Shown here piece by piece: positions 1 through 64,000 of a DNA stretch of 64,000 bases (positions within the stretch are counted from its first letter, which is position 1; the number at the start of each line of letters is the position of its first letter). The translations under genes and the position numbers were made by a program. Source of the DNA: Thermoplasmatota archaeon (GTDB taxonomy: Archaea; Thermoplasmatota; Penumbrarchaeia; JASLWR01); contig JASLWR010000006.1 in assembly GCA_030740765.1 (NCBI GenBank), forward strand, positions 1 through 64,000, read 5' to 3'. Under the pieces are notes generated by a model, which was not told the origin of the DNA, did no database searches, and worked only from the letters and a program-made list of their open reading frames with translations.

Positions 1-64
1 GTTTAAATCTTCGGCGCCACAATTCATCCAGAGCCTAAAGGCACTGGCGTTCTTGTGGCTATTT

Positions 65-1915
65 TTAAGTAAAATCCCTTTCATGGCCCACCTGGCGGGC
101 GGGCTGCCACGGACCCTCATCAACCCTGGTTTCCACAAGCACTATTTCGTCAAGGCCGTCTGGATCGGAAACTCGGATCCAAACGTCCACAACTCCGCTG
201 AGATGACCGTTAATTATAGGTTCGACGTCGATGATCCGAGCAGTTGGAGGGTGGTTCTCATTGATCTCGTTGTGGATGAATACACCTATTGTATGAACAT
301 GCGAATCATCCTCTCCGTCGAATGCGCTTGTCTGTATATGGTGTTCTCCATTCTCAACGGCGCTAGTATTCCATTCGATTATCCACAACGAATTTCCGTT
401 TTCATTATTATGGAAGGTGGCATTTTGCCATTCGCCATCATCGATCCTAACGAACACCATTTCCAGATTATCATTGCCATCGGGATCAGAGGCCGCCACC
501 GTCACCCTGACGATGCCATGTACCCTGGCGCCAGCACCCGGTTCGATGAACTCAGCCCTGGGAATCTGGTTTTCCACTATATTTTCAACAAAGACCCCCA
601 CCCAATTTTCCTCACCTTCATCCACTGCGTCATAGGCAATTGTCCATATGTGATGCTCGCCGTTGGGTTCCAACGTGGTATCCCACTCATATACCCATAA
701 CGAATGACCTTCTCCATTTCTAAGGAAGGTTGCGTTCTGCCACTCATTATCGTCGATCCATACAAATACCTGCTCGATATCATCGATACCATCCACGTCA
801 GACGCTTTGATCCACACTTCCACAACACCGCTAACGGTAGCTCCCTGATGTATTTCAACTATTTCTGCGACAGGCTTGTGATTCTCCTCAGTGTTATTGA
901 CTATAACGCCGATTACGTCTGCCTCCCCGTCATCCTCGTGATCATATGCTTTCGCGCTGATATGATGTTCACCGTTCTCAACAGTAGTAGTATTCCAATT
1001 GTATACCCATAATGAGTGGTCCTCACCGTGTCCCTGCAGGATGGCATCATTCCATTCTCCGTCATCTATTTTGACGTGCACCTTTTTGATGTCCTCTTTC
1101 CCATCAAGGTCAGAAGCCCGTACCTTCACATTAACCACACCATTCACGGTTTTGCCGTGCGCCGGTTCGATTATTTCTACTACTGGTGCATGATTCTCTT
1201 CTACGTTTTGTACCAAAACTCCAACTCCATCCTCCTCCCCGAAATCCTTACCATCCCAGGCAACGGCGAAAACATGGTATTCTCCGTTCTCGACGGCCGT
1301 AGTATCCCACTCGTATACCCACAATGAGTGTTCCTCACCGCGGCGTCCCTGCAGGATGGCATCATTCCATTCTCCGTCATCTATTTTGACATGCACCTTT
1401 TCGATGTCCTCTTTCCCATCAAGGTCTGTAACACGGACCCTCACATTAACTACACCACTCACAGTTTCGCCTTGCGTCGGTTCGATTATTTCTACTGCTG
1501 GTGCGCGGTTTACCTCTTCATTTTGTACCATGACCCCCACTACGACCTCCTCACCCGGACCCTCACCGTCACAGGCTAATGCGCGAATATGGTGAGCTCC
1601 GTTCTCGATCGCGGTAGTATCCCACTCGTATACCCACAATGAGGGGTCTTCACCGTGTCCCTGCAGGACGGCCTCAGCCCATTCTCCGTCATCTATTCTG
1701 ATGTTAACGGTTTTGATTTCCTCGATCCCATCATGATCTGATACACGGATTTTTATCTCTATTATTCCGGCCACATTGTCACCGTGAATGGGATCAGTGA
1801 TCTCCGCCGCGGGTGCGTGGTTTTCCTGCCGCTCCGAGCTGGCGGGAATCATAAACTGTCCGAAGGTCAAGGCCAACATTGCTACCATAAATATCGTGAT
1901 TAATGTTCTTTTCAT
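65..1915 (-). CDS. Secreted Ig-like repeat protein, truncated in last repeat
   Basis: Predicted exported surface protein of 616 residues. An N-terminal hydrophobic signal (MKRTLITIFMVAMLALTFG) is followed by about five and a half tandem Ig-like repeats of roughly 101 residues. Each opens with N-H-x-P-x-A-x-I, carries V-x-D-x-D-G and I-D-D-G-E-W in the middle, and ends in S-L-W-V-Y-E-W-D-T plus ENGEHHI. The same module sits at the C-terminus of the subtilisin-like protease at 56595-58736, so the two may act on the same surface. The ATG at 1915 has an AGGTGA site six bases upstream and a TATA-like box near 1950. The sixth repeat stops after the I-D-D-G-E-W equivalent, with no W-D-T strand and no membrane anchor. 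This may be a true end, a frameshift, or an error near the sequence edge. Function beyond surface binding is unknown. Confidence 0.8.
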   Translation of the reverse strand: MKRTLITIFMVAMLALTFGQFMIPASSERQENHAPAAEITDPIHGDNVAGIIEIKIRVSDHDGIEEIKTVNIRIDDGEWAEAVLQGHGEDPSLWVYEWDTTAIENGAHHIRALACDGEGPGEEVVVGVMVQNEEVNRAPAVEIIEPTQGETVSGVVNVRVRVTDLDGKEDIEKVHVKIDDGEWNDAILQGRRGEEHSLWVYEWDTTAVENGEYHVFAVAWDGKDFGEEDGVGVLVQNVEENHAPVVEIIEPAHGKTVNGVVNVKVRASDLDGKEDIKKVHVKIDDGEWNDAILQGHGEDHSLWVYNWNTTTVENGEHHISAKAYDHEDDGEADVIGVIVNNTEENHKPVAEIVEIHQGATVSGVVEVWIKASDVDGIDDIEQVFVWIDDNEWQNATFLRNGEGHSLWVYEWDTTLEPNGEHHIWTIAYDAVDEGEENWVGVFVENIVENQIPRAEFIEPGAGARVHGIVRVTVAASDPDGNDNLEMVFVRIDDGEWQNATFHNNENGNSLWIIEWNTSAVENGEHHIQTSAFDGEDDSHVHTIGVFIHNEINENHPPTARIIDVEPIINGHLSGVVDVWIRVSDPDGLDEIVLVETRVDEGPWQPARQVGHERDFT

Positions 1916-2046
1916 AAGACTTCACCTGAGCAATCCAATGATTATAAGTATATAAATCAGATTTGGTACAAAAGCTGGACTGAACAGCGTTTGTACCATA
2001 AGCCTTATACATCGATGAAAATTTGTGGCCCCGTGGAGAGATGGAC

Positions 2047-2313
2047 ATGAATGACATAGAACTTTTCCTGGAAATATTCGTTATGGGTGCAGCTCTGGTG
2101 ATCCTCATAATGAGCCTAATATCCTATCGACTTGCCAAGAGCTCGAAACTGTTGATATTGAGCGCTGCCTTCATTCTGTTCTTCATAAGAGGACTTTGTT
2201 TATTACTGGGAAACTTCTATTCGTCATTCGAGGACATCCCGGCGAACACATACTGGCTGGGCATCGATTTCCTGATCCTTATCTGTATATATACCGCCAT
2301 AACCAGAAAATAA
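2047..2313 (+). CDS. Small three-helix membrane protein
   Basis: Predicted 88-residue integral membrane protein with three hydrophobic segments (about residues 6-27, 34-55 and 68-84) and few charged residues. I chose the ATG at 2047 because GGAGAG ends six bases before it; the ATG six bases upstream would touch that site. A TATA-like sequence near 2004-2011 suggests its own promoter, divergent from the Ig-repeat gene. It lies 44 bases before a tandem winged-helix regulator in the same direction, an arrangement where the membrane protein may modulate or be controlled by the regulator. No catalytic motif is visible and I cannot name the family. Confidence 0.65.
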   Translation: MNDIELFLEIFVMGAALVILIMSLISYRLAKSSKLLILSAAFILFFIRGLCLLLGNFYSSFEDIPANTYWLGIDFLILICIYTAITRK

Positions 2314-2357
2314 TAGAATAGAGAACACAAATATAAATGTGGATAAAAGGGAATTTT

Positions 2358-2957
2358 ATGAATTATCGCTCATATAGTGAAAGGACGGCCCGGAGAACAA
2401 GACGAGCCAGGCTTAGCGATAAATCCGAAAACATAAAAAAAAGCGACATTCTGCAGCTGGACACGCGCAGGATGATCTATGAATTGATATTCAGTTCACC
2501 GGGACTAGACTTCAGGGAGATGGCGAGAAAGCTCGACATCAAGACAGGGGTTCTGGAATATCAACTGGACATTCTCGATAAACAGGAACTGATAGTCAAG
2601 AAAAAGGATGGATATTACACCAGATACTTTATTAGAGATAAAATAAGCCCTCAAGAAAAGAATATTATATCGTTACTCAGGTTGAAGATCCCGAGACATA
2701 TCGTTTTATTCCTGTACTTCAATAAATATTCCTGCAACAAGGAAATATTGAACGAGATCGAGATTCCCCCGTCAACTTTATCCTATTACCTAAGAAAATT
2801 GGTTCGAGTCGATATTTTGATTGATGAGGTCCGAGGGAGAAATACATATTATACTATCGAAAATCCCACGCTTGTGCTAAAGATACTGACTGCTTACAAA
2901 ACCAGTTTTTTCGATGAGATGACGGATAGACTGACAGAACTGTGGGACCGACTATGA
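2358..2957 (+). CDS. Tandem winged-helix transcriptional regulator
   Basis: Cytosolic DNA-binding protein of 199 residues with a basic N-terminal arm (RTARRTRRAR) and two consecutive winged-helix domains. The first (about residues 40-95) reads MIYELIFSSPGLDFREMARK then VLEYQLDILDKQELI; the second (about 105-165) includes STLSYYLRKLVRVDIL. This is the archaeal layout in which an L-x-Y-H/Q-L-x-x-L recognition helix is used twice, and the same pair forms the cytosolic end of the membrane protein at 45234-47726. The ATG at 2358 follows AAAGGGA by about six bases; the in-frame ATG at 2337 has no comparable site. Probably cotranscribed with the small membrane protein upstream. Target genes cannot be read from the sequence. 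Confidence 0.75.
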   Translation: MNYRSYSERTARRTRRARLSDKSENIKKSDILQLDTRRMIYELIFSSPGLDFREMARKLDIKTGVLEYQLDILDKQELIVKKKDGYYTRYFIRDKISPQEKNIISLLRLKIPRHIVLFLYFNKYSCNKEILNEIEIPPSTLSYYLRKLVRVDILIDEVRGRNTYYTIENPTLVLKILTAYKTSFFDEMTDRLTELWDRL

Positions 2958-3254
2958 TCCCCTATATATCATGTCGCTTCCATCACATACTTCTTCCCTG
3001 ATTCCTCCTCGTGTTTGATGAGCCTGTCGATGCTTCCCTGGACGAAACCGCAAGTGGAAGGTGAGATAACTGAGCAGCGGATCTTTGCCAAGAAATTGAT
3101 ATTGGGTTTTATAGGAATCCTGCCTGCAATGTTCGGAATGGTTATTGCGCCCACAATGATGGTGCTCAACGGGATGATCGGCGGGTAAAACGGTTAGTGG
3201 GTCGGGCGACGAATTTTTTCCGTACACAAATCCAACAAATTATTCACTCCAAAC
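2958..3254. other. Intergenic region, no supported gene
   Basis: About 300 bases between the winged-helix gene and the MarR operators. Two overlapping short frames on opposite strands are open: plus strand 3018-3188 (56 codons, with a hydrophobic end around LILGFIGILPAMFG) and minus strand 2969-3169 (66 codons). Neither has a convincing ribosome binding site or a recognisable domain, and at most one could be real. I do not annotate either as a gene. Confidence 0.4.
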
Positions 3255-3298
3255 AGTTGTACATACAACTATTTATAATTTAGTTGCACATACAACTA
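3255..3298 (+). promoter_or_regulatory. Twin MarR operators around a TATA box
   Basis: Two palindromes flank the TATA-like element TTTATAA at 3272-3278. The first, 3255-3270, reads AGTTGTACATACAACT (seven-base arms around CA). The second, 3281-3298, reads TAGTTGCACATACAACTA and has the same arms with one mismatch. The distance from the TATA box to the ATG at 3302 is 24-30 bases, so the transcript is probably leaderless and a repressor bound here would cover both promoter and start. This is the usual autoregulation design of MarR operons. Confidence 0.8.
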
Positions 3299-3301
3299 AA
3301 T

Positions 3302-3775
3302 ATGAGTAGTGTCCCAAAACAACACGACCATAATAAATCCATAGGTAAATGGATCTGGATGATCGACCGCCACAACATAAGCTACATCGAAAAACGTCTG
3401 GCTCCACATGGCATCGGAGCGGGTCAGTTCAGGTATATTTTACTGCTTCACCGAAACGAAGGAATCAACCAGGAACAGCTCAGCCAACTTCTGGAGCTAG
3501 ACAAGACCACCACGGCGCGGGCAGTGGCCAAACTTCTGACCCTCGATATCGTACAGAGGGAAACCGACCCCGCTGACAACCGTTCCTACTTGATCCATCT
3601 GACTACTAAGGGGCGAGAGATGGTTCCGGTAATAGAAAATATACTTGGGGAGAGCACCGAACGCATGGTTAAGGGATTTGCGCCAGATGACCGAAAAATA
3701 TTCATTTCTTATCTTACCAGGGTTCACGATAATTTAACTAATAGCAGGTTTGACACTGGTGGAGACGATGAATAG
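3302..3775 (+). CDS. MarR-family transcriptional regulator
   Basis: A 157-residue MarR winged-helix repressor, close to the usual family length. The helix-turn-helix and wing are visible around residues 50-95 (INQEQLSQLLELDKTTTARA, then the wing with D-P-A-D-N-R-S-Y), matching the family pattern of K/T-x-x-x-T followed by a D-x-R-x wing tip. The ATG at 3302 has no Shine-Dalgarno site but lies just downstream of a TATA box, so leaderless translation is likely; the in-frame ATG at 3284 lies inside the second operator. The stop overlaps the start of the MATE exporter by eight bases, so the two are translationally coupled. It probably represses its own operon and responds to a toxic ligand. Confidence 0.9.
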   Translation: MSSVPKQHDHNKSIGKWIWMIDRHNISYIEKRLAPHGIGAGQFRYILLLHRNEGINQEQLSQLLELDKTTTARAVAKLLTLDIVQRETDPADNRSYLIHLTTKGREMVPVIENILGESTERMVKGFAPDDRKIFISYLTRVHDNLTNSRFDTGGDDE

Positions 3776-5138
3776 AAATAGCAAAAGTTGGCGTTCAAAG
3801 CCGTGGAAAGGACGTCCCGACCTGTTGAACGGTAAGGTCTCCACCACCATGTGGAAGATGACGATTCCCATGGTATTCGCCATGATGGCCATGGTCCTTT
3901 TCAATATCGTGGATACCATATATGTAGGCCAGCTTGGGACCGATGAACTGGCAGCCATCAGTTTTACATTTCCGGTGGTTTTCTTCTTTGCGTCCATCAT
4001 GGGAGGCCTGGGCATGGGCGCCACCTCCATAATCTCCCGGACCTTAGGTGCCGGTGACAAGGAGCGGGCCGCCCGGCTTACCACAGATTCACTATTGTTG
4101 GCCATCACGGTGGCCATCATCAGTATGTCGGTGGGCCTGGCCACTATAGACCCTCTTTTCAGGGCTTTGAACGTCAATGCAAAACTTTTCCCCATGGTGA
4201 AAAGTTACATGGAAATATGGTATTTCGGCATACCGGCCGTGGCCATTCCCATGGTTGGAAACGCCATCATCAGGGCAACGGGAGATACCAAAATACCAAT
4301 GAAGATAATGTTGTTCGCAGTGTTTGTGAACATCATACTCGATCCTCTTCTGATTTTTGGTATCGGCCCATTTCCACGAATGGGGATACGGGGGGCCGCT
4401 GTGGCCACGGTAAGCGCCAGGGTGATCACCATGTTCCTTTCGATTTACGTTCTGGTGCGGGTAAAAAAGTTGATCAAATGGAAACTTCCGACGTTCAAGG
4501 AATTGAAAGAATCCTGGAAGGACGTTCTTCATGTGGGGGCTCCCAATGCCTTCGTCAGCGCATTGACCCCTGCATCTCTCGGTTTGGTGACCGGTATAAT
4601 TTCGTATACGGTGGGGGTAACCGCTGTTGCCGGGTACGGGTCCGCCACAAGGCTGGAAGCCTTCGTGATAATGCCTATTATCGCATTCTGTACGGCTCTT
4701 GTACCATTCGTAGGGCAGAATTACGGTTCCGGCAAACAACAAAGGGTCCGTGACAGCATTAGCCTGGGTCACAGAGCGGTACTCGCCTACGGATTAATTG
4801 TATTTACCATATTCGCCGTTACTGCCCCCCTGTCCGCCCGAATGTTCAGCTCGGACCCGGAAGTGATAAGAAATTATTGCTATTACATATGGCTGGGGGG
4901 CCTGGGATGGATGGGGCTCAGCATCTGTTACATCGTGACCAACTCGTTCAACGCCCTTGGAAAACCGCTTCCCGCTACCGTCATTACCGTAATCAGAGTA
5001 TTTGTATTGATATTGCCCTTTGTTCTGGTTGGAGGTATTTTTATGGGTGCCAAGGGCGCTTTCGTCGGGATGGCAATCGCTAATGGCCTGGCGGGTATAC
5101 TGGCATTTGTATGGCTGGAAAAGGTGATGAGGAAATAA
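3768..5138 (+). CDS. MATE-family multidrug efflux transporter
   Basis: A 456-residue integral membrane antiporter of the MATE family, which uses a sodium or proton gradient to expel cationic drugs or metabolites. About twelve hydrophobic segments form two homologous halves, each opening with the family signature (MTIPMVFAMMAMVLFNIVDT with YVGQLG, and later APNAFVSALTPASLG with VAGYG). N-R-A-T-G-D and N-S-F-N-A-L-G-K-P equivalents (IIRATGDTKIP, NSFNALGKPLP) are present. I chose the ATG at 3768, behind GGTGGAG; it overlaps the marR stop codon. Control by the MarR protein is inferred from the operators upstream. The substrate is unknown. Confidence 0.92.
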   Translation: MNRNSKSWRSKPWKGRPDLLNGKVSTTMWKMTIPMVFAMMAMVLFNIVDTIYVGQLGTDELAAISFTFPVVFFFASIMGGLGMGATSIISRTLGAGDKERAARLTTDSLLLAITVAIISMSVGLATIDPLFRALNVNAKLFPMVKSYMEIWYFGIPAVAIPMVGNAIIRATGDTKIPMKIMLFAVFVNIILDPLLIFGIGPFPRMGIRGAAVATVSARVITMFLSIYVLVRVKKLIKWKLPTFKELKESWKDVLHVGAPNAFVSALTPASLGLVTGIISYTVGVTAVAGYGSATRLEAFVIMPIIAFCTALVPFVGQNYGSGKQQRVRDSISLGHRAVLAYGLIVFTIFAVTAPLSARMFSSDPEVIRNYCYYIWLGGLGWMGLSICYIVTNSFNALGKPLPATVITVIRVFVLILPFVLVGGIFMGAKGAFVGMAIANGLAGILAFVWLEKVMRK

Positions 5139-5221
5139 TATCTTGAACATCCGAGTGAATGTGCGATTCTAGCTTACTTTCAAACCTTTGGACCTATGAT
5201 CTCTTCTTTTCTTTCCATAGA

Positions 5222-5332
5222 AGGCCTGCTCCCGTTTCATTTGGGCATACCCGACATCGAATTAGAGATTCGATTAGGGTTAATAGAAACTGTTTCTATG
5301 TCACCTTGCGGCATACCTGACCTGCCCGCAAG
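5222..5332. repeat. Hairpin-rich repeat element, copy A
   Basis: A run of perfect short hairpins with no gene. The stem at 5256-5274 is ATCGAATT / GATTCGAT with an AGA loop. At 5283-5299 it is ATAGAAA / TTTCTAT with a CTG loop. At 5305-5332 it is CTTGCGG / CCGCAAG. The first hairpin and its flanks (CCGACAT before, ATTAGGGTT after) recur at 23054-23084 with altered but still complementary arms. See copies B, C and D. Boundaries are approximate. Confidence 0.6.
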
Positions 5333-5425
5333 TGGTTTGAAGGATGTAAGCTCGAGAGTATCAGGAATTTCATGTTATTCTCTTGTGAGCACCTATTTAT
5401 ACGATCCAATACAATATCTCTTTCA

Positions 5426-5731
5426 ATGACATCTCGAATCGTGCTTAACAATGACGACGATATCCAGCTGGAGATACTAAGCAACGCTGTACGGTCATGG
5501 GGTCAGAATCTGGATTGCTACGACAACTTCAATGGCGGAGATAGCGCATGGGAAGCGGTTTGCCGGGATCACCGGCGTATCGTCGAGGCGTTCCATGCGT
5601 TATCACCGGCTTTCCACCGGCGCCATCCCGAGATCAAGAACGCCTTTCCTGCCATCGAAAACAGTCCCATGGGTGAGGTAATTGACCATTTCTCTGTGGC
5701 TGTTCGAAGAGTAGCCGGGGAACGTCAGTAA
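5426..5731 (+). CDS. Hypothetical protein, 101 residues
   Basis: Unrecognised soluble protein of 101 residues, mostly helical in composition, with the sequence NNDDDIQLEILSNAVRSWGQ near the start and GDSAWEAVCRDHRRIVEAF in the middle. The ATG at 5426 has no ribosome binding site, but a TATA-like stretch (ctatttata, about 5392-5400) lies 26-34 bases upstream, which fits a leaderless transcript. The open frame extends upstream to 5372, but that part reads poorly. It stands alone between the MATE operon, a hairpin-rich repeat and the molybdenum hydroxylase operon. No motif suggests a function, and it may not be expressed. Confidence 0.4.
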   Translation: MTSRIVLNNDDDIQLEILSNAVRSWGQNLDCYDNFNGGDSAWEAVCRDHRRIVEAFHALSPAFHRRHPEIKNAFPAIENSPMGEVIDHFSVAVRRVAGERQ

Positions 5732-5918
5732 GTTCTAAATTGCGAATACCTCGATTACTATCTTAAAAACGATCTACCGTCTAAATGACTTCGCTTTTTC
5801 ATTTATAATTATTCTCGGAGAAAAAAGTTTAACAGGAATATTAAATATTTGACAATCCATGGGAAGGGGTATTTGAAAACGAATTTAATTCCCACCGAGG
5901 AAAGGCGGAGGAATAGAT

Positions 5919-6893
5919 TTGCATTATGATTTCAATCCAAAGTGGCATGCACCTACCACCGTAGAAGATGCTCTCAATATACTTGATAAAGATAAAACCG
6001 ACACCCCGGTAATCCTAGCTGGAGGTACGGACCTCACTATAAGGATAAGGGACGGTCAAGTAGTGCCACGTTCTATTCTCGATATCACAAGGATAGAAGG
6101 ACTCGATACGATCTCTCACAAGGAATGGATTTCTATAATTATATTACCGGGGATGCTCGAACTTAATGACTCTTTTCCAGAAGACCGTTCGTTCATCGTC
6201 ATAGGTGCCACTGCCACCATGGATGGAATTAGCCGCTCGGTACTTCTGAGATCATACTTACCGTCCGTGGTAAAGGCCGCCGGCGAGATCGGCTCTCCCC
6301 TCATCAGGAATGCGGCCACCATAGGCGGCAACGTGATGAATGCCTCACCAGCAGCCGACATGGCAACCATGCTCCTAGCCCAGGATACCAGAGCAGTCCT
6401 TTTAAGCCTAGGACCTGCGAGAATATTGCCGCTTAATGATCTATTTACTGGCGTTTGCAAGACCTGTATCGAGAGTAATGAATTACTTGCTTATTTCCTG
6501 CTGCGGCCTCCCTCTCCATACGTAGGAACGGGCTTTTATAAATTGAAACGGCGGGAAGCCCTGGCCCTTGCGGTGGTCAACTCCGGAGCTGTACTTCGAA
6601 GCGATGGGAAGAGGATCACCGACGCCTCGCTTTCAATCGGTGCGGTGGCTGTAACTCCTCTTTTAATAGACGAAATAAAGAAGATTTTACGGGGGAAAAA
6701 AATCGATGAAGCTGAAGCTTGTTTTAACGAAGTGGCTGAACTTGCAAGAGACCTGTCTAGACCTATTAGCGATGTGAGGGGTTCGGAGGAATACCGAAAG
6801 GAGATGGTAAGGGTTTGCGCTTTGAGATCACTAGGCGAGGCTTTCAATTCACTGAAAAGAGATGTCGCGCTAAATCACCGGGAGGTGGATTGA
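5919..6893 (+). CDS. Molybdenum hydroxylase, FAD-binding medium subunit
   Basis: A 324-residue FAD-binding subunit of the xanthine dehydrogenase / CO dehydrogenase family (CoxM-like), which passes electrons from the 2Fe-2S subunit to its acceptor. The FAD contacts are visible: I-L-A-G-G-T-D-L near residue 35 and T-I-G-G-N-V-x-N-A-S-P-A-A-D near residue 140. The CO-dehydrogenase-flavoprotein C-terminal domain follows (FYKLKRREALALAVVNSGA). Length is slightly above the usual 280-300. No extra four-cysteine 4Fe-4S loop of the hydroxybenzoyl-CoA reductase type is seen. The start is a TTG at 5919 behind GGAGG; the nearby ATG at 5926 is out of frame. First gene of a three-gene operon. Confidence 0.9.
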   Translation: MHYDFNPKWHAPTTVEDALNILDKDKTDTPVILAGGTDLTIRIRDGQVVPRSILDITRIEGLDTISHKEWISIIILPGMLELNDSFPEDRSFIVIGATATMDGISRSVLLRSYLPSVVKAAGEIGSPLIRNAATIGGNVMNASPAADMATMLLAQDTRAVLLSLGPARILPLNDLFTGVCKTCIESNELLAYFLLRPPSPYVGTGFYKLKRREALALAVVNSGAVLRSDGKRITDASLSIGAVAVTPLLIDEIKKILRGKKIDEAEACFNEVAELARDLSRPISDVRGSEEYRKEMVRVCALRSLGEAFNSLKRDVALNHREVD

Positions 6894-7394
6894 ATGGGCG
6901 CCGATGTCAAGAAGAACAGGTTGAAGGTCCAATACGTCCTCAATGGTGTTTTGATAAGTACCATGGTGGATACCGGGAGGAGGCTTATTGATCAATTGAG
7001 GGACACTCACGGGCTGGGATCGGTAAAGGAAGGATGTGGTACGGGGGAATGCGGGGCGTGTACGACTCTGGTTGATGGAAAGGGTATGTGTTCCTGCATA
7101 TTGCTGGTACCACAGATAAATGGAAAGGAGATAACGACCCTGGAAGGGATCACAACCGGAGAAATACTCCATCCCGTACAGGAAAAATTTATCGAGGAGG
7201 GAGCGGTGCAGTGCGGATACTGCACTCCGGGGATGATTATGAGCGCCGTTCAGCTCCTTTCGGACAATCCTGAACCAAGCGAAGACGAGATCCGGCTGGC
7301 CTTGTCGGGCAATCTCTGTCGATGCACCGGTTATTCAAAGATTATCAGAGCCGTACAGGCGGCAGCCAAAGCACTGTCAAAGGAGGGGAATTGA
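6894..7394 (+). CDS. Molybdenum hydroxylase, 2Fe-2S small subunit
   Basis: A 166-residue iron-sulfur subunit that relays electrons from the Mo site to FAD. The plant-ferredoxin-like cluster ligands are C-x4-C-x2-C with a later C (EGCGTGECGACTTLVDGKGMCSC), and the second, helical cluster domain has the two pairs CGYC and CRCTG (VQCGYCTPGMIMSA, GNLCRCTGY). Both clusters are therefore complete. The ATG directly follows the stop of the FAD subunit, with GGGAGGTGG upstream, so the genes are coupled. Confidence 0.93.
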   Translation: MGADVKKNRLKVQYVLNGVLISTMVDTGRRLIDQLRDTHGLGSVKEGCGTGECGACTTLVDGKGMCSCILLVPQINGKEITTLEGITTGEILHPVQEKFIEEGAVQCGYCTPGMIMSAVQLLSDNPEPSEDEIRLALSGNLCRCTGYSKIIRAVQAAAKALSKEGN

Positions 7395-7395
7395 C

Positions 7396-9753
7396 ATGAC
7401 TGGGGAAGAATTACTTGTGGTAGGCAAACCGCTCCGGCGGGTCGACGCTCTCGATAAAGTGACGGGCCAGGGTATCTATACCGGTGATCTAAAATTCCCC
7501 GATATGCTGCATGCCAAGGTAAAACGCAGCGAACACGCCCATGCGCGAATACTACGGATAGAAACCTCTGAAGCGGAGTCACTACCGGGTGTGATCCGAA
7601 TATTCACATCCAAGGATGTCCCCGGCGAGAATAACGTCGGTGTAATAGTACCCGATCAACCGGTATTCGCCGAGGATACCGTAAGGCATTACGGAGACGC
7701 CGTGGCAATGGTGGTGGCGGAATCGGAGGATCTCGTCAGAAAGGCTGTTGACCTAATAAAAGTGGACTACGATGTAATGCCGGGTGTATTCGACCCCGAA
7801 GAGGCAATGTTACCGAATAGTCCTCTTGTTCACCCGGACGGTAAATACGGTAATGAGGGAAACGTGCTATCGAAAATGGGATATGAAAAGGGTGACGTGG
7901 AAAAGGGTTTTCGGGATGCGGATATCATAGTAGAAGAAGAATACCGCCCCGGTTATCAGGAACATGCATTTATCGAAACTGAACGGTGTATTGCCACAAG
8001 CGACGGGCGAAATGTAACCGTATACGGCTCCCTGCAGTGTCCATTCTATGTGAGGGATGCTGTTGCTGGTGCCCTGGGAATTCCCCGGGCAAGGATACGA
8101 ATAATTCAAACGGCAATTGGCGGTGCCTTCGGGGGGAAGGAGGACGTGCCCTCGGAACTATGCGCGCGAGCCGCACTTGCGGCATATATTCTTAGAAGAC
8201 CCGTAAGAAAGATTAGGAGCAGGGAAGATTCAATTGTGATGCATACAAAAAGACATCCTATGATAATACGACACCGCCTGGGCGCGACCCGGGAGGGAGA
8301 ACTGGTAGCTGCCCGGGTCGAGATCATATCCGACCAGGGAGCATACTGTTCCGTTGGAAAATACGTTCAAAAACGGGCCATGGTACACGCTTGCGGCGCA
8401 TATGACATCCCGAACTCCAAGGTGGATACCAGCTTCGTATATACAAATAACATTCTCACCGGGGCTTTCAGAGGATTCGGAGGACCCCAGGTGGCAGTGG
8501 CCAGCGAACTGCAGATGGACGAACTGGCTCGACGTCTCGGCATGGACCCATTAAAGCTCCGTCTGAAAAATATTGTCGAGAAGGGCGGAATTACGGCAAA
8601 GGGTCAGAATCTAGATAACTGCGGGAAAGGTCTCAGAGAATGTATCGAAAAAGCCGCAAATGTAAGCCAATGGGATGAGAAAAGGGACGCATACGAAAAG
8701 TTCAATGAAAAAATGAAACACTCATCCACCGGGACCCTAAATATTCGTAAAGGGATCGGGATGTCTTCCATTATGTATGGAGTGGCTCTCGGAGGACCCA
8801 CACCCGATTCGGCCACCAGTACCTGCCAGATAACCGAGGACGGTTCGGTCATCATCACCACCGGGGGGACCGAGATGGGTCAGGGAGCGAAAACGGTACT
8901 ATCCCAGATCGCTGCCGAGGCGGTGGGAGTACCGCTACACTACGTCACGATACTTGATGCGGATACCTCCATTGTACAGAACAGCGGTCCATCCGTTGCT
9001 TCGAGGATTACACCGGTAATCGGCGAAGCGACGAGGAGGGGTGCAAAGGAGGCCGTAAGCGAGATAAGTAACTTGGCTTGCAAGCTACTTGGCGTCAACA
9101 GAGTCAGGTCGGTCATTGCTCCCGATGGAACTCCATTCAGTGTACCCGCAGATGCCATGGTCAAAAAGGCCGATATCGATAAATTTCCAGACAAAGTGGA
9201 CTATCACGAACTGGTAAGAAGCTGTTACGGTGAGGCAAAACTACTACTGGGTGTCGGATTCTGTTCTACTCCCACACTCCTTGAGAACGGTGAATACCGG
9301 GATTATTATACCTACTCTTTTGCATGCCACATTGCGGAGGTTGAGGTGGATATGGATACAGGCCGTGTAATGGTCAAGAAATTGACATGCGCCAATGACG
9401 TGGGTAAGGCAATAAATCCCCAGACAGTGGAAGGACAGATCGAGGGAGGGGCCGTACAGGGCATGGGCTATGGGCTCATGGAAGAACTCGTTACCCTGAA
9501 TGGTAGAATTCTAAACCCTTCCCTTGTGGATTATCACATCCCCACTTCCCTGGATGCACCGCAAATAACTCCCCTGATAATAGAAGAGCACGACTCCTTT
9601 GGCCCGTATGGTGCAAAGGGGATCGGCGAGCCGTCCCTTATACCCACACCCGCCGCCGTGTTGAATGCCGTGGGGCATGCCATAGGACTAGCAGTGAGGA
9701 AAACACCCGCGTCGCCCGAGAACGTCTGGAGGGCAATTCGCGATCATAGATGA
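7396..9753 (+). CDS. Molybdenum hydroxylase, large Mo-cofactor subunit
   Basis: A 785-residue catalytic subunit of the xanthine dehydrogenase family that binds molybdopterin cytosine dinucleotide and hydroxylates an aldehyde or N-heterocycle with water as oxygen donor. The N-terminal a/b hammerhead domain covers about residues 20-125. Cofactor-binding motifs are G-G-A-F-G-G-K-E-D (about 245), G-A-F-R-G-F-G-G-P-Q (about 355) and E-M-G-Q-G (about 493). The C-terminal G-A-K-G-I-G-E-P-S supplies the catalytic glutamate near residue 742. There is no active-site cysteine motif of the aerobic CO dehydrogenase (VAYRCSFR) type. It starts two bases after the 2Fe-2S subunit gene, behind GGAGG. No dedicated XdhC or MobA maturation gene lies nearby. 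The substrate cannot be read from the sequence; xanthine, nicotinate-like compounds and aldehydes are possible. Confidence 0.92.
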   Translation: MTGEELLVVGKPLRRVDALDKVTGQGIYTGDLKFPDMLHAKVKRSEHAHARILRIETSEAESLPGVIRIFTSKDVPGENNVGVIVPDQPVFAEDTVRHYGDAVAMVVAESEDLVRKAVDLIKVDYDVMPGVFDPEEAMLPNSPLVHPDGKYGNEGNVLSKMGYEKGDVEKGFRDADIIVEEEYRPGYQEHAFIETERCIATSDGRNVTVYGSLQCPFYVRDAVAGALGIPRARIRIIQTAIGGAFGGKEDVPSELCARAALAAYILRRPVRKIRSREDSIVMHTKRHPMIIRHRLGATREGELVAARVEIISDQGAYCSVGKYVQKRAMVHACGAYDIPNSKVDTSFVYTNNILTGAFRGFGGPQVAVASELQMDELARRLGMDPLKLRLKNIVEKGGITAKGQNLDNCGKGLRECIEKAANVSQWDEKRDAYEKFNEKMKHSSTGTLNIRKGIGMSSIMYGVALGGPTPDSATSTCQITEDGSVIITTGGTEMGQGAKTVLSQIAAEAVGVPLHYVTILDADTSIVQNSGPSVASRITPVIGEATRRGAKEAVSEISNLACKLLGVNRVRSVIAPDGTPFSVPADAMVKKADIDKFPDKVDYHELVRSCYGEAKLLLGVGFCSTPTLLENGEYRDYYTYSFACHIAEVEVDMDTGRVMVKKLTCANDVGKAINPQTVEGQIEGGAVQGMGYGLMEELVTLNGRILNPSLVDYHIPTSLDAPQITPLIIEEHDSFGPYGAKGIGEPSLIPTPAAVLNAVGHAIGLAVRKTPASPENVWRAIRDHR

Positions 9754-9975
9754 AAATCGCCAGGTGATCTCCCGGTAAAAACGGTAAAAAATAAAACAAC
9801 CGTGACCGTTTATACTGAATGGTAGGTCCGACCGGGACAATAGTTTCGAGGACGAAAAGCTAAGCAGGAGAATAGGTTTTCGAAACGAAAACTGCATGGA
9901 AATGACTTTATATACATGAATGTCATATGCACTTTGGATAACAGTAGCAGATGCATAACTTTGAGTTGATATAAA

Positions 9976-10167
9976 ATGCCTGAAAAAAAGGATGAGATTA
10001 CTAAGTCCCTCGATGAGCTTCGAGGCGAGGTGCGCGAGCTGAAGGCAATTGTGAGGGCATTGTATGCCATGGTTCTGGATGGCGGGATGGGTTTCGAAGA
10101 TGACGCACCAGGAGATGAATTTTCGGGTCTGCACCTGATGCTGAATGAAGATGATTTTTCTATGTGA
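9976..10167 (+). CDS. Small coiled-coil acidic protein
   Basis: A 63-residue unrecognised soluble protein. Residues 5-33 form a likely amphipathic helix or coiled coil (KKDEITKSLDELRGEVRELK), followed by an acidic, Met-rich tail ending DEFSGLHLMLNEDDFSM. A TATA-like TTTATATA lies about 60 bases upstream and there is no strong ribosome binding site. It sits alone after the Mo-hydroxylase operon. The regular heptad pattern and archaeal codon use make it likely to be real. No function can be assigned. Confidence 0.55.
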   Translation: MPEKKDEITKSLDELRGEVRELKAIVRALYAMVLDGGMGFEDDAPGDEFSGLHLMLNEDDFSM

Positions 10168-10211
10168 TAACAGTGTTAAGCACCACGTAAGGAAAAAAAT
10201 GTAGATAATCC

Positions 10212-10379
10212 TTAGCGGTCCTCATTCTCTTCCTGAATGTCTTTTGCAACCTGTTCCAGAAGCTCCTCGAAGGACCTGCTCTCGTATATCCTTATAGGTT
10301 TTCTCTGTGAATTCATGGTTGCTACCAGTTTATTGGCATCACGGACTATCTCGATCTCGTAAAGAAGTTGCTTTTGCAT
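10212..10379 (-). CDS. Small conserved-looking protein, 55 residues
   Basis: A 55-residue frame read from MQKQLLYEIEIVRDANKLVA through QRKPIRIYESRSFEELLEQV to EENEDR. The ATG follows GGTG by six bases, a good site for this genome. The pattern of short beta strands followed by a C-terminal amphipathic helix suggests a folded domain rather than a random frame. It is downstream of, and in the same direction as, the coiled-coil gene at 10419-10697, so they may share a transcript. No family is recognised. Confidence 0.6.
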   Translation of the reverse strand: MQKQLLYEIEIVRDANKLVATMNSQRKPIRIYESRSFEELLEQVAKDIQEENEDR

Positions 10380-10418
10380 TTTTAACACCTTTCTCTGCCA
10401 TTATCCATAATAATAAAA

Positions 10419-10697
10419 TCAGAAAAAAAAGGATTTCTTTTTCTTTTTCTCTTCTTTCTCCTTTTCTTTCTCTTTATCCTTCTTCATAATATTCTGGCGC
10501 GCCATCTTTTTCCTTCGTATCTCATCCCTCAATTCACGAATATTATTAGAGTGTTTGCTCTTGACCTTGTGGAACTCGGCCTTGGTAATCTTTCCCAGGG
10601 AGGAGAGTTCCTTGGCTTTGAAAATCTTCTCCTGGTGTACTCCGATCTTATCCTCGCTTTTCTGTATCATTTTGTTCAGTTTATCCATCTTTGTCAT
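10419..10697 (-). CDS. Basic coiled-coil protein with lysine-rich tail
   Basis: A 92-residue highly charged protein. Residues 1-70 are helical with coiled-coil character (MDKLNKMIQKSEDKIG, then IRELRDEIRRKKMARQ), and the C-terminus is a run of K and E ending KKKKKSFFF. The start at 10697 follows GGTGGT by three bases; a second ATG nine bases downstream is possible. The lysine-rich tail suggests nucleic-acid or acidic-surface binding, but this is inference. It lies between two other small minus-strand genes. Confidence 0.6.
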   Translation of the reverse strand: MTKMDKLNKMIQKSEDKIGVHQEKIFKAKELSSLGKITKAEFHKVKSKHSNNIRELRDEIRRKKMARQNIMKKDKEKEKEKEEKKKKKSFFF

Positions 10698-10789
10698 GGG
10701 ACCACCGCTCCAGCACCATAATGGCTCATATTATTATTGGATAAATAAAGGTTGTAGATAAATGTTTTCCCGAATCTTCCCTCGCGTAT

Positions 10790-11008
10790 CTAGGATCCTT
10801 CAATCACGTTCCTCTTTATCTTCTCATATCCGAGGCTGAAACGCATGGAGTAACAAAATGCATCGAAATAGTTGGTCTCGATGCGGTGAACCTTCCCGTA
10901 AATCCGCTTGTAGCAATGCGAGCAAACGAAGCCCGAATCACCCTTATCGCTGCCATAGAGGTCCAGATGATCGTTCATCATTCGGTCGAGAATTGGGTCG
11001 AACAGCAA
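10790..11008 (-). CDS. Small putative zinc-binding protein
   Basis: A 72-residue frame with one C-x2-C pair in a zinc-finger context (GFVCSHCYKRIYGKVHRIET) and a later cysteine (DAFCYSM). It starts with TTG at 11008, four bases after the stop of the zinc-ribbon gene at 11013-11204, and GGGAAGTGA just upstream may serve as ribosome binding site. The coupling suggests a two-gene unit. Only half of a zinc ribbon is present, so zinc binding may need a partner or His residues. No function is assigned. Confidence 0.5.
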   Translation of the reverse strand: MLFDPILDRMMNDHLDLYGSDKGDSGFVCSHCYKRIYGKVHRIETNYFDAFCYSMRFSLGYEKIKRNVIEGS

Positions 11009-11012
11009 TAGT

Positions 11013-11204
11013 TCACTTCCCTTTCACAGGGATCCATTCGTGGGTCTCCTCGTCATAGAGTTGGTAACCGTGCTCGTTGAAACAGGAATTGCACTCCGCA
11101 TTGGTACATCGGTACAATATGCTTCTTTCACCTTCGTTCCCCATGTTCACTGGCAGCAGGATCCCACTCTCGCATAATCCGCATTTTGGATACATCGTGT
11201 CCAT
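11013..11204 (-). CDS. Small zinc-ribbon protein
   Basis: A 63-residue protein built around one zinc ribbon: C-x2-C near the start (YPKCGLCESGILLPV) and a second knuckle (RCTNAECNSCFNEHG), followed by LYDEETHEWIPVKGK. The frame is open further upstream, but I place the start at 11204 because GGGAGGA lies eight bases before it and the upstream part does not read like protein. Such ribbons in archaea bind RNA polymerase, nucleic acids or partner proteins. Two further zinc-ribbon proteins in the window (44810-44941 and 31131-31463) are of the same kind but not obviously homologous. Confidence 0.6.
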   Translation of the reverse strand: MDTMYPKCGLCESGILLPVNMGNEGERSILYRCTNAECNSCFNEHGYQLYDEETHEWIPVKGK

Positions 11205-11505
11205 GGTCCATTCCTCCCTAGATTTTGAGTATCTCTCTGAGCAATTGCTTCGGGCCGCTTGGATTTTTCGCAATTCAAACATGGCGGCAAACATGAAAAA
11301 CCGAGTAAAGCTGGTTCTTGTGCATCGGACAATTAACCATATGATATAAATATATTGACCAGATGTTGTCTCTACGATAAGCAAGTTATCGATTAAAAAT
11401 TTTTAATATGTCCCCGAAATCTTTATTAATGGATTGTCATAATAACTACCACGCTCGATACGGGAAATCACCGTTATCGAGTAGAGAATTAGAGGTATGG
11501 ATACT

Positions 11506-12255
11506 ATGAAGATACTGCCCATCATTCTGATCGCTGTGGGAGTCGTGGTTTTCATCGCGGGAATCGCTGGTATAATCTTCTTTATAGATATCGTCTGCGA
11601 TTCGCCTGAAGACATTGGGACAATGTCGCAAGAGGGAGAAACACGAAAGGTTTACGGGACCATTTTTATTGCTCCCGAGGATTATGATTTTAATGGGTGG
11701 CCAGATCCAATATACGGATCTCGATACAAACGCTATAATTATACTTTTGTAGAAGGAAACGGGGATTATTATTTTTATTCGGAGAACAAATTAGATGTCG
11801 AAGCCGGCTCATCGTATGTCATCGAAATAGAATATAAAAATGCAAGGACGGGACAGGACCAACCAGAGGGTCCGGCATTGAAAGATGAAAGTACGGATTC
11901 CATTTCGGGTGTCTTCACATATCGTCTGCCGGGAATTGCAATTGGCATTGTTGGTCTAGGAGTGGTTGGCGTAGGAGTATTTCTCATCACGATAGAGGTA
12001 AAAAAGAAAATCAAAAAAACTAAGGAACGTTCAAGAAAAAAAGAGGCCGTGAACAAACAGATGGAATTGCTTGAACGAGAGATACAGATGGCGATAGGGG
12101 CGGGCAGCCCAAGACCCGACATACATTATCAAGCTCCTCCTGGCCAGCAACAAGTACCCCCGCAGGCGCAACGGCAGATGCAGCCAGGTCAGCAAATGCC
12201 CCCAACGGGCCAAATGCCTCCCCGGGGCCCTCCCGGACCTCCCTTTCAGCAATGA
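11506..12255 (+). CDS. Two-pass membrane protein with Pro/Gln-rich tail
   Basis: A 249-residue membrane protein. The first hydrophobic segment (residues about 2-25, ILPIILIAVGVVVFIAGIAG) precedes an extracellular domain of about 115 residues with Tyr-rich beta strands. A second membrane segment (about 143-165, IAIGIVGLGVVGVGVFLI) leads to a basic helical stretch (KKKIKKTKERSRKKE) and then a cytosolic tail rich in Pro, Gln and Met (PGQQQVPPQAQRQM). I place the start at 11506, nine bases after GAGGT; the ATG at 11497 abuts that site. The Pro/Gln tail resembles the proline-rich linker of the neighbouring coiled-coil protein at 12336-16175, which may hint at a shared partner. Function is unknown. 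Confidence 0.7.
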   Translation: MKILPIILIAVGVVVFIAGIAGIIFFIDIVCDSPEDIGTMSQEGETRKVYGTIFIAPEDYDFNGWPDPIYGSRYKRYNYTFVEGNGDYYFYSENKLDVEAGSSYVIEIEYKNARTGQDQPEGPALKDESTDSISGVFTYRLPGIAIGIVGLGVVGVGVFLITIEVKKKIKKTKERSRKKEAVNKQMELLEREIQMAIGAGSPRPDIHYQAPPGQQQVPPQAQRQMQPGQQMPPTGQMPPRGPPGPPFQQ

Positions 12256-12335
12256 GACATCTGATCAGTTTTCCATAAGTTCCAAAAACGCGATCGAAAT
12301 AAAACCATTGCGGCTCGTCCTTTGTCCGATTCGTC

Positions 12336-15300
12336 CTATTTTAGACTTTTACCGCACTGGGAGCAGAAAGTACTGTTTCGCGGGATATTGCCCGAACAAT
12401 ATGGGCAGCTCATTGAAGAACTATCCAGTTTACTGTAAATGTTTCTTATCTCAGCCAAGAGGTCCGTGGTGGCACCCGACTTGGCTGTACCGGAAGCAGG
12501 TGGAACCACTGCTTGAGCAGGATTTTTTAGGGGAGGATTAGCAAGCCCCTCGAATAATGGATCTTTATGCATTTCTGGTGGAGGAGAGGGATTTCTGGTT
12601 CCCGCCCCGGTCCAATCCCTGTTTACGGAATGAGTGGAGTCGGTGTTCCCCACCTGCATTCCCGCAGTTCGTGCAAAGTTAGGGACCGGGCTGCCGGATG
12701 AAACCGGAGGGATTGCCTGGGTTGGCAAGGGTGCCGGCTTTTGTTCGCCCAGTGATGGAGGTGGAGGAGCAAGAGGTTCAGGCCTGCTCCTTGAAGATAT
12801 ATGTTTCAGTTGGACCGACAGTGAATGTTCTACGATATTCTTGGCCATTCCCTTTGCCTCCTCGTATCTTCCCTGTGATAAAAAGACATTGATCTCGTTG
12901 AACTGACCTTCAAGTTCCACCACATTTGCCCCCAGTTCTTTCGTCTCGTCTATTTTAAGTCTGGATAGTTTCACCAGTTCTGTAAGTTCATGGAATTCCT
13001 TTACCGAATCTCTAATGCTCTTGCGAGCACTCTCAATGGAATTCGATGCCCGTAAAAAATCGAATTCAGCAATGGCATTCTGGGCGACTTGTGCAATTTC
13101 CTGAGCCTTTTTCACATAAATCTGAGCCCTTTTCGCTTCCTCGATTTCTTCATGGAGACGTTCAAGTGATTCGAACATCTCTCCCTGGTGGCGGCACTCC
13201 TTCATGGTATTCCGGCACTCCTCCGCGTACTTCTTCACCATGTCGTAGTTTCCTTTCTCCAATTCGGGACGGGCCAGCAATAATATTTCCTCAGCTTTCT
13301 TGATGTCCGAGCCCTGTTCTTCCATCTGATTAAGTTCTTTTCTGATACTTTTCAATATCTGTATCGTCTCCTCATAGTTCTTCTGGTTGTCCAATGAACT
13401 CTCTATATTTTCGAATAATGCAATTGCCTTTTCCAACTCCCCCCACTGCATAGCCTCCATGGCTGCGTTGAGTTGTGGCGTTTGAGCGGAAAGGTCAGTT
13501 CCCTGCTCTCCAAGAGTCTCCATACGGGTCTGGACGTGAACCATCCTTTCTTGGAGTTTTACGTTCAATACCTTTTTCTGCAGCTCCGCGATCTCCTCGT
13601 CAAGTTTAGCAAAAAGTACCTCCGCCTCGTCATATCGTTTTTCCTTCGATATGTCCGATATTTTCTCGAGAAGCGCTGCGGCAAAGGAAAGATCGGCATC
13701 ATCCTTTTCCAGTTCTTCTATTTCGAGTCGACATCTCTCAATGTGTCCCTCTATACGCTCCTCCACGAATTTCTCTCGTACCTCCGCCATCATAACGTTT
13801 GCATTTGCAAGATATTTCCTGGCATACTCAATATTTGTATCCATCATCCTTTCAGCTATGGTAAGTTCCCGTTTGAGATTCTTCAGGGCAATATCGGGAT
13901 AATTACCTTCCTTCATCTCACCCCGTAATTTTGAGATATCTACGAAAAGTTCTTCCATATCCCGGAGTCCCTCCAACTGGGACGCCGCTTCCTCCATTAT
14001 CTCTTTCGCACCATCGCTTTGACCCCGCTCATTCAAGACCGCAACCCTTTCAAACAGCCTTTTAATAGTCCGTATCGCTTCGTTTTCTCCCATGACCGAC
14101 TCTTTTTTTGCAAGGTCTTCTTGAAGTTCTGCCAACTTTGCATTGAGATCTCCCGAGGCATAGGAGTCATTGACGACTTTTGAGAGAGCGCCGAAATGTT
14201 CGGAAAGCGATGTGATATCTCTGGAATTCAGCGCCTGAACGGTCAAAGATAGCGTTTCCTCCACATCGGGAATGGCAATATTTTTTGATTGTGCCTCCTC
14301 TATACGCTCCCCTAGCTGTCCCAATTCTCCCGTGTAAGTGGTCAGAATATCCGTCACGAGCCGGTTTAATATCTCCTCAGCCTCGGCAAGGTCTCCTCTA
14401 TCGACACAATCATTGATACCATCGATAGATTTCTCCATTTCATCCGTGCTGACCTCCAGCTCGTTTAGTTTTCCGGCGGCATCTTTGCAGTCTATGAGAA
14501 TCCGGTCCAGGTATTCCCCTTTTTGTTTCTCCTTTGCATCCTCGATCTGTGCCTTCGCATGTTCAAAATGAGCTGTAAATCGAAATTTATCATGGCCGAT
14601 ACTCTCTTCTGCCAGCGACAGTTCCCCCAAGATCCCATCCGCATCCACTCCGAATCCCCGGAGTGTTTCTATCTCTCCCTTGAGGACGGGAATTTCCTTC
14701 AGAGTATCCACAAGTTCTTCGATATCGGAGAGGATTCTATCACTCCGCTCCAGTATCTCCGCTAGTTCGATATAATTTCCCGCCACCAGATTCTCAGCCG
14801 CTTCGCTCACCACCGAATCCAATCCGAAAGCTCCTGCCGCCGATGGTCCTAAAATCTCTTTTACCGTGTTTACCCTCGTGGAGAACTCCCTTAAAAGACT
14901 ATTGTATTTTCTCATGTTCGTACTGTCTTCGACGGTCTTTTTGATAGTACCTATGAGCCGGGAAAATTCCGTAAAATCATTCGATTTGAATGCCAAAACG
15001 GCAGCTTCCATTTCACTCTGCCCCTCATCGTATCGTATTCCTTCTTCCAGAGCCGAGGAAAGGAGACCCTGTGTTTTCAACAAATCGGACTTGTGGAGCT
15101 CCATCTCGTTTTCGAAGGTCTTTTCACACCATGCCAGGGCCTCGTTTGCCTTGTCCATGGCGCCATCGGGGTTCATTGCAAGAAGTTCCTGGGCATTTTG
15201 AAGCATCTGAAATGCCGGCGCGGTCTCGATTCCCGCACCGCTCATCTTGTTGATCCACTGAAAAGCCTCTTTCACACGCAGATTGACACTTGCAGGGTCT

Positions 15301-16175
15301 GCTCCCGGGGAACGGGATTGTTCTGCACGGTGAGTTTGATCCTTTTCGGGTGCTGGGGCCGAATACGAGTACGGCTGAGCTACGGGTATTGGCGGGGGAC
15401 CGTAGGAACTGACCGGTGGAGGGGAATTTGGAGGGTCTTTGTACGAGTATTTTGGAGGTACGGGTATCCCCTGAGAACCGTATGAACTTACAGGAGGTGG
15501 AGCTTCCAGAGGAGCTAGAGAGGATGGAGGTATGGGAGGAGCAGGCTTGGTCGTCGGTGGTTCAGCCGGAGGGGCTGGTTTAAATGGAGGAGGTGTTCCA
15601 AATGGGGGTGTAGTTGGTGGAATGATACTTGGGGATTCATCAGGAGCTATAGGTGGAAATGGAGTTGGATTGGAGAACGGTGGCGGATCAGGGGAATGAG
15701 GCGGTGGCGGACCTGCCGGGTTTTGTTGGTAACGGATCAACTCAGCCTTGGTGGCTTTTGCCTCGTCCTTTTTTCCCATCAATTCAAGAACCCTTATTTT
15801 TTCCCGCAATACTATAAAATTATCCGGAGCGATACTGAGTGCTTTGTTGTAATTATCAAGAGCACCAGAGGAATTATTCAGAACGGAAAAGAAGTTCCCG
15901 AGCAGGTGATACATCCTGGCTGAGCCTATGATGTCACCGGTCTCTTTTTCCAACTTTCCAAGCTCCAGGAGAATATCCTGTATAGCCATCAGCTCGGGGG
16001 GTTTAAGAGTATATTTCACCCCCTTGGTGATCATATCGGGAATGGAAGTATTCCCCAGCCTCTTGGCAAATCCTACCCCGGATTCCTTTACTCTGTCTAA
16101 GGGATTGACTCCGCACTTCATGCAAAGCTGATTGGCCCCTGCATCATTTTTCCCGCATATAAGACAATAATTCAT
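12336..16175 (-). CDS. Giant cytosolic coiled-coil protein with zinc ribbons at both ends
   Basis: A 1279-residue protein without a signal peptide or membrane segment. It opens with a zinc ribbon (residues 1-30, C-L-I-C and C-M-K-C), then a short TPR-like helical region (about 45-145, with A-R-M-Y-H-L-L-G and A-L-D-N-Y-N-K-A-L). A 150-residue proline-rich linker with repeated PPPVSSYG follows (about 155-300). About 800 residues of charged alpha-helical coiled coil come next, with recurring L-E-x-G-N-Y-x-x-A and A-E-E-I-L/E-x-A units spaced 80-100 residues apart. A second proline-rich stretch leads to a C-terminal zinc ribbon (CPYCSGNIP, FCSQCGKSL). This layout suggests a scaffold or filament-forming protein; the repeated helical units could also be tropomyosin- or plectin-like bundles. 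It is divergent from the surface protein at 16509. No enzymatic motif is visible. Confidence 0.75.
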   Translation of the reverse strand: MNYCLICGKNDAGANQLCMKCGVNPLDRVKESGVGFAKRLGNTSIPDMITKGVKYTLKPPELMAIQDILLELGKLEKETGDIIGSARMYHLLGNFFSVLNNSSGALDNYNKALSIAPDNFIVLREKIRVLELMGKKDEAKATKAELIRYQQNPAGPPPPHSPDPPPFSNPTPFPPIAPDESPSIIPPTTPPFGTPPPFKPAPPAEPPTTKPAPPIPPSSLAPLEAPPPVSSYGSQGIPVPPKYSYKDPPNSPPPVSSYGPPPIPVAQPYSYSAPAPEKDQTHRAEQSRSPGADPASVNLRVKEAFQWINKMSGAGIETAPAFQMLQNAQELLAMNPDGAMDKANEALAWCEKTFENEMELHKSDLLKTQGLLSSALEEGIRYDEGQSEMEAAVLAFKSNDFTEFSRLIGTIKKTVEDSTNMRKYNSLLREFSTRVNTVKEILGPSAAGAFGLDSVVSEAAENLVAGNYIELAEILERSDRILSDIEELVDTLKEIPVLKGEIETLRGFGVDADGILGELSLAEESIGHDKFRFTAHFEHAKAQIEDAKEKQKGEYLDRILIDCKDAAGKLNELEVSTDEMEKSIDGINDCVDRGDLAEAEEILNRLVTDILTTYTGELGQLGERIEEAQSKNIAIPDVEETLSLTVQALNSRDITSLSEHFGALSKVVNDSYASGDLNAKLAELQEDLAKKESVMGENEAIRTIKRLFERVAVLNERGQSDGAKEIMEEAASQLEGLRDMEELFVDISKLRGEMKEGNYPDIALKNLKRELTIAERMMDTNIEYARKYLANANVMMAEVREKFVEERIEGHIERCRLEIEELEKDDADLSFAAALLEKISDISKEKRYDEAEVLFAKLDEEIAELQKKVLNVKLQERMVHVQTRMETLGEQGTDLSAQTPQLNAAMEAMQWGELEKAIALFENIESSLDNQKNYEETIQILKSIRKELNQMEEQGSDIKKAEEILLLARPELEKGNYDMVKKYAEECRNTMKECRHQGEMFESLERLHEEIEEAKRAQIYVKKAQEIAQVAQNAIAEFDFLRASNSIESARKSIRDSVKEFHELTELVKLSRLKIDETKELGANVVELEGQFNEINVFLSQGRYEEAKGMAKNIVEHSLSVQLKHISSRSRPEPLAPPPPSLGEQKPAPLPTQAIPPVSSGSPVPNFARTAGMQVGNTDSTHSVNRDWTGAGTRNPSPPPEMHKDPLFEGLANPPLKNPAQAVVPPASGTAKSGATTDLLAEIRNIYSKLDSSSMSCPYCSGNIPRNSTFCSQCGKSLK

Positions 16176-16508
16176 ATTTGTCCACCGGTTTTGGCTGCCC
16201 TGATACCCCGAATTTATTTGGTTGCTCGTGAGTTCGTTAGTACCGATTTTGGAACAAGCTGTCAGTTGATCGGATTTCCAAGAGAGATAATTGCAACTAA
16301 TATAAAATCTTTTATGGAAATTATTGCGTATGCTTCAAATAATCAGAGGAAAATAGGTCTTTCTTTATTATTTCCACCTCATTCCTTATTGTATGAAAAC
16401 GACTTTTGAAAACAGGAGAAGTTCTACAAAACCATTATTTATCATATAGGAAGATATATGGGTTGGCTCTCGAACAGAAAGGAACGGTAGCAGTAACGGT
16501 GTTAAAGG
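16176..16508. other. Divergent promoter region
   Basis: About 330 bases between two divergent giant-protein genes. A plus-strand TATA-like element (attatttatcata, near 16433-16445) lies roughly 65-75 bases before the ATG at 16509, and AT-rich tracts near 16290-16330 may serve the minus-strand gene. I see no RNA gene, no long inverted repeat and no convincing ORF, although a 72-codon plus frame (16191-16409) is open. Confidence 0.4.
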
Positions 16509-19500
16509 ATGACTGTAGGTAATGCATTAAATGGTACCCCCCATTATGACCGGATTCTAAGGTCCATCGGGGTTTTGCTCATCCTCTCCATGTTACTTTC
16601 AGGTTCATTATACACAGGCATACGAGATACCAAAACTTCGGAAAGTCGGGCGTCTTCTCAGCTCACAATCACCGGAATGGGGGCTGATAAAAGTGAGTTC
16701 CGTAATGGTTCGGAGCCATATTTGATTGGTGCTGAAAGGGAGGAAATATGCGACCTCAGAACATCCAATGCTAAATTCTTCGCCACCTCCCAGGGAAAAC
16801 AGGCCGCCCGAATATGGTCAAAACCGATACACTGGCAGGATGATAATGGGATCTATCGGGACTATGATACTGATATAATCGATATGGAAGATACCCAATT
16901 CCCCCTCGTATGCAATGAGAATTCAATACAAGCGGGTTTTTCATCCACCCATATTCCAGGGAGCCCGCTGGTCAGAATTGAGGCAGGGGGAGAGAGGATG
17001 GTTTTCACCCCGCATCACATGGAGATCGTCCCCGGTGACGAAAATAAAAATTTCTTTCCGCTTGTCGCCGGTGCAGAGGTAAGCGGGAACGTGATAATAT
17101 ATGACAATATTTACCCGGAAATAGATGAGATGTACCATGTTCAGCCTGATAAATTAAAAAATGAATTTATACTGAACGAATTGCCCTCTTATCTTAGGAA
17201 CGTTTCCCTTGATAACGACAATTCACTTATAATCTATACGAAGATTGATACCTCCGTCGGAATATCTCTTCTGTCGCCTCCCGTAAATGAGGGGGGAGAG
17301 GGAATCTTCGCACCGGAATTGCTCTTCGGATTAAAAGACGACGAGCAGGGTCGAATATTAAGGATGCCCAGGCCCTTCATCCACGATTCGGCACGGTCTA
17401 AGGAACGGGATATGTTCGGTGACGAGAGTAAATTGTTTACGGATTATCACATCACCTTATCGGGCCGGGGAAATGCCAAAGAGCTCTTGATAGGGGTCCA
17501 GGTTCCCGTATCATACCTGCTGGAAAAGGATAGAGTGTTCCCGATTTACATAGATCCCACAACCGAAGTGATAAAGACAAGTATCGGGACCGGTAAAGAC
17601 ACCTTTACATGCAGTTTCTATGATCCCCTTGTCGGTGACAATCGCAACTGGAACATGGGTGGTGACCCGTATTTATATATTAGTCCGGATAGCGGGGGTT
17701 ATTACAAGGTTTTTCGCTCAATGTTATTTTTCGATCTTTCGAGCATTCAATCCAAAGATCTCAGATTCTTCTCCGGTGCGACATTGAATCTTTATTGTTA
17801 TGAAGATGCTGATGGAAATGCCGGGAATCCTCTCGAAGTGTCTCTGTACCGTATGGAGTGTGATTGGGAAGAAGGAAACAACATCTGGGGACCGATCCAG
17901 AATGGGTTTGGTGCCACATGGTTAACTTATGATGGTACACATCCCTGGGATATATTGGGAGGTGATTATGAACACATCACTATCGACAGTACGTGGATCA
18001 ACAATTATGGATGGTTCCAATGGAATTGTAAGGACACAATGAGGGACTGGTTAACGGGAAATTACTCCAATAACGGTCTTCTACTGAAAGGAACGTCCTC
18101 GGGCCAACAATTAAAATCATTCCATTCAAAGGAGTTCGGAGACAATTCCAAGCATCCCTTTATTGAAATTGAATTTTATGTGAAACCCACTATAGAATCC
18201 ATGAATATCAATCCAATGGTGGCCATTAACGGAAGCGAGGTCTATTTTGATGCATCATGCAACGACCCCGACAGCCAAACGATGGAATATAGATGGACAT
18301 CGGATATTGAAGGTAATATTTCCGATGAGATGTTTTTCGGTCTTTCAAACCTATCCGTGGGAAAGCATAGAATAAATCTTACGATTACAGGCCCCGGGAA
18401 TTATTCGGTTTTCATGGAAGCTCAGCTGTTAAGGATAGTGGATTTCCTTCCGAACATAAGAAACCTGTCCGCTATTGACACTCCGAATGACCAAGGTGGA
18501 AGCATTACCCTGATATGGGACTATGAATTCACCGAGGATTTTAGTCATTATGCTATCTACATCTCACCAATCCGAAATCTTTCGATGCTGACACCTGAAA
18601 AAACGGTCAGTGATATTAATGAGAAATCCCTATCCCTAACAGGAATGGGTGGATTATCCCTTATCAATGGAAATGAGTATTATATCACGGTGATCGTCGT
18701 GGATGTTCATGGGTTCTCCAATAAAAACAGTCATGTCGCGGGGCCCATCATACCAACTGATGACCTTGCACCGGCTTCAATTGGAGGAATATCCGCTATT
18801 GACACTCCGGACGACCAGGGAGGTAGCATTACAGTATCATGGTATCCTCTGACCCTGGGATTGAACCAGAGGGGAGGTAACTTTTTTCATCACTATTACA
18901 TCTATTTCGAGAAAGATCATTTCGACTCTGTTGAGGGGCTGATCCCGGAAGTCGATGATATCAAAGAGCTTTCCACTTCGGAATTTGAGCTGAGAAATCA
19001 TAAGAACGCTGCTATTGAAGATGGTGAAAATTATTATGTAACGGTTCTGGCAGTGGATGAGAGCGGAAACAAGATCTTGAATATAACGCCCTTCGGCCCT
19101 GTTCAAGCAAGAGATAACCTGCCGCCTTCTTCTGTCAGGAACCTGGATTCATGGGACCGCCCGGGTGATGAGGGGGGTGCGGTTGTACTGGAATGGGCTG
19201 CGAACAGCGAACCCGACCTGCATCAGTACAATATTTACATGAGTGAAACGGAGATCTCCACGGTTAAGGGACTGCAACCAGTGGATACCGTGGAAAAAAC
19301 AGAGAATGACCTGGTGAGCTATATAGTCGAAGGCCTCGCGAATGATCTATATTATAATTTTGCCGTGACCGCCGTGGACGTGGAAGGAAACGAGTTTCCA
19401 ACTATCGAGGAGGCGGTGAGAACACAGGCAACCGATGATATCGCGCCAGATGCCATCGTTTCCTTAACAGCCGCGGACACCCCCCTGGACAACGGAGGGT

Positions 19501-20804
19501 CCATCACCCTTACCTGGGATCCATGCACGGCACCTGACTTTAAAAGATATATTCTCTACGGAAGCTACCTGGACCCAATTTCCGATTTGGCCGGTGTTAC
19601 GCCCCTATTGTTCATAACTGCTGTCGGCAAGCAAGCAGCGGTGGTGGAGGATATAAACGGCGAAAAAATTCATGATAACAGGGATTATTATTTTGGTCTC
19701 TGTGTGGAAGACTTGAACGGTAACATCAATTCCACTACTGCCCTGGCCGGCCCGGTGAGGTCCGTGGACAACTTGGCTCCGCGGATATTGAATCTCACTC
19801 ATTCAAACATTACAGTGTTCAATCGTACCCTGGACAGGACCTCGGGGGAAACGAGCTATGAAGCTGGAACTTCCTGGTTCAATGCAAGCTTCGAACTTGA
19901 AAAACACGAGGATGAAGTAAGTATCGGATGGTATCTGGACGGCCGTTCCATAGGTAATAACTATTCGTTATCCCTGGACATCTCCTCTGTGGCCCAAGGA
20001 CATCATAACCTCCGTTTGGAACTTATCGACCCTCCCTTTCACATTACGGAGGATATCAATTTCACCGTTGTCGAGACCCGCTACGATAGCATAGGGGACG
20101 ATTTCGGCTCCCGCGACACTTTCTGGGTGTTCACCGGGCTGATTGGTGTGGCGGCACTTCTTTTGGGTTTACTTGTATACTTTCTTGTGATACGTCCGCG
20201 TGGAAGGAAAAAAGAGGAAGAAAACGTCGTGGCCGTTAAGGGCCCAAAGGAGATGAAACTTGCAAAGATACACCTAAAAAAGAAAGTGGTGGCCGTTGGG
20301 GCCTGGAAGGGTCGTCGTAAAACGAGGAAGAACGTGGATGTGAAAGACCGTTTGTATTATCTTGAGGACAATGTTGGTAAACAGTTCGCTCTCAAGAAAA
20401 AACATTACAAACCCGAAAAAGCGGGACCCTGCCCAATGAAGGACCTGCCCCGAAGCGATTTCGCTTGTCCCGAATCGGTTGTAGAAAAATGCGGGCTAAC
20501 ATGTTCACAGAAATCCGAACTAAACATTCCAATGCAGGGGAAAAAAAATTCTGTTAAGGAGTTGCTACCACCCCGAAAAGCAGTTCCTTTCGTCAAATCG
20601 ATGGAGGAAAAAACTGCAAAAAAAGGGAAAGGGCAACCTAGGATGGCTCGAAAAAAGAACGGAGCGAAGGCGAATAGAGGGCCACGAGGGAAAAAACGAA
20701 AGGGAAGCAATGGACGGGAAAGCAAAACAAAACCGGGTAATGAAAAGAAGACGGATGCCGGTTGTCTGGTTCCCGAACTCCACCGGGGGGAACAAAACTC
20801 GTAA
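16509..20804 (+). CDS. Giant surface protein: DNRLRE-like domain, fibronectin III repeats, basic cytosolic tail
   Basis: A 1431-residue exported membrane-anchored protein. The N-terminal signal or anchor lies at about residues 14-38 (IGVLLILSMLLSGSLYTG). Residues 60-350 form a beta-rich region. Residues about 350-560 resemble the DNRLRE / CBM96 type domain (KVFRSMLFFDLSSIQ, then LEVSLYRMECDWEEG and DTMRDWLTGNYSNNGLLLKG), known in carbohydrate-associated surface proteins. A PKD-like unit and at least four fibronectin type III modules follow, each marked by G-G-S-I-T-L-x-W and NGxxYYxTVxAVD (about 655-1090). A membrane segment is at about 1207-1230. The tail of about 200 residues is extremely Lys/Arg-rich with several cysteines (GPCPMKDL, FACPESVVEKCGLTC). 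The tail may bind nucleic acid, acidic partners or zinc, which is unusual for a surface adhesin. Ligand unknown. Confidence 0.8.
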   Translation: MTVGNALNGTPHYDRILRSIGVLLILSMLLSGSLYTGIRDTKTSESRASSQLTITGMGADKSEFRNGSEPYLIGAEREEICDLRTSNAKFFATSQGKQAARIWSKPIHWQDDNGIYRDYDTDIIDMEDTQFPLVCNENSIQAGFSSTHIPGSPLVRIEAGGERMVFTPHHMEIVPGDENKNFFPLVAGAEVSGNVIIYDNIYPEIDEMYHVQPDKLKNEFILNELPSYLRNVSLDNDNSLIIYTKIDTSVGISLLSPPVNEGGEGIFAPELLFGLKDDEQGRILRMPRPFIHDSARSKERDMFGDESKLFTDYHITLSGRGNAKELLIGVQVPVSYLLEKDRVFPIYIDPTTEVIKTSIGTGKDTFTCSFYDPLVGDNRNWNMGGDPYLYISPDSGGYYKVFRSMLFFDLSSIQSKDLRFFSGATLNLYCYEDADGNAGNPLEVSLYRMECDWEEGNNIWGPIQNGFGATWLTYDGTHPWDILGGDYEHITIDSTWINNYGWFQWNCKDTMRDWLTGNYSNNGLLLKGTSSGQQLKSFHSKEFGDNSKHPFIEIEFYVKPTIESMNINPMVAINGSEVYFDASCNDPDSQTMEYRWTSDIEGNISDEMFFGLSNLSVGKHRINLTITGPGNYSVFMEAQLLRIVDFLPNIRNLSAIDTPNDQGGSITLIWDYEFTEDFSHYAIYISPIRNLSMLTPEKTVSDINEKSLSLTGMGGLSLINGNEYYITVIVVDVHGFSNKNSHVAGPIIPTDDLAPASIGGISAIDTPDDQGGSITVSWYPLTLGLNQRGGNFFHHYYIYFEKDHFDSVEGLIPEVDDIKELSTSEFELRNHKNAAIEDGENYYVTVLAVDESGNKILNITPFGPVQARDNLPPSSVRNLDSWDRPGDEGGAVVLEWAANSEPDLHQYNIYMSETEISTVKGLQPVDTVEKTENDLVSYIVEGLANDLYYNFAVTAVDVEGNEFPTIEEAVRTQATDDIAPDAIVSLTAADTPLDNGGSITLTWDPCTAPDFKRYILYGSYLDPISDLAGVTPLLFITAVGKQAAVVEDINGEKIHDNRDYYFGLCVEDLNGNINSTTALAGPVRSVDNLAPRILNLTHSNITVFNRTLDRTSGETSYEAGTSWFNASFELEKHEDEVSIGWYLDGRSIGNNYSLSLDISSVAQGHHNLRLELIDPPFHITEDINFTVVETRYDSIGDDFGSRDTFWVFTGLIGVAALLLGLLVYFLVIRPRGRKKEEENVVAVKGPKEMKLAKIHLKKKVVAVGAWKGRRKTRKNVDVKDRLYYLEDNVGKQFALKKKHYKPEKAGPCPMKDLPRSDFACPESVVEKCGLTCSQKSELNIPMQGKKNSVKELLPPRKAVPFVKSMEEKTAKKGKGQPRMARKKNGAKANRGPRGKKRKGSNGRESKTKPGNEKKTDAGCLVPELHRGEQNS

Positions 20805-20936
20805 GATCGTCCATCGGGGGGGAGGAGTTGCATCGGAGTCACACAGGGCCGAGAGCCGTGAGCCGAGCATTGACGGGAGTATTTCCCACGACTAGCGCAG
20901 TTTTGATGGGACGATAAAATACTCTCCAATCCTCGA

Positions 20937-21197
20937 TTACCTTAAAACATCAAGTAAACCCTCTTTCCAAGGTTCTCTAATTGATATTGGAATTCTTTGC
21001 ATTACTTTCAATAACTCGTTATCTTTATTAACAACTTCCAAATCCGGCGATTTTATAAATCGAAAATCCCATTTATTCGTTTGATTGAACATACATACTG
21101 CCAGGATGTCGAAATAATCAACATGGTAGCTTCGAGTATTTTTACCATCCTTTGAGTTCCGGGTTTTTTGAATCTCAACCTTATATGCTGGAATGGT
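20937..21197 (-). pseudogene. Type II restriction endonuclease remnant (C-terminal part)
   Basis: A minus-strand frame of 86 codons with no start codon, bounded upstream by an in-frame stop at 21198-21200. It reads as the C-terminal third of a PD-(D/E)XK restriction enzyme. VEIQKTRNSKDGKNTRSYHV gives the E-x-Q-K core and the R-x-Y motif, followed by DYFDILAVCMFN, WDFRFIKSPDL and REPWKEGLLDVLR. The order V-E-x-Q-K-T-R, then F-D-I-L-A-V-C, then W-x-F is typical of these enzymes. The N-terminal part and promoter are missing. The frame overlaps the first codons of the plus-strand methyltransferase remnant, so a deletion appears to have joined the two genes head to head. The region is much more AT-rich than its neighbours. 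Confidence 0.6.
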
Positions 21198-21898
21198 TCA
21201 TGAAATTTGCTAAGGAGTTTTATAGAATATTAGATGATAATGGGAGTTTAGTTATTGATATTGGTGGATCATGGAATAAAGGCAAACCAACACGTTCTAC
21301 ATATCATTTTGAATTATTAATCGAATTAACGAAAATGTTTCACTTAGCGCAGGAGTTCTACTGGTATAATCCTGCGAAATTGCCTTCACCAGCGGAATGG
21401 GTAACAGTAAGGAGAATCCGAGTGAAGGATTCAGTTGAATTAGTCATTTGGTTATCAAAAAACCCTTTCCCAAAAGCGGATAACCGAAATGTATTAAAAC
21501 CATATAGTAAAGACATGCAAAGATTAATTGACAATGGATATAAAGCAAAACAAAGGCCATCTGGACATAACATAACGAATAAGTTCCGAAAAAATAATAA
21601 TGGCTCGATACCACCCAATTTATTACAAATGGGAAATACTGATTCTAGTAGTAAATATTTAAAGATGTGTAAAAAGAATAATATAAAACCACATCCGGCT
21701 AGATATCCTAAAGGTTTACCAAAATTTTTTATTGAATTTTTAACTGAACTGGGGGATCTGGTTTTTGATCCTTTTGGAGGAAGCAATGTCACAGGTCAAG
21801 TGGCACAGGAATTAAAAAGAAAGTGGGTATCTTTTGAAATCATTGAAAATTATTTAATAGGGTCCCAATATCGATTTCCAAAAGTCTATCAATATTAA
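21185..21898 (+). pseudogene. DNA methyltransferase remnant, 5'-truncated
   Basis: About 237 residues of an N4-cytosine / N6-adenine DNA methyltransferase (N6_N4_Mtase type). Visible motifs are the D-D-N-G-S-L-V-I-D-I-G strand after the catalytic region (about residues 17-29), and the SAM-binding motif I, DPFGGSNVTG (about 197-206), followed by W-V-S-F-E (motif II). In this circular permutation the catalytic motif IV (S/D-P-P-Y) should lie at the N-terminus; it is absent, and the frame starts abruptly in sequence that belongs to the antisense endonuclease remnant. The product is probably inactive. AT content and codon use (AAA, AAT, TTA rich) differ sharply from the window, which suggests horizontal acquisition followed by decay. 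Confidence 0.7.
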
Positions 21899-22005
21899 TA
21901 TTACTTTTTTTCTTGGATTGGGTTGGATAAATTAATTAAAGTCCCATTAGTCTAGCATTATAAAGAAATGTGTTGAACATGTCGGAAAGGAGAACCGGAC
22001 CCTGA

Positions 22006-22920
22006 TCATACCACACTGGGGTTTTCAAGTTTATTGTCTTCACCCATGTGTATCACGGTACCGCACCTGGGACATTCCCCCTGCATCTTTTCGAGACAGC
22101 CCCAGTGAAAATGACGCCCGCACTGGCATCTGGCAACCTGTTTCTTCTTCATGGAACCCTGGCAGATCTGGCAAACCCTGAATTTTTCGAATTTTTCCAT
22201 CACCTCGGGCAAGTACTTCGGCTCCATCTTCCTCAATTCGGTCTTCTCGTAAATGCGGCCCATCACCCTTCGTTTGGCCGGGGGTTTGTTCTTCATTTCT
22301 CGCTTGATGTCTCTTTTTATTTTTACGTTTTCCATGGGGGATGTTATATCAGGATGTGATTTAAGTCCGTGATGTACCATGTTAAAGAAATAATCCACGG
22401 TGGTGAAAATACACAGGAATGAAATGCCCAGGAAAAAAAGCTCGACGCCGGTCCGGTTCCCACCGAAGGGGTCAAGGTTGAAATCGAGGTAGAGGGTGGC
22501 AAACAGGACCGACAGACCTATGGTACTGTATTGGACGGCCATTGTTATCTTTCCCATTTTGCTGGGTATTACAACCGGGTTTCCTGTCACGTAGTAATGC
22601 ATCCCCCATCCGATCACCATCAGCACACCTGTTCCGATAAGCACGGCCGATAACCACCACGTAAAATAACTATACACCAAAGGCAGCGTGATCAGAAGTG
22701 CTAATAGCGATAACTTGTCGGCCATGGGGTCCAGAAAAGTGCCCAACTTAGTGATCTCACCCCTCTTCCTCGCGATATAACCGTCCAGAGAGTCCATTAC
22801 AGCAAGAGAAGTGACGGTAACACAGGCTGCCCACCTGTAATTCGGCAAGAGCAGGAATATTATGGTGGGAGGAATGAGACAGATCCTGCCAATGGTCACC
22901 TTCGTTGCCAGATTTACCAT
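22006..22920 (-). CDS. CDP-alcohol phosphatidyltransferase fused to RING-like zinc finger
   Basis: A 304-residue membrane enzyme. The CDP-alcohol phosphatidyltransferase motif D-x2-D-G-x2-A-R-x8-G-x3-D-x3-D is complete at about residues 43-69 (DSLDGYIARKRGEITK, then GTFLDPMADK), with about six membrane helices over residues 1-185. The family transfers a phosphoalcohol (glycerol phosphate, inositol phosphate or serine) onto CDP-activated lipid, in archaea CDP-archaeol. A basic linker (about 195-245) leads to a cysteine/histidine cluster at about 247-290, C-x2-C, then C-x-C-G-x2-F-H-x2-C, then C-x2-C, which resembles a RING or PHD-type cross-brace finger. The phosphatidyltransferase part alone is about 190 residues. 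The finger could recruit partners or regulate lipid synthesis at the membrane. The lipid product is not determined. Confidence 0.85.
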   Translation of the reverse strand: MVNLATKVTIGRICLIPPTIIFLLLPNYRWAACVTVTSLAVMDSLDGYIARKRGEITKLGTFLDPMADKLSLLALLITLPLVYSYFTWWLSAVLIGTGVLMVIGWGMHYYVTGNPVVIPSKMGKITMAVQYSTIGLSVLFATLYLDFNLDPFGGNRTGVELFFLGISFLCIFTTVDYFFNMVHHGLKSHPDITSPMENVKIKRDIKREMKNKPPAKRRVMGRIYEKTELRKMEPKYLPEVMEKFEKFRVCQICQGSMKKKQVARCQCGRHFHWGCLEKMQGECPRCGTVIHMGEDNKLENPSVV

Positions 22921-22988
22921 AACCGTTCACACTCGACCGGGACAATGAAACAGGCTAAATAATTTCAATCTTTTTGAATAGAAATATT

Positions 22989-25900
22989 CTACTTGTCAGC
23001 ATCGATTCTCTTTACGATCCGCACCTTCTTCGGTGAAGGCGACCCTGCGGGCTCCCGACATAGAATCGGAGATTCTATTAGGGTTCGGTGAATTTCATTC
23101 CCCATCACCCGTAAGGAGCTTGCTCCTGAGGGAGAAGATGCATTTTCAATGCATCGGAGCGCAGTGGACTCACCACACAGGACAAGTGGTGACTTGTCAG
23201 GCATAGGCAAGGTCTTACGGATAACGGGAGGGGGGGGTACCGACGGCTTCGGTGATTGCATTTCCTCCTGAGGCGGGCCGTGAATCACAATACGGTTCTC
23301 CATCGGGGTGGTGTTTCCCCCCTCGGGTTCCACCGTGAAATCGGAGTATACCTCTACCGTATCCCCCAGTTCTCCTTCGGTGGAACCTGTCAGTAAACCA
23401 TCATCCGGGGATTTCTCTTCTTCAAGTACCGGATCGCTTCTCTTTTTCCTTCTGACAAAAAAGAACATACCAGCCGCCAGGGCAAGCACCAGTACTAAAC
23501 CGATGATACCCAGGACAATTTTAAGATTACTTGATGAGGTCGAAGTTTCTTCGAGAGGCTCTTTTTCGGTTGAATCAGCCATCACACGCACGTTAATATC
23601 GAGCAGGTGTTCTTTACTACCTTCCTTAAGAGTAATAACGAAAGACAAAGTCTTCACACCCGGGGAGATACCGTTTAGGGCGGTAACTTCCACTGCAATG
23701 GTTTCCATTTTATCCATCCGCAGAGTCACTGCTTCCTCAGGGATAATGGATATCTTGAGGTTGGATGGTACACTCTCTTGCACAAGATGGGCAGTTACAA
23801 GGGTATTGCCGATGTTTTCGATATCCACATAGAACGTTACCTTGCGCCCGACCCGGACGCTCATCTCATCGGAATCGATGGTCGGGTCGATGGAGATCAT
23901 CTCTTCCACAGTAACGTTTAGAGTGTACTTGCGGAGTAGGGATCCGTTGTTCTTGGACTGTACTCCTATAATGAATGAGTATGTACCTGCCTCCTTCTTT
24001 CCCGTCATGCTTAGTTGTAAAACCAGGAACTTTACGCCGTATGCGTCTATAGGTATGTTACTAGCCGGATAGTTTGTAAGCGCAGTGGTAAAACCCTCTG
24101 GTTTCTGAAAGGTCACTACAGCATAGCGGTCGTCCGAACTCCCACGGTTCTCCAATTGAATGACCAGGGAGGCGGATTTCGCTCCCGCCTTCAAGGTCGC
24201 GTTGACCACGGGAAGGTGAACAGCCATTTCGTCATATTCCTCAACCGTCACGATAAGGGGAACCGTCTCGACTTTCTTTCCACTGCTTGAAGTGGCGATC
24301 ATGGAAAAAATGAATTCATCCCTGGGAGGTGCCAGATCGTGGGTATAAATGGTAACCCTCGCAAAACCGCTGGCACCGGCCTCCAAGACGAGATAGCGGG
24401 GCTCGTAGGTGATGTTCCATCCCGACTTTTTTTCGGATAATATCAGGCTGACGTTATCCGGGCCGTTACCCTTGTTGATTAGCTCGAAGTTATACACAAT
24501 GGGCTCATGGGGCCTTCCAATGCTCTCGGTGTTATCCGGGATTATGGATATTCCGTATACATGAACTACGGTTACGTTGAATGAGACGCTCACCTCATCG
24601 TCGTTATGGGTCATTTTTATAGTGACGGTACACCGATCGCCAGCAAAAGACTCCCATGGAGCAAAAAGGTGTAAAGATACTCTTCCCCTCGAATACGAAT
24701 CGATGCCGATACGATTCATGTTGTAGATATCCAGAGCCGAGTCATTAACTACTATCCGGTATTCATCGGGCCTATCCTTCAATATCCATTCACCATTTTC
24801 TGCCAATAATTGTGCATCCCGGTCAATCTCAATTTCCTTCAGTTCGAAGGCATCCCTCAACTTCTTATCTGCGCGGCCCTCGATTAAATAATCTACGTAG
24901 TCCAGTGAAAGGCTGAACATATATTCCACGCTCATAATTGTGGCCCATTCGTCATCGGTACGCGAGGCCGATAGGTAATAAATCTCTTCATTATTGCCGG
25001 TATTGTTCAACCACAGAGAAAGGATGGTGGTATTTCCAGGCCCCGGTAAAATATTAATATCGTCCAAAAGGTCCATGGAGAAACCTGTGATCTTGTTTGC
25101 CGTAACATTCAGGAATACTGTTTCGCTTGCAGGAGTGGAATCGTTGGATATCGCCGATATGGTGATCCCGAACTTGTCGAGATAAAGGGCGTCCGGAGGG
25201 ACTGTCACATACACCTGCGTCACAAACTCCTTGTTCTTCTGGGGGATCTTCACAGGATTCTCCTTGAAAGATACCCATTGGGAATCCGGACCCCCGGGTA
25301 CAAGCGTGACCCAATCCATGGTGGCGCCACCGGTTTCCCGGTTGGTCAATAGCGTGACATCGAAGCTCGCCGGTTCTCCGGGGAGCGCCACTGAAGAGTT
25401 CTTCTGGGGGCCTGTGAGAAATAACCTCCTCTCTTCCACCATCACTGAAAAGGTCATTGTATTTGCATTTCGGGAAATTGCGGTGAAGTGAATCTCCGTT
25501 TTCCTGTCGGAATAGTCCGCGGAATTCGGTGTTGAGCTAGGCGTAAAACCTATCGAATCGCTGTACCAGGGATCATAACTATCCCCGTTGTTGTAATTGA
25601 CTAATATATCGAGTTCCTGGGTGCCGCTTGCCTCTTCGAGGTCCACTGCCTTGTGAGAAGGATCTGTGTTAATGTCGTTGGCATCCAACCGGGTGAATCC
25701 TCCTCCCAGATTCTCGTACATTACCGACTCGTCAATATGCCAGATCAGCAGCCCTCCATGGGGTAGATAGTAATCGAAACCGGTCCGGGCCCTGTTCTCG
25801 ATGAGAAAATACTGTTTGCCATCCGTATCAGGTATGATTATCTTGTAGATATCCGGGTAATCCTCGATGTTCCGTATGTATACCGTTTCCGTATTTGCCG

Positions 25901-26879
25901 ATATCTCAACGGGATCTACCCATCCCAGGAATACTTTTGACCAGGCACAGGGATGACCGGGAGTAACGCCGTTATTCAGGTGACCGCCAGCCCCCATGAG
26001 TCCCCATATACCAATCCCATTGGAATTATAATCAACATCGTAGAGGTCCGGTAGCCCTAGATCATGACCGAACTCGTGGCATATCACTCCTGTGATGTTC
26101 GAACCGAAATAACCGTCCTGGTCCTGAGTCTCGGGCACTATGCTTATGTCCCGTATGGTGGTCCCGTCATCGGTGGAAATGGCTTGACCCAACACGGCCC
26201 ACATCTGGTATTCTCCAACATGATTGGACCAGATATCGTTAGGAGAATCATCCCTTACATCAGACTCCTCCCCTGAACCGGCGTGAATGACAATGAACTT
26301 GCGATATTGGTTGAAATTAATATCGGGATCTGCCTTGATCACGGCGTCATTCACAAGGTTCACATTCCTTTTCGTCCTTTCGTCATTGGCCCCATAATAG
26401 CTCATATTGTTGTCCAGGGTATATATTTGCTCGGTAATATGAGTGTTAACTGTTAAGAGTCCATATGATACCTCATCGTAGTAAGTCTCCATTCTTCCAA
26501 GAATGGAATCAAAATAAGCCATATCGTGTTCAGGGAGCATTGTCCCGTTACCGGTTGTAGTTGAAACATAATCCGTCTGGAACTGTACACGAATGCATAA
26601 AAGGGAAAAGTCGGTCCTTGTGTCTGTACTCCGGCTTCTTTTGGGAATGTTTGATAGGGGTTCGAGGTCATTCACGACCTGATAAGCTGGATCAGAAGCG
26701 AGATTGTTCTTTTTATCGGGATGGGCCGGAAAATAATTTAACGCAGGAACTAAGGATTTTCCCCCTGACTTTGTTTTCTCCGCGCTATCTTCAAATCCAT
26801 TAGTCAACAGAATGGAGAACGGTGCAAGCATCATTGCAACTAATAACACGATAAGGGACCTTTTGAAAAAACGTAACAT
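22989..26879 (-). CDS. Secreted M6-type metalloprotease with NEW3-like domains and membrane anchor
   Basis: A 1296-residue surface protease. Residues 1-29 are a signal peptide. The catalytic domain (about 85-470) carries the zinc motif H-E-F-G-H-x2-G-L-P-D at about 267-277 (ICHEFGHDLGLPDLYD) and an M6 immune-inhibitor-A type context (GLMGAGGH, W-x-H-I-D-E-S). Several beta domains of the NEW3 / NPCBM-associated type follow (about 510-1105). A membrane helix at about 1118-1142 (VLGIIGLVLVLALAAGMFFF) and an acidic, then basic cytosolic tail end the protein. The last 75 residues are odd: they are encoded by hairpin-rich repeat copy B, which is open in this frame, and the original ending appears to resume as KKVRIVKRIDADK. 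Probably degrades external protein. Confidence 0.88.
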   Translation of the reverse strand: MLRFFKRSLIVLLVAMMLAPFSILLTNGFEDSAEKTKSGGKSLVPALNYFPAHPDKKNNLASDPAYQVVNDLEPLSNIPKRSRSTDTRTDFSLLCIRVQFQTDYVSTTTGNGTMLPEHDMAYFDSILGRMETYYDEVSYGLLTVNTHITEQIYTLDNNMSYYGANDERTKRNVNLVNDAVIKADPDINFNQYRKFIVIHAGSGEESDVRDDSPNDIWSNHVGEYQMWAVLGQAISTDDGTTIRDISIVPETQDQDGYFGSNITGVICHEFGHDLGLPDLYDVDYNSNGIGIWGLMGAGGHLNNGVTPGHPCAWSKVFLGWVDPVEISANTETVYIRNIEDYPDIYKIIIPDTDGKQYFLIENRARTGFDYYLPHGGLLIWHIDESVMYENLGGGFTRLDANDINTDPSHKAVDLEEASGTQELDILVNYNNGDSYDPWYSDSIGFTPSSTPNSADYSDRKTEIHFTAISRNANTMTFSVMVEERRLFLTGPQKNSSVALPGEPASFDVTLLTNRETGGATMDWVTLVPGGPDSQWVSFKENPVKIPQKNKEFVTQVYVTVPPDALYLDKFGITISAISNDSTPASETVFLNVTANKITGFSMDLLDDINILPGPGNTTILSLWLNNTGNNEEIYYLSASRTDDEWATIMSVEYMFSLSLDYVDYLIEGRADKKLRDAFELKEIEIDRDAQLLAENGEWILKDRPDEYRIVVNDSALDIYNMNRIGIDSYSRGRVSLHLFAPWESFAGDRCTVTIKMTHNDDEVSVSFNVTVVHVYGISIIPDNTESIGRPHEPIVYNFELINKGNGPDNVSLILSEKKSGWNITYEPRYLVLEAGASGFARVTIYTHDLAPPRDEFIFSMIATSSSGKKVETVPLIVTVEEYDEMAVHLPVVNATLKAGAKSASLVIQLENRGSSDDRYAVVTFQKPEGFTTALTNYPASNIPIDAYGVKFLVLQLSMTGKKEAGTYSFIIGVQSKNNGSLLRKYTLNVTVEEMISIDPTIDSDEMSVRVGRKVTFYVDIENIGNTLVTAHLVQESVPSNLKISIIPEEAVTLRMDKMETIAVEVTALNGISPGVKTLSFVITLKEGSKEHLLDINVRVMADSTEKEPLEETSTSSSNLKIVLGIIGLVLVLALAAGMFFFVRRKKRSDPVLEEEKSPDDGLLTGSTEGELGDTVEVYSDFTVEPEGGNTTPMENRIVIHGPPQEEMQSPKPSVPPPPVIRKTLPMPDKSPLVLCGESTALRCIENASSPSGASSLRVMGNEIHRTLIESPILCREPAGSPSPKKVRIVKRIDADK
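23049..23199. repeat. Hairpin-rich repeat element, copy B (inside coding sequence)
   Basis: Four perfect hairpins within the 3' end of the metalloprotease gene. At 23060-23078 the stem is ATAGAATC / GATTCTAT with a GGA loop. At 23114-23127 it is AGGAGC / GCTCCT. At 23137-23155 it is GATGCATT / AATGCATC with a TTC loop. At 23181-23198 it is GACAAGT / ACTTGTC. The first matches copy A, with compensating changes in the stem. The last, with flanks (20 bases, 23180-23199), recurs exactly in inverted orientation at 52187-52206 in the group II intron. CGGAGCGCAGTGG at 23155-23167 matches a motif shared by copies C and D. Confidence 0.6.
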
Positions 26880-27054
26880 TTGAGTTCACCTGATTGTTAG
26901 TAATCAATTAATTTAATGACATTCTTTATTAGCGTGTATACGAATAATCTTATAGAAGCGAATATATCCGTGGAGATAGTAAAGGGATAATCGCTATATT
27001 ATTCTTTTCGAGAATTACACCCCAGTAGATAAGGAAACGAAAATATCCACACTC

Positions 27055-28305
27055 TTAAATGCGCAATCTTTTCCTGACGTCCTTCATATCCGGCCTTATT
27101 GGTCCGGGCATCTCAAAGAGACCTTCTACCTGTACCAGATCCTTGAATCCATGCCCCGTCACCTCTACCACTACGGTCTCATCTTTGGATATCACTCCCT
27201 CATCCACCAACTTGAACAGTCCCGCAAGAGAGGCAGATCCCGTTGGTTCCGCAAATATTCCCTCATACCTGGCAAGAAGCTTCTGGGCTTCCACAATTGG
27301 CCCGTCCTCCACCCCGATCGCCAGACCGCCGTTCTCCTTCAAGGCCGTGAGAACCCGCTCTCCGTCCCAAGTAAATGGGTCCGCCAATCCAGCGGCGATG
27401 GTCCGGGGCTCCTCCCAGGTTTCAATGGGTTTGTTCTTCCGGAACGCTTTCACCAGGGGAGCGCACCCCGCCCCCTGGACCGCGTGCATCACAGGCAGTT
27501 CATCCACTATATCAAGTTCCTTGTACTCCGAAAAGGCATTATAATTGCCTAGATAAAGACCACCACCACCCAGAGGAATGAGCATGTGGTTCGGGACCAT
27601 ATCTTCGGCGATCTCATAACCGATGGTCTTCGCTCCCTCCATCTGGTATGGATTCAGATGACCGAAACTGGGGATGGGATGGAAACCTAGTTCCTGATAG
27701 CACTTTGTAAGCATCTCCACAGTGGGATCGCCCAGATAACCCTCAGTCCTCCCTACAGGGATTACCTCGGCACCGTAAAGGAGAAGCTGGGCTATCTTGG
27801 AGCGCGGGGCGTCGGCAGGGACGAAAGCCACGCAGCGGATATTTGCCTTTGCCGAACCGGCTGCAAGTGAATTTGCAGCATTCCCTGAGGATGCCGATGC
27901 AACGGTTTCGGCCCCGAATTCCAGAGCGCGGTTGAGACCGACATTGATGGGCCGGTCCTTGAACGAGCCCGTGGGATTGTTGATCTCGTTCTTCAGATAG
28001 AGATGTGGCATGGCGAGCCGTCGGCCCAGGTTCTTCGCATGCACCAGCGGTGTGTTCCCCTCACCAAGGTGCACCAAATTCTTTCGGTTCAGCAGCGGGA
28101 GGAACTCGAAATACCTTTCAATGGACGGGAGGTCCTTTTCCCGGCGAGAAAGCATTTCCTTACGGCTCACCTCAATATCGTTCAGGTTCACTTTTACAAT
28201 AACCTTGCTTCCGCAATCACATTGATATACAAGTTTCTCACAAGGATATTCTGCCCTACAGGCCGGACAAGTGTGCTTGAATTTCTCCACATCTTTCGAA
28301 CTCAT
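27055..28305 (-). CDS. thrC: Threonine synthase
   Basis: A 416-residue PLP-dependent enzyme that converts O-phosphohomoserine to threonine, the last step of threonine synthesis. It has the archaeal form with an N-terminal zinc ribbon (residues 12-36, CPACRAEYPC and CDCGSK). The PLP lysine is in NNPTGSFKDRP (about residues 112-122), and the SASSGNAA and PLGGGGLY phosphate-binding loops are clear. Cysteate synthase is a close relative in some methanogens, but no coenzyme M genes are nearby, so threonine synthase is preferred. The ATG follows GGTGGGGT closely and sits nine bases after the P-type ATPase gene, so they share a transcript. Confidence 0.9.
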   Translation of the reverse strand: MSSKDVEKFKHTCPACRAEYPCEKLVYQCDCGSKVIVKVNLNDIEVSRKEMLSRREKDLPSIERYFEFLPLLNRKNLVHLGEGNTPLVHAKNLGRRLAMPHLYLKNEINNPTGSFKDRPINVGLNRALEFGAETVASASSGNAANSLAAGSAKANIRCVAFVPADAPRSKIAQLLLYGAEVIPVGRTEGYLGDPTVEMLTKCYQELGFHPIPSFGHLNPYQMEGAKTIGYEIAEDMVPNHMLIPLGGGGLYLGNYNAFSEYKELDIVDELPVMHAVQGAGCAPLVKAFRKNKPIETWEEPRTIAAGLADPFTWDGERVLTALKENGGLAIGVEDGPIVEAQKLLARYEGIFAEPTGSASLAGLFKLVDEGVISKDETVVVEVTGHGFKDLVQVEGLFEMPGPIRPDMKDVRKRLRI

Positions 28306-28314
28306 TTACCCCAC

Positions 28315-31092
28315 CTAGAGCCGGTTCCCAATAGCCTTCACGTATATCTCATCCACTGCCAGGATCAGAGAGGACATAATTATTATCGCCAACCAATCAA
28401 AACCGTTCAATGGCACCGTATGGAACAGGTCCTGCAGGAAGGGCACGTAAACGACGCATATCTGTAGAATCAGAGAGAATGAGACTGCCCAGATTATGTA
28501 CTTGTTCGAGAAAAATCCTTTCTTGAAGATCGATTCTTCATCCGACCTGCAGTTGAATACATTGAATAACTGGAACAATACGAATATGGTAAATGCCATG
28601 GTCTGGGCCTTAGCTACACTGTATCCGGCAGCCGCTTGGCTCCCAAAGAATATGTAAAGGGTTCCAATGCACATGAATATACCCAAAAGAAAAACCGAAG
28701 CGAGCATCTTTTTTGATATTATCCCTTTTTTGGGATCGATGGGCGGTCGCTCCATCACGTTTCCCTTGACAGGTTCCATGGCAAGGGCTAGTGCAGGTGG
28801 TCCGTCCATAATTATGTTTATCCATAGAATCTGGGCAGGTAAAAGAGGAAGATCCTTTGAGAAGATGGTCGCCACGAGGATAACCAGGATGGCCCCCACG
28901 CTGGTTGAAAACTGGTATCTTATAAAGCGACGTATATTGTTGTAGATCCTTCTACCGCCCTCTATGGCCCTTTCGATGGTACCGAAGTTATCGTCGGTGA
29001 GGATCATGTCCGAGGCTTCCTTGGCCACATCGGTCCCGGTGATGCCCATGGATATGCCGATATCGGCCTTGGTCAATGCAGGGGCGTCGTTCACACCATC
29101 CCCGGTCATGGCCACCACGTGCCCCTTCTTTTTCAGTGCGGATATCACCGATAGCTTGTGAGCCGGTACGGCCATAGCGAAAACACGTATCCCCTCTACT
29201 CTTTTCTCAAGTTCCTTCTGGCTCATCTTTTCCAGTTCGGGCCCGGTGAGAACTTGATTGCTTTTTGTAATAATCCCCAACTCTTTACCTATGGTAACAG
29301 CAGTTGGTTTCTGATCCCCGGTTATCATAACCACCCTGACGCCCGCTCTCTTGCATAAGCGGACAGCCTCCTTTGTAGCTTTTCGGGGTGGATCGATCAT
29401 ACCGACGAGACCTAAGAATACCAGGTCTTTCTCCATTTCGTCCCGATCGTGGAAATGGATGAATTGATAAGGGGATGGGGCCTTAGAAACATCTATCTTC
29501 TTGTATGCCACTGCAAGTACACGCATGGCTTCTCCGGCAAGCTTGTTGTTCATCCGGATCATTTTTTTCTTGTCCTTTCCACCGAATGGAATTATCTTCC
29601 CATCCTTAGATATTTTGTTACATCGCCCCGTTATCACTGAAGGCGCACCCTTGACGAACAGAAAGAATTCGTCATCGATCCGGTGTACCACGGACATTCT
29701 CTTCAAGGCGCTATCGAAGGTGAATTCTTTGATTCGCTCATAGCGTTTTCTGGTATCGAGATCGACACCACCTTTCATTCCCAGCACCAACATGGCATTC
29801 TCGGTGGAATCACCTATTGGTTTGGAAACATCACCGTGACATTTGTTTTCACTCTCGCCCATGACTGAATTGTTACAAAGAACGACTGTTCGGAGGATCG
29901 TTTCAAGGGTTTTGCATTTTTTGGGGTCAAGGGATTTCCCATCCATCAAGAACTTCCCGGTAGTATCATAGCCTTCTCCAGTGACGGATATGAATTTATC
30001 GTCAAAGTACATCTCTCTTGCAGTCATTTCATTCCGGGTCAGGGTGCCGGTTTTGTCAGTGCATATTACGGTTGTACCACCCAGAGTTTCAACGCTTGGT
30101 ATGTTGCGGATTATGGCATTCTTCTTGGCCATTTCCTGGATCCCGATAGCCAACGTTACGATCACGATAACGGGCAATCCCTCGGGAATGACTGCCACCG
30201 CCAGGCTGATACTTGTCAACAGAAATCGATGAATGGTAGAAGTTTCGGTAATTGTCTCCCAGTGCGATATTATATTGATCACGAGAACGATGAAACAGAC
30301 AATACCGGCATAGAGGGCGATCTGTTTCCCGAGTTTATCAAGCCTTTTCTGTAGCGGCGTCATCTCGGTCTCTGATGATTGGACGAGAGTAGCTATCTTC
30401 CCTATCTCCGTTTTCATTCCAGTACGCACAACCACGGCTTTACCGTTCCCTCCAGTGACTATCGTTGTGGAAAACAGCATGTTCTTCTGCTTGGACAGGG
30501 GTAATTCCTCGATATAGGCCACAACATCCTTGGAGACCGATACCGATTCACCGGTTAGGGCGGATTCGTCCACACGGAGGTTATTGGCATCCATGAGATA
30601 GGCATCGGCAGGGACCTTGACCCCCTCGTCGACGATTATCACATCCCCCGGAACCAGCTCTTCTGCGGGAATCTCCTCCTCCTTTCCGTCTCTTTGCACC
30701 CTGGCTCTGGGATTCGCCATCTGTTTAAGTGCGTCCATGGCCTTTTCCGCGCGAAATTCCTGGAAAAATCCCACTATCGCATTGATGGTAATTACAACAA
30801 GGATCACTATTGTATCGCTTAGCTTTATGAGAAGCGAACCTTCATCCGAATTAAGTCCGATAAATGCCGAGGCAATGGCCGCAAGGATCAAAATAATTAT
30901 TAGAATGCCCTTGAACTGTTCAAGAAATTTTATTATCAAGGACTTTTTTTTTACTTCCGCAAGTCTGTTGGGTCCGTGTTCAATCAGCCTTTTCTTTGCT
31001 TCGTCCTGAGAGAGACCTTCTTGCGATGTATCAAGATCTTTCAGTGTAAGGAATAAACCTTTCCGGTACCATTGATCTTCCTCGAAACCCAA
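28315..31092 (-). CDS. Calcium-type P-type ATPase
   Basis: A 925-residue P-type cation pump of the P2 (SERCA/PMCA-like) group. Landmarks in order are the N-terminal cation-ATPase domain, the actuator motif T-G-E-S (LTGESVSVSK, about residue 180), the membrane motif I-P-E-G-L-P-V (about 310), the phosphorylation site D-K-T-G-T-L-T (about 346), the K-G-A-P nucleotide motif (about 485), the hinge M-T-G-D-G-V-N-D-A-P-A-L (about 660) and six C-terminal membrane helices with N-I-I-M-D-G-P-P-A-L. Length and motifs are standard. PEGL favours calcium as substrate; this is inference. It starts with TTG behind AGGTGA. Cotranscribed with threonine synthase, without an obvious functional link. Confidence 0.92.
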   Translation of the reverse strand: MGFEEDQWYRKGLFLTLKDLDTSQEGLSQDEAKKRLIEHGPNRLAEVKKKSLIIKFLEQFKGILIIILILAAIASAFIGLNSDEGSLLIKLSDTIVILVVITINAIVGFFQEFRAEKAMDALKQMANPRARVQRDGKEEEIPAEELVPGDVIIVDEGVKVPADAYLMDANNLRVDESALTGESVSVSKDVVAYIEELPLSKQKNMLFSTTIVTGGNGKAVVVRTGMKTEIGKIATLVQSSETEMTPLQKRLDKLGKQIALYAGIVCFIVLVINIISHWETITETSTIHRFLLTSISLAVAVIPEGLPVIVIVTLAIGIQEMAKKNAIIRNIPSVETLGGTTVICTDKTGTLTRNEMTAREMYFDDKFISVTGEGYDTTGKFLMDGKSLDPKKCKTLETILRTVVLCNNSVMGESENKCHGDVSKPIGDSTENAMLVLGMKGGVDLDTRKRYERIKEFTFDSALKRMSVVHRIDDEFFLFVKGAPSVITGRCNKISKDGKIIPFGGKDKKKMIRMNNKLAGEAMRVLAVAYKKIDVSKAPSPYQFIHFHDRDEMEKDLVFLGLVGMIDPPRKATKEAVRLCKRAGVRVVMITGDQKPTAVTIGKELGIITKSNQVLTGPELEKMSQKELEKRVEGIRVFAMAVPAHKLSVISALKKKGHVVAMTGDGVNDAPALTKADIGISMGITGTDVAKEASDMILTDDNFGTIERAIEGGRRIYNNIRRFIRYQFSTSVGAILVILVATIFSKDLPLLPAQILWINIIMDGPPALALAMEPVKGNVMERPPIDPKKGIISKKMLASVFLLGIFMCIGTLYIFFGSQAAAGYSVAKAQTMAFTIFVLFQLFNVFNCRSDEESIFKKGFFSNKYIIWAVSFSLILQICVVYVPFLQDLFHTVPLNGFDWLAIIIMSSLILAVDEIYVKAIGNRL

Positions 31093-31130
31093 TATTTCAC
31101 CTATCTCAGGTAATTATTATAAAAAAAGTC

Positions 31131-31463
31131 TTAGGCCATCTCTTCGATTACTCCGATTATGTCCTTAATCATTTCTTTTATCTTCTGGTTCGAAATCTCC
31201 GAGATCTTACGAACTCTCCCGTCCACCCCTCTATGCCTTATCCGAAGCTTGTTCCCCTCCACAAAGGGGGGTTTCAAAAAAGAAACCCTGACAGATCCAT
31301 GATTGTCCGGTACGTGAATATCGACATACTTTGGCCTCCACTTGAAGACCTTGTCCTTTTCAAGAGCGATATATATACTCTGATTGGCGGGAAGTTCATG
31401 ACCGCAAAAAAAGCATACATCGACATTATCGAGATTCTCTTTACTACATTTAGGACAATACAT
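31131..31463 (-). CDS. Zinc-ribbon protein with C-terminal alpha/beta domain
   Basis: A 110-residue soluble protein with an N-terminal zinc ribbon (residues 3-23, CPKCSKENLDNVDVCFFCG) followed by a basic beta-rich domain and a C-terminal helix (IKEMIKDIIGVIEEMA). The family is not recognised. Start ATG at 31463; a TATA-like box (31484-31492) is 21-29 bases upstream with no ribosome binding site, which indicates a leaderless transcript. It lies just upstream of the P-ATPase gene in the same direction, so it may be transcribed with it. The zinc ribbon plus basic domain suggests nucleic-acid or ribosome binding, unproven. Confidence 0.7.
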   Translation of the reverse strand: MYCPKCSKENLDNVDVCFFCGHELPANQSIYIALEKDKVFKWRPKYVDIHVPDNHGSVRVSFLKPPFVEGNKLRIRHRGVDGRVRKISEISNQKIKEMIKDIIGVIEEMA

Positions 31464-31483
31464 TGAAGCGGCATGGAAATATC

Positions 31484-31492
31484 CATATAAAA
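31484..31492 (-). promoter_or_regulatory. TATA box of leaderless zinc-ribbon gene
   Basis: On the minus strand this reads TTTATATGG, centred 25 bases before the ATG at 31463, the normal archaeal spacing from TATA box to transcription start. No Shine-Dalgarno site lies between, so transcription probably starts at the initiation codon. Confidence 0.5.
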
Positions 31493-31589
31493 AACTAACC
31501 GAAAAAACCCTTTTTAAGAAATTTATATGACGGTTTTCACTGGCATACTGGGAATGCCGGAATTATTTATCCGTAGGAAACAGCAGAAT

Positions 31590-31787
31590 GCCCGCTTCGC
31601 TCCGGTGACTTTTCAAGTCCCCTGCACCCTCGGGAGTACTCCCTACGGGTACACCCGTTTTTAAACGGGGGATGAATGCTCCTGTAGCCACACTTGGCGA
31701 AGGAGCAGCAATGCCGTAAGTATTGCGTAGTGAAACGGGCTTCTTTGGATGTTTCCGAGGATGATACCCACATTTTCAAATGTGGGT
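31590..31787. repeat. Hairpin-rich repeat element, copy C
   Basis: Non-coding stretch made of short hairpins. At 31607-31619 the stem is GACTT / AAGTC with a TTC loop. At 31632-31643 there is the palindrome GGGAGTACTCCC. At 31654-31669 the stem is CCCGTTT / AAACGGG, at 31708-31726 it is GCAAT / ATTGC, and at 31766-31787 it is ACCCACATTT / AAATGTGGGT. The inverted motif CGCTTCGCTCCGG (31593-31605) corresponds to CGGAGYGAAGYGG in copies B and D. GCAATGCC followed by GTATTGCG is shared on the same strand with copy D at about 39593-39615. The flanks 31493-31589 and 31788-31860 show nothing else. Confidence 0.55.
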
Positions 31788-31860
31788 TGTTCATTTGGCG
31801 CAAATTATATTTAGCAGATCAATTGTTAATATTTAGAAATAATCGGAATAGGTGAAGGAT

Positions 31861-32460
31861 ATGTATGACCTGGAAGACGGCAGGATGGCAATTGCTCTTG
31901 CGAGAGCCGAGCTGGACCGACACTTTAAGATAAGGGAAATCGAGTCTGAAAAACTTCCGGAGAAATTTTCGGAAAAGTCAGGTGTATTCGTCACATTGAG
32001 CCGATTTCCATCGAAGGAACTGAGGGGTTGCATAGGATATGTTATGCCCGTTATGAAACTGAAGAAGGCCATCTGCGATAATGCGTTGAATGCCGCTCTC
32101 GAGGATCCGCGCTTCCCGGCTCTGCGCAAGGAGGAACTCGATAGAATTGTGGTGGAAATATCGCTTCTCACAGTTCCTGAAAAGATAAAATATTCATCTC
32201 CGGAGGAATTGCTAAACAGGATACAGATCGGAAAGGACGGCCTCATCATGGAAAAATCCTTTTTCAAGGGACTGCTTTTACCGCAGGTTCCGGTGGAATG
32301 GGGATGGGACGTGGAGGAGTTTCTTAGCCATACCTGTATGAAGGCAGGGCTTTCCTCGAACACATGGAGGAAGGGAGAGGTGACGATAAAGAAGTTTTCC
32401 GCCGCGGTGTTCTCCGAGAAATCCCCAAGAGGGAAAGTCATTGAAAAGGAACTCCTATGA
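31861..32460 (+). CDS. AMMECR1-domain protein
   Basis: A 199-residue member of the AMMECR1 family (TIGR00296), universal in archaea and eukaryotes, whose biochemical role is still unsettled. The hallmark L-R-G-C-I-G is present (SKELRGCIGYVMPV, about residues 55-68), as are A-A-L-E-D-P-R-F and the strand V-E-I-S-L-L-T-x-P-E, and W-x-x-E-x-F-L-x-x-T/K-C-x-K-A-G-L. Length matches the family. The ATG at 31861 follows GGTGA by five bases; the GTG at 31852 overlaps that site. The stop lies 12 bases before the export-protein gene, so they form an operon. Confidence 0.93.
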   Translation: MYDLEDGRMAIALARAELDRHFKIREIESEKLPEKFSEKSGVFVTLSRFPSKELRGCIGYVMPVMKLKKAICDNALNAALEDPRFPALRKEELDRIVVEISLLTVPEKIKYSSPEELLNRIQIGKDGLIMEKSFFKGLLLPQVPVEWGWDVEEFLSHTCMKAGLSSNTWRKGEVTIKKFSAAVFSEKSPRGKVIEKELL

Positions 32461-32472
32461 GGGTGCGATCCA

Positions 32473-33072
32473 TTGACAATAACACAACCGGTTTTAGACA
32501 TATTATTGATATTTCCCGGCTGGCTATCCACCATGATGATCGCCATGCTTCCCATTTTCGAGCTGAGGGGTTCTATCCCGGTAGCCATTGGGGTTTTTAA
32601 GTTACCGTGGTGGGAATCGTATATATATTCTGTTATCGGAAACATGGTTCCCGTTCCGTTCATACTGCTGTTATCAGATCCGGTGGTTCGTTTTTTCAGT
32701 CGTTTCAAATACAGTAAAAAGTTTTTTGACTATATCCTTGAGAAAACCCGGAAGAGAACGGGAAAGAAGATCGAACGCTACGAGTCACTGGCCCTGGTGC
32801 TTTTCGTGGCAATACCCCTACCAGTGACGGGTGCATGGACCGGCGCCATAGCCGCCTGGCTATTTGAAATTGAATTCAAAAAGGCAATGGCATGCGTATT
32901 TTTGGGGGTATTGATAGCGGGAGCCGTGGTGACCGCTGCATATCACTCGGCCCGATTTCTGCTGGATTACTCGATGCTGGGCTTTGTAGGAACAATCATA
33001 CTCCTGATAATTTTTTACATCGTATATCGGCTGTTGATCAAACGGAACAATGGTATGGACCACGACAAATAA
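32473..33072 (+). CDS. Small multidrug export-type membrane protein (COG2426)
   Basis: A 199-residue integral membrane protein of the Sm_multidrug_ex family (PF06695 / COG2426). The family pattern is P-x-F-E-L-R-G-S-I-P-x-A (MLPIFELRGSIPVAIGVFKL, about residues 25-45) followed by G-N-M-V-P-V-P-F and a second half with A-I-P-L-P-V-T-G-A-W-T-G-A. Four to five membrane helices are predicted, with a basic loop (KTRKRTGKKIERYE-like) between halves. Start TTG at 32473 with GGGTG seven to eight bases upstream. The family name implies export, but substrates are not established. It lies downstream of AMMECR1. Confidence 0.88.
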   Translation: MTITQPVLDILLIFPGWLSTMMIAMLPIFELRGSIPVAIGVFKLPWWESYIYSVIGNMVPVPFILLLSDPVVRFFSRFKYSKKFFDYILEKTRKRTGKKIERYESLALVLFVAIPLPVTGAWTGAIAAWLFEIEFKKAMACVFLGVLIAGAVVTAAYHSARFLLDYSMLGFVGTIILLIIFYIVYRLLIKRNNGMDHDK

Positions 33073-33121
33073 GCGACAATATCTTAATATAACGAATAAC
33101 TTTATTACGAATGGTGTTGAA

Positions 33122-36100
33122 ATGAAAAAAATTAATGAATTTCCATTAACCCGCTTAATGTCAGTGTTGACGATCTTTATTTTCATCTTTCCCGGTATCT
33201 CCTTTTTTTTTGACACATCGGCAATTGCGGAAAATAGGGCAGTACCACCACTACCTCTACAAAACCCCGCTGGAGCTGTATTGGACAATAACGAGTATTT
33301 TGAATGGGTCGAATACTCAATCCGGGATGGTGATGACGACGGGAAGAACGATAGGGTGAAAATAAGCTTTGGCGTGCTGACCGATGGAATAACCGAGCGA
33401 GTGCGGGTCAACATGACCGTAAGCAACAATACTGGAGATATTGTAAAAAGAGACATGATGGAATTCAATGCTCGTAGGCGTGGGGCGAACCTAACGGACA
33501 CCTACTTCGAATACAAGGTAGGGACCACAGGCATATATAATTTCAATCTCACCCTTTCCGATATCGCCCATGACAAGGTGGAAGATCACAGCAACCGGAC
33601 CAACGTGAGCCTGTATTTCAACAGCCGCAGGTACTCCCTGTCACTGTCGGCCATCGTGGACGACTTCAACGGTAACGGAACGGCAAACGACGTTCTCGTA
33701 ATTTGCACCGATAAGGAATCTCTTCCGGTATTGAACGCAAGTATTCTCATAGATGGAATGTTAGAGGGATTGACCGATGAAAGAGGAAAGATTTACATTT
33801 ATAACCTCTCAGGACAACACCACGAGGCAGATGCTTTCTATTCGATTTATCACGCGAATACGGATTTCGATATCTCGCAACCCAGACCGGCCATGTTACT
33901 GGTCGATCCGGAACCGATGGATTTTGACGGGGACAGCTATCACGATGACCTGCGCGTATATGCGACTCTCCCTGACTCAAGCCCTGCAATAGGAGCAATC
34001 GTACAGGTTGGAGGATCGTACGTTGGTCTCATTGGAGTGGAAGGATGGGCGCAGTTCGAGAACATCAGCCAGGGGGACTATAGTGTCCGTGTTTCATATC
34101 AATTACCCCGAACGGCGATAGTTTCATACTCGTATTTTTATGCGGAAGGACCCCTGATCACCGAGTATGATATGAATTTTTATAGCATTTATGCCAGGAT
34201 CACAAATGCGGACGGCGGCAGTTCGAATAACGATCTTGAGATATACTGTGATGTGGATATCAGCGACGATGTCACAGCACAGGTACATATTAACGCAACG
34301 GTTTTTAACCAATGGGCCGAAAAGACAGCCTTTGCCAACACGAGTTATATGGCGACTGGTTGGGAGTACGATGACCAATATATATATATTTACAATCTCT
34401 CGGAAGGGTATCACACGGTGCGGTGCGAGCTTTTCGATCACAACTGGACCCTTCGGGACGTTCGAACGCAGACGGATGTGACGGTCTATGGTAATGACAC
34501 GCCCATTAACGTCGACAAGATGGTAGACGATCTCGACGGCGGGGGTTCCATGAACGACGTATTGTTCTATGCGCACCTGAAGTACCAAGATGAGGTCAAT
34601 GCTACTATAAAGATATTTTTCAGTTCGAACGATACCGAATTCAATTCCACCTTAACCGATAAGTGGGGTATGTCATGGGTCGACAATCTACCCGAGGGAG
34701 AATATTATTTCGAGGCATATCGGGCTCAAGGAGAACTAGCTGATTTTGGCAATTTCACCATTTACAACCGCATTCTGCAGACCTTTCAGACAATGGAACA
34801 TCTCAGGGATCAATCCGGGGACGGATTCCACGATGATTTTGTCATCTATGCTTACGACGATCAGGGACGTCCGGATATCTTGACCCAGGTGACAATATAT
34901 GAGAAAGAGAGTGGTTATATTATTAGACAGGGATGGACCAGGGGAAATTTACTGGGACCGGGATATTTCATCGCCGAGAATCTTTATACTGGTGATTACG
35001 TGTTTACGGCAGTCCACGTAGGGCCAGTGTTCGAGAAGAACATCTCATCGGGATTAATTCATTCCTACCATGATTGGCATTACTACTACATGCCTCTATT
35101 CATGGATGTAGAGGTCTTTGACGGGAATAACTCGGGGTATCGGGATGACGTTTTAATAAAAGTTAACGATTCGGAAGGCCAACCAATGAATCGAACTTCC
35201 GTAAGTATATCGAATAACTATATGTTCGAAGAAAAACTTACAAATGAAAACGGTACCGTGATCTTTTACAATCTACCTGGTGGAAATTATCGAACGTATT
35301 CGGAGAATTATCGCAACGATCCACCCATGAGGGGCGAATCCACCTTTATTTCAAATGGACCCGTTGCCATCAGATTCGGTTATTTCATTGATTATATTCG
35401 CTGTGGTGATGAAGATTTCCGGAGAAACGATATTTCAATAGCAGGCCGCGTTTATTCAAGCGCAGACGGCTGGGAGAACATCACCGTGCTTATGAACATG
35501 ACATATGAATCCAACGGAACGGTTCATTCTTTTGAAAATCGCACGTTTCTGGGTGATGGTTACAATTGGATGGTGTACAACCTTAAAGACGTTGGTTATG
35601 AGGAATATTCGATATCACTGATTCTTCTGGATGGCAATCACAGTCAAATAGCGATAATGAATTTTACAAATATAGTGGTATACGAGGCAAAACCGATACT
35701 GAATACTTACGCAATATTAATGGATGCCAAATGGCTATACCTTAGGGCCGCGTATGCCGGTGAAACCTTCTTCCAGTCCACGTTCGAGTTATACAATTCA
35801 ACAGGTCTCGTGAATCGTACCAGGAATGTCGAACGACAATATTTCGGAGATCTATATCCTGACGATTATCGATGGAACATAACAGAAGAATCCCTTAACC
35901 TGACCGATCACGGTGAGTTGTTGATCGATGGCAATTACACCTTTTCTTCTTATTTGCGAGATTATGATTTTGATGGTTACTATGATGATTTTTATTTGTC
36001 CATCAGGTACACGAATCGCACACGGGTAGATAACGCCGAAGTAAGGGTATACGATGCAAACGGCTTACTCCTTACCACTGGAAACACTTCCGGGGGTTTC

Positions 36101-39100
36101 GAACTTCTCAATCTATCCATGGGAAACTATACCTATATACTTACTCATAATCAGAAAACCCTTATGAGTGGCAGGTTCTATTCATACACAAACGGCTACC
36201 CGAACAAACCGCCAAGCGCCAACATTTCCCATCCCCGGAACGGAAGCACCTATCTCGTGGGCAATAACATATACTTCGATGCAGGGAATTCCACCGACAT
36301 GGATATGAATGATTCGATCTACTATACCTGGATCTCCGACGTGGACGGCCTCATGTCACACCGGGAGAACTTTAACACCAGTATTTTATCGATTGGAGTA
36401 CACAATATAACCCTCCACTGCGACGACGGCCACGATAACAATGTTTCCACTTCGATTATCGTACGCGTACTGCCTCTCAACAAACTTCCGCTGGCCGATG
36501 CCGGTCCTGACAAAAATTCTTATATTAATGAAGCTGTGGATTTCCTTGGCAGCGCCAGCGATCCCGACGGTGTCCTCGTACGGTTCGAATGGGATTTCGA
36601 GGGGGATGCGATATATGATTGGAGCAGTGACAAGAACGGCCCAGTAAACCACAGCTATGATTCACCCGGATTATATCGAGCGCGGTTCAGGGTAACTGAC
36701 GACAGGGGTGGTTTGGCAGTAGATAGCTGCAATGTGAGCATCATTTACAGTAACCGTCCACCTATGGCCGATGCCGGTGACAATAGATCGTTATTTACCG
36801 GGGAAAAATGTGTTCTTGACGGTACTAGCTCATACGATCCGGACGAAATATACGGCGATCAAATAGTGGCATTCAACTGGAGCTGCATAACCCATACGAT
36901 TGACCTGCAAGAGGAAAATTCCTCAGAACCGTATTTCTATCCTGGGGAGTCCGGTATTTATGAGTTCACCTTAACGGTGCTGGACTCTAACGGCCAGTGG
37001 TCCCAAGAGCTTGATAGAGTGTGGATCACCGTGGAGAACCGGATCAATTCAGCTCCTGTGGCTGAAGCGGGTTCACCCCGATCCAGTTTCATAGGTGATA
37101 TATTCATTCTTGACGGGAGCGGCAGTTTTGATCCCGACCCGGAAGGCTATATCGAAGCATATGAATGGAAATGCACTAACCACAGTGATATAGACCTTGC
37201 TAACGCCAGCAGCGCCAGGGCCGAGTTCACACCTGGAGAGGAAGGAATATACACATTCTCCCTGAGGGTGAAAGATAACAGGGAGGACTGGAGTGAATTC
37301 GATTTTGTGAATATCTCAGTAAGTGAGATAATAATTCCGAATTCAGCTCCTCGCGCAGTAGTTAGCCCTGTACAAGCTGCAAGAGTATTTGAACCAGTTA
37401 CCTTCTCGGCCGCAGGTAGTTTTGATCCCGACGACGACACGAACGGGAACGGGAAGATCGACGGGAGCGAGAAAGATAAGTTACAGTATCAATGGGATGT
37501 GGACGGAGACGGCAAGACGGATACCACTGGGAGAACGACAACGTACGTGTACAACTCCCCGGGAACCTTCATAGTAAATCTGACAGTCACCGATCCGGAA
37601 GGTCTCTCAGATGGCGAGGAATTCTCAATCGTGGTCAAACCCGAGAATCATCCCCCCGAAGCGAGTATTGACCAGGGTGGAAAAATTGTATTCAATCTTG
37701 ATACACAAAAAATTCTCTCGGCCTATTCCACCTATGATCCGCAGGAGGATAAGGACGAAAATGGAAAACTCTCGGCAGAGGAAATAATGGGGCTTAATTT
37801 CTTCTGGGACGCGGACATGAACCGGGACAGCGATGGGAACGGGATAAAAGACGATGATACGGACTGGACCGGTGTTGAATTTTCCCTGGATTATTCGGAG
37901 TACGGAACTTACGTCGTAGGCCTAAAAGTGCTTGACCATGAAGGATTGAGCGATGTGGATTCCCAGGAGATAGTGATCAATTCACCTCCATTGGACCTAG
38001 AGATATCCTTTTCTGCATCGACGAATATATACTACAAGGATCAGCCCTTGACATTCCAGGGCAGCTGTCACGACCCTGACGGAACGGACCGATATCTGAA
38101 ATTCATATGGGATATGGATTCCAACGGGGTGCCCGACATATACGGTGAAAGCGTGGAATTCTACTATGAAGAAGATGGCAGGAAGGTCGTCACTCTCACG
38201 GTGGAGGATCGTTACGGGGCCAGCGAAAAAATAACTGCAAGCATCGAGATACTCCCTCCCATCGAGACCATGGTGGAGACCCCTGAGATAATATCCCCGC
38301 GGGGTGGAAAGATTACGGGAACCGCCATCACGGTGGAGGCTTCGGTGGAGGATGATAGGATTCTCTGGCTGGAAGCGAGTATAACAGGTGAGAAATGGAA
38401 GAAGATGAGACGCCAATCCGGTGGAAACCTTTGGAAATACGATTTTGACATGGGATCCTCCAGAGTTATCAACATCTATGTGAGGGGAGTATTGAAAGAT
38501 TTCTCGGGAAGGACGGTTTATACCGATAGGGTATCTGTGACCGTTCGATTGGAGGACGAAGGGGAAGGGACGGACGAGAAGAATGAAAAGATTTGGGAAA
38601 AATACGATATCGAGTTGGGATTTGTAGCCGCCGTCCTGATACTTTTTATTGTATTGCTGCTGGTGGTGAGGGCTAGGAGGGCACCGGATTATTCTCGCAT
38701 GATAAAGGACATCTACAGTGAAAAGGCAAAACGAAGGAAGGCGGGAGAAACAAAACGAGAAAGGGAAACTTCTCAAGAGGCCGAGGACGAGGATGGATTT
38801 ACCGAGGTGGACGCTGAAGTTCTCGAAGAAGAGGAAGATACGGAGATGGCGATCGAGGATGGGGATGAAGAATACATGGAAAGGATGATCGAAGAATTGA
38901 AAGCCGGCGACATGATCCTCTCCCATTCGGGCACAAAAAGAACCGTGATCTCGGTTAATGGGCCGGAAATGCATGTAACAAGAACAATGAAGGACGGGAC
39001 CACCAAAAAGGAGAGAGCGAATAAATTGATGCTTCAGCTTCGCAGCGATGCCATCTCGGATATTATACTGGCGGAAGAGGGAGTGGAAAAGGAAGAATTG

Positions 39101-39316
39101 GAGGACGAAGAAGACGATATTGAGGAAATCGTGGAATCATTTGAAATTGATATAGTCTGTCCCCGATGTGAAAGTCTCTTTCCCGCGGTGAGTGAAGGTA
39201 AATGGCCCCTGGTTATTGACTGCCCGGAATGCGGAGCCAAGGGACGCATCATCGAGAAAATGATGGGGGATATTGTCAATGGTGAAAATCTCGATAACCC
39301 CTGCGGGCTCATCTGA
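33122..39316 (+). CDS. Giant surface protein with repeated D-D motifs, PKD domains and cytosolic zinc ribbon
   Basis: A 2064-residue exported protein, the largest here. A signal peptide (about residues 1-36) is followed by about ten beta modules of 90-110 residues, each starting with a calcium-loop-like motif (DFNGNGTANDVLV, DFDGDSYHDDLRV, DLDGGGSMNDVLF, DQSGDGFHDDFVI, DYDFDGYYDDFYL). Residues about 1020-1720 hold PKD-type domains (GSASDPDGVLVRFEWDF, FDPDDDTNGNGKIDG). After a membrane helix at about 1832-1852 come an acidic coiled stretch and a C-terminal zinc ribbon (CPRCESLFP, CPECGAKG, about 2020-2045). The D-x-N-G-x-G-x-x-N-D motifs probably bind calcium. The ATG at 33122 has GGTG five bases upstream. 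The outside-repeats and inside-ribbon layout suggests a receptor or an anchored assembly protein. Confidence 0.82.
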   Translation: MKKINEFPLTRLMSVLTIFIFIFPGISFFFDTSAIAENRAVPPLPLQNPAGAVLDNNEYFEWVEYSIRDGDDDGKNDRVKISFGVLTDGITERVRVNMTVSNNTGDIVKRDMMEFNARRRGANLTDTYFEYKVGTTGIYNFNLTLSDIAHDKVEDHSNRTNVSLYFNSRRYSLSLSAIVDDFNGNGTANDVLVICTDKESLPVLNASILIDGMLEGLTDERGKIYIYNLSGQHHEADAFYSIYHANTDFDISQPRPAMLLVDPEPMDFDGDSYHDDLRVYATLPDSSPAIGAIVQVGGSYVGLIGVEGWAQFENISQGDYSVRVSYQLPRTAIVSYSYFYAEGPLITEYDMNFYSIYARITNADGGSSNNDLEIYCDVDISDDVTAQVHINATVFNQWAEKTAFANTSYMATGWEYDDQYIYIYNLSEGYHTVRCELFDHNWTLRDVRTQTDVTVYGNDTPINVDKMVDDLDGGGSMNDVLFYAHLKYQDEVNATIKIFFSSNDTEFNSTLTDKWGMSWVDNLPEGEYYFEAYRAQGELADFGNFTIYNRILQTFQTMEHLRDQSGDGFHDDFVIYAYDDQGRPDILTQVTIYEKESGYIIRQGWTRGNLLGPGYFIAENLYTGDYVFTAVHVGPVFEKNISSGLIHSYHDWHYYYMPLFMDVEVFDGNNSGYRDDVLIKVNDSEGQPMNRTSVSISNNYMFEEKLTNENGTVIFYNLPGGNYRTYSENYRNDPPMRGESTFISNGPVAIRFGYFIDYIRCGDEDFRRNDISIAGRVYSSADGWENITVLMNMTYESNGTVHSFENRTFLGDGYNWMVYNLKDVGYEEYSISLILLDGNHSQIAIMNFTNIVVYEAKPILNTYAILMDAKWLYLRAAYAGETFFQSTFELYNSTGLVNRTRNVERQYFGDLYPDDYRWNITEESLNLTDHGELLIDGNYTFSSYLRDYDFDGYYDDFYLSIRYTNRTRVDNAEVRVYDANGLLLTTGNTSGGFELLNLSMGNYTYILTHNQKTLMSGRFYSYTNGYPNKPPSANISHPRNGSTYLVGNNIYFDAGNSTDMDMNDSIYYTWISDVDGLMSHRENFNTSILSIGVHNITLHCDDGHDNNVSTSIIVRVLPLNKLPLADAGPDKNSYINEAVDFLGSASDPDGVLVRFEWDFEGDAIYDWSSDKNGPVNHSYDSPGLYRARFRVTDDRGGLAVDSCNVSIIYSNRPPMADAGDNRSLFTGEKCVLDGTSSYDPDEIYGDQIVAFNWSCITHTIDLQEENSSEPYFYPGESGIYEFTLTVLDSNGQWSQELDRVWITVENRINSAPVAEAGSPRSSFIGDIFILDGSGSFDPDPEGYIEAYEWKCTNHSDIDLANASSARAEFTPGEEGIYTFSLRVKDNREDWSEFDFVNISVSEIIIPNSAPRAVVSPVQAARVFEPVTFSAAGSFDPDDDTNGNGKIDGSEKDKLQYQWDVDGDGKTDTTGRTTTYVYNSPGTFIVNLTVTDPEGLSDGEEFSIVVKPENHPPEASIDQGGKIVFNLDTQKILSAYSTYDPQEDKDENGKLSAEEIMGLNFFWDADMNRDSDGNGIKDDDTDWTGVEFSLDYSEYGTYVVGLKVLDHEGLSDVDSQEIVINSPPLDLEISFSASTNIYYKDQPLTFQGSCHDPDGTDRYLKFIWDMDSNGVPDIYGESVEFYYEEDGRKVVTLTVEDRYGASEKITASIEILPPIETMVETPEIISPRGGKITGTAITVEASVEDDRILWLEASITGEKWKKMRRQSGGNLWKYDFDMGSSRVINIYVRGVLKDFSGRTVYTDRVSVTVRLEDEGEGTDEKNEKIWEKYDIELGFVAAVLILFIVLLLVVRARRAPDYSRMIKDIYSEKAKRRKAGETKRERETSQEAEDEDGFTEVDAEVLEEEEDTEMAIEDGDEEYMERMIEELKAGDMILSHSGTKRTVISVNGPEMHVTRTMKDGTTKKERANKLMLQLRSDAISDIILAEEGVEKEELEDEEDDIEEIVESFEIDIVCPRCESLFPAVSEGKWPLVIDCPECGAKGRIIEKMMGDIVNGENLDNPCGLI

Positions 39317-39475
39317 CTTGCCCGCTCCTGATGTATGGACATACATCTGTATTTGCGGGGACGTTACCCCGCAAACAGGGTGCGGTCAAGTCTCGACAAA
39401 AAGTCGAGGTTTGCAGCTTGGTAATCCTCGACAAATCAGAGATTTGCCTGGCATGACAGGGCGTGACCTGTCATA
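39317..39475. repeat. Hairpin-rich repeat element, copy D, hairpin array
   Basis: Five perfect hairpins in tandem directly after a stop codon. 39330-39347: GATGTATG / CATACATC, loop GA. 39352-39375: TTTGCGGGG / CCCCGCAAA, loop ACGTTA. 39392-39408: CTCGAC / GTCGAG, loop AAAAA. 39432-39446: CAAATC / GATTTG, loop AGA. 39453-39474: ATGACAGG / CCTGTCAT, loop GCGTGA. The fourth shares the core AATYRGAGATT with copies A and B while its outer arms differ. None is followed by a clear T tract, so simple transcription termination does not explain five in a row. Confidence 0.65.
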
Positions 39476-39494
39476 GTTCGTGGAATCGCGGGCC

Positions 39495-39631
39495 AGTAGA
39501 TCTCCGGAGGAAATCGATGGCTCAGTTGAGCCCGAAGGGTGTCTCCGGAGTGAAATGGGAGCCTGTAGGTTTGCAAAGGAAATCGAAGGCTCAGCAATGC
39601 CCAAAGGGTATTGCGGAACGAAGTGGGAGCC
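39495..39631. repeat. Hairpin-rich repeat element, copy D, tandem 68-69-base units
   Basis: Two direct repeats, 39495-39563 (69 bases) and 39564-39631 (68 bases), about 70 percent identical by eye. Shared blocks are GGAAATCGAWGGCTCAG and YGAARTGGGAGCC. Near the same place each unit has a different eight-base palindrome, CTCCGGAG in the first and TTTGCAAA in the second. The second also holds a long hairpin, GCAATGCCC / GGGTATTGC. The frame is open across both units but has no start signal and ends in the DUF123 gene on the other strand, so I do not call it coding. Confidence 0.55.
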
Positions 39632-39654
39632 CGAAGGGTTGATTCCGCTGAATC

Positions 39655-40053
39655 TCATTTAACACATTTGTATTCCAGGCTGTGTGCAATATCCTCCAGC
39701 CGTTCTTGCTCCTGAGAGAAGAACAGGTGTGATCGGCACCTGCAATCCGATGAGCCGAATCCCTTGACGGAAGCCGTTAGCGAGGCGTAACGTGCGGCGC
39801 TGCTGCATTCCAGTCTTTTATCAGAAATTATCGTCCAAACGCCCACCACCTTGCTGATCAGAAGTAGGTAATCCACGTGCCAGAATATTTTCTTATTGTC
39901 GCTGAGATGACGCGATATCCTTGATTCAAGGGAGTTGAGAGCCGAGCCGGTATAGGCGTAGTAACCCGCACTGAAATCCAAACTACCCAATGCTCCGACC
40001 CGTATGCAGGTATCCTTCTCAACCTGTATAATGAGAATGTAACTGCCTTTCAT
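39655..40053 (-). CDS. DUF123 / GIY-YIG-like protein
   Basis: A 132-residue protein of the DUF123 family (PF01986), found alone or fused to endonuclease III and assigned to the GIY-YIG superfold. The pattern G-x-Y-I-L-I-I-Q (start), G-Y-Y-A-Y-T-G-S-A (about 35-43), S-R-I-S-R-H (about 50), H-V-D-Y-L-L (about 65) and a C-terminal C-R-C-R-S-H-L-F block are all present. The function is unproven, with a role in nucleic acid processing suspected. I place the start at 40053 (MKGSYILI), 18 bases inside the longest open frame. Its 3' end abuts repeat copy D. Confidence 0.88.
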   Translation of the reverse strand: MKGSYILIIQVEKDTCIRVGALGSLDFSAGYYAYTGSALNSLESRISRHLSDNKKIFWHVDYLLLISKVVGVWTIISDKRLECSSAARYASLTASVKGFGSSDCRCRSHLFFSQEQERLEDIAHSLEYKCVK

Positions 40054-40200
40054 AATGCCTTCCCCGGACAAGGAATTTTATAGAATATCTACGTAACGCG
40101 AGAATATTTATTTCATATAGTCCTCAAAATAATTAAATATCTTGATTTGGTTGATTAGCATTGATTATTTGAATTTTAATAATTACCTAGAGATATTCCT

Positions 40201-43200
40201 ATGAAAGGAAGGACGATAATGGTTTTTCTTGTTATTATATTACTGACGGTTCCCTTCGAATTGAATTTTTTTCTCACGGGAGAAAAAGCGGATATACGGA
40301 GCGGCGAGCACGAGTATCCGGATGGCAATTATTTCTCAGGTGATCGGGACAATGAGGCAGTAACCTTCACAAAGGTCACTGATGAAGCTGGTCTCTCGGG
40401 AAAGAGCTCCAATCACTTTGCGTGGGGAGATTATAACAACGACGGCTATCAGGACCTTTTAATGGGTTCGAAGCTATACAGGAACAATGGGGCCCCCGGT
40501 TGGAACTTCACCGACGTGACCTCGGCAGCAGGAATTAGCGGCGGGGGGAACGGTGTCTGGGCGGATTACGATAACGATGGTGACCTGGATTTCTATACAT
40601 CGGGTAATAAGTTATGGAAGAACAACGGGGCCCCAGGGTACAACTTCACAGACGAGACCTATGCAGCAGGGAATCTCACCACGCCAGACCCCACAATGGC
40701 TGCCGGATGGGGGGACTTCGATCGGGACGGGGACGTTGACCTGTACGTGGTAAACGGCGAAAGATACAATGACGGTGACCCAGCGTTCTATGCCGACATT
40801 TTTTTCAGTAACAACGGGGACGGAACCTTTACAGACCGAACTGTACAGACGGGATTGGACACTACTAACAAAAAAGCCTACGGGCGAAGCGTGAACTGGG
40901 GTGACTACAACAACGATGGCTGGATAGATATACATGTGGGTAATTACCGTCTTTGTCCCAATTATCTCTGGCGAAATGATCGTGACGGGACCTTCACAGA
41001 TGTGGCAGCAGAGACCAATACGACGGGAGATTATGATGACGACCGTTACTTTGACCAACAAGCGAAAGATACCTATGGGGATGGAACCTGGGGGCCTACC
41101 TACGGCCATACAATAGGTTCGGCCTGGGGCGACCTTGACAACGATGGTGATCTGGATCTTTGGGATTCGAATCTCGTTCATAAATACGTGGGACCCACCA
41201 ATTGGCCCAACATGCCCTATGATATTCGCGGGTACGTGTGCGACGACTCCAAGGTCTATCGGAACAGCGGTGCTCCCGGGTTCGATTTCACGGACATGCG
41301 GCCAAGCTCCGGGATAGCATACATGCCAATAGGCGGTCAAGGCAAGTACGCTGGAGACGAGTTGTGGTCAGGAGTTGCCATGGGAGATTACGACAATGAC
41401 GGTGATCTCGACGTGTTCGTCCCACAGATATACGATCTGAGTTATGCCCCTTCTCTTCTTTACAGAAATAATGACGATGGAACATTCACTCAGGTCGCTA
41501 ACGCACTGGGGTTGGAATCCTTCAATCATTACGGCGGAAGCTGGTGCGATTACGATAACGACGGCGATCTGGACCTGATCTCCGGAGGAAAAAAGCCGTT
41601 TTCCGATGGTACTTACGAAGCTCATCTTTTCAGAAACAACGGTAATTCCAATCATTATCTCCACGTGGATCTGGTGGGAACCGAAAATAATAAAATCGGA
41701 TTGGGGGCCCGTGTCAAGATCACTTCGGAAGGAGAGAGCCAGATACGGGAGGTGGAGGGAGGAATGGGCAGCCACGGCCATCAGAATTCCATTACGGTAG
41801 AGTTCGGACTTGGCTCGAAAGCAACCATTGATGAGGTGGAAGTCACCTGGCCCGATGGAAAGACGCAGTTGATACGAAATCCCGCAATAGACCAAACCCT
41901 TGAAATTACCGAGAGCGATAAGGCCCCGTCCATAACGGGCGTGACCGTGTCAGAGACCGACGTGGATGAGGATGAGAAAATAACATTCGGCGGGTCTGCA
42001 ACCGACCCTGATGGCACCATTTCGAAGTATGAATGGGATTTCGAGGGGGACGGGGTTTATGATTACAGTTCACCAAACTCGGCTACAGTCCAGCACGGTT
42101 ATCCAAAGCACGGTGAATATTTCGCAAAACTTCGTGTATGGGACAATACGGGCTTGCTGGGTGACGCGGAAAGCACTATTTATATCAGTGTGAATAACCT
42201 TCTGCCGGTGGCGCAAATTGCAGGAGATACCGTGGGAATCGAGGAACAAAGTTTCCATTTTACCGGTGCGGACAGTTCAGATACGGCCAATGACCTTGGA
42301 AACCTCTCATATTACCTGAATTTCGGAGACGGGAATGACACCGGTTGGGTGAATTTTACCGAGTATGATCACATTTATCCCGATATGGGTAGTTACACAG
42401 TGCGGCTCATAGTAAAGGACGATGAAGGAGAAACATCCAGTGACACCCTCAGGGTGACCGTTAAGAACATGGTCCCCGCCCCACAAATATTTGGCATTGA
42501 GGAAGGAGTGGAGGATACCGCCATCACCTTCAATGCCTCCTGTAACGATACTCTGGGCGACCTGGATCTCATAAAATATGCATGGGATTTCGGTGATGAC
42601 GACGATACTGATTTCAGTGATGAAAATACCACGTCCCACACGTACATCGAGAGTGGTATATATACAGTAACCCTCCGTGTAAAAGACAGGCACAATACGA
42701 TAAATTCAACGACGCATATCCTGAATATTTCCAATGTTCTACCTAGGTGCACTTCTCTTGAAAAAATGGTGGGCGACGAGGACGAGCCCGTTTCGTTCTA
42801 CGGCGATGGTTTCGATACGCCATCGGATGCAGACACTCTCCAGTACCAATGGGATTTCGGTGATGGAACAAGATCGATATGGTTGGATACATCTCTCATA
42901 AACCATATTTATACTCAGGCAGGAAACTACACGGCGGTATTGACGGTGGAGGACGACGATGGGGATACCGGCCAATGCTATGTGAACGTTAGTATCCGAA
43001 ATATCATTCCATCGCTGGATCTTAAAATATCAACCGATAACATATACGAAGACGATATTGTGAAATTCACCGGATCGGGAGGGGACTCCGACTCGGATGA
43101 AGACGACCTTTTATTCAGAATAAATTTCGGCGATGGAAATGAAACAGGGTGGCAAAGCGAGGTGGATTTCACTCACTCCTATAACTTTTCGGGACAATAC

Positions 43201-44499
43201 GATGTAATAATGGAAATAATGGATAACAGCAACGATACCACCCAGGTGTCAAGGCAAATAGTCGTGATAAACATGGCTCCCACGGCTTCTTTCGGCCACT
43301 CGCCAAAAAGGGACCTGGATGAGATGACGGTAATAAACTTCGACGCCAGCGCCAGCATGGATACGCTATCGGACAGGGGCAGACTGAATTACACGTGGAA
43401 AATGGGTGCCAGGAAGACATTGTACGGTAAAAAGGTTGCCAATACGTTCCTTTCTTCCGGTAAACAGGTAGTAAAACTTACCGTTCGAGATGATGACGGC
43501 CATACCGGTTCTACAAGCCAGACCCTAACGATAGAGAACATTGATCCGGTGGCCCTGATCGATCATTTATCAAGTAAGGTAAAGGTCGGGGAGTCGGTAG
43601 AATTCGACGCAAGCGGTTCCACCGACACGCCTGGAGACATGGAAGGGTTGGAGTATGAGTGGAGGATAGGTTCCCTGAAGAAGTACGGGATGAAGATCCA
43701 GCATAGCTTCGACACCCCCAATACCTACAAGGTATACCTAACCGTGACCGATGAAGACGGTGGTTTCGATGAAAATTACGTGATAATCACTGTTACCGAC
43801 GATTCTACCGAGAAACCCAATGAATCGGGTGGATCGACTTCCTGGATCATAGTTGGCGTGATAATAATAATCATTTTGGTGGCTAGCGCCCTGGTTATGA
43901 TCCTCCTGAGAAAGAAAAAGAAACCGGAGACCGAGCCGACCTTGCCGGACGAGGATATGAATTTTGCATATCAGGGAGAGGAGAACGCGGAACCACCTGC
44001 CGTTCCTTCGATACCGCTGACAGATGAGGCAATACCGACGCAGGCGGCAGCTCCGATCTGCACCGGTTGCGGCCAATCATCCGAATACTACCCGGTGTAT
44101 GATTGTTACTGGTGTGAACCATGCCAGGAATACGTATATCCCGTGGAATCGTCCGAGGTCGCGGTGAACGAAGACTCTCTCTGGAATCCGTCCCCGGTTA
44201 CCTTGCCTGGGGCACAGGAGAAACTCCCGGTTACCTCGATGGGTGGGGCAACGGAACCTCTCAAAGCACTTCCTGAGCCCCGGTTGGATAGCTTGGACGG
44301 ACTCGATCCGGACGTAGACGAAGAGGTCAAAGAGGAGTCCGAAGTCCAAAACAAGCAGGAAGATGTGATTGATACAACTGAGAATGAAAAAATTCCGGTG
44401 CCGCAGCAGGATGAAAAGCCCGTGGGGGAAGCACCCGCTAAAATTATCAGGAAAAAAGTGGTACGGAAAGTGGTGAAAAAGAATATGAATTCTCAGTGA
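40201..44499 (+). CDS. Giant surface protein with FG-GAP/VCBS, ASPIC/UnbV and PKD domains
   Basis: A 1432-residue membrane-anchored exported protein. After a signal peptide (about residues 1-26), residues about 60-460 carry FG-GAP/VCBS repeats forming a beta-propeller, each with D-x-D-x-D-G-D-x-D calcium loops (DYDNDGDLDFYTSG, DLDNDGDLDLWDS). An ASPIC/UnbV domain (about 495-570, IGLGARVKITSEGESQIREV) follows, then about seven PKD-like domains (DFGDGNDTG, YAWDFGDDDDTD). The membrane helix is at about 1216-1240. The cytosolic tail has two C-x2-C pairs (CTGCGQ, CYWCEPCQEY) and ends in a basic stretch (KIIRKKVVRKVVKK). A TATA-like box near 40174-40181 puts transcription start close to the ATG. 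Integrin-like propellers suggest adhesion or polymer binding. Confidence 0.85.
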   Translation: MKGRTIMVFLVIILLTVPFELNFFLTGEKADIRSGEHEYPDGNYFSGDRDNEAVTFTKVTDEAGLSGKSSNHFAWGDYNNDGYQDLLMGSKLYRNNGAPGWNFTDVTSAAGISGGGNGVWADYDNDGDLDFYTSGNKLWKNNGAPGYNFTDETYAAGNLTTPDPTMAAGWGDFDRDGDVDLYVVNGERYNDGDPAFYADIFFSNNGDGTFTDRTVQTGLDTTNKKAYGRSVNWGDYNNDGWIDIHVGNYRLCPNYLWRNDRDGTFTDVAAETNTTGDYDDDRYFDQQAKDTYGDGTWGPTYGHTIGSAWGDLDNDGDLDLWDSNLVHKYVGPTNWPNMPYDIRGYVCDDSKVYRNSGAPGFDFTDMRPSSGIAYMPIGGQGKYAGDELWSGVAMGDYDNDGDLDVFVPQIYDLSYAPSLLYRNNDDGTFTQVANALGLESFNHYGGSWCDYDNDGDLDLISGGKKPFSDGTYEAHLFRNNGNSNHYLHVDLVGTENNKIGLGARVKITSEGESQIREVEGGMGSHGHQNSITVEFGLGSKATIDEVEVTWPDGKTQLIRNPAIDQTLEITESDKAPSITGVTVSETDVDEDEKITFGGSATDPDGTISKYEWDFEGDGVYDYSSPNSATVQHGYPKHGEYFAKLRVWDNTGLLGDAESTIYISVNNLLPVAQIAGDTVGIEEQSFHFTGADSSDTANDLGNLSYYLNFGDGNDTGWVNFTEYDHIYPDMGSYTVRLIVKDDEGETSSDTLRVTVKNMVPAPQIFGIEEGVEDTAITFNASCNDTLGDLDLIKYAWDFGDDDDTDFSDENTTSHTYIESGIYTVTLRVKDRHNTINSTTHILNISNVLPRCTSLEKMVGDEDEPVSFYGDGFDTPSDADTLQYQWDFGDGTRSIWLDTSLINHIYTQAGNYTAVLTVEDDDGDTGQCYVNVSIRNIIPSLDLKISTDNIYEDDIVKFTGSGGDSDSDEDDLLFRINFGDGNETGWQSEVDFTHSYNFSGQYDVIMEIMDNSNDTTQVSRQIVVINMAPTASFGHSPKRDLDEMTVINFDASASMDTLSDRGRLNYTWKMGARKTLYGKKVANTFLSSGKQVVKLTVRDDDGHTGSTSQTLTIENIDPVALIDHLSSKVKVGESVEFDASGSTDTPGDMEGLEYEWRIGSLKKYGMKIQHSFDTPNTYKVYLTVTDEDGGFDENYVIITVTDDSTEKPNESGGSTSWIIVGVIIIIILVASALVMILLRKKKKPETEPTLPDEDMNFAYQGEENAEPPAVPSIPLTDEAIPTQAAAPICTGCGQSSEYYPVYDCYWCEPCQEYVYPVESSEVAVNEDSLWNPSPVTLPGAQEKLPVTSMGGATEPLKALPEPRLDSLDGLDPDVDEEVKEESEVQNKQEDVIDTTENEKIPVPQQDEKPVGEAPAKIIRKKVVRKVVKKNMNSQ

Positions 44500-44809
44500 T
44501 GGTTGAGATAGTGTCCATACCAACCATTGCTTTTCAAGATCGGCATAATCCAGTTTTCACTCAAGGTAGAATGTTGATCTCGATCTATGAGATCCCTAGT
44601 ACCCGGGGTCCAGAGAGTGCAAAACATTAGTATGTAAATAATAAAAAATTTTTTATCCGATTCAAGCAAGTAGTGTTTCTTCTCCTTCGAAAGCTTACGC
44701 TAATTATGAGGAACTAACAGATTTTGCAGGAAAACCTGACCCTTACCAGAAGCATCCTTCCCCGGGTGTTACCTCTCCGTTATCGCCTTTTCTGGTGTTT
44801 TACCCCGTA
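44500..44809. other. Intergenic region, nothing recognised
   Basis: About 310 bases between convergent genes. The sequence is AT-rich with no open frame of note, no long inverted repeat and no RNA gene that I can recognise. Confidence 0.5.
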
Positions 44810-44941
44810 CTATCTCTTATAGATCGTATAAAGACAGTGTGAACATCTCCAGATCTCGAAGATGTCCTCGCCCCGAGAGAAGGGCAATAAAGATCCCTCC
44901 TCGCACTTCGGACATGGCGGGAAAATCGTATTCAAAGCCAT
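44810..44941 (-). CDS. Tiny zinc-ribbon protein, 43 residues
   Basis: A 43-residue protein that is nearly all zinc ribbon: MALNTIFPPCPKCEEGSLLP, then EIWRCSHCLYTIYKR, giving two C-x2-C knuckles 22 residues apart. A longer open frame extends upstream, but the ATG at 44941 has a strong GGAGGTG site seven bases before it and the upstream part reads poorly. It is divergent from the membrane-bound winged-helix regulator at 45234 with a shared promoter region, so the two may be functionally linked. Confidence 0.6.
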   Translation of the reverse strand: MALNTIFPPCPKCEEGSLLPFSRGEDIFEIWRCSHCLYTIYKR

Positions 44942-45108
44942 TACTCCACCTCCAAAACATAGAATCAATCCTTCCCTTTTAAAACTTTTGGCAAATTCCG
45001 CCTCGCAAATAACGGATTTATCAAGAAAATCTATAACGGTTTTTCGATCCAAAAATTCGGTGATTTCCGTAATTTTAATCACTCAATATGACCCTATGTC
45101 CGTTTAAA

Positions 45109-45122
45109 ATGTTGTACAACAT
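45109..45122. promoter_or_regulatory. 14-base perfect palindrome next to TATA box
   Basis: ATGTTGTACAACAT is a perfect palindrome that overlaps the start of a TATA-like tract (ATATTTTATATA, 45121-45132) about 105 bases before the regulator gene at 45234. It is a good candidate operator for a dimeric regulator, possibly the regulator itself. Confidence 0.5.
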
Positions 45123-45233
45123 ATTTTATATAGGAGTAAGGATAATATTAAATTATACACATCGGAACTTCATTATAAGTAGGAATCAAATTAAAATCAA
45201 TGGTTTCGACATATAGAAAAACAGAGTGATAAA

Positions 45234-47726
45234 ATGATACGCGAGGAGCGAAAGGTGTTATTCTCTATTGCCGTCATAATGGCAATGGGGTTGGTTCTGA
45301 TCCTCCTGTTTCAATCCTCACTCTGGAGTGATGAGAATATCAATAATTACGCCGCGCAACCCGAAGCCCCTGAAGCGGGTATCAGATCTGAAAACTACTC
45401 ATTTTCCATATCCTTAAATGAAACAGAACACGTACTTTATCTCGAACCCGGGCTTGTAAAGGAGATGGAGCTTGAGATCACCAATACGGGCGAGGAGAAT
45501 GATTCCTATACGGTGAGTGCGTCACCCGTTGAAGAACCTTGGCCTTATTTGATATCCCATTCACGCTCACCCTCACTAGCCCCTCATGAGGATTTTTTGA
45601 TAAAATTGAACGTAACGGCCCCTAATGACCTATTTTTATATCCCCGAGAATACGTATTCGAAATCAAGACAGCTTCAGTGAACCAGACCGAAATAACGAA
45701 CAATATCACTTTGCTTCTTATTCTCACATCCATCGATATTGATATGGAGATAGGATTGCGCGACGAGAATGGCGATGAAGTATCCGATATGGAAATTGAC
45801 GGTAACCGAAACGAACTATTATTCCTGTCCCTTGTCAATAGTGGCAATGTTTTTGATGAATATGAGGTTTCCATCTCTGGCTTGTCCCAAGGTTGGAGTG
45901 CATATTTCAGAACCGGAACTCAAAGTATTTTGGTAGAGCTTGGACCGGGGAACGTCAGATCGTCAGTTCAGGAGTTGATTGTAGTAAGCTGCAACAGAAA
46001 TTCGACCGAGAGCAGTCATCTGGTGATATTGGCCAATTCCACGGCCCCCGTGACAGGACAACCCATTTCCAAGACCATCACGGTAAGCCTGGAAAAAAGA
46101 ACGCGAGAGATTCCCGTGATACTCGAATCCGAAATTAAATACCTGCTCGTCGACCCCGGGGAAGAGGTCGAGATTCCCGTGACCGCTACAAACTTCGGGT
46201 CCAATGGCATCGCCTTCAAACCCTTGGTGAACGGAAGCCTCCCTCAATGGATCAAGATCATGGACAATCCGGCGACCCACGACGTGATCCAAGGGCAATC
46301 AAGTGCCGAATATCTCTTCAAATTCTCAATCGGAAAGGATACGCTAGCCAACTCCGAGCACATCATCGGTTTCACCGGGACCTGCAGAGAAGATTACGGT
46401 CGGGTATTCGATATCTGGGTTCATCTGAAGGTTCGACAAGTATTCAACCTCACGGCCACCATCGATACAAGCTCGGTACAATTGGATGAAGGAGAGGCAG
46501 AGCAGATCGTTATTACACTCCATAACAACGGGAACGGCGAGGAAGACGTCGATATATATCGGGAATGGAACGATTCGCTATGGGTAAACACCAGTTACAA
46601 CCGGGTCGTTCTTGCACCATTCGAGACGAAGAACGCAACATTTAATATCTCCGTCCGGGACACTGAAAAAGCCTCTTCCGACGAATATAGCCTTACACTG
46701 GTATCATCCAGGAATACAATAATTTTCAAAATCAATATTACGGTAGTAAAAGATGTACCAAACCACCTCCCCGATCTTGCGATCAAGGAAGAAGAATCGA
46801 GCATATCATATAACGGACATACGTCCAATGGATTCGCTTTCCTCAACTTTGCCGTGGTCAATCTTGGGAATGACGATAGTGGTTATTTCACTATAAGCGT
46901 GCGGACAATTAACAAACTGGGTAGTATCTCCCAGACTCTTCTGAACAGGCGGGAGGACAATCTGGCACCCCACGATACACTTTATTTTTCCATACCGATC
47001 ACACCCAAGCAGGCCGATCTTAAGGTAACGGTTGAACTGGACGATGGTCACGAGGTGGAGGAAACCAACGAGACCAACAACCTTCTCACGATCAATATTT
47101 ACCCGAACAACAGTGACAGCGAGCCAAATTACGCTGTTTCGCCCGAAGAAGGTTTTATTCCCTCACCGATATATATTACCGGAGGTGGGATTATATTCCT
47201 CGTGATAGTCCTTACCGTCATATACGGTCTTGGAACCGAATCCACCAAATACTCCATGTTATCTGTATTCGTACCCCTGTATTCCAAAATGATGAGAGAG
47301 GATATTCTATCACACGCCACTCGTGAAAAGGTCTATCACTTTGTGAAGAACCATCCCGGAGAGCACTACCGCTCCATACTCGAAAGTCTGGAGCTGAAGA
47401 ACGGCACCCTCAGTTACCACTTGAAGACCCTTGAAAAACGGGAGTTCATAGTATCCAAGAAAGATGGACCGTACAGGCGATTCTATCTACACGGCTCTCC
47501 GTCAAAGCAGAAGGTCTATATTAACGGGCTTCGAAAGAAATTATACGATTTTATTTTAAAAAATCCCGGGCTCAGCCAAAAAGAGATCGCAAAGATGATG
47601 AAATGTACGTCCCCCACCGTTAACTATCACGTCAACAATATGGTCAACCAGGGACTGGTGGATATAACCAGGAAAGGCAGGGAAACCCACTGCTTTGCCA
47701 TCAATTCCCAGAACCTGCAGCAATGA
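45234..47726 (+). CDS. Membrane-spanning sensor with cytosolic tandem winged-helix domains
   Basis: An 830-residue protein that seems to join outside and inside directly. Residues about 11-30 are an N-terminal signal or anchor helix (IAVIMAMGLVLILLFQSS). Residues about 50-630 are extracellular beta domains of the NEW3 / CARDB type, with a clear CARDB unit at about 512-625 (LPDLAIKEEE to ETNETNNLLTINIYP). One membrane helix lies at about 645-668 (GGGIIFLVIVLTVIYGL). The cytosolic end holds two winged-helix domains, about 690-745 (GTLSYHLKTLEKREFIVSKK) and 760-825 (PTVNYHVNNMVNQGLVDITR). No kinase or receiver domain is present, so a ligand or envelope signal may be passed straight to DNA. It starts at ATG 45234 behind a weak GTGAT site. 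Confidence 0.85.
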   Translation: MIREERKVLFSIAVIMAMGLVLILLFQSSLWSDENINNYAAQPEAPEAGIRSENYSFSISLNETEHVLYLEPGLVKEMELEITNTGEENDSYTVSASPVEEPWPYLISHSRSPSLAPHEDFLIKLNVTAPNDLFLYPREYVFEIKTASVNQTEITNNITLLLILTSIDIDMEIGLRDENGDEVSDMEIDGNRNELLFLSLVNSGNVFDEYEVSISGLSQGWSAYFRTGTQSILVELGPGNVRSSVQELIVVSCNRNSTESSHLVILANSTAPVTGQPISKTITVSLEKRTREIPVILESEIKYLLVDPGEEVEIPVTATNFGSNGIAFKPLVNGSLPQWIKIMDNPATHDVIQGQSSAEYLFKFSIGKDTLANSEHIIGFTGTCREDYGRVFDIWVHLKVRQVFNLTATIDTSSVQLDEGEAEQIVITLHNNGNGEEDVDIYREWNDSLWVNTSYNRVVLAPFETKNATFNISVRDTEKASSDEYSLTLVSSRNTIIFKINITVVKDVPNHLPDLAIKEEESSISYNGHTSNGFAFLNFAVVNLGNDDSGYFTISVRTINKLGSISQTLLNRREDNLAPHDTLYFSIPITPKQADLKVTVELDDGHEVEETNETNNLLTINIYPNNSDSEPNYAVSPEEGFIPSPIYITGGGIIFLVIVLTVIYGLGTESTKYSMLSVFVPLYSKMMREDILSHATREKVYHFVKNHPGEHYRSILESLELKNGTLSYHLKTLEKREFIVSKKDGPYRRFYLHGSPSKQKVYINGLRKKLYDFILKNPGLSQKEIAKMMKCTSPTVNYHVNNMVNQGLVDITRKGRETHCFAINSQNLQQ

Positions 47727-47743
47727 GCATGACAAAAATAATT

Positions 47744-47816
47744 GGATGGTAAGCTTAGATGAGAGGATTATTGTGTGCATGATGAATGCGGTGATTAATT
47801 TCTAATCTTACCATCC
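47744..47816. repeat. Long inverted repeat after regulator gene
   Basis: GGATGGTAAGCTTAGA (47744-47759) pairs with TCTAATCTTACCATCC (47801-47816), 15 of 16 bases complementary, with a 41-base loop. It begins 17 bases after the stop codon of the membrane-bound regulator. It could be a structured 3' untranslated region, a small non-autonomous mobile element or a processing site. There is no poly-T tract directly behind it. Confidence 0.5.
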
Positions 47817-47825
47817 GTGAATCAT

Positions 47826-47851
47826 GAGACGATGAAAATTATTCTCGTCTC
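47826..47851. other. Short hairpin in 3' flank
   Basis: GAGACGA (47826-47832) pairs with TCGTCTC (47845-47851) across a 12-base AT-rich loop, only nine bases after the inverted repeat at 47744-47816. Together the two may form one folded RNA end. Function not known. Confidence 0.4.
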
Positions 47852-48316
47852 GAGTGATCGTTATTCCTTAGGCACAGCCGATGTGGCTTTAGGTCGATTG
47901 AAATAATTAATAATAACAATATAAATAACTTTCTCGCTGTTTCTTTTAATCGAATTTATATCATCCGATTTCACAATGATCCGTCAATGAAAGTTTATAC
48001 CTCCGGTTTATTCCTAAATCGCACATTATTAACAAATATTCTCCTATTAGCGAGTGATATTCATCGATGCGGTAATGAATGTTCGTAGGCACCATAATGG
48101 ATTTTCATCGTAGTTAGGTGAGAAAAAAAATTTCTTGCATACCCCATAAAGAGTTAGGATAAAAAGGCGTTTTTCCCCTTGCCTATAAGCAATCCAAAAA
48201 TACGAAAAAAAGGTCAATTAATAGTGGAAATGTAGAAAAATACATATCTTATATTCAATATAATCCACTTGAATCAGTAATTATCGCGATTATTTTCAAA
48301 AGGAGTCGGGTATAAT
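47852..48316. other. Intergenic region before ATP-citrate lyase
   Basis: AT-rich, about 465 bases, without an open frame of note. The last part should hold the promoter of the lyase operon (AT-rich tracts near 48240-48262 are TATA candidates); GGAG at 48302 is 11 bases before the ATG. No riboswitch or RNA gene is recognised. Confidence 0.4.
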
Positions 48317-49597
48317 ATGGCAAGAAAAGGTATACGTGAATACGATGCGAAGCGTTTGCTGGCAAATGGACTCCCTCGAATATCAGAGGGACGATTTGAA
48401 ATGAACCTTGATCGGGTTCTCATCACCCCGGATACTGATCTTTCAACGCTGGATGAGGAACATTCGTGGCTGAATAAGACGCCTCTGGTTGTAAAACCGG
48501 ACCAGCTGTTCGGAAAGAGAGGGAAGAACAAGCTTCTCATTCTCGATGCAACTCTGGAAGAGGCCATAGCGTGGGTCAATGAAAGAATGAACTTAGAGAC
48601 AACCATAGTTCAGACGACAGGTACAACTACCGGGGTCTTAACCCATTTCCTGGTAGAGCCGTTCATATCCCACGAAAGCGAATACTATGTCGCCATAGTC
48701 CAGAAGGAAAATGGGGACGTGATCTATTTTTCCACCCAGGGAGGCGTGGACATTGAGGCAGTATGGGATTCTGTGATCACAATAGAGGTCCCGACTACTT
48801 CTTCCATAGATAATATCGATATCGAAAGCGCACTTTCTGACGTACCGGAAAGATCCCTGGTGGCAGGTTTCATAAAAGTTCTATACAGGGTATTCGACCA
48901 GTACTATTTTACCTACCTGGAGCTAAATCCGTTCTCCTTTGCAGATGGAAAGATAGTGATACTGGACACCGTGGCCAAGCTGGATGACACAGCTTCATTC
49001 GAGTGTTCGGAACTCTGGGGGAAAATAATGTTCCCAAAAGCCTTTGGAGCTGTAAAGAGCCCCGAGGAAGGTTACGTGGCTCAGCTTGACGAGAGAACGG
49101 GAGCTTCACTGAAACTGACCATCTTGAACCCGGACGGGATAGTGTGGAATCTGGTTGCCGGAGGAGGTGCAAGTGTCATCTATGCCGATACCGTGGTGGA
49201 CCTGGGCTACAGCAAGGAACTGGCCAATTACGGAGAATACAGCGGGAATCCGTCAATGGAGCTTACCTATGAATATACAAAAACTGTTCTCAAGCTCATG
49301 ACACGACAAAAAGACCAGCAGGGACGCCCGAAATATCTTCTGATAGGCGGCGGTATCGCCAATTTCACTGATGTTGCCAAGACCTTTACCGGCATAATCC
49401 GGGCAATAGAGGACTACCAGGATAAATTGAAGGAGATAGGTGTTAAAATATACGTGCGCAGAGGCGGTCCGAACTACAAGGAAGGACTGGAGAACATGAA
49501 GAACCTCGGGCGCAGGATCGGTATACCCATCGAGGTCCACGGACCCGAGACACATATGACCAGGATCGTGTCTCTTGCTCTAAAGGGAGGTGAATGA
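48317..49597 (+). CDS. aclB: ATP-citrate lyase, ATP-grasp (small) subunit
   Basis: A 426-residue subunit of ATP-citrate lyase, which with CoA and ATP cleaves citrate to acetyl-CoA and oxaloacetate. It begins with the ATP-grasp domain (IREYDAKRLLANGLP; TPLVVKPDQLFGKRGKNKLL gives the ATP-lysine region; LELNPFSF near residue 203 supplies metal ligands) and ends with a succinyl-CoA-synthetase-like domain (VAGGGASVIYADTVVDLGY, about 278-300, and LIGGGIANFTDVAKTF). Length matches the split plant and green-sulfur-bacterial type. Naming differs: plants call this subunit ACLA, Chlorobium AclB. The stop overlaps the ribosome binding region of the next gene, so the two are coupled. Confidence 0.9.
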   Translation: MARKGIREYDAKRLLANGLPRISEGRFEMNLDRVLITPDTDLSTLDEEHSWLNKTPLVVKPDQLFGKRGKNKLLILDATLEEAIAWVNERMNLETTIVQTTGTTTGVLTHFLVEPFISHESEYYVAIVQKENGDVIYFSTQGGVDIEAVWDSVITIEVPTTSSIDNIDIESALSDVPERSLVAGFIKVLYRVFDQYYFTYLELNPFSFADGKIVILDTVAKLDDTASFECSELWGKIMFPKAFGAVKSPEEGYVAQLDERTGASLKLTILNPDGIVWNLVAGGGASVIYADTVVDLGYSKELANYGEYSGNPSMELTYEYTKTVLKLMTRQKDQQGRPKYLLIGGGIANFTDVAKTFTGIIRAIEDYQDKLKEIGVKIYVRRGGPNYKEGLENMKNLGRRIGIPIEVHGPETHMTRIVSLALKGGE

Positions 49598-49598
49598 T

Positions 49599-51446
49599 AT
49601 GGAAGAATACGAACTGTTCAGCCGGGATACGCAGGCATTCATCTACGGCGGCCAATTAAGAGCAGCGCAGAGAATGCTGGATTTCGATTATGTTTGCCGG
49701 AAGGAGAGGCCATCGGTTGTGGGGATAATCACACCTGAACGAGGAGGTTGGGAAAAATTCTTCTGGGGTACCTCCGAGATAAGGATTTTGAGATACAGAA
49801 GCATTCCCGAGGCTGTAAAAGCACACCCGTCAGCAGACGTTATGATAAACTTCGCTTCAGAGAGATCCTCCTTCGAGACCACAAAAGAGGCCCTTATGAT
49901 CGATAATATCCGTACTGTGGTAATGATCGCCGAGGGGGTTCCCGAGAAACGAACGCGAGAACTCAGAGCCATAGCGACCGAGGGAGGCAAATGGATCATC
50001 GGACCATCGACGGTGGGCGGGATCAAGGCGGGGGCGTTCAAGATAGGGAATTCCGGAGGCACCATCGACAATATAAAGGCATCAAAGCTTTATCGGCCCG
50101 GATCAGTTGGATTCGTATCCGTGTCAGGTGGTCTGTCGAACGAGGGTTTCAATATTCTGGCCAGGAACACGGACGGGATATACGAGGGCTACGCCATCGG
50201 TGGAGACGCCTATCCCGGCTCAACGCTTCTTGAGCATCTTCTGAGGTATGAAAAGAATCCCAAGATCAAGATGGTGGTCTCACTGGGCGAGCTGGGGGGA
50301 ACTGCGGAGCTGGAGATCGCGGAAGCGGTCAGTAATGGGAAAATCACAAAACCGCTGGTTATGTGGGTGACCGGTACTTGCGCGAAAATGCTGCCACAGG
50401 GAGTCCAGTTCGGCCATGCAGGGGCAAAGGCCGATTCGGATAGAGAGACCGCACAGTACAAAAATCAAGCCTTGAGGGATGCCGGGGTAATTGTGCCGGA
50501 GTCCTTCGACGATTACGACGAAAAGATAAGGGAGACCTTCGATGATCTGAAGTCCAAAGGCATCATTGAGCCCGTGGACGAATTCACACCACCCCACATA
50601 CCCATGGACTATGCCCAGGCGAAGGCCGAGGGACTGGTGAGAAAATCCACGAATTTCGTCACCACCATCTGCGATGAGACCGGCGACATACACGACTACT
50701 GCGGGGTTTCCATAGACAAGGTGATAAAGGAGAATTACGGCATAGGCGGGGTTCTGGGCCTCATATGGTTCAAGAAGAAACTACCTCGGTACGCATGCGA
50801 TTTCCTTGAGATGGTGATACAGATCGTGGCCGACCACGGACCGGCGGTATCCGGGGCCCACAACACTATCGTTACTGCAAGAGCCGGAAAGGGATTGATC
50901 GAATCTATCATAAGCGGCATGGTGACCATCGGCCCCCGCTTCGGCGGAGCGGTGAACGGTGCTGCGGAGCACTTCCGGTGGGGATTGGCGCAGGGGTACG
51001 CTCCAAGAGAGTTCGTGGTGGCAATGAAGGCCAAGAACACCAACATACAGGGGATCGGCCACCGGATACACACGGTGGAATTTCCCGATCTAAGGGTGGA
51101 TATAATGGTCGATTTCGCCAAGAAGAATTTTGCCAAGACCCCGATTCTCGATTTCGCACTGGCTGTGCAGGCTGTTACGACGCAGAAGAAGAATAATCTC
51201 ATACTGAACGTGGACGGGTGTATTGGCGTGCTGTGCGTGGATCTGCTTAACAGCCTCGGTTATCCGGATGACGAGATAGGGAAAATGATAGACATGGGAT
51301 TCTTCAACGCCCTGTTCATCATAGGCAGGACCATGGGATTCATGGGTCATTATTTCGACCAGAAACGACTTGAATCGAGACTGTACCGCCACCCGTGGGA
51401 CGATATTTTGTATGATGTACCGGATGAACCGGAAGAGGTCGAGTAG
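49599..51446 (+). CDS. aclA: ATP-citrate lyase, CoA-ligase/citryl-CoA lyase (large) subunit
   Basis: A 615-residue partner subunit. The N-terminal CoA-binding and ligase part (about residues 1-330) includes G-F-V-S-V-S-G-G-L-S-N-E and the phosphohistidine loop G-H-A-G-A (VQFGHAGAKADS, about 270-281). The C-terminal citrate-synthase-like domain (about 350-610) has G-A-H-N-T-I-V (about 426), P-R-F-G-G-A-V-N-G-A and I-Q-G-I-G-H-R-I, the citryl-CoA cleavage site. Length agrees with family members of about 608 residues. The ATG at 49599 follows GGAGGTGA by five bases; the GTG at 49590 lies within that site. The pair could run in either a reductive TCA direction or, as in eukaryotes, for acetyl-CoA supply. 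No other TCA genes are in the window. Confidence 0.92.
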   Translation: MEEYELFSRDTQAFIYGGQLRAAQRMLDFDYVCRKERPSVVGIITPERGGWEKFFWGTSEIRILRYRSIPEAVKAHPSADVMINFASERSSFETTKEALMIDNIRTVVMIAEGVPEKRTRELRAIATEGGKWIIGPSTVGGIKAGAFKIGNSGGTIDNIKASKLYRPGSVGFVSVSGGLSNEGFNILARNTDGIYEGYAIGGDAYPGSTLLEHLLRYEKNPKIKMVVSLGELGGTAELEIAEAVSNGKITKPLVMWVTGTCAKMLPQGVQFGHAGAKADSDRETAQYKNQALRDAGVIVPESFDDYDEKIRETFDDLKSKGIIEPVDEFTPPHIPMDYAQAKAEGLVRKSTNFVTTICDETGDIHDYCGVSIDKVIKENYGIGGVLGLIWFKKKLPRYACDFLEMVIQIVADHGPAVSGAHNTIVTARAGKGLIESIISGMVTIGPRFGGAVNGAAEHFRWGLAQGYAPREFVVAMKAKNTNIQGIGHRIHTVEFPDLRVDIMVDFAKKNFAKTPILDFALAVQAVTTQKKNNLILNVDGCIGVLCVDLLNSLGYPDDEIGKMIDMGFFNALFIIGRTMGFMGHYFDQKRLESRLYRHPWDDILYDVPDEPEEVE

Positions 51447-51513
51447 GGGACAATAAATTTCCGAAATTTGTTCTCTTCGATCTAAAGAGGGCCTGCGGCC
51501 ATAGGGCGAACGC

Positions 51514-52378
51514 GTGTGCCGGGCATGTGGAGAGACTTGACAATGAAAGTTTGTTCAGGACCCTGGCAGGGGGAACCTGTAGGCGAAGACAACTGCAACA
51601 TCGTGAGGTGTTGTGGGAAGGCAGTCGTAGCCAAAGCCATGGCCCGAGGAACACGAATCGCATTAGGCTATGATGTCTGGACGAATCTGCGCGTGAAGAC
51701 GAAGTCCGATACCTGCTCGGAAGACATCAGGGTATATGCGGCGGGCGTGTGGCGAAGGTCTCTTCACTTACCCCGGGAGGTCTGTATATGTGACATGTTG
51801 TCTATGCTTTCCGGCAACGGTTAGCAGATGCATATGCAGAAGTCAGCAAAGGTCATAGTAGCAGCCTGGGATTCAGCAAAATCGGTCTCTTCGAACTGCG
51901 ATTTTGCGAACGTTGTCAAGCTGCAAACTTCGATTTTTTTCGAACTTTGCACCATTGACAACATGCAGCTGCGAAGGACCGAACAGAATGTGAAGTTCTC
52001 CACCTGGAGAGTTTGGAGGAATATATTGCTGCAGAAGAGCTTGTAAGACTATTGCGCTGACAGCTTCCTTTTCGGAAATGATGGCCGGAAGTCATTCATT
52101 CCCGGAACGGAGCAGAGAACTCCTTCAGCACTCCCAGTGTATGACGGAGACACGAACCAGTCGCTGCTGGAAAAGACTCTGTTTCTTGACAAGTCACCAC
52201 TTGTCCAGTGTGACACGCCATCAGGTGTGTCTTTTCCTAACAATCCAACAGGTTGTTGAGTTTTCACCATGTGGTGTGATAGACAGGTTTCGTCGCACAC
52301 GTTCTGAACCGCTGTATACGGACCCGTACGTACGGTGGTGTGGGAGGCGGGATGCCGTGAGGCTCCCGCCTACCCGAT
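51514..52378 (+). mobile_element. Group II intron without reverse transcriptase ORF
   Basis: An 865-base group II intron recognised from RNA landmarks. The 5' end GTGTG fits the GUGYG consensus. Domain I features include GAAGACAACTGC, GAGGTGTTGTGGGAAGG and GAACACGAATCGCATTAGGC, then CCCCGGGAGGTCTG and AGAAGTCAGCAAAGGTCATA just before domain IV. Domain V lies at 52306-52339 (GAACCGCTGTATACGG, then CCGTACGTACGGTGGT). Domain VI has the stem GGCGGGA / TCCCGCC (52346-52370) and ends CTACCCGAT with a candidate branch A at 52372. Domain IV (about 51850-52300) has no reverse transcriptase or maturase frame, so splicing or mobility would need a protein in trans. It lies 67 bases after the citrate lyase stop, just behind a GGCC/GGCC hairpin, in non-coding DNA. 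Class not determined. Confidence 0.85.
52187..52206. repeat. Hairpin repeat fragment inside intron domain IV
   Basis: The 20 bases TGACAAGTCACCACTTGTCC are an exact inverted match to 23180-23199 in repeat copy B. Here they open a small series of hairpins: GACACGCC / GGTGTGTC (52212-52231), CAACA / TGTTG (about 52246-52258) and an imperfect TCACCA / TGGTGTGA. This suggests that a hairpin-rich element was inserted into domain IV, or that both derive from one source. Confidence 0.55.
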
Positions 52379-52456
52379 AGGTCCTATTTAAGAGGAAGGA
52401 AGAGATCAAAGATATTTCATTTCCCTAACCCATAAAATTTATTAAACACGAAGTCC

Positions 52457-55400
52457 ATGCCACCGTCCATGAAAGATTCGCTCTACAGGGTCATACAGAA
52501 AGTAATAGCTCTGGGTATTATCCTGCTCCTAATGCAGACTTCAATATCTTACTGGTCGGGGACCAGTCCACCCAATGTTGACATGCAGAATCGAATTTTC
52601 CCATTACCAGAAAATGATTCCCGTTCTCACGAAAGAAATAATGATCTGACCGAGAGCGATCTTTTCGGAGGAAGCTGGTTTCAGGGGTCGTTCGAGGAGT
52701 TGAGTAATGTTTCCTCATCCAATGTCACCATAGTCGAAAACGGTACGAGTTCACATTTGGAACTTGTGAACAGCAGCACGTCCGGATTTTATTTCACATC
52801 TAATATAACCATTCCCCATGGAATGAAATGGTCACACATCTCCCTCTCGAAGTACGAAACCCCGAATTCATATGTCAATATCAGCCTGATGGACCCTTCC
52901 TTGAATAATTCTCTTATCGGTTTCATTAACAGAAGCGAAAGTTACATTGATCTCGAGAGCCTCAACGCAAGTTCCGTATTTCTGAGAGCAGATTTCCACG
53001 GAGAAATTAATCTCACACCGAAACTTTTTTCCTGGGGGATTGAATGGACGGGCGAAAACGCGTGGAGGGACAGTTTTACCGGAGATAAAAATATAGACCA
53101 AAAGAGCAATCTGACCCTTTCGGAGGAAGCGTATCCATCGGCCAAGAACCAAACTTCTTACCTTAGGTCCGTATCGATCCGGATTCCTCCATCCCATTCA
53201 TGGTGCGCTGTTAATTTTGACCGAGCGGTGCCTGATAACACGATTTTAACGATAAATATCCATGATGCGGAAAGCGGCGAGCTAATGATCTACGAGAACG
53301 GAAGTGGCATATCGAAATATATCGACCTTACTAACGTTAATTCGTTAGAGCACCCGTCCATCTATCTCCAGGCTTCATTCCGATCCAATCTTACCGAGAT
53401 GCCGGTGCTGTACAACTGGGGAGTCAACTGGTCTGCCATCACCGCACCAAAACTCGTAATGGCGATTGACGATATCGAGCTTTCCGAAGATACGCCTGAA
53501 AATAATATCATTGACCTGAAGGAGCATTTTAACGACAGATATTCTCGCGTTCAACCACCGGTTTACTCATTGGAGAACATCTCGGATATGGACAACATCA
53601 CTGTGGAGCTGAACGGTTCGAAGGTCAACTTGATCGGGCTCACCGCAAACTGGACCGGGGTGGTTTCATTGCAGATCAACTGTACCAATGTGTATAATCT
53701 ATCAACTCCATCCAATTTCTTCTCGATCACGGTCTCACCGATAAACGACCCGCCGGCATGGACCGCTGCGCCCCCGAATATTACAATGGATGAAAATAAT
53801 ATTTTTGTCACCAATTATTCGCTCCTGGATTATATTAATGATGCTGACGGGGACGAGCTCGAGCTCTCTATCACCTGTTCGGACTACAATATAACCGTGG
53901 AACTGGACGATGAGTATCACATAATTATATCCCCTCCGGACAACTATATCGGAAAGGGATTTCTGAATCTGACCGTCAGCGAGAAGTCCGGCACCAGACT
54001 TGCTTCGAATTTATTAATCTCATATGAAATAATTCCTGTCGATGACCCGCCGGTTGTACACCTGATATTTCCTCTGAACGGCTCCATCATTGCGGGCAAT
54101 AAAGTCACGCTTGTTTGGGTAGTAACAGACCGGGATTCCCCGATTTCCGACATCCACTTTTCACTATATTTGGGCCTTAACAGGTCGCCGGAACTGTACC
54201 TGTCGGGTATAAAGGGAAGCAGCCGGATAATAACTGATCTCTTGGATGGTGAAACCTATTACTGGTACGTGATCCCGCATGATTCCCAGAATAGAGGCCG
54301 ATGCATCTCGGGTATCCGTGAGTTCTCAATGAACAGTTCCATATCCGCACCTTCCGTAAATCCGATCTCCTTGCTGAACGGGTCCTTCAAGAACAACACG
54401 GATATTGTATTAAAATGGGATATGGCCGAGACATATTATGGCGAAGTGGAATTTCATATATTACTGGGAACTTCCCCGATGCATCTTTCGGTGGCCGGGT
54501 TTACAGGAGTGCTGGAATTCCGGCCCGAAGGACTCACGAACAATAAAACGTATTACTGGAAGGTAATACCTGTTGCCGGACTTTACATCGGGGATTGCAT
54601 AGGCGGACTCCGGGAATTCACCATCGACACGAAATTCATCCCCGTATATAGTCTGGTTCCCACCTTGGATATTAACGACATTTCCATGGATAGAAAACAG
54701 AATACAAGTTTCAATCTCAGTTTAAGCAACGACGGTAATACACCCGTGGCGGTTCAAATTGACCTATGGGGGAGTCTGGCACAGTACGTGCATATGGATC
54801 GGGATCTGATCCTGGGGGTCGGGGACAAAATAATTGTGAAAGCAATGATCAGACCGGGCAGCTCCATCTTCACACAGCCTTACAATATGACCCTAAGTAT
54901 AAATCATCCCGGAGGGGTGGAAGAACTGATCCTGCGCGTTAATGTGACGGATAATACTGTCATCGACAAATTGGTCAAGCCTCCGGAACCCGATCCCGAG
55001 TTCGACTGGTTCTGGTTCATAATGGATACAATTGTCATCATTGTCTTGATCCTGGGGCTCGGAGTTCTGTTTCGGAGCAATAAAAAAAAGACCTCCGATG
55101 GAGAAAAGATAGAGGAAGAACCCGAACAATATGGTGGGAACGTCTATGTGGTGGGTGGGCTCAAGGACGATCAATATGAAGGGAAAAGAGAAACCGACAT
55201 ATCGACGATGATGTTGAGAAACGATACAGACCTCTTTGGGATGGAAAAATCCAGCACCATATCGGGTATACGGCCGCCAAAATGGCATACGGAACCCGAT
55301 AACGACGCACCGGAGCTTCATTTGAATAATATTCAGGAAGATCAGCATGAAACGGAAGTACCTGAAGATGAAGTTTTCAGCCACGAGGAGCCTGAAAGGG

Positions 55401-55588
55401 AGGAAGTTCCGCCCAGAGCACCGCGATGGCATGCAATTTCAAAGAAAGAGGATACTTCCACCATAGAAAAAGACGTTACGGATGATATGGTGATGGATGA
55501 GACTTCAACTGAGAAATATGATAATAGTTCATCGATTGAAAACCCACTTTTTAGACCCTCCCACCGGCACTATCAAAAAATCCAGTGA
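52457..55588 (+). CDS. Surface protein with Ig/cadherin-like and NEW3-like domains
   Basis: A 1043-residue exported membrane-anchored protein rich in N-glycosylation sequons (N-x-S/T). A signal peptide or anchor (about residues 12-34) is followed by two related N-terminal modules with SYLRSVSIRIPPSHSW and YLQASFRSNLTEMPVLYNWG. A cadherin/Ig-like module comes next (about 425-520, NDPPAWTAAPPNITMDENNI with DADGDELELS), then two repeats with TYYWYVIPHDSQN and TYYWKVIPVAG, and a NEW3-like domain. The membrane helix is at about 855-875 (FIMDTIVIIVLILGLGVLF). The cytosolic tail is acidic with two R-P-P-K-W-H / R-A-P-R-W-H repeats. A TATA-like box near 52435-52443 suggests a leaderless start, at 52457 or at the in-frame ATG 52469. 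It ends in a double stop, TGATGA. Confidence 0.75.
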   Translation: MPPSMKDSLYRVIQKVIALGIILLLMQTSISYWSGTSPPNVDMQNRIFPLPENDSRSHERNNDLTESDLFGGSWFQGSFEELSNVSSSNVTIVENGTSSHLELVNSSTSGFYFTSNITIPHGMKWSHISLSKYETPNSYVNISLMDPSLNNSLIGFINRSESYIDLESLNASSVFLRADFHGEINLTPKLFSWGIEWTGENAWRDSFTGDKNIDQKSNLTLSEEAYPSAKNQTSYLRSVSIRIPPSHSWCAVNFDRAVPDNTILTINIHDAESGELMIYENGSGISKYIDLTNVNSLEHPSIYLQASFRSNLTEMPVLYNWGVNWSAITAPKLVMAIDDIELSEDTPENNIIDLKEHFNDRYSRVQPPVYSLENISDMDNITVELNGSKVNLIGLTANWTGVVSLQINCTNVYNLSTPSNFFSITVSPINDPPAWTAAPPNITMDENNIFVTNYSLLDYINDADGDELELSITCSDYNITVELDDEYHIIISPPDNYIGKGFLNLTVSEKSGTRLASNLLISYEIIPVDDPPVVHLIFPLNGSIIAGNKVTLVWVVTDRDSPISDIHFSLYLGLNRSPELYLSGIKGSSRIITDLLDGETYYWYVIPHDSQNRGRCISGIREFSMNSSISAPSVNPISLLNGSFKNNTDIVLKWDMAETYYGEVEFHILLGTSPMHLSVAGFTGVLEFRPEGLTNNKTYYWKVIPVAGLYIGDCIGGLREFTIDTKFIPVYSLVPTLDINDISMDRKQNTSFNLSLSNDGNTPVAVQIDLWGSLAQYVHMDRDLILGVGDKIIVKAMIRPGSSIFTQPYNMTLSINHPGGVEELILRVNVTDNTVIDKLVKPPEPDPEFDWFWFIMDTIVIIVLILGLGVLFRSNKKKTSDGEKIEEEPEQYGGNVYVVGGLKDDQYEGKRETDISTMMLRNDTDLFGMEKSSTISGIRPPKWHTEPDNDAPELHLNNIQEDQHETEVPEDEVFSHEEPEREEVPPRAPRWHAISKKEDTSTIEKDVTDDMVMDETSTEKYDNSSSIENPLFRPSHRHYQKIQ

Positions 55589-55831
55589 TGAATATGCACT
55601 CACCATCGACAAGGAGATTTGAAAACAGCCAAATCACTGGGAAATTTGTTAGTGCCCTCCCACCCCAAATTCCCCCCAAAAAGCGGCCCAAAAAAAGATG
55701 AGGTTTCATACTTTATAAACAATGAAAAACAGGATGAACTCCCTCAGGCACCGGACAGAGAACAGTCGGAACATGGGTATGATGCAATTTCAATGGATTT
55801 CTTTTTTGAGAAATCGGATGAGAACGAATAA
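55588..55831 (+). pseudogene. Small tail-like ORF with probable frameshift
   Basis: The ATG at 55588 overlaps the stop of the surface-protein gene (TGATG), a typical coupling, and opens a frame of 37 codons ending at 55701 (MNMHSPSTRRFENSQITGKF). From about 55700 the neighbouring frame, in phase with 52457, carries KKDEVSYFINNEKQDE through to DFFFEKSDENE at 55831. The switch falls in a C6-A5 / A7 homopolymer stretch (55672-55697), so a one-base indel, real or a sequencing error, would join the two into one protein of about 80 residues. An alternative start is the TTG at 55619. Function unknown; the charge pattern resembles the tail of the upstream protein. Confidence 0.4.
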
Positions 55832-55902
55832 TTATCCGATAATTATGGATTCATAGGCGCCAATTGAATCTGAAGTGCGATAATAATACGATTCATTATT
55901 GA

Positions 55903-56223
55903 TCAATATTCTCTCCACCGGTGATTGCATTCGGCACAGATGTAGAATCTCGTCGTGGGTTCATCAGCTGCACGGGTCTGTCTTAAAAACCACTTTGCCT
56001 TATCATGCCCGCATTCGGGACATTCCTGATCCACAGTAGGAAGAGTCCCCAGATCTTTTTCGAAAATCTTGAATTCCTTTTCAACGCTGGGCGTGGAGAT
56101 AATATTTGTACCTCCATCCGCTTTGATCTTATAACCACAACTGCTATTCCTACATACCATGATGCCGGGTTCGTCTTTACTGGGAAACATAAGGGACTTG
56201 CATTCCGGACAGAACATAACCAT
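55903..56223 (-). CDS. tfs: Transcription factor S (TFIIS-like)
   Basis: A 106-residue archaeal transcript-cleavage factor, which binds RNA polymerase and rescues backtracked complexes by stimulating RNA cleavage. It has an N-terminal zinc ribbon (residues about 5-30, CPECKSLMFP and CRNSSCGYK) and a C-terminal TFIIS-type ribbon (about 68-106, CPECGHDKA and CAECNHRWREY). The catalytic acidic pair D-E is present in QTRAADEPTTRFYICAECN. Length is standard. I chose the ATG at 56223 because GGTG lies seven bases before it; ATG 56217 is a second possibility. Confidence 0.92.
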   Translation of the reverse strand: MVMFCPECKSLMFPSKDEPGIMVCRNSSCGYKIKADGGTNIISTPSVEKEFKIFEKDLGTLPTVDQECPECGHDKAKWFLRQTRAADEPTTRFYICAECNHRWREY

Positions 56224-56594
56224 TGAAAAACACCTTTTCGCTTTAGGCTGGAGAACTGCGAACACATTAATATATTTTACTTAAGTGTTCGGAAGTCTAT
56301 TGGGATAGAACCCAATAATCGTTTTGATGATCGCCTGGTTAAAAAAAAGGAGTCACAGTTTTGTTAGGTCAATTACAGTTCCCTCGAATAGCAATAAGCT
56401 CGAATGAGATTGAAAAAAACCACTCCTTAAAACCCTTTCCACATCCCAATCCGACCTATCTGGTAAAAACACATTCTTCAGAGTATTATTTTGTCTCAAG
56501 TTCGCCTAAAAGGTAGAAAGTTTAAATTATCCCAAAGGAGTTATCTGATTAGTGCTGGTTAGTCGTTAAATAAATACTCACACGGTCGATAATA
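56224..56594. other. Intergenic region with divergent promoters
   Basis: About 370 AT-rich bases between tfs (minus) and the protease gene (plus). A TATA-like TTAAATAAATA near 56565-56575 would serve a leaderless protease transcript. No open frame, RNA gene or long repeat is apparent. Confidence 0.4.
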
Positions 56595-58736
56595 ATGGTA
56601 AGCGCTCCCGTTAAGATTTGTATGATTCTTTTATTTGTGTTCCTTCTTTTTCTGGATCCCGGTCCAGTGAATGGGTCCGCTGATAATATTGATAGTGATG
56701 AATTGATGATATTCGTTGAGGCGGGCACGGTTGATATAGAAGAAAAAGAAATTTCACCATGGTGGAAGTGGACGTCAATGGATAGAAATGGGAACTTCAT
56801 CCATGATTCCATAGATAAGGCGCACGATGGCAGTAATAAATTATTTCATGTATATGTCGATCTTGTCAAACCACAGAACCCCGATATTATCGAAAAGATA
56901 CGAAACGTCGGGGGCGAAATATCCTATATCTGTAAATATATCAATACGATCTGTATAAGAAATGTCACTTACAATATGATAGAAAGGCTTCTCGCCATAG
57001 ATGAAGTTGTATTCGTGGAAGAACAACCATATCTTTCCATTAATCTTGATGTCTCCGCCAGAAATGTTGAGGCAAGACCCAGTGCAGATTACTCACCAAA
57101 AACCGCATGGGAGCTAGGTTACACCGGAAAGGAAGTAGTTGTAGCCGTTCTCGATACCGGCGTGGATGACAATCATGCCGACCTCAGAAACAAATTCGTA
57201 GCAGGATACGACTGTTCGGGTAACTACGGAGTAGCATGGACCACAAACCCGGACGATAAGAACGGGCACGGGACCCATTGTGCAGGCGTCATCATGGGGA
57301 CGGGTGATCCCAACAGCGATATGGCGGAACGGGAGTACGTGGGAGTCGCCCCGGATGCTCGGCTTGTCGACGTAAAGGTGCTTACGGATATCGGCGTAAA
57401 TCTCGGGGATCATCTTATCATGGGTATGGAATGGTGCATCGAGAACAAGGAACAATTCGGAATCGACATACTTTCCATAAGCGTTGGGACCGGGGGCGGA
57501 GGCGATGACGGGACAAATGCAAATGCCCAAACAGCCGATGCAGCAGTGAATGCAGGTCTTATCGTTGTAGTGGCCGCCGGGAACGAAGGCCCAAACAATG
57601 ACGGCTTTTCTTCCGTGGCTGCTTCGGACAAAGCTATTACGGTGGGAGCGGTGGACGATGGTGATACGGTAACGAGGGACGACGATGTTATCGCGGATTA
57701 TTCCAACAGAGGTCCCAGAAGGACGGATAATGACAACGATATCCTGGAAGAGTTAAAACCTGACGTGGTGGCACCTGGAACGGATATAATGTCGTGCATG
57801 TATTCCCCACGCCCGGTGGGATTCGTTACTGGCTATCAGCAAATGACCGGAACTTCCATGGCCTGTCCGCATGTTGCAGGGGTCGCGGCACTTATGCTTG
57901 AGGCAAAACCCGGCATCAATGCCTCCAAGGTCAAACACCTAATTAGAAAGACAGCCGAACCCAAGGGTACGGTCTATAACAATGACATCAGTGAAACCTA
58001 TTCCCATGAATACGGTTTCGGAAGGGTAAATGCCTATGAAGCATTGAGAGAAGTTATGGAAGATTACCAGACAGTAATGATCACCTCTTTAGGAAATGAC
58101 GATATTATCGGAGCCGTTTACGAGATCAAAGGTGTTGCCAATAATGAAGAACAGGGTGCCCTGCAGTACGTGGAGATCAAGATTGATGGAGGGGAGTGGT
58201 ACCAGGCCCAAGGGACATACCAGTGGTCCTATACGCTAGATACGGAAGGATTCGAGAACGGGGAGCATTTCATCTACGCCAGATGCTATAATGGCAGGAA
58301 TCACTCTGATGAAGATCGGGTCAAGGTAATTTTCAATAACCTTATCCTTCTCATTACTTCCCCGGAAAAGAATGCAGCGGTTTATGGTGATGAGATCATT
58401 ATAACTGGCAGAACCAAAGGTATCAACCTTGAATATATTGAGGTATCCATTAATGGCAGGGGAGGTTTCAAGGCTGAAGATACATCCCTTGTGGGAGACT
58501 TTTCCATCTGGCATTTTCAATGGATCACAGATGGTTTTCCCGAGAAGGAATACACGTTCCAATTCAAGGCTGGTGGAAATGACGTTTATTCGCGGAGCAC
58601 TTCCTTAACGCTCAAATTCAAGCACCCTTCTTCGAAGGACGAAGGTTCGTCCATACCTTTTCCCTGGATCGGGGGGCCGATATTGAGTGGAATACTCATC
58701 ATTTCTATTGCGAAAAGAATAAAAAACAAACGATAA
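56595..58736 (+). CDS. Subtilisin-like serine protease (S8) with Ig-like domains
   Basis: A 713-residue secreted protease. After the signal peptide (about residues 1-28) comes an I9-like propeptide region (about 70-145). The catalytic triad is complete: D in AVLDTGVDDNHADL (about 187), H in NGHGTHCAGVIMG (about 225) and S in GTSMACPHVAGVAAL (about 421), with the oxyanion N in AAGNEGPNN (about 328). Two Ig-like modules follow (about 500-585 and 590-680); the first contains I-D-G-G-E-W and ENGEHFIYARCYNG, the same module as the tandem repeats of the protein at 65-1915. A weak membrane helix ends the protein (IGGPILSGILIISIA), so it is probably cell-attached. TATA-proximal ATG suggests a leaderless transcript. 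Confidence 0.93.
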   Translation: MVSAPVKICMILLFVFLLFLDPGPVNGSADNIDSDELMIFVEAGTVDIEEKEISPWWKWTSMDRNGNFIHDSIDKAHDGSNKLFHVYVDLVKPQNPDIIEKIRNVGGEISYICKYINTICIRNVTYNMIERLLAIDEVVFVEEQPYLSINLDVSARNVEARPSADYSPKTAWELGYTGKEVVVAVLDTGVDDNHADLRNKFVAGYDCSGNYGVAWTTNPDDKNGHGTHCAGVIMGTGDPNSDMAEREYVGVAPDARLVDVKVLTDIGVNLGDHLIMGMEWCIENKEQFGIDILSISVGTGGGGDDGTNANAQTADAAVNAGLIVVVAAGNEGPNNDGFSSVAASDKAITVGAVDDGDTVTRDDDVIADYSNRGPRRTDNDNDILEELKPDVVAPGTDIMSCMYSPRPVGFVTGYQQMTGTSMACPHVAGVAALMLEAKPGINASKVKHLIRKTAEPKGTVYNNDISETYSHEYGFGRVNAYEALREVMEDYQTVMITSLGNDDIIGAVYEIKGVANNEEQGALQYVEIKIDGGEWYQAQGTYQWSYTLDTEGFENGEHFIYARCYNGRNHSDEDRVKVIFNNLILLITSPEKNAAVYGDEIIITGRTKGINLEYIEVSINGRGGFKAEDTSLVGDFSIWHFQWITDGFPEKEYTFQFKAGGNDVYSRSTSLTLKFKHPSSKDEGSSIPFPWIGGPILSGILIISIAKRIKNKR

Positions 58737-58785
58737 ATCAGATCCTTTCCCTAATATTATTTCCCCTAAGGAGTTGAATACGGCC

Positions 58786-61116
58786 ATGTCCCAAGAAAGA
58801 ATCCCGATGAAGATATCGGATCAGATCATACTTCATCTGATAAATTTCGGGGGATTCAAGGAGAAATATCAGGTACCATTCCAGGCATCCCAAGCTGGAG
58901 TTGCAAACATACTTGGCGCCCGCCGCTCCCATATCTCGTATTACCTAAAAAAAATGAAATCTGCCGGGACGCTCACCAGCCGCCTGGGAAGAATTCAGGG
59001 GCTGCCGAGAAAACGGAAGGTGTATTTTTTAACGGCGAAAGGAGATAAGACAGGCCAGGATATAATCAATAATATCATTATAAAGGGCATAAAACTGAAG
59101 ACAGGAGAGAGAGAAATTACCATAGAGATTGACGAATTGTGCTTTAAAAATCAAAAGGCATCATTTCTCAAGATAGTAATTGATAACGTTAGAAAGGTTG
59201 TTGCCGAAGAGAAGGAAAGCAGCCAGGCGCCACTCAATTACGTTCGGGATGATCCCCGAGGTGAGTTGGACCCTGCCTACAAGGTCATGATCACCGAACA
59301 AAACCGTAAATGGATCCGAAAAGCCATTGACGAAGGGACCGTAGTGCTCCTGTCCGCCGAGAAATGTCCCGATCTGGTAGATGCTTACATCTGGACCCTG
59401 GCCTCCGACATCTCCGAGATATGCAACGTCTTCGTATACGATCTCCATCGTTTTTCTACCACTGAGGATCTGATTTCGAAGTTCTCGATATTTCTTGGAA
59501 AAACCGGGGATTACTCACTTCAAAGGATGATGGGAAACGGGACCAAGATGTCGCTGGTATGGCGTGAAATTGCGAAGATAGTTAGCGGGTTACCATTTGT
59601 CATTCTGGTCCGGGGAGAGTGGTCCCCGAGAACTAGGGCGGGTCTGAAAAAAGCTTTCATTAAACTGGCGGATACCGACGTGCCCCTCGTCATTGCCGTT
59701 GACGACGAGGATGTTTTAAATTGGTTCGAGGGTCTTTCGCAGCATATACGTCTGAAAGCCATGCGAAAGAGCGTGGCTGCGGAGATATATCAGGAACTAT
59801 GCTCTTCGGGAGATCCGGGATTGAGTGAGGAGGCCAGGAAAAATCTCTACAGGGAGGCTGCCCGTACCCCTCTGTTATTGGAGGTGTTTTCGAAAGATGA
59901 CGATACTTTGGACCGAAATAATGTCCTCGAAGGCTCCGGAGGTTTCTATGCCTCAGAACTTGAGAAATCGACACAGGAGGAATTGGATATCTTATTGGCA
60001 ATGTCGTGGATGGGTTACCCACTGCGCAGGGAACAAGTAAAAGAAACGGTCTCGAATAAATTCGAGCTACTTGTCCGACGCCAGCTGCTTCATACTACTC
60101 TTATGGGATTCCGATTACCACGGGCTCTCAGATACCTTTTAGAAAAAAGGGCCGGGGATGATACTACTAGGCAAAGAAAAGCCAAAGAGCTTTACGAACA
60201 GATGTTCTTTCTATCGCCATATCAAGCATTGGATGCATTGGCATTGTACCAGGATACACCCGAGTTGATAGGCGGTCTGGCTATGTCCTGTGATTGGTGT
60301 ACGCTGACACTGGAAAGAACGAAGCTTCCCCCCCTCAGTTCAATGTTCCCCAAGTTGAACAGGGACGGTCTGTCCGGGGAGGGATTGTCTCTCTATCTTA
60401 CTCTGGATGGTTTCGAAAAATTATACGATGGGAAAACCAAGAAGGCGGAGAGATCCGGGAACGAGGCAACCCGCCACGGGGAGCAGTTGAAAAATGAAGA
60501 AGTACTGGCAAGGTCTTATTTCCTGCAAGGCAAGATCAGCCTTGCGAAGGGGGATTACATTAAGGCATTGGAAAGAATGGTCACCTCCTTTAACCTGTTT
60601 TTGGGACTAGACAACGCCATGGGCGTTTCCCTCTCCGCATTGAAGATCTCGGAGATATTCGAACACAGGGGAGAGCCAAACAAGGCCCTCGCCTATATCG
60701 ACATGGCTGTTGGGCAGGAAAAGGCCATGGTATGCGCTCCCTTGATATCCTCTGTGTACGCCAAAAGAGGTGAACTCTATTACAGTAAGAACATATTTGC
60801 CAAAGCCTCACTCTGTTTTGACGAGGCGTCCGACATGGCCGCAAGGGTGGGAGAGGTGGACAAGGCCCTGGAATACCGCCTGAGAAAAGGGGACGTTCTG
60901 GTGGAGGAAGGACACATTAAGGAAGCAGTGGACGTTTACGAGAAGACGGCCCAGGAAGCCGAGGATCGAGGATTGGGTGAATTACAATTGAGCGCTTATG
61001 AGCGACTTTATCAGAAATGTTTCGGGGAAGGGACACCGCGCTACGGAAGATACCGGACAAAGGCGGGCCAATTCCGGGTTCTACTACGGGGTGGAAGAAA
61101 AAAATCGCGCGCCTGA
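58786..61116 (+). CDS. Winged-helix / STAND-like / TPR protein with degenerate P-loop
   Basis: A 776-residue cytosolic protein. The N-terminal winged helix (about residues 1-85, VANILGARRSHISYYLKKMK, basic wing GRIQGLPRKRK) should bind DNA. Residues about 150-430 have the layout of a STAND NTPase (strand VVLLSA, then PFVILVRGEW and VPLVIAVDDED in the Walker B and sensor positions), but the phosphate-binding loop is replaced by SAEKCPDLVD, with no G-K-T/S. Residues about 560-760 are TPR repeats (ARSYFLQGKISLAKGDYIKA, then KALAYIDMAVGQEKA). I prefer the ATG at 58786; the TTG at 58774 abuts the GGAG site. It may be a signal-responsive regulator that does not hydrolyse ATP. Target genes are unknown. 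Confidence 0.75.
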   Translation: MSQERIPMKISDQIILHLINFGGFKEKYQVPFQASQAGVANILGARRSHISYYLKKMKSAGTLTSRLGRIQGLPRKRKVYFLTAKGDKTGQDIINNIIIKGIKLKTGEREITIEIDELCFKNQKASFLKIVIDNVRKVVAEEKESSQAPLNYVRDDPRGELDPAYKVMITEQNRKWIRKAIDEGTVVLLSAEKCPDLVDAYIWTLASDISEICNVFVYDLHRFSTTEDLISKFSIFLGKTGDYSLQRMMGNGTKMSLVWREIAKIVSGLPFVILVRGEWSPRTRAGLKKAFIKLADTDVPLVIAVDDEDVLNWFEGLSQHIRLKAMRKSVAAEIYQELCSSGDPGLSEEARKNLYREAARTPLLLEVFSKDDDTLDRNNVLEGSGGFYASELEKSTQEELDILLAMSWMGYPLRREQVKETVSNKFELLVRRQLLHTTLMGFRLPRALRYLLEKRAGDDTTRQRKAKELYEQMFFLSPYQALDALALYQDTPELIGGLAMSCDWCTLTLERTKLPPLSSMFPKLNRDGLSGEGLSLYLTLDGFEKLYDGKTKKAERSGNEATRHGEQLKNEEVLARSYFLQGKISLAKGDYIKALERMVTSFNLFLGLDNAMGVSLSALKISEIFEHRGEPNKALAYIDMAVGQEKAMVCAPLISSVYAKRGELYYSKNIFAKASLCFDEASDMAARVGEVDKALEYRLRKGDVLVEEGHIKEAVDVYEKTAQEAEDRGLGELQLSAYERLYQKCFGEGTPRYGRYRTKAGQFRVLLRGGRKKSRA

Positions 61117-61144
61117 AATATCGGAGATATGGTGATATGGTGAT

Positions 61145-62044
61145 ATGATGGAAAAACGATTAAGAAACGGGATGTTGCTGATGGGTGTTGGCATTCTCCT
61201 TGCGGTACTGGCGGGGATATTTGGACTTCTTACATATACTACCTACGATACAACTGATTTGTCGTTTGTCTTTTCAATATCCGCATTAGTTCTGACAATA
61301 GCAGCATTCGTTCTGAAGGTCGTCGGTTTGTTCATGATCTTTACACGTCGGAAAACTCTAGGCAAAGGAAGAGGTCTGGTCACCATGGGGTTTTTTTCCT
61401 TCATATCCCTCATTATGGTCTTTATAATAGGGGTTATTATTGAATTAATATTCATATTTACAATGAATCCTAGATACAACACAATTTATCTTATTCTCAC
61501 CGAATTGGCATCGGGGATATTGGGTTCAATAATGGTACTTCTACCTGTCTACCCACTCCTGAGCAAAAAGCTTAAAAAGAGAGCGGTTTACTCTTTAGTG
61601 GCGATTATAATAATAAGCTTGGCTGTACAACCCTTCGTGTTCAATCAAATGAAGGAAGTGGAGGACGAATTCAATGTTGAATTTGAGGGACAATCCTACC
61701 AGGGACTTTCTGATACCCTGAAAGAAGACGATGAGCTGACGACAAATATTACAGCGTGGATTTCAAATAACGAGGAAATATCAAATCTTTTAGTATACAA
61801 CAGCATCACGTTGATCCCTTACGCATATATCGGGCTAATGATATTTCTCTATGCTAGAAAGATAAAAAAGAGAGGGGACGAAACAGTTGATTTCAGGCAT
61901 CCCGGTGTCATGTACCCTTCCGCAATGCTCGACAGCGGGGAGAGGAAGATCCTTAAAAAGGAAGAAAAATGCAGATACTGCGGGGCGGAGCTGATAGCTG
62001 AGCTGGACTTCTGTCCCTCATGCGGTGCTTACCTGAAGGAATGA
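61145..62044 (+). CDS. Polytopic membrane protein with C-terminal zinc ribbon
   Basis: A 299-residue membrane protein with about five hydrophobic segments (about residues 9-30, 42-68, 78-104, 113-137 and 146-168), an acidic extracellular loop (about 172-215), one more segment (about 218-238) and a cytosolic end. The last 25 residues form a zinc ribbon (CRYCGAELIAELDFCPSCGA). Start ATG 61145 follows GGTGAT in a short tandem of ATATGGTG units. The C-terminal cytosolic ribbon matches the theme seen in the giant surface proteins of this window. Function unknown. Confidence 0.75.
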   Translation: MMEKRLRNGMLLMGVGILLAVLAGIFGLLTYTTYDTTDLSFVFSISALVLTIAAFVLKVVGLFMIFTRRKTLGKGRGLVTMGFFSFISLIMVFIIGVIIELIFIFTMNPRYNTIYLILTELASGILGSIMVLLPVYPLLSKKLKKRAVYSLVAIIIISLAVQPFVFNQMKEVEDEFNVEFEGQSYQGLSDTLKEDDELTTNITAWISNNEEISNLLVYNSITLIPYAYIGLMIFLYARKIKKRGDETVDFRHPGVMYPSAMLDSGERKILKKEEKCRYCGAELIAELDFCPSCGAYLKE

Positions 62045-62111
62045 GAATTTATTATTAAATTTCATGGAATCCGGGACAATAATTCCCGTTTGAAGTGTAA
62101 CAGGAGCTAGT

Positions 62112-63005
62112 ATGAGACAAAAAGCGTTTTTTTATATTATATTCTCAATGATTCTCATCTCCCTTTTCCAGTTTATCTCATATCCTGTCAAGGGGGAACC
62201 CATCACCGATTCAGTCATACTCATTATCGATGCCTCCAGCAGCATGGAGGAATATAACGAAGACGGTACAGCCTTCAAGATCGATGATGCGAAAGTGGCG
62301 GCAAAAGGAGCCCTGGATGGATTGGGCGGAAGCACGGAAGTGGCCCTGATAGTGTTTTACGATTGCGACGAAATCATACTGGAAAATCCATTCACTACCG
62401 ATCTTGGGGATGTCAGGGCAAAGATCGAAAATATTGAGGTCCACGGTTACACCCCACTCGCCGATTCTATTGAAATGGCCATTAGCTATATGGATAACAA
62501 TTCTGCCGGCAGTGAAGGCGCGATTATCATTCTAACCGATGGCGGGGAGACCTGCAAGGGCGACCCGGTTGTTTCCGCGGGTAACGTAAAAATGATGGTG
62601 ATAGATTGCAAGCTGCATGTTATTAATTACGGGGATGGAAATGGGGATCAGTTAAAACAAATTGCCAATGCTGGAAAGGGAAGATACTATGCTCCTAAGG
62701 GTGCGGAGGAGCTTTCGGATAAAATAAAAACAATAACGAATCCGGATAACTGGCCCTATCTTGACCAGAAAACTGATGGACAGGATTCTCCGAACAAGGA
62801 GCTTCTTTCCATTGTAACGTGGTACATTACACTTGGTGTGCTGTTAATTGCCGGAATCGTACTTCTTGTTACCCTGATCAATTATCTATATAATCTTTTA
62901 AGAGAAAGATCGAAAAAAGTGGTAGAAAAACGAGTAAAGAAATGGTGGCTTCCCTCATTATGGGGCCGGCTCAAAAACTTCCTCGGCAGCTGGAGTCGAA
63001 AGTGA
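62112..63005 (+). CDS. VWA-domain membrane protein
   Basis: A 297-residue protein with a signal peptide (residues 1-28) and a von Willebrand A domain (about 34-200). The metal-ion-dependent adhesion site is intact: D-x-S-x-S (LIIDASSSMEE), the Thr in GYTPLADS and the Asp in ILTDGGETC. A membrane helix (about 236-258, ITLGVLLIAGIVLLVTLINY) is followed by a basic stretch (RERSKKVVEKRVKKWW). The frame ends in TGA at 63003-63005, but the same frame stays open after it to 63719. The original protein was probably longer, with the charged zinc-ribbon region as its cytosolic tail. Start ATG has AGGAG six bases upstream. Confidence 0.88.
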   Translation: MRQKAFFYIIFSMILISLFQFISYPVKGEPITDSVILIIDASSSMEEYNEDGTAFKIDDAKVAAKGALDGLGGSTEVALIVFYDCDEIILENPFTTDLGDVRAKIENIEVHGYTPLADSIEMAISYMDNNSAGSEGAIIILTDGGETCKGDPVVSAGNVKMMVIDCKLHVINYGDGNGDQLKQIANAGKGRYYAPKGAEELSDKIKTITNPDNWPYLDQKTDGQDSPNKELLSIVTWYITLGVLLIAGIVLLVTLINYLYNLLRERSKKVVEKRVKKWWLPSLWGRLKNFLGSWSRK

Positions 63006-63053
63006 AGGGAGAAAAGGAGAGAGGCGCGGGAGAGAAAATGGGCCAGAAGGGAA

Positions 63054-63719
63054 ATGCTTGCGGAGGAGAGGCGGAAGGAAAGGGAGAGAAAACGGGCTGA
63101 GAGAGAACGCAAGGCTGCTGAAAGGCGGCGGGAAAGAGAGAGGCGGAGGAGAGAAAGGAGCGGAGAGAAGATCTGTTTCTTCCATCCCTTGAAGCGCAGC
63201 ATGTCCAGAAATAATGAACTTCGCCAGGTGGCCCTCGAACAGCGATTGGCCAGGGAAAGGCGATCGGCGGAAGATGAAAGACTTGCAAAAGAAAGAGAGA
63301 AAGAGAAAAAGGAACGGAAAATGGCCCAAGAGAGGAGAAGGGCGGAACGGGAAAGGCAAGTTGCCGATAACAGGAAGAAAAAGGAACTCATATCGATTGT
63401 CTCCGAACTTGCGAGAAATGAGTTGGGAATTTCCCCACCGGATGAACTGGAAGCTAAGATTATGGGAGATCCATACGCTGCTGAGGCCGAAGTGAAAGCT
63501 TACCGGGAGATGATCGAGGCGGAACGGGAAAGACGGTCAACTGAGCAAGAAGCGGAAAAGGAAAAGCCTCGCAAGCAAAGACAAATGAAGCCTGATCTAA
63601 TGGAGAAAGAACGGCGATGCCCGAGCTGCGGTGAAGGGATACGACACGTGGTTTCATACCGGCGGTGGTACTGCGATAACTGCGCAAAATACCTGCCGAA
63701 AAGCTTTGAGCTAGATTGA
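63054..63719 (+). CDS. Charged coiled-coil protein with zinc ribbon, in frame with VWA gene
   Basis: A 221-residue frame that is extremely rich in Arg, Glu and Lys (RKERERKRAERERKAAERRR), with a long helix over residues 1-175 and a C-terminal zinc ribbon (RCPSCGEGIRHVV, then WYCDNCAKYLPKS). It lies in exactly the same frame as the VWA gene, and the 16 codons between the VWA stop and this ATG are also charged and helix-like (REKRREARERKWAR). There is no separate ribosome binding site. I infer that this is the detached cytosolic tail of the VWA protein, produced by a nonsense change, by reinitiation, or read through the TGA. Confidence 0.6.
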   Translation: MLAEERRKERERKRAERERKAAERRRERERRRRERSGEKICFFHPLKRSMSRNNELRQVALEQRLARERRSAEDERLAKEREKEKKERKMAQERRRAERERQVADNRKKKELISIVSELARNELGISPPDELEAKIMGDPYAAEAEVKAYREMIEAERERRSTEQEAEKEKPRKQRQMKPDLMEKERRCPSCGEGIRHVVSYRRWYCDNCAKYLPKSFELD

Positions 63720-63893
63720 TTTTGAATTTTCATCTGATATTTTTTAAGTTTTTATCACTCCCAATTATCGAAAATAGGATTCACCCGTTGAGATTACATG
63801 TTGTTTTTGTAGCTCTGTTCTTAAATATGATTTTATCACTCATTGGGTCAACGATAACTTTTAGATTTACAAAATCCAACAGGTGTACGAAAA

Positions 63894-64000
63894 ATGGTCA
63901 GGAATGAAACGACAATCGATCTGAAAGAGAACCTCGACATCAAGGAACTCGCCATGGGGCAGTTGCTGATGGATGATTACTGTTTCAAGATTCTAATGAG
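63894..64000 (+). CDS. Partial ORF at window end
   Basis: A frame that starts with ATG at 63894 behind AGGTG (eight bases) and runs off the window: MVRNETTIDLKENLDIKELA, then MGQLLMDDYCFKILM. The opening resembles archaeal winged-helix regulators, which often begin with a short helix and D-D/E-Y-x-x-K-I-L. With 35 residues visible this is only a suggestion. Confidence 0.5.
   Translation, partial: MVRNETTIDLKENLDIKELAMGQLLMDDYCFKILM

Follow-up and report, generated by a model that had tools for sequence, protein, structure and literature searches.

BIMEs or REPINs of Escherichia coli are non-autonomous mosaics of alternating palindromes, and RPE-1 of Rickettsia is an element of about 100-150 bp, present in tens of copies, whose in-frame insertions leave the reading frames open. 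The GTAG- and CGTC-tagged REPs, which include RPE-4 and RPE-6, are short hairpins marked by an unpaired tetranucleotide tag; some of their copies lie in frame within genes, REP dimers within larger palindromes are reported from a few bacteria, and the CGTC kind has no dedicated transposase (PMC3733652). The mitochondrial double-hairpin elements of Allomyces are pairs of neighbouring stem-loops some tens of bases long, conserve structure better than sequence, show no clear target duplication and have copies in introns (PMC2800124). The organelle palindromes of Volvox insert into each other and retain a loop motif (PMC2670323).

The elements described here probably follow the design of REPs, RPEs and mitochondrial double hairpins in a new variant with unusual nesting, in which one folded strand would be recognised. 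They are in all likelihood mobile, since they have fixed ends in unrelated flanks, paralogous copies in empty and filled states (from which movement itself is read), in-frame insertions and covarying arms. The loci are best understood as non-autonomous mobile palindromes, which we propose to be recognised as a folded strand, through short unpaired feet, by an enzyme acting in trans; we give this reading a probability of close to 0.7.

The window, the whole stretch of 64,000 nucleotides that was analysed, belongs to the metagenome-assembled genome of a Thermoplasmatota archaeon (3,585,932 bases in 158 contigs, 93.7% complete), the sole member of its own family among the genomes compared, with which the nearest others have only the class in common. 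The chromosome has 47% GC, and the closest relatives of a TFIIB protein encoded in the genome are in Thermoplasmatota MAGs, with at most 81% identity. Four mosaic loci and their individual hairpins had been predicted in the window, all of which are present (Table 1); the loci are more stably folded than their dinucleotide shuffles (z between -2.95 and -5.46, a level that none of 200 shuffles reached); a fifth, at 51871-51962, had been missed. The two modules at 5250 and 5278 in locus 1 together form a double hairpin, CGAC-hairpin-TAGGGTTA-hairpin-GTCA, with CC on each flank.

Table 1. Hairpin loci of the window and their component modules (positions in the window; strand where assigned).
Feature	Position	Strand	Sequence, context and folding
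Mosaic locus 1	5222-5345		intergenic, MatE-family gene (3750-5138, +) to 5919 (+); z = -2.95
Module A	5250-5279	+	CCC-GAC-ATCGAATT.AGA.GATTCGAT-TA-GGG; arm class CGA/TCG, one G.T pair; model R1 E = 6.6e-8
Second, inverted module A	5278-5305	-	GGT-TA-ATAGAAA..TTTCTAT-GTC-ACC
Mosaic locus 2	23043-23205		inside Peptidase_M6 protein gene (22989-26879, -); z = -4.60
Module A	23054-23083	+	arm class AGA/TCT
GTA/GA module	23108-23132	+	CCC-GTA-AGGAG.CTTG.CTCCT-GA-GGG
Hairpin	23137-23155		GATGCATT.TTC.AATGCATC; TTTTCAA type, as a class at chance level
Hairpin	23181-23198		GACAAGT.GGTG.ACTTGTC; second, inverted copy at 52188-52205
Mosaic locus 3	31576-31787		divergent intergenic; nested in outer GGAAACA...TGTTTCC hairpin (31576-31756); z = -3.47 for 31590-31735
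GTA/GA module	31626-31650	-	ACCC-GTA-GGGAG..CTCCC-GA-GGGT
Mosaic locus 4, complete main element	39272-39653	+	ATTGTCAATGG...CCGCTGAAT; several more hairpin units nested inside
Inserted two-hairpin unit P	39425-39475	+	between the main element's two hairpins
GTA/GA module	39492-39521	+	outer pairs GCCA/TGGC
GTA/GA module	39561-39590	+	outer pairs GCCT/AGGC, a compensated change from those at 39492-39521
Simple main element	51871-51962	-	GTTGTCAA-TGG-TGCAAA...TTTGCA-GC-TTGACAAC + GCAAAATCG...CGATTTTGC; in ORF-less group II intron; z = -6.72
Two-hairpin unit	52188-52231	+	...GTGTGACACGCC..GGTGTGTC; same group II intron as 51871-51962

Finding no further copies in the genome had been set beforehand as the outcome that would speak against a dispersed element, and copies are in fact plentiful. 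The module A pattern CCCGACATNNNATNNNNGATNNNATTAGGG, with free arms, has 38 matches in the host genome, and the left-end marker of the main element, TTGTCAATGGTGNNAA, has 40 exact ones, against 0 for either reversed control; a covariance model of the core hairpin (R1) has 66 matches at E <= 0.1. Besides the loci read individually, an unselected 440 kb of the host genome was sampled; AATCAGAGATT hairpins occur there 6 times and AATCGGAGATT hairpins 3 times, and five shuffles yield none. We estimate about a hundred elements in this one genome. Short hairpins are common anyway, with 716 in total against 620 in shuffles, and chance hairpins or an assembly artefact could be invoked on that ground; this can be given practically no weight, as the specific feet and ends number 0 in shuffles and reversed controls, and the copies lie on many contigs with differing flanks. 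A TTTTCAA class of hairpins, also proposed in the original prediction, does dissolve into chance: the 440 kb contain 4 of them, and shuffles of that sample 1-4.

Two stem-loops and a short linker make up the basic unit, a double hairpin of 55-95 bp, and its constant part consists of unpaired asymmetric feet (GAC/TA, GTAG/CGA, TGG/GC and GAT/GA), while the perfect stems vary. A search without preset motif, for two stacked helices parted by an asymmetric internal loop, found GAC/TA feet 37 times, GTA/GA 12 times, TGG/GC 7 times and GAT/GA 6 times in 508 kb of DNA, part of it chosen because of module A, against 0 in shuffles for each. The unselected 440 kb contain 15, 9, 4 and 7 of them, respectively, against shuffle means of 1.0, 0.7, 1.3 and 3.3; taken alone, the GAT/GA count in this sample is weak. 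In module A, GAC before the stem and TA after it are constant, and the terminal loop of 3 nt is not fixed (AGA, GGA, ACA, ATA, GCG and others). The predicted class with the core AATYRGAGATT is real, but it is held together by its feet and not, as had been thought, by a constant loop. A hairpin at 39432 that had been assigned to it has the tip alone in common and is part of a different unit, the one at 39425-39475. The tag of module A is CGAC, and its 8-bp stem begins with AT and occurs in eight distinct complementary arm sets, of which the classes AGA, CGA, ATA and TGC differ by at most three adjacent pairs. GTA/GA modules mostly read GTAG, the final G pairing with the C of CGA, and are closed by an outer stem.

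These modules are assembled into larger frameworks. The main simple element, of about 93 nt, is present at at least 12 loci with unrelated flanks; its first hairpin reads A-TTGTCAA-TGG-TGMRAA-(inner hairpin)-GC-TTGACAA-T and is followed by a short linker, and its second reads GCRGAATCG-(small hairpin)-CGATTCYGC and is followed by TGAAT or TTCAT. A second unit, CGAC-hairpin-TAGGGCTA-hairpin-GTCG, was found 13 times, and a third framework combines CTTGAAAAGCCAAG...CTTGGCTTGAAAG with GTGTGACACGCC..GGTGTGTC. No target-site duplication was seen for the main element. The GAC/TA unit has CC on either side, which may be the element's own sequence; an apparent 'GG' target duplication in nested copies is merely this CC in the other orientation and decides nothing.

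The arms covary beyond chance, and the other outcome named beforehand as adverse, copies without such covariation, thus did not occur either. Across 28 distinct module A sequences, 96.1% of cells are paired and both sides have changed in 9 of 11 pairs; the covariation score is 0.450 against 0.108 in shuffled sets (0 of 500), and there are 42 cells with both sides changed against 7.3. Arm pairings slid out of register are 27-45% paired, against 96%. In 30 copies of the main element, with inserts omitted, 96.4% of cells are paired and 27 are changed on both sides, against 8.9. In both sets the counts come from copies of common ancestry and hence do not represent independent events. Copies collected by regular expression pair partly by design, whereas those collected by the free-arm pattern do not. 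Read on one strand, the main element has 25 G.T against 6 A.C cells by copy (three spurious rows left out), or about 12:6 by distinct event, and five of its G.T variants recur in at least two copies while no A.C variant recurs; this excess is suggestive, though not proof, of selection on one folded strand. Module A has no such excess (2 G.T against 1 A.C).

Perfect arms have another conceivable source: template switching at quasi-palindromes during replication, which is documented to yield perfect stems as well as compensatory changes (PMC8794818), would build and repair the hairpins, and covariation would then arise because one arm serves as the template for its partner, not through selection on the fold. 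The differences of up to three adjacent pairs between arm classes fit such multi-base jumps. Half-changed copies exist, however, in which intermediate steps are visible (AGA/TCG in L010, a C to T change in the window module at 5250, and A.G in five copies of the main element), and the process is local; it can neither place the same ends and feet in dozens of unrelated flanks nor set one element inside another. Snap-back copying, which the original prediction had offered as an alternative, is thus insufficient alone, because the dispersed copies (about 40 with the same ends) have fixed ends; as the whole explanation we regard it as decidedly unlikely, and as an auxiliary that helps to keep the arms perfect, as possible, if somewhat doubtful.

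Elements do lie within other elements. The site TTGACAAT|GTTCGC is empty in about 12 simple copies of the main element; it is filled by unit P in L061, L083, L084, locus 4 of the window and others, and in L031/L078, L076 and L098 by a variant that has the same second hairpin and a different first one. The site GTCGAG|GTTTTCA, also empty in simple copies, holds CCTTTCGAGTAACGCCTCGAAAGG plus GATGCAT..ATGCATC in L078, L094 and L097, and in L098 it holds an insert that itself carries a further insert. For the CTTGAAAAGCCAAG...CTTGGCTTGAAAG framework, L040 (5232) gives the empty state, and L010, L011, L031, L040 and L041 have a CGAC unit inside it; CGAC units also lie within other CGAC units with different arms (L026, L054, L186). 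The insertion junctions compared are unpaired stretches. Read as empty and filled states of the same site, these copies show that elements have inserted into elements at unpaired sites, on several levels.

Most copies are intergenic, and some have entered protein-coding genes without closing the frame. A simple copy in L034 adds 31 codons in frame within a DUF4143 domain, whose score rises from 51.6 to 63.7 bits, and its profile coverage from 2-124 to 2-157, once they are removed; in L010, a composite element is read in frame in a membrane-like, otherwise uncharacterised protein. In a Peptidase_M6 protein of 1296 aa, locus 2 of the window (55 codons, no stop) is read in frame, 17 residues short of the C-terminal end, and the element of locus 4 provides the final codons and the stop of the gene for a 2088-aa PKD protein (33050-39316, +). 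Strong covariation, the tolerance of the main-element strand for G.T above A.C and the mainly intergenic positions would all suit a structured RNA or cis-regulatory element (a terminator, mRNA stabiliser or small RNA) with a host function and selection of the stems at the RNA level. Gene ends are not favoured, however: the copies lie in 17 tandem, 6 divergent and 4 convergent intervals against a background of 100:36:23, as counted with a rough home-made gene caller. Each locus also has a different composition, and Rfam gives nothing at gathering score at the mosaics tested, its only matches being to group II introns at 51597-52378. Together with the absence of the elements from the relatives searched, this makes an RNA function unlikely.

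That absence extends across all collections searched. The module A pattern has no match in 56 other genomes, and with AAT/ATT arms none in 84,980 species genomes (a collection that may omit the host) or in IMG/VR; few hairpin clusters were found in stretches of three class relatives, none with these modules. Model R1, run against 193 genomes from elsewhere in the phylum, has a weak single match, adjoining a tRNA and judged to be chance, and the one match of the main-element pattern in 11 class relatives is a coding coincidence. A viral origin was rejected as well, the two pattern matches in IMG/VR being coincidences in coding sequence without structure.

For mobile palindromes recognised through their feet, a trans-acting enzyme would bind one folded strand, so that the arms could change provided that they still pair, and new copies would enter exposed single-stranded loops, building up the nested mosaic. 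Single-strand transposases, including those of REPs and of IS200/IS605, bind folded strands or ssDNA hairpins through unpaired features, the IS200/IS605 enzymes strand-specifically (PMC8266576); by analogy, the mover would most likely be a single-strand (HUH/Y1-like) transposase. The host genome has four Y1 transposase matches scoring as IS200, with two genes intact; against the REP-transposase model NF047646 the proteins reach 25.8 and 22.1 bits (cut-off 80), and they pass the IS200 cut-off. The elements might accordingly be remnants of IS200/IS605 or their MITEs, moved by these resident enzymes, for which target duplications are not expected. The flanks of all four Y1 genes, however, contain no modules and none of the ends that were looked for, apart from a hairpin (1391-1430) adjoining L066, the locus of one of the IS200 Y1 proteins, with a weakly similar foot, TCG..TAC, and the IS ends look like the usual IS200 type; this origin has little probability, and the Y1 loci were rejected as autonomous partners, having no ends in common with the elements. 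A classical MITE would share its terminal inverted repeats with a resident autonomous element, but among the loci read there was none in which these ends enclose a transposase as part of something larger.

Spread through RNA, by way of a group II intron reverse transcriptase, has been proposed in similar form for Allomyces, where RNA intermediates were suggested on the ground that target duplications are lacking (PMC2800124). The main element likewise lacks one, and group II introns are present, one of them bearing an element copy. The introns are ORF-less, however, and the 93.7% complete genome has no RVT_1 reverse transcriptase, which renders this route very unlikely; a derivation of the elements from group II introns was rejected, Rfam placing introns solely at 51597-52378 and none at the mosaics tested.

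In design, the non-autonomous mobile palindromes proposed here come closest to the tagged REPs (PMC3733652), with which they have in common tags (here CGAC and, less clearly, GTAG), stems of 8 bp that mostly begin with AT where the tag is CGAC, the occurrence of dimers, variation among stems and some in-frame gene copies. They differ in their archaeal host, in feet that flank the stem on both sides, in obligatory composite frameworks with multi-level nesting, and in that no REP-associated transposase was found. We do not file them as GTAG REPs, because no RAYT flanked by the repeats was found (the NF047646 scores lie below the cut-off), or with the CGTC REP/RPE-6 kind, because their tag is CGAC and not CGTC, TGTC or CCTC, even though the AT-starting 8-bp stem does fit; they nevertheless work like them. 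As in Rickettsia palindromic elements, in-frame insertion is found in L034, L010 and at 23043-23205 of the window. By description, RPE-1 is similar in size, copy number and open in-frame insertions, whereas few copies here are intragenic, the nesting is composite and the sequence is probably another. BIMEs/REPINs are also non-autonomous mosaics of palindromes, but form tandem arrays of a single REP type, linked to a REP transposase, with no hairpin inside a hairpin.

The elements have the basic trait of the double-hairpin type, two adjacent stem-loops forming one dispersed unit. Compared by design, they differ from those of Allomyces in residing in an archaeal chromosome and not an organelle, in their deep nesting and in their insertions into protein genes. 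In Volvox the terminal loop is constant, in AT-rich organelle DNA, whereas here it is the feet, in a chromosome of 47% GC (PMC2670323). We found no account of nested elements of this sort in archaea in the open-access literature, and to that extent the statement that no named archaeal element has this design stands, but bacterial REPs, RPEs and mitochondrial double hairpins are much alike. A distinct archaeal class, recognised by its feet alone with any complementary arms, which would be freely exchanged, targeting the loops of other elements and growing into nested hairpin trees, is a tentative and rather doubtful proposition.

Covariation in stems is usually held to prove that an RNA is functional; in this genome the same signature accompanies mobile DNA, which calls for caution in labelling such loci as riboswitch-like RNAs. 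The elements extend the REP/RPE/double-hairpin kind to the Thermoplasmatota, with unusually deep nesting, and the in-frame insertion of such elements into proteins is now seen in an archaeon. With about a hundred of them in one genome, they form a natural set that lends itself to testing the requirements of a mobility enzyme that reads structure.

Three group II intron matches, all ORF-less, occur in the genome: one in the window, one on contig C109 (locus L212) and one on C127 (L214), one of the three being a fragment at a contig end. Despite these introns, the genome, 93.7% complete, yielded no RVT_1 reverse transcriptase. The window copy carries invading hairpin elements, the dispersed double-hairpin palindromes of this genome. 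In the same window, four to five tandem repeats (unit ~312 nt, identity 60-88%) overlap a minus-strand ORF of 616 aa, and an ATP-citrate lyase in this Thermoplasmatota genome is encoded as two halves in neighbouring genes, with Citrate_bind/ATP-grasp and CoA-ligase/citrate synthase domains.

Coordinates of the features discussed
Feature	Location	Positions
Tandem repeats	window	406-1827
AT-rich hairpin pair	window	3255-3310
ATP-citrate lyase gene pair	window	48317-51446
Group II intron without ORF	window	51515-52380
Hairpin with TCG..TAC foot	L066	1391-1430
Main element, reverse strand	L034	11438-11530

The separate, intergenic AT-rich hairpins, AGTTGTACATACAACT and TAGTTGCACATACAACTA, fall outside the double-hairpin element family. 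The hairpin at the 3' end of the IS200 transposase gene (L066) has a foot resembling the GTA/GA module (unpaired GTA before the stem, GA after), possibly by chance.

The main double-hairpin element, ~93 nt in its simple form, has one and the same open reverse-strand frame at three loci (L034, L075 and L092), reading IFSGIGPSGPRFREHCQA...LTI; it can thus enter proteins without adding a stop.

Follow-up and report, generated by a model that had tools for sequence, protein, structure and literature searches.

A predicted transmembrane transcription regulator with a tandem winged-helix tail, and its paralogous family, in an uncultured Thermoplasmatota archaeon

Introduction

Can a single protein carry information from the surface of an archaeal cell to its genes? 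Archaeal outside-to-gene signalling is poorly charted, and the question is raised by one gene within a 64-kb stretch of DNA (here called the window) from an uncultured Thermoplasmatota archaeon. An earlier note on this DNA read the gene product as a one-protein route from membrane to DNA and compared it with ToxR and CadC of bacteria. In those proteins, an OmpR-type winged helix lies in the cytosol at the N terminus and a periplasmic or extracellular sensor forms the C terminus.

For archaea, a census has counted about 4 (+/-2) transmembrane transcription regulators (TTRs) per genome, most of them single pass and about 57% without a recognisable domain beyond the DNA-binding one (Demey et al., 2023; PMC10269533); neither 'Thermoplasm-' nor 'tandem' occurs in the main text of that census. 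ArnR of Sulfolobus acidocaldarius has an N-terminal HTH, a putative HAMP and sensor domain and two C-terminal transmembrane (TM) helices (PMC6396743). In the open literature, that is, apart from subscription papers, we found no account of a Thermoplasmatota family of membrane winged-helix regulators. Here we argue that the window protein is probably (at a likelihood of roughly 0.7) a transmembrane one-component transcription regulator, with its ectodomain outside the cell and paired winged helices, coupled to it through the TM helix, on DNA.

Results

The 830-aa chain runs from a signal or anchor helix through a beta-sandwich ectodomain of about 600 residues, a TM helix and an amphipathic juxtamembrane helix to two winged helices (Table 1). 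Both winged-helix domains of the earlier reading are recovered by Pfam, HTH_HVO_0163_N (PF24266) matching at residues 695-753 (E 1e-13) and HTH_24 at residues 764-809 (E 4e-14). The PF24266 score of 51.4 bits, against a curated cut-off of 31, places the protein in the HVO_0163 winged-helix family. No kinase, histidine kinase, receiver or OmpR-type domain is found in the chain by Pfam, in line with the claim that kinase and receiver are lacking, and the protein is thus not of the two-component type. Of the CARDB/NEW3 domains that the earlier note assigned to the outside, CARDB is confirmed by Pfam (2e-7), but NEW3 has no Pfam match in the chain; in the model the outer part is a series of beta-sandwiches. 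The single membrane helix also stands only in part: because hydropathy reveals two segments (residues 8-26 and 648-666), the count of one is correct solely if the signal is cleaved.

Table 1. Positions of the features in the 64-kb window
Feature	Position	Strand	Evidence
Predicted transmembrane transcription regulator, 830 aa	45234-47726	+	ATG ORF, Pfam, hydropathy, structure models, full-length orthologues
Hydrophobic helix at the N terminus, residues 8-26, preceded by a basic n-region; signal peptide or signal anchor	45255-45311	+	Hydropathy peak 2.99
Ectodomain of successive beta-sandwiches, residues 31-645, with 17 N-glycosylation sequons	45324-47168	+	Sequons, acidic charge, modelled strands
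CARDB domain, residues 513-619	46770-47090	+	Pfam PF07705, E 2e-7
TM helix, residues 647-667, unconserved among orthologues	47172-47234	+	Hydropathy, alignment
Juxtamembrane amphipathic helix with PLYSK motif, residues 668-690	47235-47303	+	Alignment, structure model
Winged helix 1, HVO_0163_N type, residues 691-753	47304-47492	+	Pfam, alignment, structure model
Winged helix 2, HTH_24/MarR-like, residues 760-820	47511-47693	+	Pfam, alignment, structure model
Palindrome ATGTTGTACAACAT, 14 bp, perfect, overlapping the conserved promoter box	45109-45122	.	Sequence search, shuffles
Promoter element TGTACAACATATTTTATATA, box TGTACWAYA and TATA box at fixed spacing	45113-45132	+	Orthologue promoter comparison
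Divergent zinc-ribbon gene, 43 aa, four Cys as two CxxC	44810-44941	-	ATG start 44941, GGAGGTG ribosome site, 40-44 aa relatives
Soluble tandem winged-helix paralogue, 206 aa, ATG ORF	2337-2957	+	Pfam, tree
Surface protein (FG-GAP/PKD)	40201-44499		
Surface protein (PKD-like)	33050-39316		
Protein of 780 aa, initial winged-helix-like segment	58774-61116		By eye

The ectodomain is acidic and contains 17 N-x-S/T sequons; the tail of 159 residues is basic and has 1. This contrast recurs in the 8 other membrane paralogues tested, though weakly in L022 (2 vs 0 sequons). Such a bias of sequons and charge is the signature expected of a protein whose large part would lie outside and whose winged helices would lie inside; by this pattern the C terminus is predicted on the inner side, and the claim of an outer sensor and an inner DNA-binding end is upheld. 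An AF2 model of the cytosolic part, built with 42 relatives, agrees with the predicted pair: it contains two complete canonical winged helices, each with three helices and a wing (block pLDDT 91-98), as well as an isolated helix (residues 669-691) between the membrane and winged helix 1, while the mutual placement of the winged helices is without confidence (pTM 0.53). With the tandem pair as query, Foldseek returned winged-helix proteins of a generic sort, among them SelB, Pol III subunits and regulators of the ArsR and MarR types, and some that are non-regulatory (ScpB, ESCRT-II). A sequence search of the PDB with the pair returned only 5duk, a putative DNA-binding protein (2e-9), and one weak match to a fatty acid biosynthesis regulator. 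The full-length model, based on 8 alignment rows, is weak (mean pLDDT 62), and its Foldseek matches are low-TM chains of Ig-like domains, uninformative beyond that.

Seven orthologues from family f4 (L073-L077, L079 and L084; genera g4-g7) were aligned with the window protein over their available length. Identity is 13-20% in the ectodomain (about 17%), 21-24% in CARDB and 0-10% in the TM helix; it amounts to 30-39% in the juxtamembrane helix, reaches 51-56% in winged helix 1, the highest value of all parts, and is 30-34% in winged helix 2. As the winged helices lie far above the ectodomain, the DNA-binding end is much more constrained than the sensor. Between TM helix and winged helix lie either 3-9 or 20-27 residues, two classes whose proportions are biased since the set was drawn with a profile from paralogues of the protein's own genome; the window protein, with its PLYSK motif, belongs to the long class.

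In each of their genomes the f4 orthologues adjoin a 225-aa protein and an HMGL-type (homocitrate/isopropylmalate) synthase, a conserved neighbourhood that is absent at the window gene. The suggested link with neighbouring surface proteins is therefore not borne out, and synteny with the window neighbours was rejected. The 225-aa protein (L077:2443-3123, with equivalents in L073-L079 and L084) is convergent with the orthologue and has no Pfam match. Two surface proteins of the window, FG-GAP/PKD and PKD-like, have cytosolic tails with zinc-ribbon-like cysteine pairs, which indicates that surface proteins of this lineage differ in the part that faces the cytosol. After its initial segment, the 780-aa protein further downstream seems, by eye, to continue as a STAND/TPR-like body.

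The tiny divergent zinc-ribbon gene noted at the promoter is real, but its extent had to be corrected: a GTG start from 45082 was rejected in favour of the ATG with its ribosome site, and the resulting length agrees with that of its relatives. The protein is present in 19 of 244 genomes of the phylum, and relatives are 49-79% identical. In the window and in 7/7 f4 genomes with a match, its gene and a tandem winged-helix gene are linked; in those seven genomes the latter is of the soluble kind and the two are arranged tail-to-tail. Within 1.5 kb flanks no such link is found in f3, f9, f10, f19, f23 or f29, and a second copy in the protein's own genome is likewise unlinked. An obligate partnership across the phylum is thus unsupported, and the association of the zinc-ribbon gene with tandem winged-helix genes is uncertain. 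The soluble version of the DNA-binding half, which the earlier note had placed at 2358-2957, is such a version only loosely. In the tree the product of the full ORF joins the 187-aa L025 (100/99), and this pair joins the window protein (95/95); the branches are long, and it is therefore a paralogue of its own soluble lineage and not a recent duplicate.

The window gene is one of many. Its genome (3.59 Mb, 158 contigs, 94% complete) contains about two dozen tandem winged-helix genes, and at least 10 membrane proteins follow the plan of sensor, TM helix and winged helix, with differing ectodomains (CARDB, PKD, beta-helix, WD40, carboxypeptidase-regulatory-like). Besides the window protein these include L021 (580 aa), L022 (618 aa), L023 (307 aa; CarboxypepD_reg-like, slightly under the curated cut-off), L024 (1074 aa; beta-helix, PKD and TSP3), L027 (1132 aa; DUF2341, PKD and TSP3), L028 (416 aa; PKD and TSP3), L031 (875 aa; WD40 and TSP3-like repeats), L035 (509 aa; TSP3-like) and L037 (615 aa; beta-helix), the last being the sole one among the ten with only one winged helix. 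In L031 (L031:3473-6100) the WD40 beta-propeller forms the N-terminal, predicted extracellular part, and the tandem winged helix lies at the other end. Relatives are found in 12/12 genomes of the class and in 131/244 genomes of the phylum at E <= 1e-20, many of them in open frames of 500-2600 aa; those with names come from uncultured Candidatus Thermoplasmatota and Methanomassiliicoccales MAGs. The PF24266 winged helix is also present in control genomes (Methanocaldococcus, Haloferax and Methanosarcina). The one-protein route of the earlier note is therefore retained, but not as a lone case, the gene being one of ten paralogues and of a phylum-wide class.

Small soluble tandem winged-helix proteins are plentiful. 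One soluble protein of 365 aa (L033:2522-3619) has two tandem pairs, that is, four successive winged helices. In a 266-aa protein (L026:2543-3343, contig G000:C111) a receiver domain is fused to the same tandem module, and two HATPase genes are located on that contig. This fusion indicates that the module also acts as a response-regulator output and supports a regulatory output role; DNA-binding response regulators were reportedly very rare in archaea in a 2018 census. HATPase_c matches in the genome total 8, some of them 630-670 aa long and by length likely of topoisomerase or MutL type, so that the membrane winged-helix regulators are at least as numerous as histidine kinases.

The 14-base palindrome seen at the promoter by the earlier note is present but by itself unremarkable, since perfect palindromes of at least 14 bp number 4 in the window against 1-8 in shuffles. 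A genome search for the exact 14-mer gives this site alone, with one further copy at one mismatch, and the palindrome was rejected as a regulon signature. What gives the position its interest is that it coincides with a box, TGTACWAYA, which in every readable orthologue promoter lies directly upstream of a TATA box at the same spacing: TGTACAACAT-AT-TTTATATA in the window, TGTACTACAT-GC-TTTAAATA in L077, TGTACTACAT-CA-TTTAAATA in L075 and L076, TGTACTATAT-CA-TTTAAATA in L079 and TGTACTATAC-CT-TTTATATA in L074. In the orthologues the symmetry of the palindrome is inexact, and the remaining upstream DNA is without obvious conservation. The f4 translation start follows about 42 bases after the start of the box, a spacing consistent with leaderless transcripts; the leader of the window gene is longer. 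In L075 and L076 (genus g5) a second box-like sequence, TGTACAACCTATATAATCAA, is found some 100 bp further upstream than the first and agrees with the window element at 15/20 positions.

In nine genomes of the class the strict element, at zero mismatch, is found only at the promoters of the regulator and its orthologues; the pattern was derived from these promoters and matches them by construction, so that the news lies in the absence of other matches. A relaxed pattern found, blind, the end of contig G006:C69, where an ORF runs off the contig and overlaps, by 20 identical bases, the end of another contig, where the truncated G006 orthologue starts. The box had thus found a promoter unused in building the pattern, although that of G004, from the same genus, was used. 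Among 340,118 background positions (class loci, orthologue loci included), the window 20-mer was matched at >=16/20 only at orthologue promoters. Other matches of the relaxed pattern are confined to single lineages and were not taken as targets, and the element searches in the class genomes yielded no regulon beyond the regulator's own gene.

That the strict element is confined to one promoter per genome suggests either autoregulation or a regulon of very few genes, and we infer from this that the TGTACWAYA box is a candidate operator of the regulator itself. It is possible, although we favour it less, that the protein is a regulator and the box serves a different transcription factor, for example a soluble paralogue, or is a specialised core-promoter element. 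The box abuts the TATA box at the position of a BRE, and the imperfect palindrome of the orthologues would also fit such a role; a general core element should however not be restricted to these promoters in the searched genomes, and the box has been kept where the other upstream DNA has no obvious conservation.

Discussion

In this study, we revisited a gene thought to encode a complete route from the cell surface to DNA. By the definition used in the TTR census (PMC10269533) the window protein is a TTR, as a predicted DNA-binding domain and a predicted TM region occur in the same chain, and transcription regulation from the membrane is predicted for it. It shares with other TTRs this combination and the single pass; in its genome, however, about 10 regulators are of one paralogous kind with long, varied and recognisable ectodomains. 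ArnR and ArnR1 (PMC6396743) are likewise one-component regulators of archaea that sit in the membrane and bind promoters from there, as is proposed for the window protein. It does not have the ArnR architecture: a large N-terminal ectodomain, a single TM helix and, at the C terminus, a pair of winged helices from a different family are predicted here. With HVO_0163 proteins (PF24266) and the soluble archaeal tandem winged-helix proteins it has the family of winged helix 1 and the tandem arrangement in common, whereas many members of that class are small and soluble and have neither TM helix nor ectodomain. The comparison with ToxR and CadC holds only as an analogy, in that one kinase-free protein reaches from the outside to DNA. 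Membership was rejected, because the sensor is N-terminal and the winged helices are C-terminal and, by Pfam, ArsR/MarR/HVO_0163-like rather than OmpR-type.

According to the model that we favour, the N-terminal beta-sandwich/CARDB ectodomain would receive a signal outside the cell or be loaded by an outside partner. The TM helix, the amphipathic juxtamembrane helix and winged helix 1 would in turn couple outside to inside, so that a conformational change or clustering of the ectodomain may alter the hold of the paired winged helices on DNA at the inner face of the membrane. The tail would bind the TGTACWAYA box upstream of the TATA box, resulting in autoregulation, and the regulator would act while membrane-bound and not after cleavage. 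DNA binding by the winged helices, the ligand and the targets are putative in this model, and it has to be considered that some winged-helix folds serve protein-protein roles and that the PDB matches of the pair are generic.

The main mechanistic rival is regulated intramembrane proteolysis, in which a site-2 or similar protease would free the tandem winged helix as a soluble regulator in the manner of Notch or SREBP. M50 (site-2 protease) genes occur in the genome, two of them clear and one weaker, the abundance of soluble tandem proteins indicates that the module works without a membrane, and an unconserved TM sequence could be that of a loose protease substrate. However, M50 genes are present in 14/14 control genomes, which gives their presence little weight, no cleavage motif was identified in the regulator, and a conserved juxtamembrane helix of set length fits mechanical coupling better than a disposable linker; we therefore consider release by proteolysis improbable. 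Even less probable is a structural or DNA-tethering tail that anchors a surface protein to the chromosome or to another protein without any transcription switch, an idea in keeping with ectodomains that resemble ordinary surface or adhesion modules (PKD, beta-helix, TSP3) and with the non-regulatory fold matches, but at odds with the receiver fusion and the many small soluble forms of the module, with winged helix 1, wing included, as the most conserved part, and with a conserved specific box at the promoter.

The reading of the window protein as a transmembrane regulator is well supported, and its membership in a family is of more interest than the single case. Transmembrane regulators as such are known, and the winged helix is in Pfam (PF24266); new is a phylum-wide family, undescribed in the open literature, with a candidate operator. 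The variety of outer parts on one DNA-binding end suggests a single-protein relay of outside signals to genes in these archaea. More tentatively, the Thermoplasmatota may possess a receptor superfamily in which a shared tandem winged-helix reader is combined, across one TM helix, with interchangeable surface-protein ectodomains (such as CARDB, PKD, beta-helix and WD40 propeller); these receptors would pass contact or surface state straight to promoters, partly in place of histidine kinases, and each member may mainly control its own gene. With a large paralogous family, readable ectodomains and a candidate operator for the window member, the reach of a membrane-held factor to its promoter becomes directly testable.

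Follow-up and report, generated by a model that had tools for sequence, protein, structure and literature searches.

An archaeal group IIC intron without reverse transcriptase inserted in the 3' arm of its target hairpin

Group IIC introns which insert at transcription terminators are exemplified by B.h.I1 (Robart et al. 2007, as cited in passages of PMC4424553 and PMC3898094), and the mechanism by which IIC introns recognise hairpins is called unknown in PMC3898094. The intron described here, which lies in a window of 64,000 nucleotides (the whole stretch of Thermoplasmatota DNA that was analysed), shares with these introns the GTGTG 5' end, the CGC triad in domain V (D5), a short EBS1/IBS1 pairing, a hairpin as target and an intergenic site. 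It differs from them in lacking a reverse transcriptase (RT) and in having entered the hairpin within its 3' arm, with IBS1 in the stem and the 3' exon completing the hairpin. Among 118 loci of named genomes, mostly bacterial with few exceptions, which share this 5' end, the 3' end of the hairpin most often precedes the intron by 5-7 nt. Group IIC-attC introns resemble the present intron in that the stem-loop is entered and not only followed (PMC7923331), but their target is attC with TTGT/T, whereas here it is a CCTGCG/CGCAGG hairpin.

The TeI3 introns of Thermosynechococcus elongatus are likewise multi-copy and ORF-less, with EBS fitted to different targets and a presumed driver acting in trans (PMC2882425). 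In contrast to the present family, which belongs to IIC, has no recognisable ORF remnant and for which no driver was found, they are IIB introns which retain clear ORF remnants and share their genome with driver RTs. In bacteria, introns without an ORF are rare and almost always reside beside a related RT, C.te.I1 of Clostridium tetani being the exception (PMC4424553). In archaea, according to sections of PMC8919778, group II introns include class C, and Thermoplasmatota are among the carriers (15% of genomes). An earlier sequence-only reading of the locus had remarked that group II introns are uncommon in archaea, which is true but not new, as these sections already record class C introns as well as Thermoplasmatota carriers; the introns they describe do not include multi-copy members that lack an ORF and have a recurrent hairpin as target. 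Precedents exist separately for introns without an ORF, for IIC introns that target hairpins and for class-C introns in archaea. Their combination is a modest novelty, the kind of intron being ordinary and the set of its features unusual.

Architecture, class and relatives of the intron

Positions 51514-52378 of the + strand constitute a complete group II intron RNA of 865 nt without an RT. Three models match this segment in an Rfam cmscan, in order and all on the + strand:

51597-51765, + strand: core of domain I (D1); RF02001 (group-II-D1D4-3), 123.6 bits, E 6.2e-25
51803-51872, + strand: D2/D3 and start of D4; RF01998, 35.9 bits (cut-off 35)
52307-52378, + strand: domains V/VI; RF00029, 44.8 bits (cut-off 40)
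52308-52339, + strand: domain V, from RF00029, the fold and pair-preserving changes
52310-52312, + strand: catalytic triad CGC of D5, from the sequence
52341-52376, + strand: domain VI (D6) with the unpaired A52372 as likely branch point, from the fold and an alignment of five sequences

The sequence-only reading had recognised a group II intron by its GTGTG 5' end, domain V and domain VI/3' end. The ends it gave are exact, and the Infernal search with the Rfam group II models, which it had named as a check, found D1, D2/D3 and D5/D6. Domains I-VI are present with a conserved D1 core and D5/D6, while the assignment of D2-D4 comes from the RF01998 match and the fold only. The intron begins with GTGTGCC at 51514, and D6 and the 3' end read ...CCTACCCGAT up to 52378. 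Both boundaries are corroborated by sister copies in the same genome, of which C109 and C127 display the identical start GTGTGCCGGGCATG, and C103 and C13 the identical end CCTACCCGAT. D5/D6 folds at -43.9 kcal/mol (z -5.6 compared to shuffles), and comparison of the window copy with C103, C13 and two relatives reveals two-sided, pair-keeping changes at 5 of the 28 D5/D6 pairs.

The ribozyme belongs to group IIC and is, among the introns compared, nearest to other archaeal ones. This assignment is based on the CGC triad of D5, which is named as the typical IIC form (PMC7923331), on the short EBS1/IBS1 pairing, which at 4 bp in the window copy is within the 3-4 bp of IIC introns, and on the GsI-IIC-like RT encoded by the nearest RT-bearing archaeal introns. 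A hairpin at the target site is present as in other IIC introns, although the position inside its arm departs from the usual one. A class C RT in domain IV, a trait of the autonomous members and not of the ribozyme class, is lacking; since membership is carried by the ribozyme and not by the RT, we file the element as an ORF-less IIC derivative.

A survey of 389 genomes of the phylum yielded RF02001 matches in 13 and RVT_1 matches in 39. The closest complete RT-bearing introns are those of G210 and G162 (74-82% identity in D1 and D5/6), and among solved structures the G210 RT is closest to the GsI-IIC RT (E 9e-144). The best bacterial loci from a pattern scan match in D5/D6 only, or weakly. 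The best plasmid matches in blastn are limited to the general D5/D6 of bacterial introns, and scanning IMG/VR with the D1 sequence gave no match. Related archaea hold two more group II introns, L079 (G076:C100) and L084 (G087:C33), which span about 520 and 700 nt from end to end, respectively, and are apparently ORF-less as well; one of them comes from a genome in the class of the host, and that genome has an RT on another contig (L080). At L072 (G046:C232, positions 1-390, - strand) the 5' end of a related intron directly follows a hairpin, itself downstream of a tRNA gene that seems to contain an intron of its own, and the EBS1 of L072 does not fit its IBS1. The G210 genome harbours five RT matches; at L069 (G210:C72) a stretch of less than 4 kb contains two RTs which differ in type, each near group II intron domains.

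Target hairpin and exon recognition

The features of the insertion site and the elements pairing with it are as follows:

48317-51446, + strand: ATP-citrate-lyase-like gene pair, with the intron in its 3' UTR (NCBIfam matches, all below cut-offs)
51489-51497, + strand: 5' arm of the hairpin in the 5' exon, GGGCCTGCG; pairs with 51511-51513 plus 52379-52384 after exon joining
51510-51513, + strand: IBS1 ACGC, final 4 nt of the 5' exon and partly inner 3' arm of the hairpin; fully complementary to EBS1
51691-51694, + strand: EBS1 GCGU, D1 loop positions 3-6; register set by RF02001 alignments
51717, + strand: candidate EBS3 U with a potential pair to A52379 at exon position +1
52379-52384, + strand: AGGTCC of the 3' exon, which supplies the hairpin's outer 3' arm, from the sequence; pairs with 51489-51494

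The intron had been described as lying in an untranslated region after an archaeal ATP-citrate lyase operon, in agreement with the sub-cut-off matches of the upstream gene pair. Its members resemble the two halves of ATP-citrate lyase, one being succinate-CoA-ligase-beta-like and the other succinate-CoA-ligase-alpha plus citryl-CoA-lyase-like; a transcription factor S gene (55906-56265) identifies the contig as archaeal. The site had further been attributed to the sort used by terminator-targeting introns, which is borne out inasmuch as a hairpin target is typical of group IIC. The intron does not, however, reside just behind a GGCC/GGCC hairpin as proposed, but interrupts the 3' arm of a longer one (GGGCCTGCG...CGC-intron-AGGTCC), which would refold once the exons are joined. 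The joined exons form a 9-bp stem, GGGCCTGCG/CGCAGGTCC, with a single G-U pair (-22.6 kcal/mol, z -4.4); the 5' exon alone folds at -12.1 kcal/mol (z -0.2). The GGCC-TGC-GGCC hairpin was rejected as target since the other copies lack it but share CCTGCG/CGCAG. An upstream hairpin, GTTCTCTT/AAGAGGGC, which ends 21 nt before the intron, was set aside as it is absent from the other copies.

In C109 and C127 the 5' exons end in GGCCTGCG-loop-CGCAG, and in C103 and C13 the 3' exons are GTCC and GCCC(TTTTT). Put together, with no fixed assignment of 5' halves to 3' halves, these exons would build a stem that is perfect or nearly so, its 3' arm being the place of the intron. The insertion point in the window (CGC/AGGTCC) is 2 nt off that of the sisters, and EBS1 is altered accordingly. 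The pattern CCTGCG-N3-25-CGCAGG occurs at 9 sites of the genome compared to 1 for the reversed control, and two of these sites, C109 and C127, are occupied by introns. Four more of the 9 sites are empty hairpins of similar form, in C65, C92, C96 and C152, the one in C65 being identical over 22 nt to the occupied C109 site; the outer stem GGGCC/GGCCC is not fully kept in C152 and C96. Since the looser pattern GGCCTG...CAGGYC shows no enrichment (9 sites versus 8 for the control), the target family is defined by the CCTGCG/CGCAGG core only.

EBS1 and IBS1 covary between the copies, reading GCGU/ACGC in the window and CUGU(G)/(C)GCAG in C109 and C127. Different pairs are also found in the kin (UGAC/GTCA in G210a, AUGG/CCAT in G162, AUGA/TCAT in G210b and AAUG/CATT in G306). 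Seven of 11 copies attain 7-8 of 8 points in this pairing, while in the remaining four (G075, G383, G371 and G046) the fit is poorer or absent. Summed over the 11 copies the matched pairs reach 71, compared to 18-34 for other registers of the loop, which leaves a single working register. None of 200,000 permutations with shuffled partners reached this value (maximum 69), a result which, the copies being related, does not translate into a formal probability. The candidate EBS3/+1 pair is U/A in the window, C with G in the sisters and A/U in G162, G306 and G075; in G210a it is mismatched (A/C).

Missing reverse transcriptase, sister copies and domain IV repeats

No ORF longer than 102 aa is present in 51514-52378. 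A tblastn comparison of domain IV with the translations of 13 ORFs at kin loci, of which that from L068 is not the RT, returned no match to the relatives' RTs beyond noise and no recognisable ORF remnant, in line with the initial description of domain IV as free of an RT. The search of the genome for a related maturase, suggested in the same reading, came back empty: in the whole 3.59 Mb MAG (158 contigs, 93.7% complete) neither the RVT_1 profile (PF00078) nor tblastn with the nearest kin RT found a match, including any RT fragment at contig ends. The MAG contains five more fragments of the intron family, each of them cut at a contig end, which makes the window copy, internal to a 91-kb contig, one of at least three copies. 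Since all other copies run into contig ends and an RT-bearing one could be lost in assembly, the absence of the RT is evidence and not proof. The C73 copy (L015, C73:49569-49922) is devoid of D1, being 5'-truncated at about intron position 293, which may be the outcome of incomplete reverse transcription or of a chimeric contig. L015 follows a coding region, opens abruptly with D2/D3 and continues to the contig end; it also holds a further inverted repeat relative.

Domain IV of the window copy accommodates two repeats:

51873-51964, + strand: repA, a 92-bp dispersed double-hairpin repeat with AT repeated on either side; absent from the C109 and C73 introns
52182-52238, + strand: repB, a second dispersed palindromic repeat, present in every intron copy covering it

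The empty site of repA, CTGGGATGCAGC, is seen in C109 and C73, and the insertion is unique to the window copy, where it is placed in the loop of a D4 hairpin whose flanking stem GCAGC/GCTGC is preserved. About 30 related places of ~90 bp exist in the genome, and many of them are bounded by AT on either side. The repA family is also found at 39388-39420 of the window, at L021-L028 and elsewhere, the intron providing an empty/filled pair for one copy. Outside introns repB occurs at about 8 places, at most of which it lies in frame within an ORF and is read as the peptide LDKSPLVQxDTPSGVS. It is present (CTTGACAAGTCACCACTTGTCCAGTGTGACACGCCATCAGGTGTGTCT) in several unrelated ORFs (L016, L017, L018, L019, L020, L029 and L030) and resembles Rickettsia palindromic elements, but in an archaeon.

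Proposed mechanism and alternative explanations

We consider it probable that the intron is a non-autonomous group IIC retroelement which is spliced and mobilised in trans. Its RNA would be transcribed together with the ATP-citrate-lyase-like mRNA, and splicing would be assisted by the RT/maturase of an RT-bearing relative, acting in trans, which the assembly has lost or lacks. Splicing is predicted to join GGGCCUGCG...CGC to AGGUCC, giving ligated exons which read ...GGGCGAACGCAGGTCCTATTT, and the hairpin would re-form at the mRNA end; as splicing would thereby restore the hairpin, the insertion presumably does little harm. The released RNP would reverse-splice into further hairpins of like kind and be copied there by reverse transcription. 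Domain IV, freed of its ORF, would gather self-folding palindromic repeats while the ribozyme core stays unbroken. That reverse transcription took place at some time is implied by the existence of three or more copies which differ in their EBS1/IBS1 pairs, together with one truncated copy.

Whether, within this trans-driven explanation, the RT is now in the cell and escapes the assembly through breakage of short-read contigs at the intron repeats appears evenly balanced. Five of the six intron copies end at a contig end in a MAG of 158 contigs, and three genomes of the host's class, G009, G020 and G076, bear RTs; against this, no contig end yielded an RT fragment.

A less likely explanation, albeit a serious one, considers the copies as dead relics from the time of an RT since lost, the intron neither splicing nor moving any longer. 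It accords with the lack of an RT in a genome that is 93.7% complete and with the truncation of the C73 sister. In addition, all three Rfam models give the window copy a lower score than the sister copies (123.6 versus 132.7, 35.9 versus 57.7-65.3 and 44.8 versus 45.2-49.4 bits), the sisters scoring 57.7 and 65.3 with RF01998 being free of the 92-bp insert, and two pairs of the window copy are weakened: in D5 a U-G replaces a C-G, and the base of the EBS1 hairpin contains an A.C mismatch. These scores and weakened pairs indicate that the window copy may be decaying, and the repeat inserted in D4 points in the same direction. Yet its core, D5 and D6 are intact, EBS1 still fits IBS1, the repeat sits in a loop with the flanking stem kept, and D5/D6 pairs have changed on both sides among copies and relatives.

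Ribozymes of group IIC are compact, and some of them can self-splice in vitro. This, together with the absence of an RT by both profile and tblastn, would suit an independent intron which, like C.te.I1, self-splices without any protein. We regard this as improbable, given that multiple copies with differing EBS1/IBS1 pairs and a truncated copy imply past reverse transcription, and an RT-bearing copy could be missing where all other copies lie at contig ends. A chance match or an assembly artefact, for which nothing but the MAG origin speaks, can practically be dismissed, as three independent Rfam models are ordered on one strand inside a 91-kb contig and sister copies agree at both intron ends.

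A bolder reading, to which we assign only a slight likelihood, would be an archaeal IIC family that has lost every RT of its own, continues to splice and is specialised for a single intergenic hairpin via insertion into its 3' arm; splicing might then act as a switch by which the hairpin at the mRNA end is either restored or withheld. A multi-copy archaeal family of ORF-less IIC introns, with EBS1 re-matched from copy to copy and a hairpin that splicing would rebuild, provides a natural case for studying the origin of dependence on a maturase acting in trans, and equally for asking how IIC introns read hairpins.
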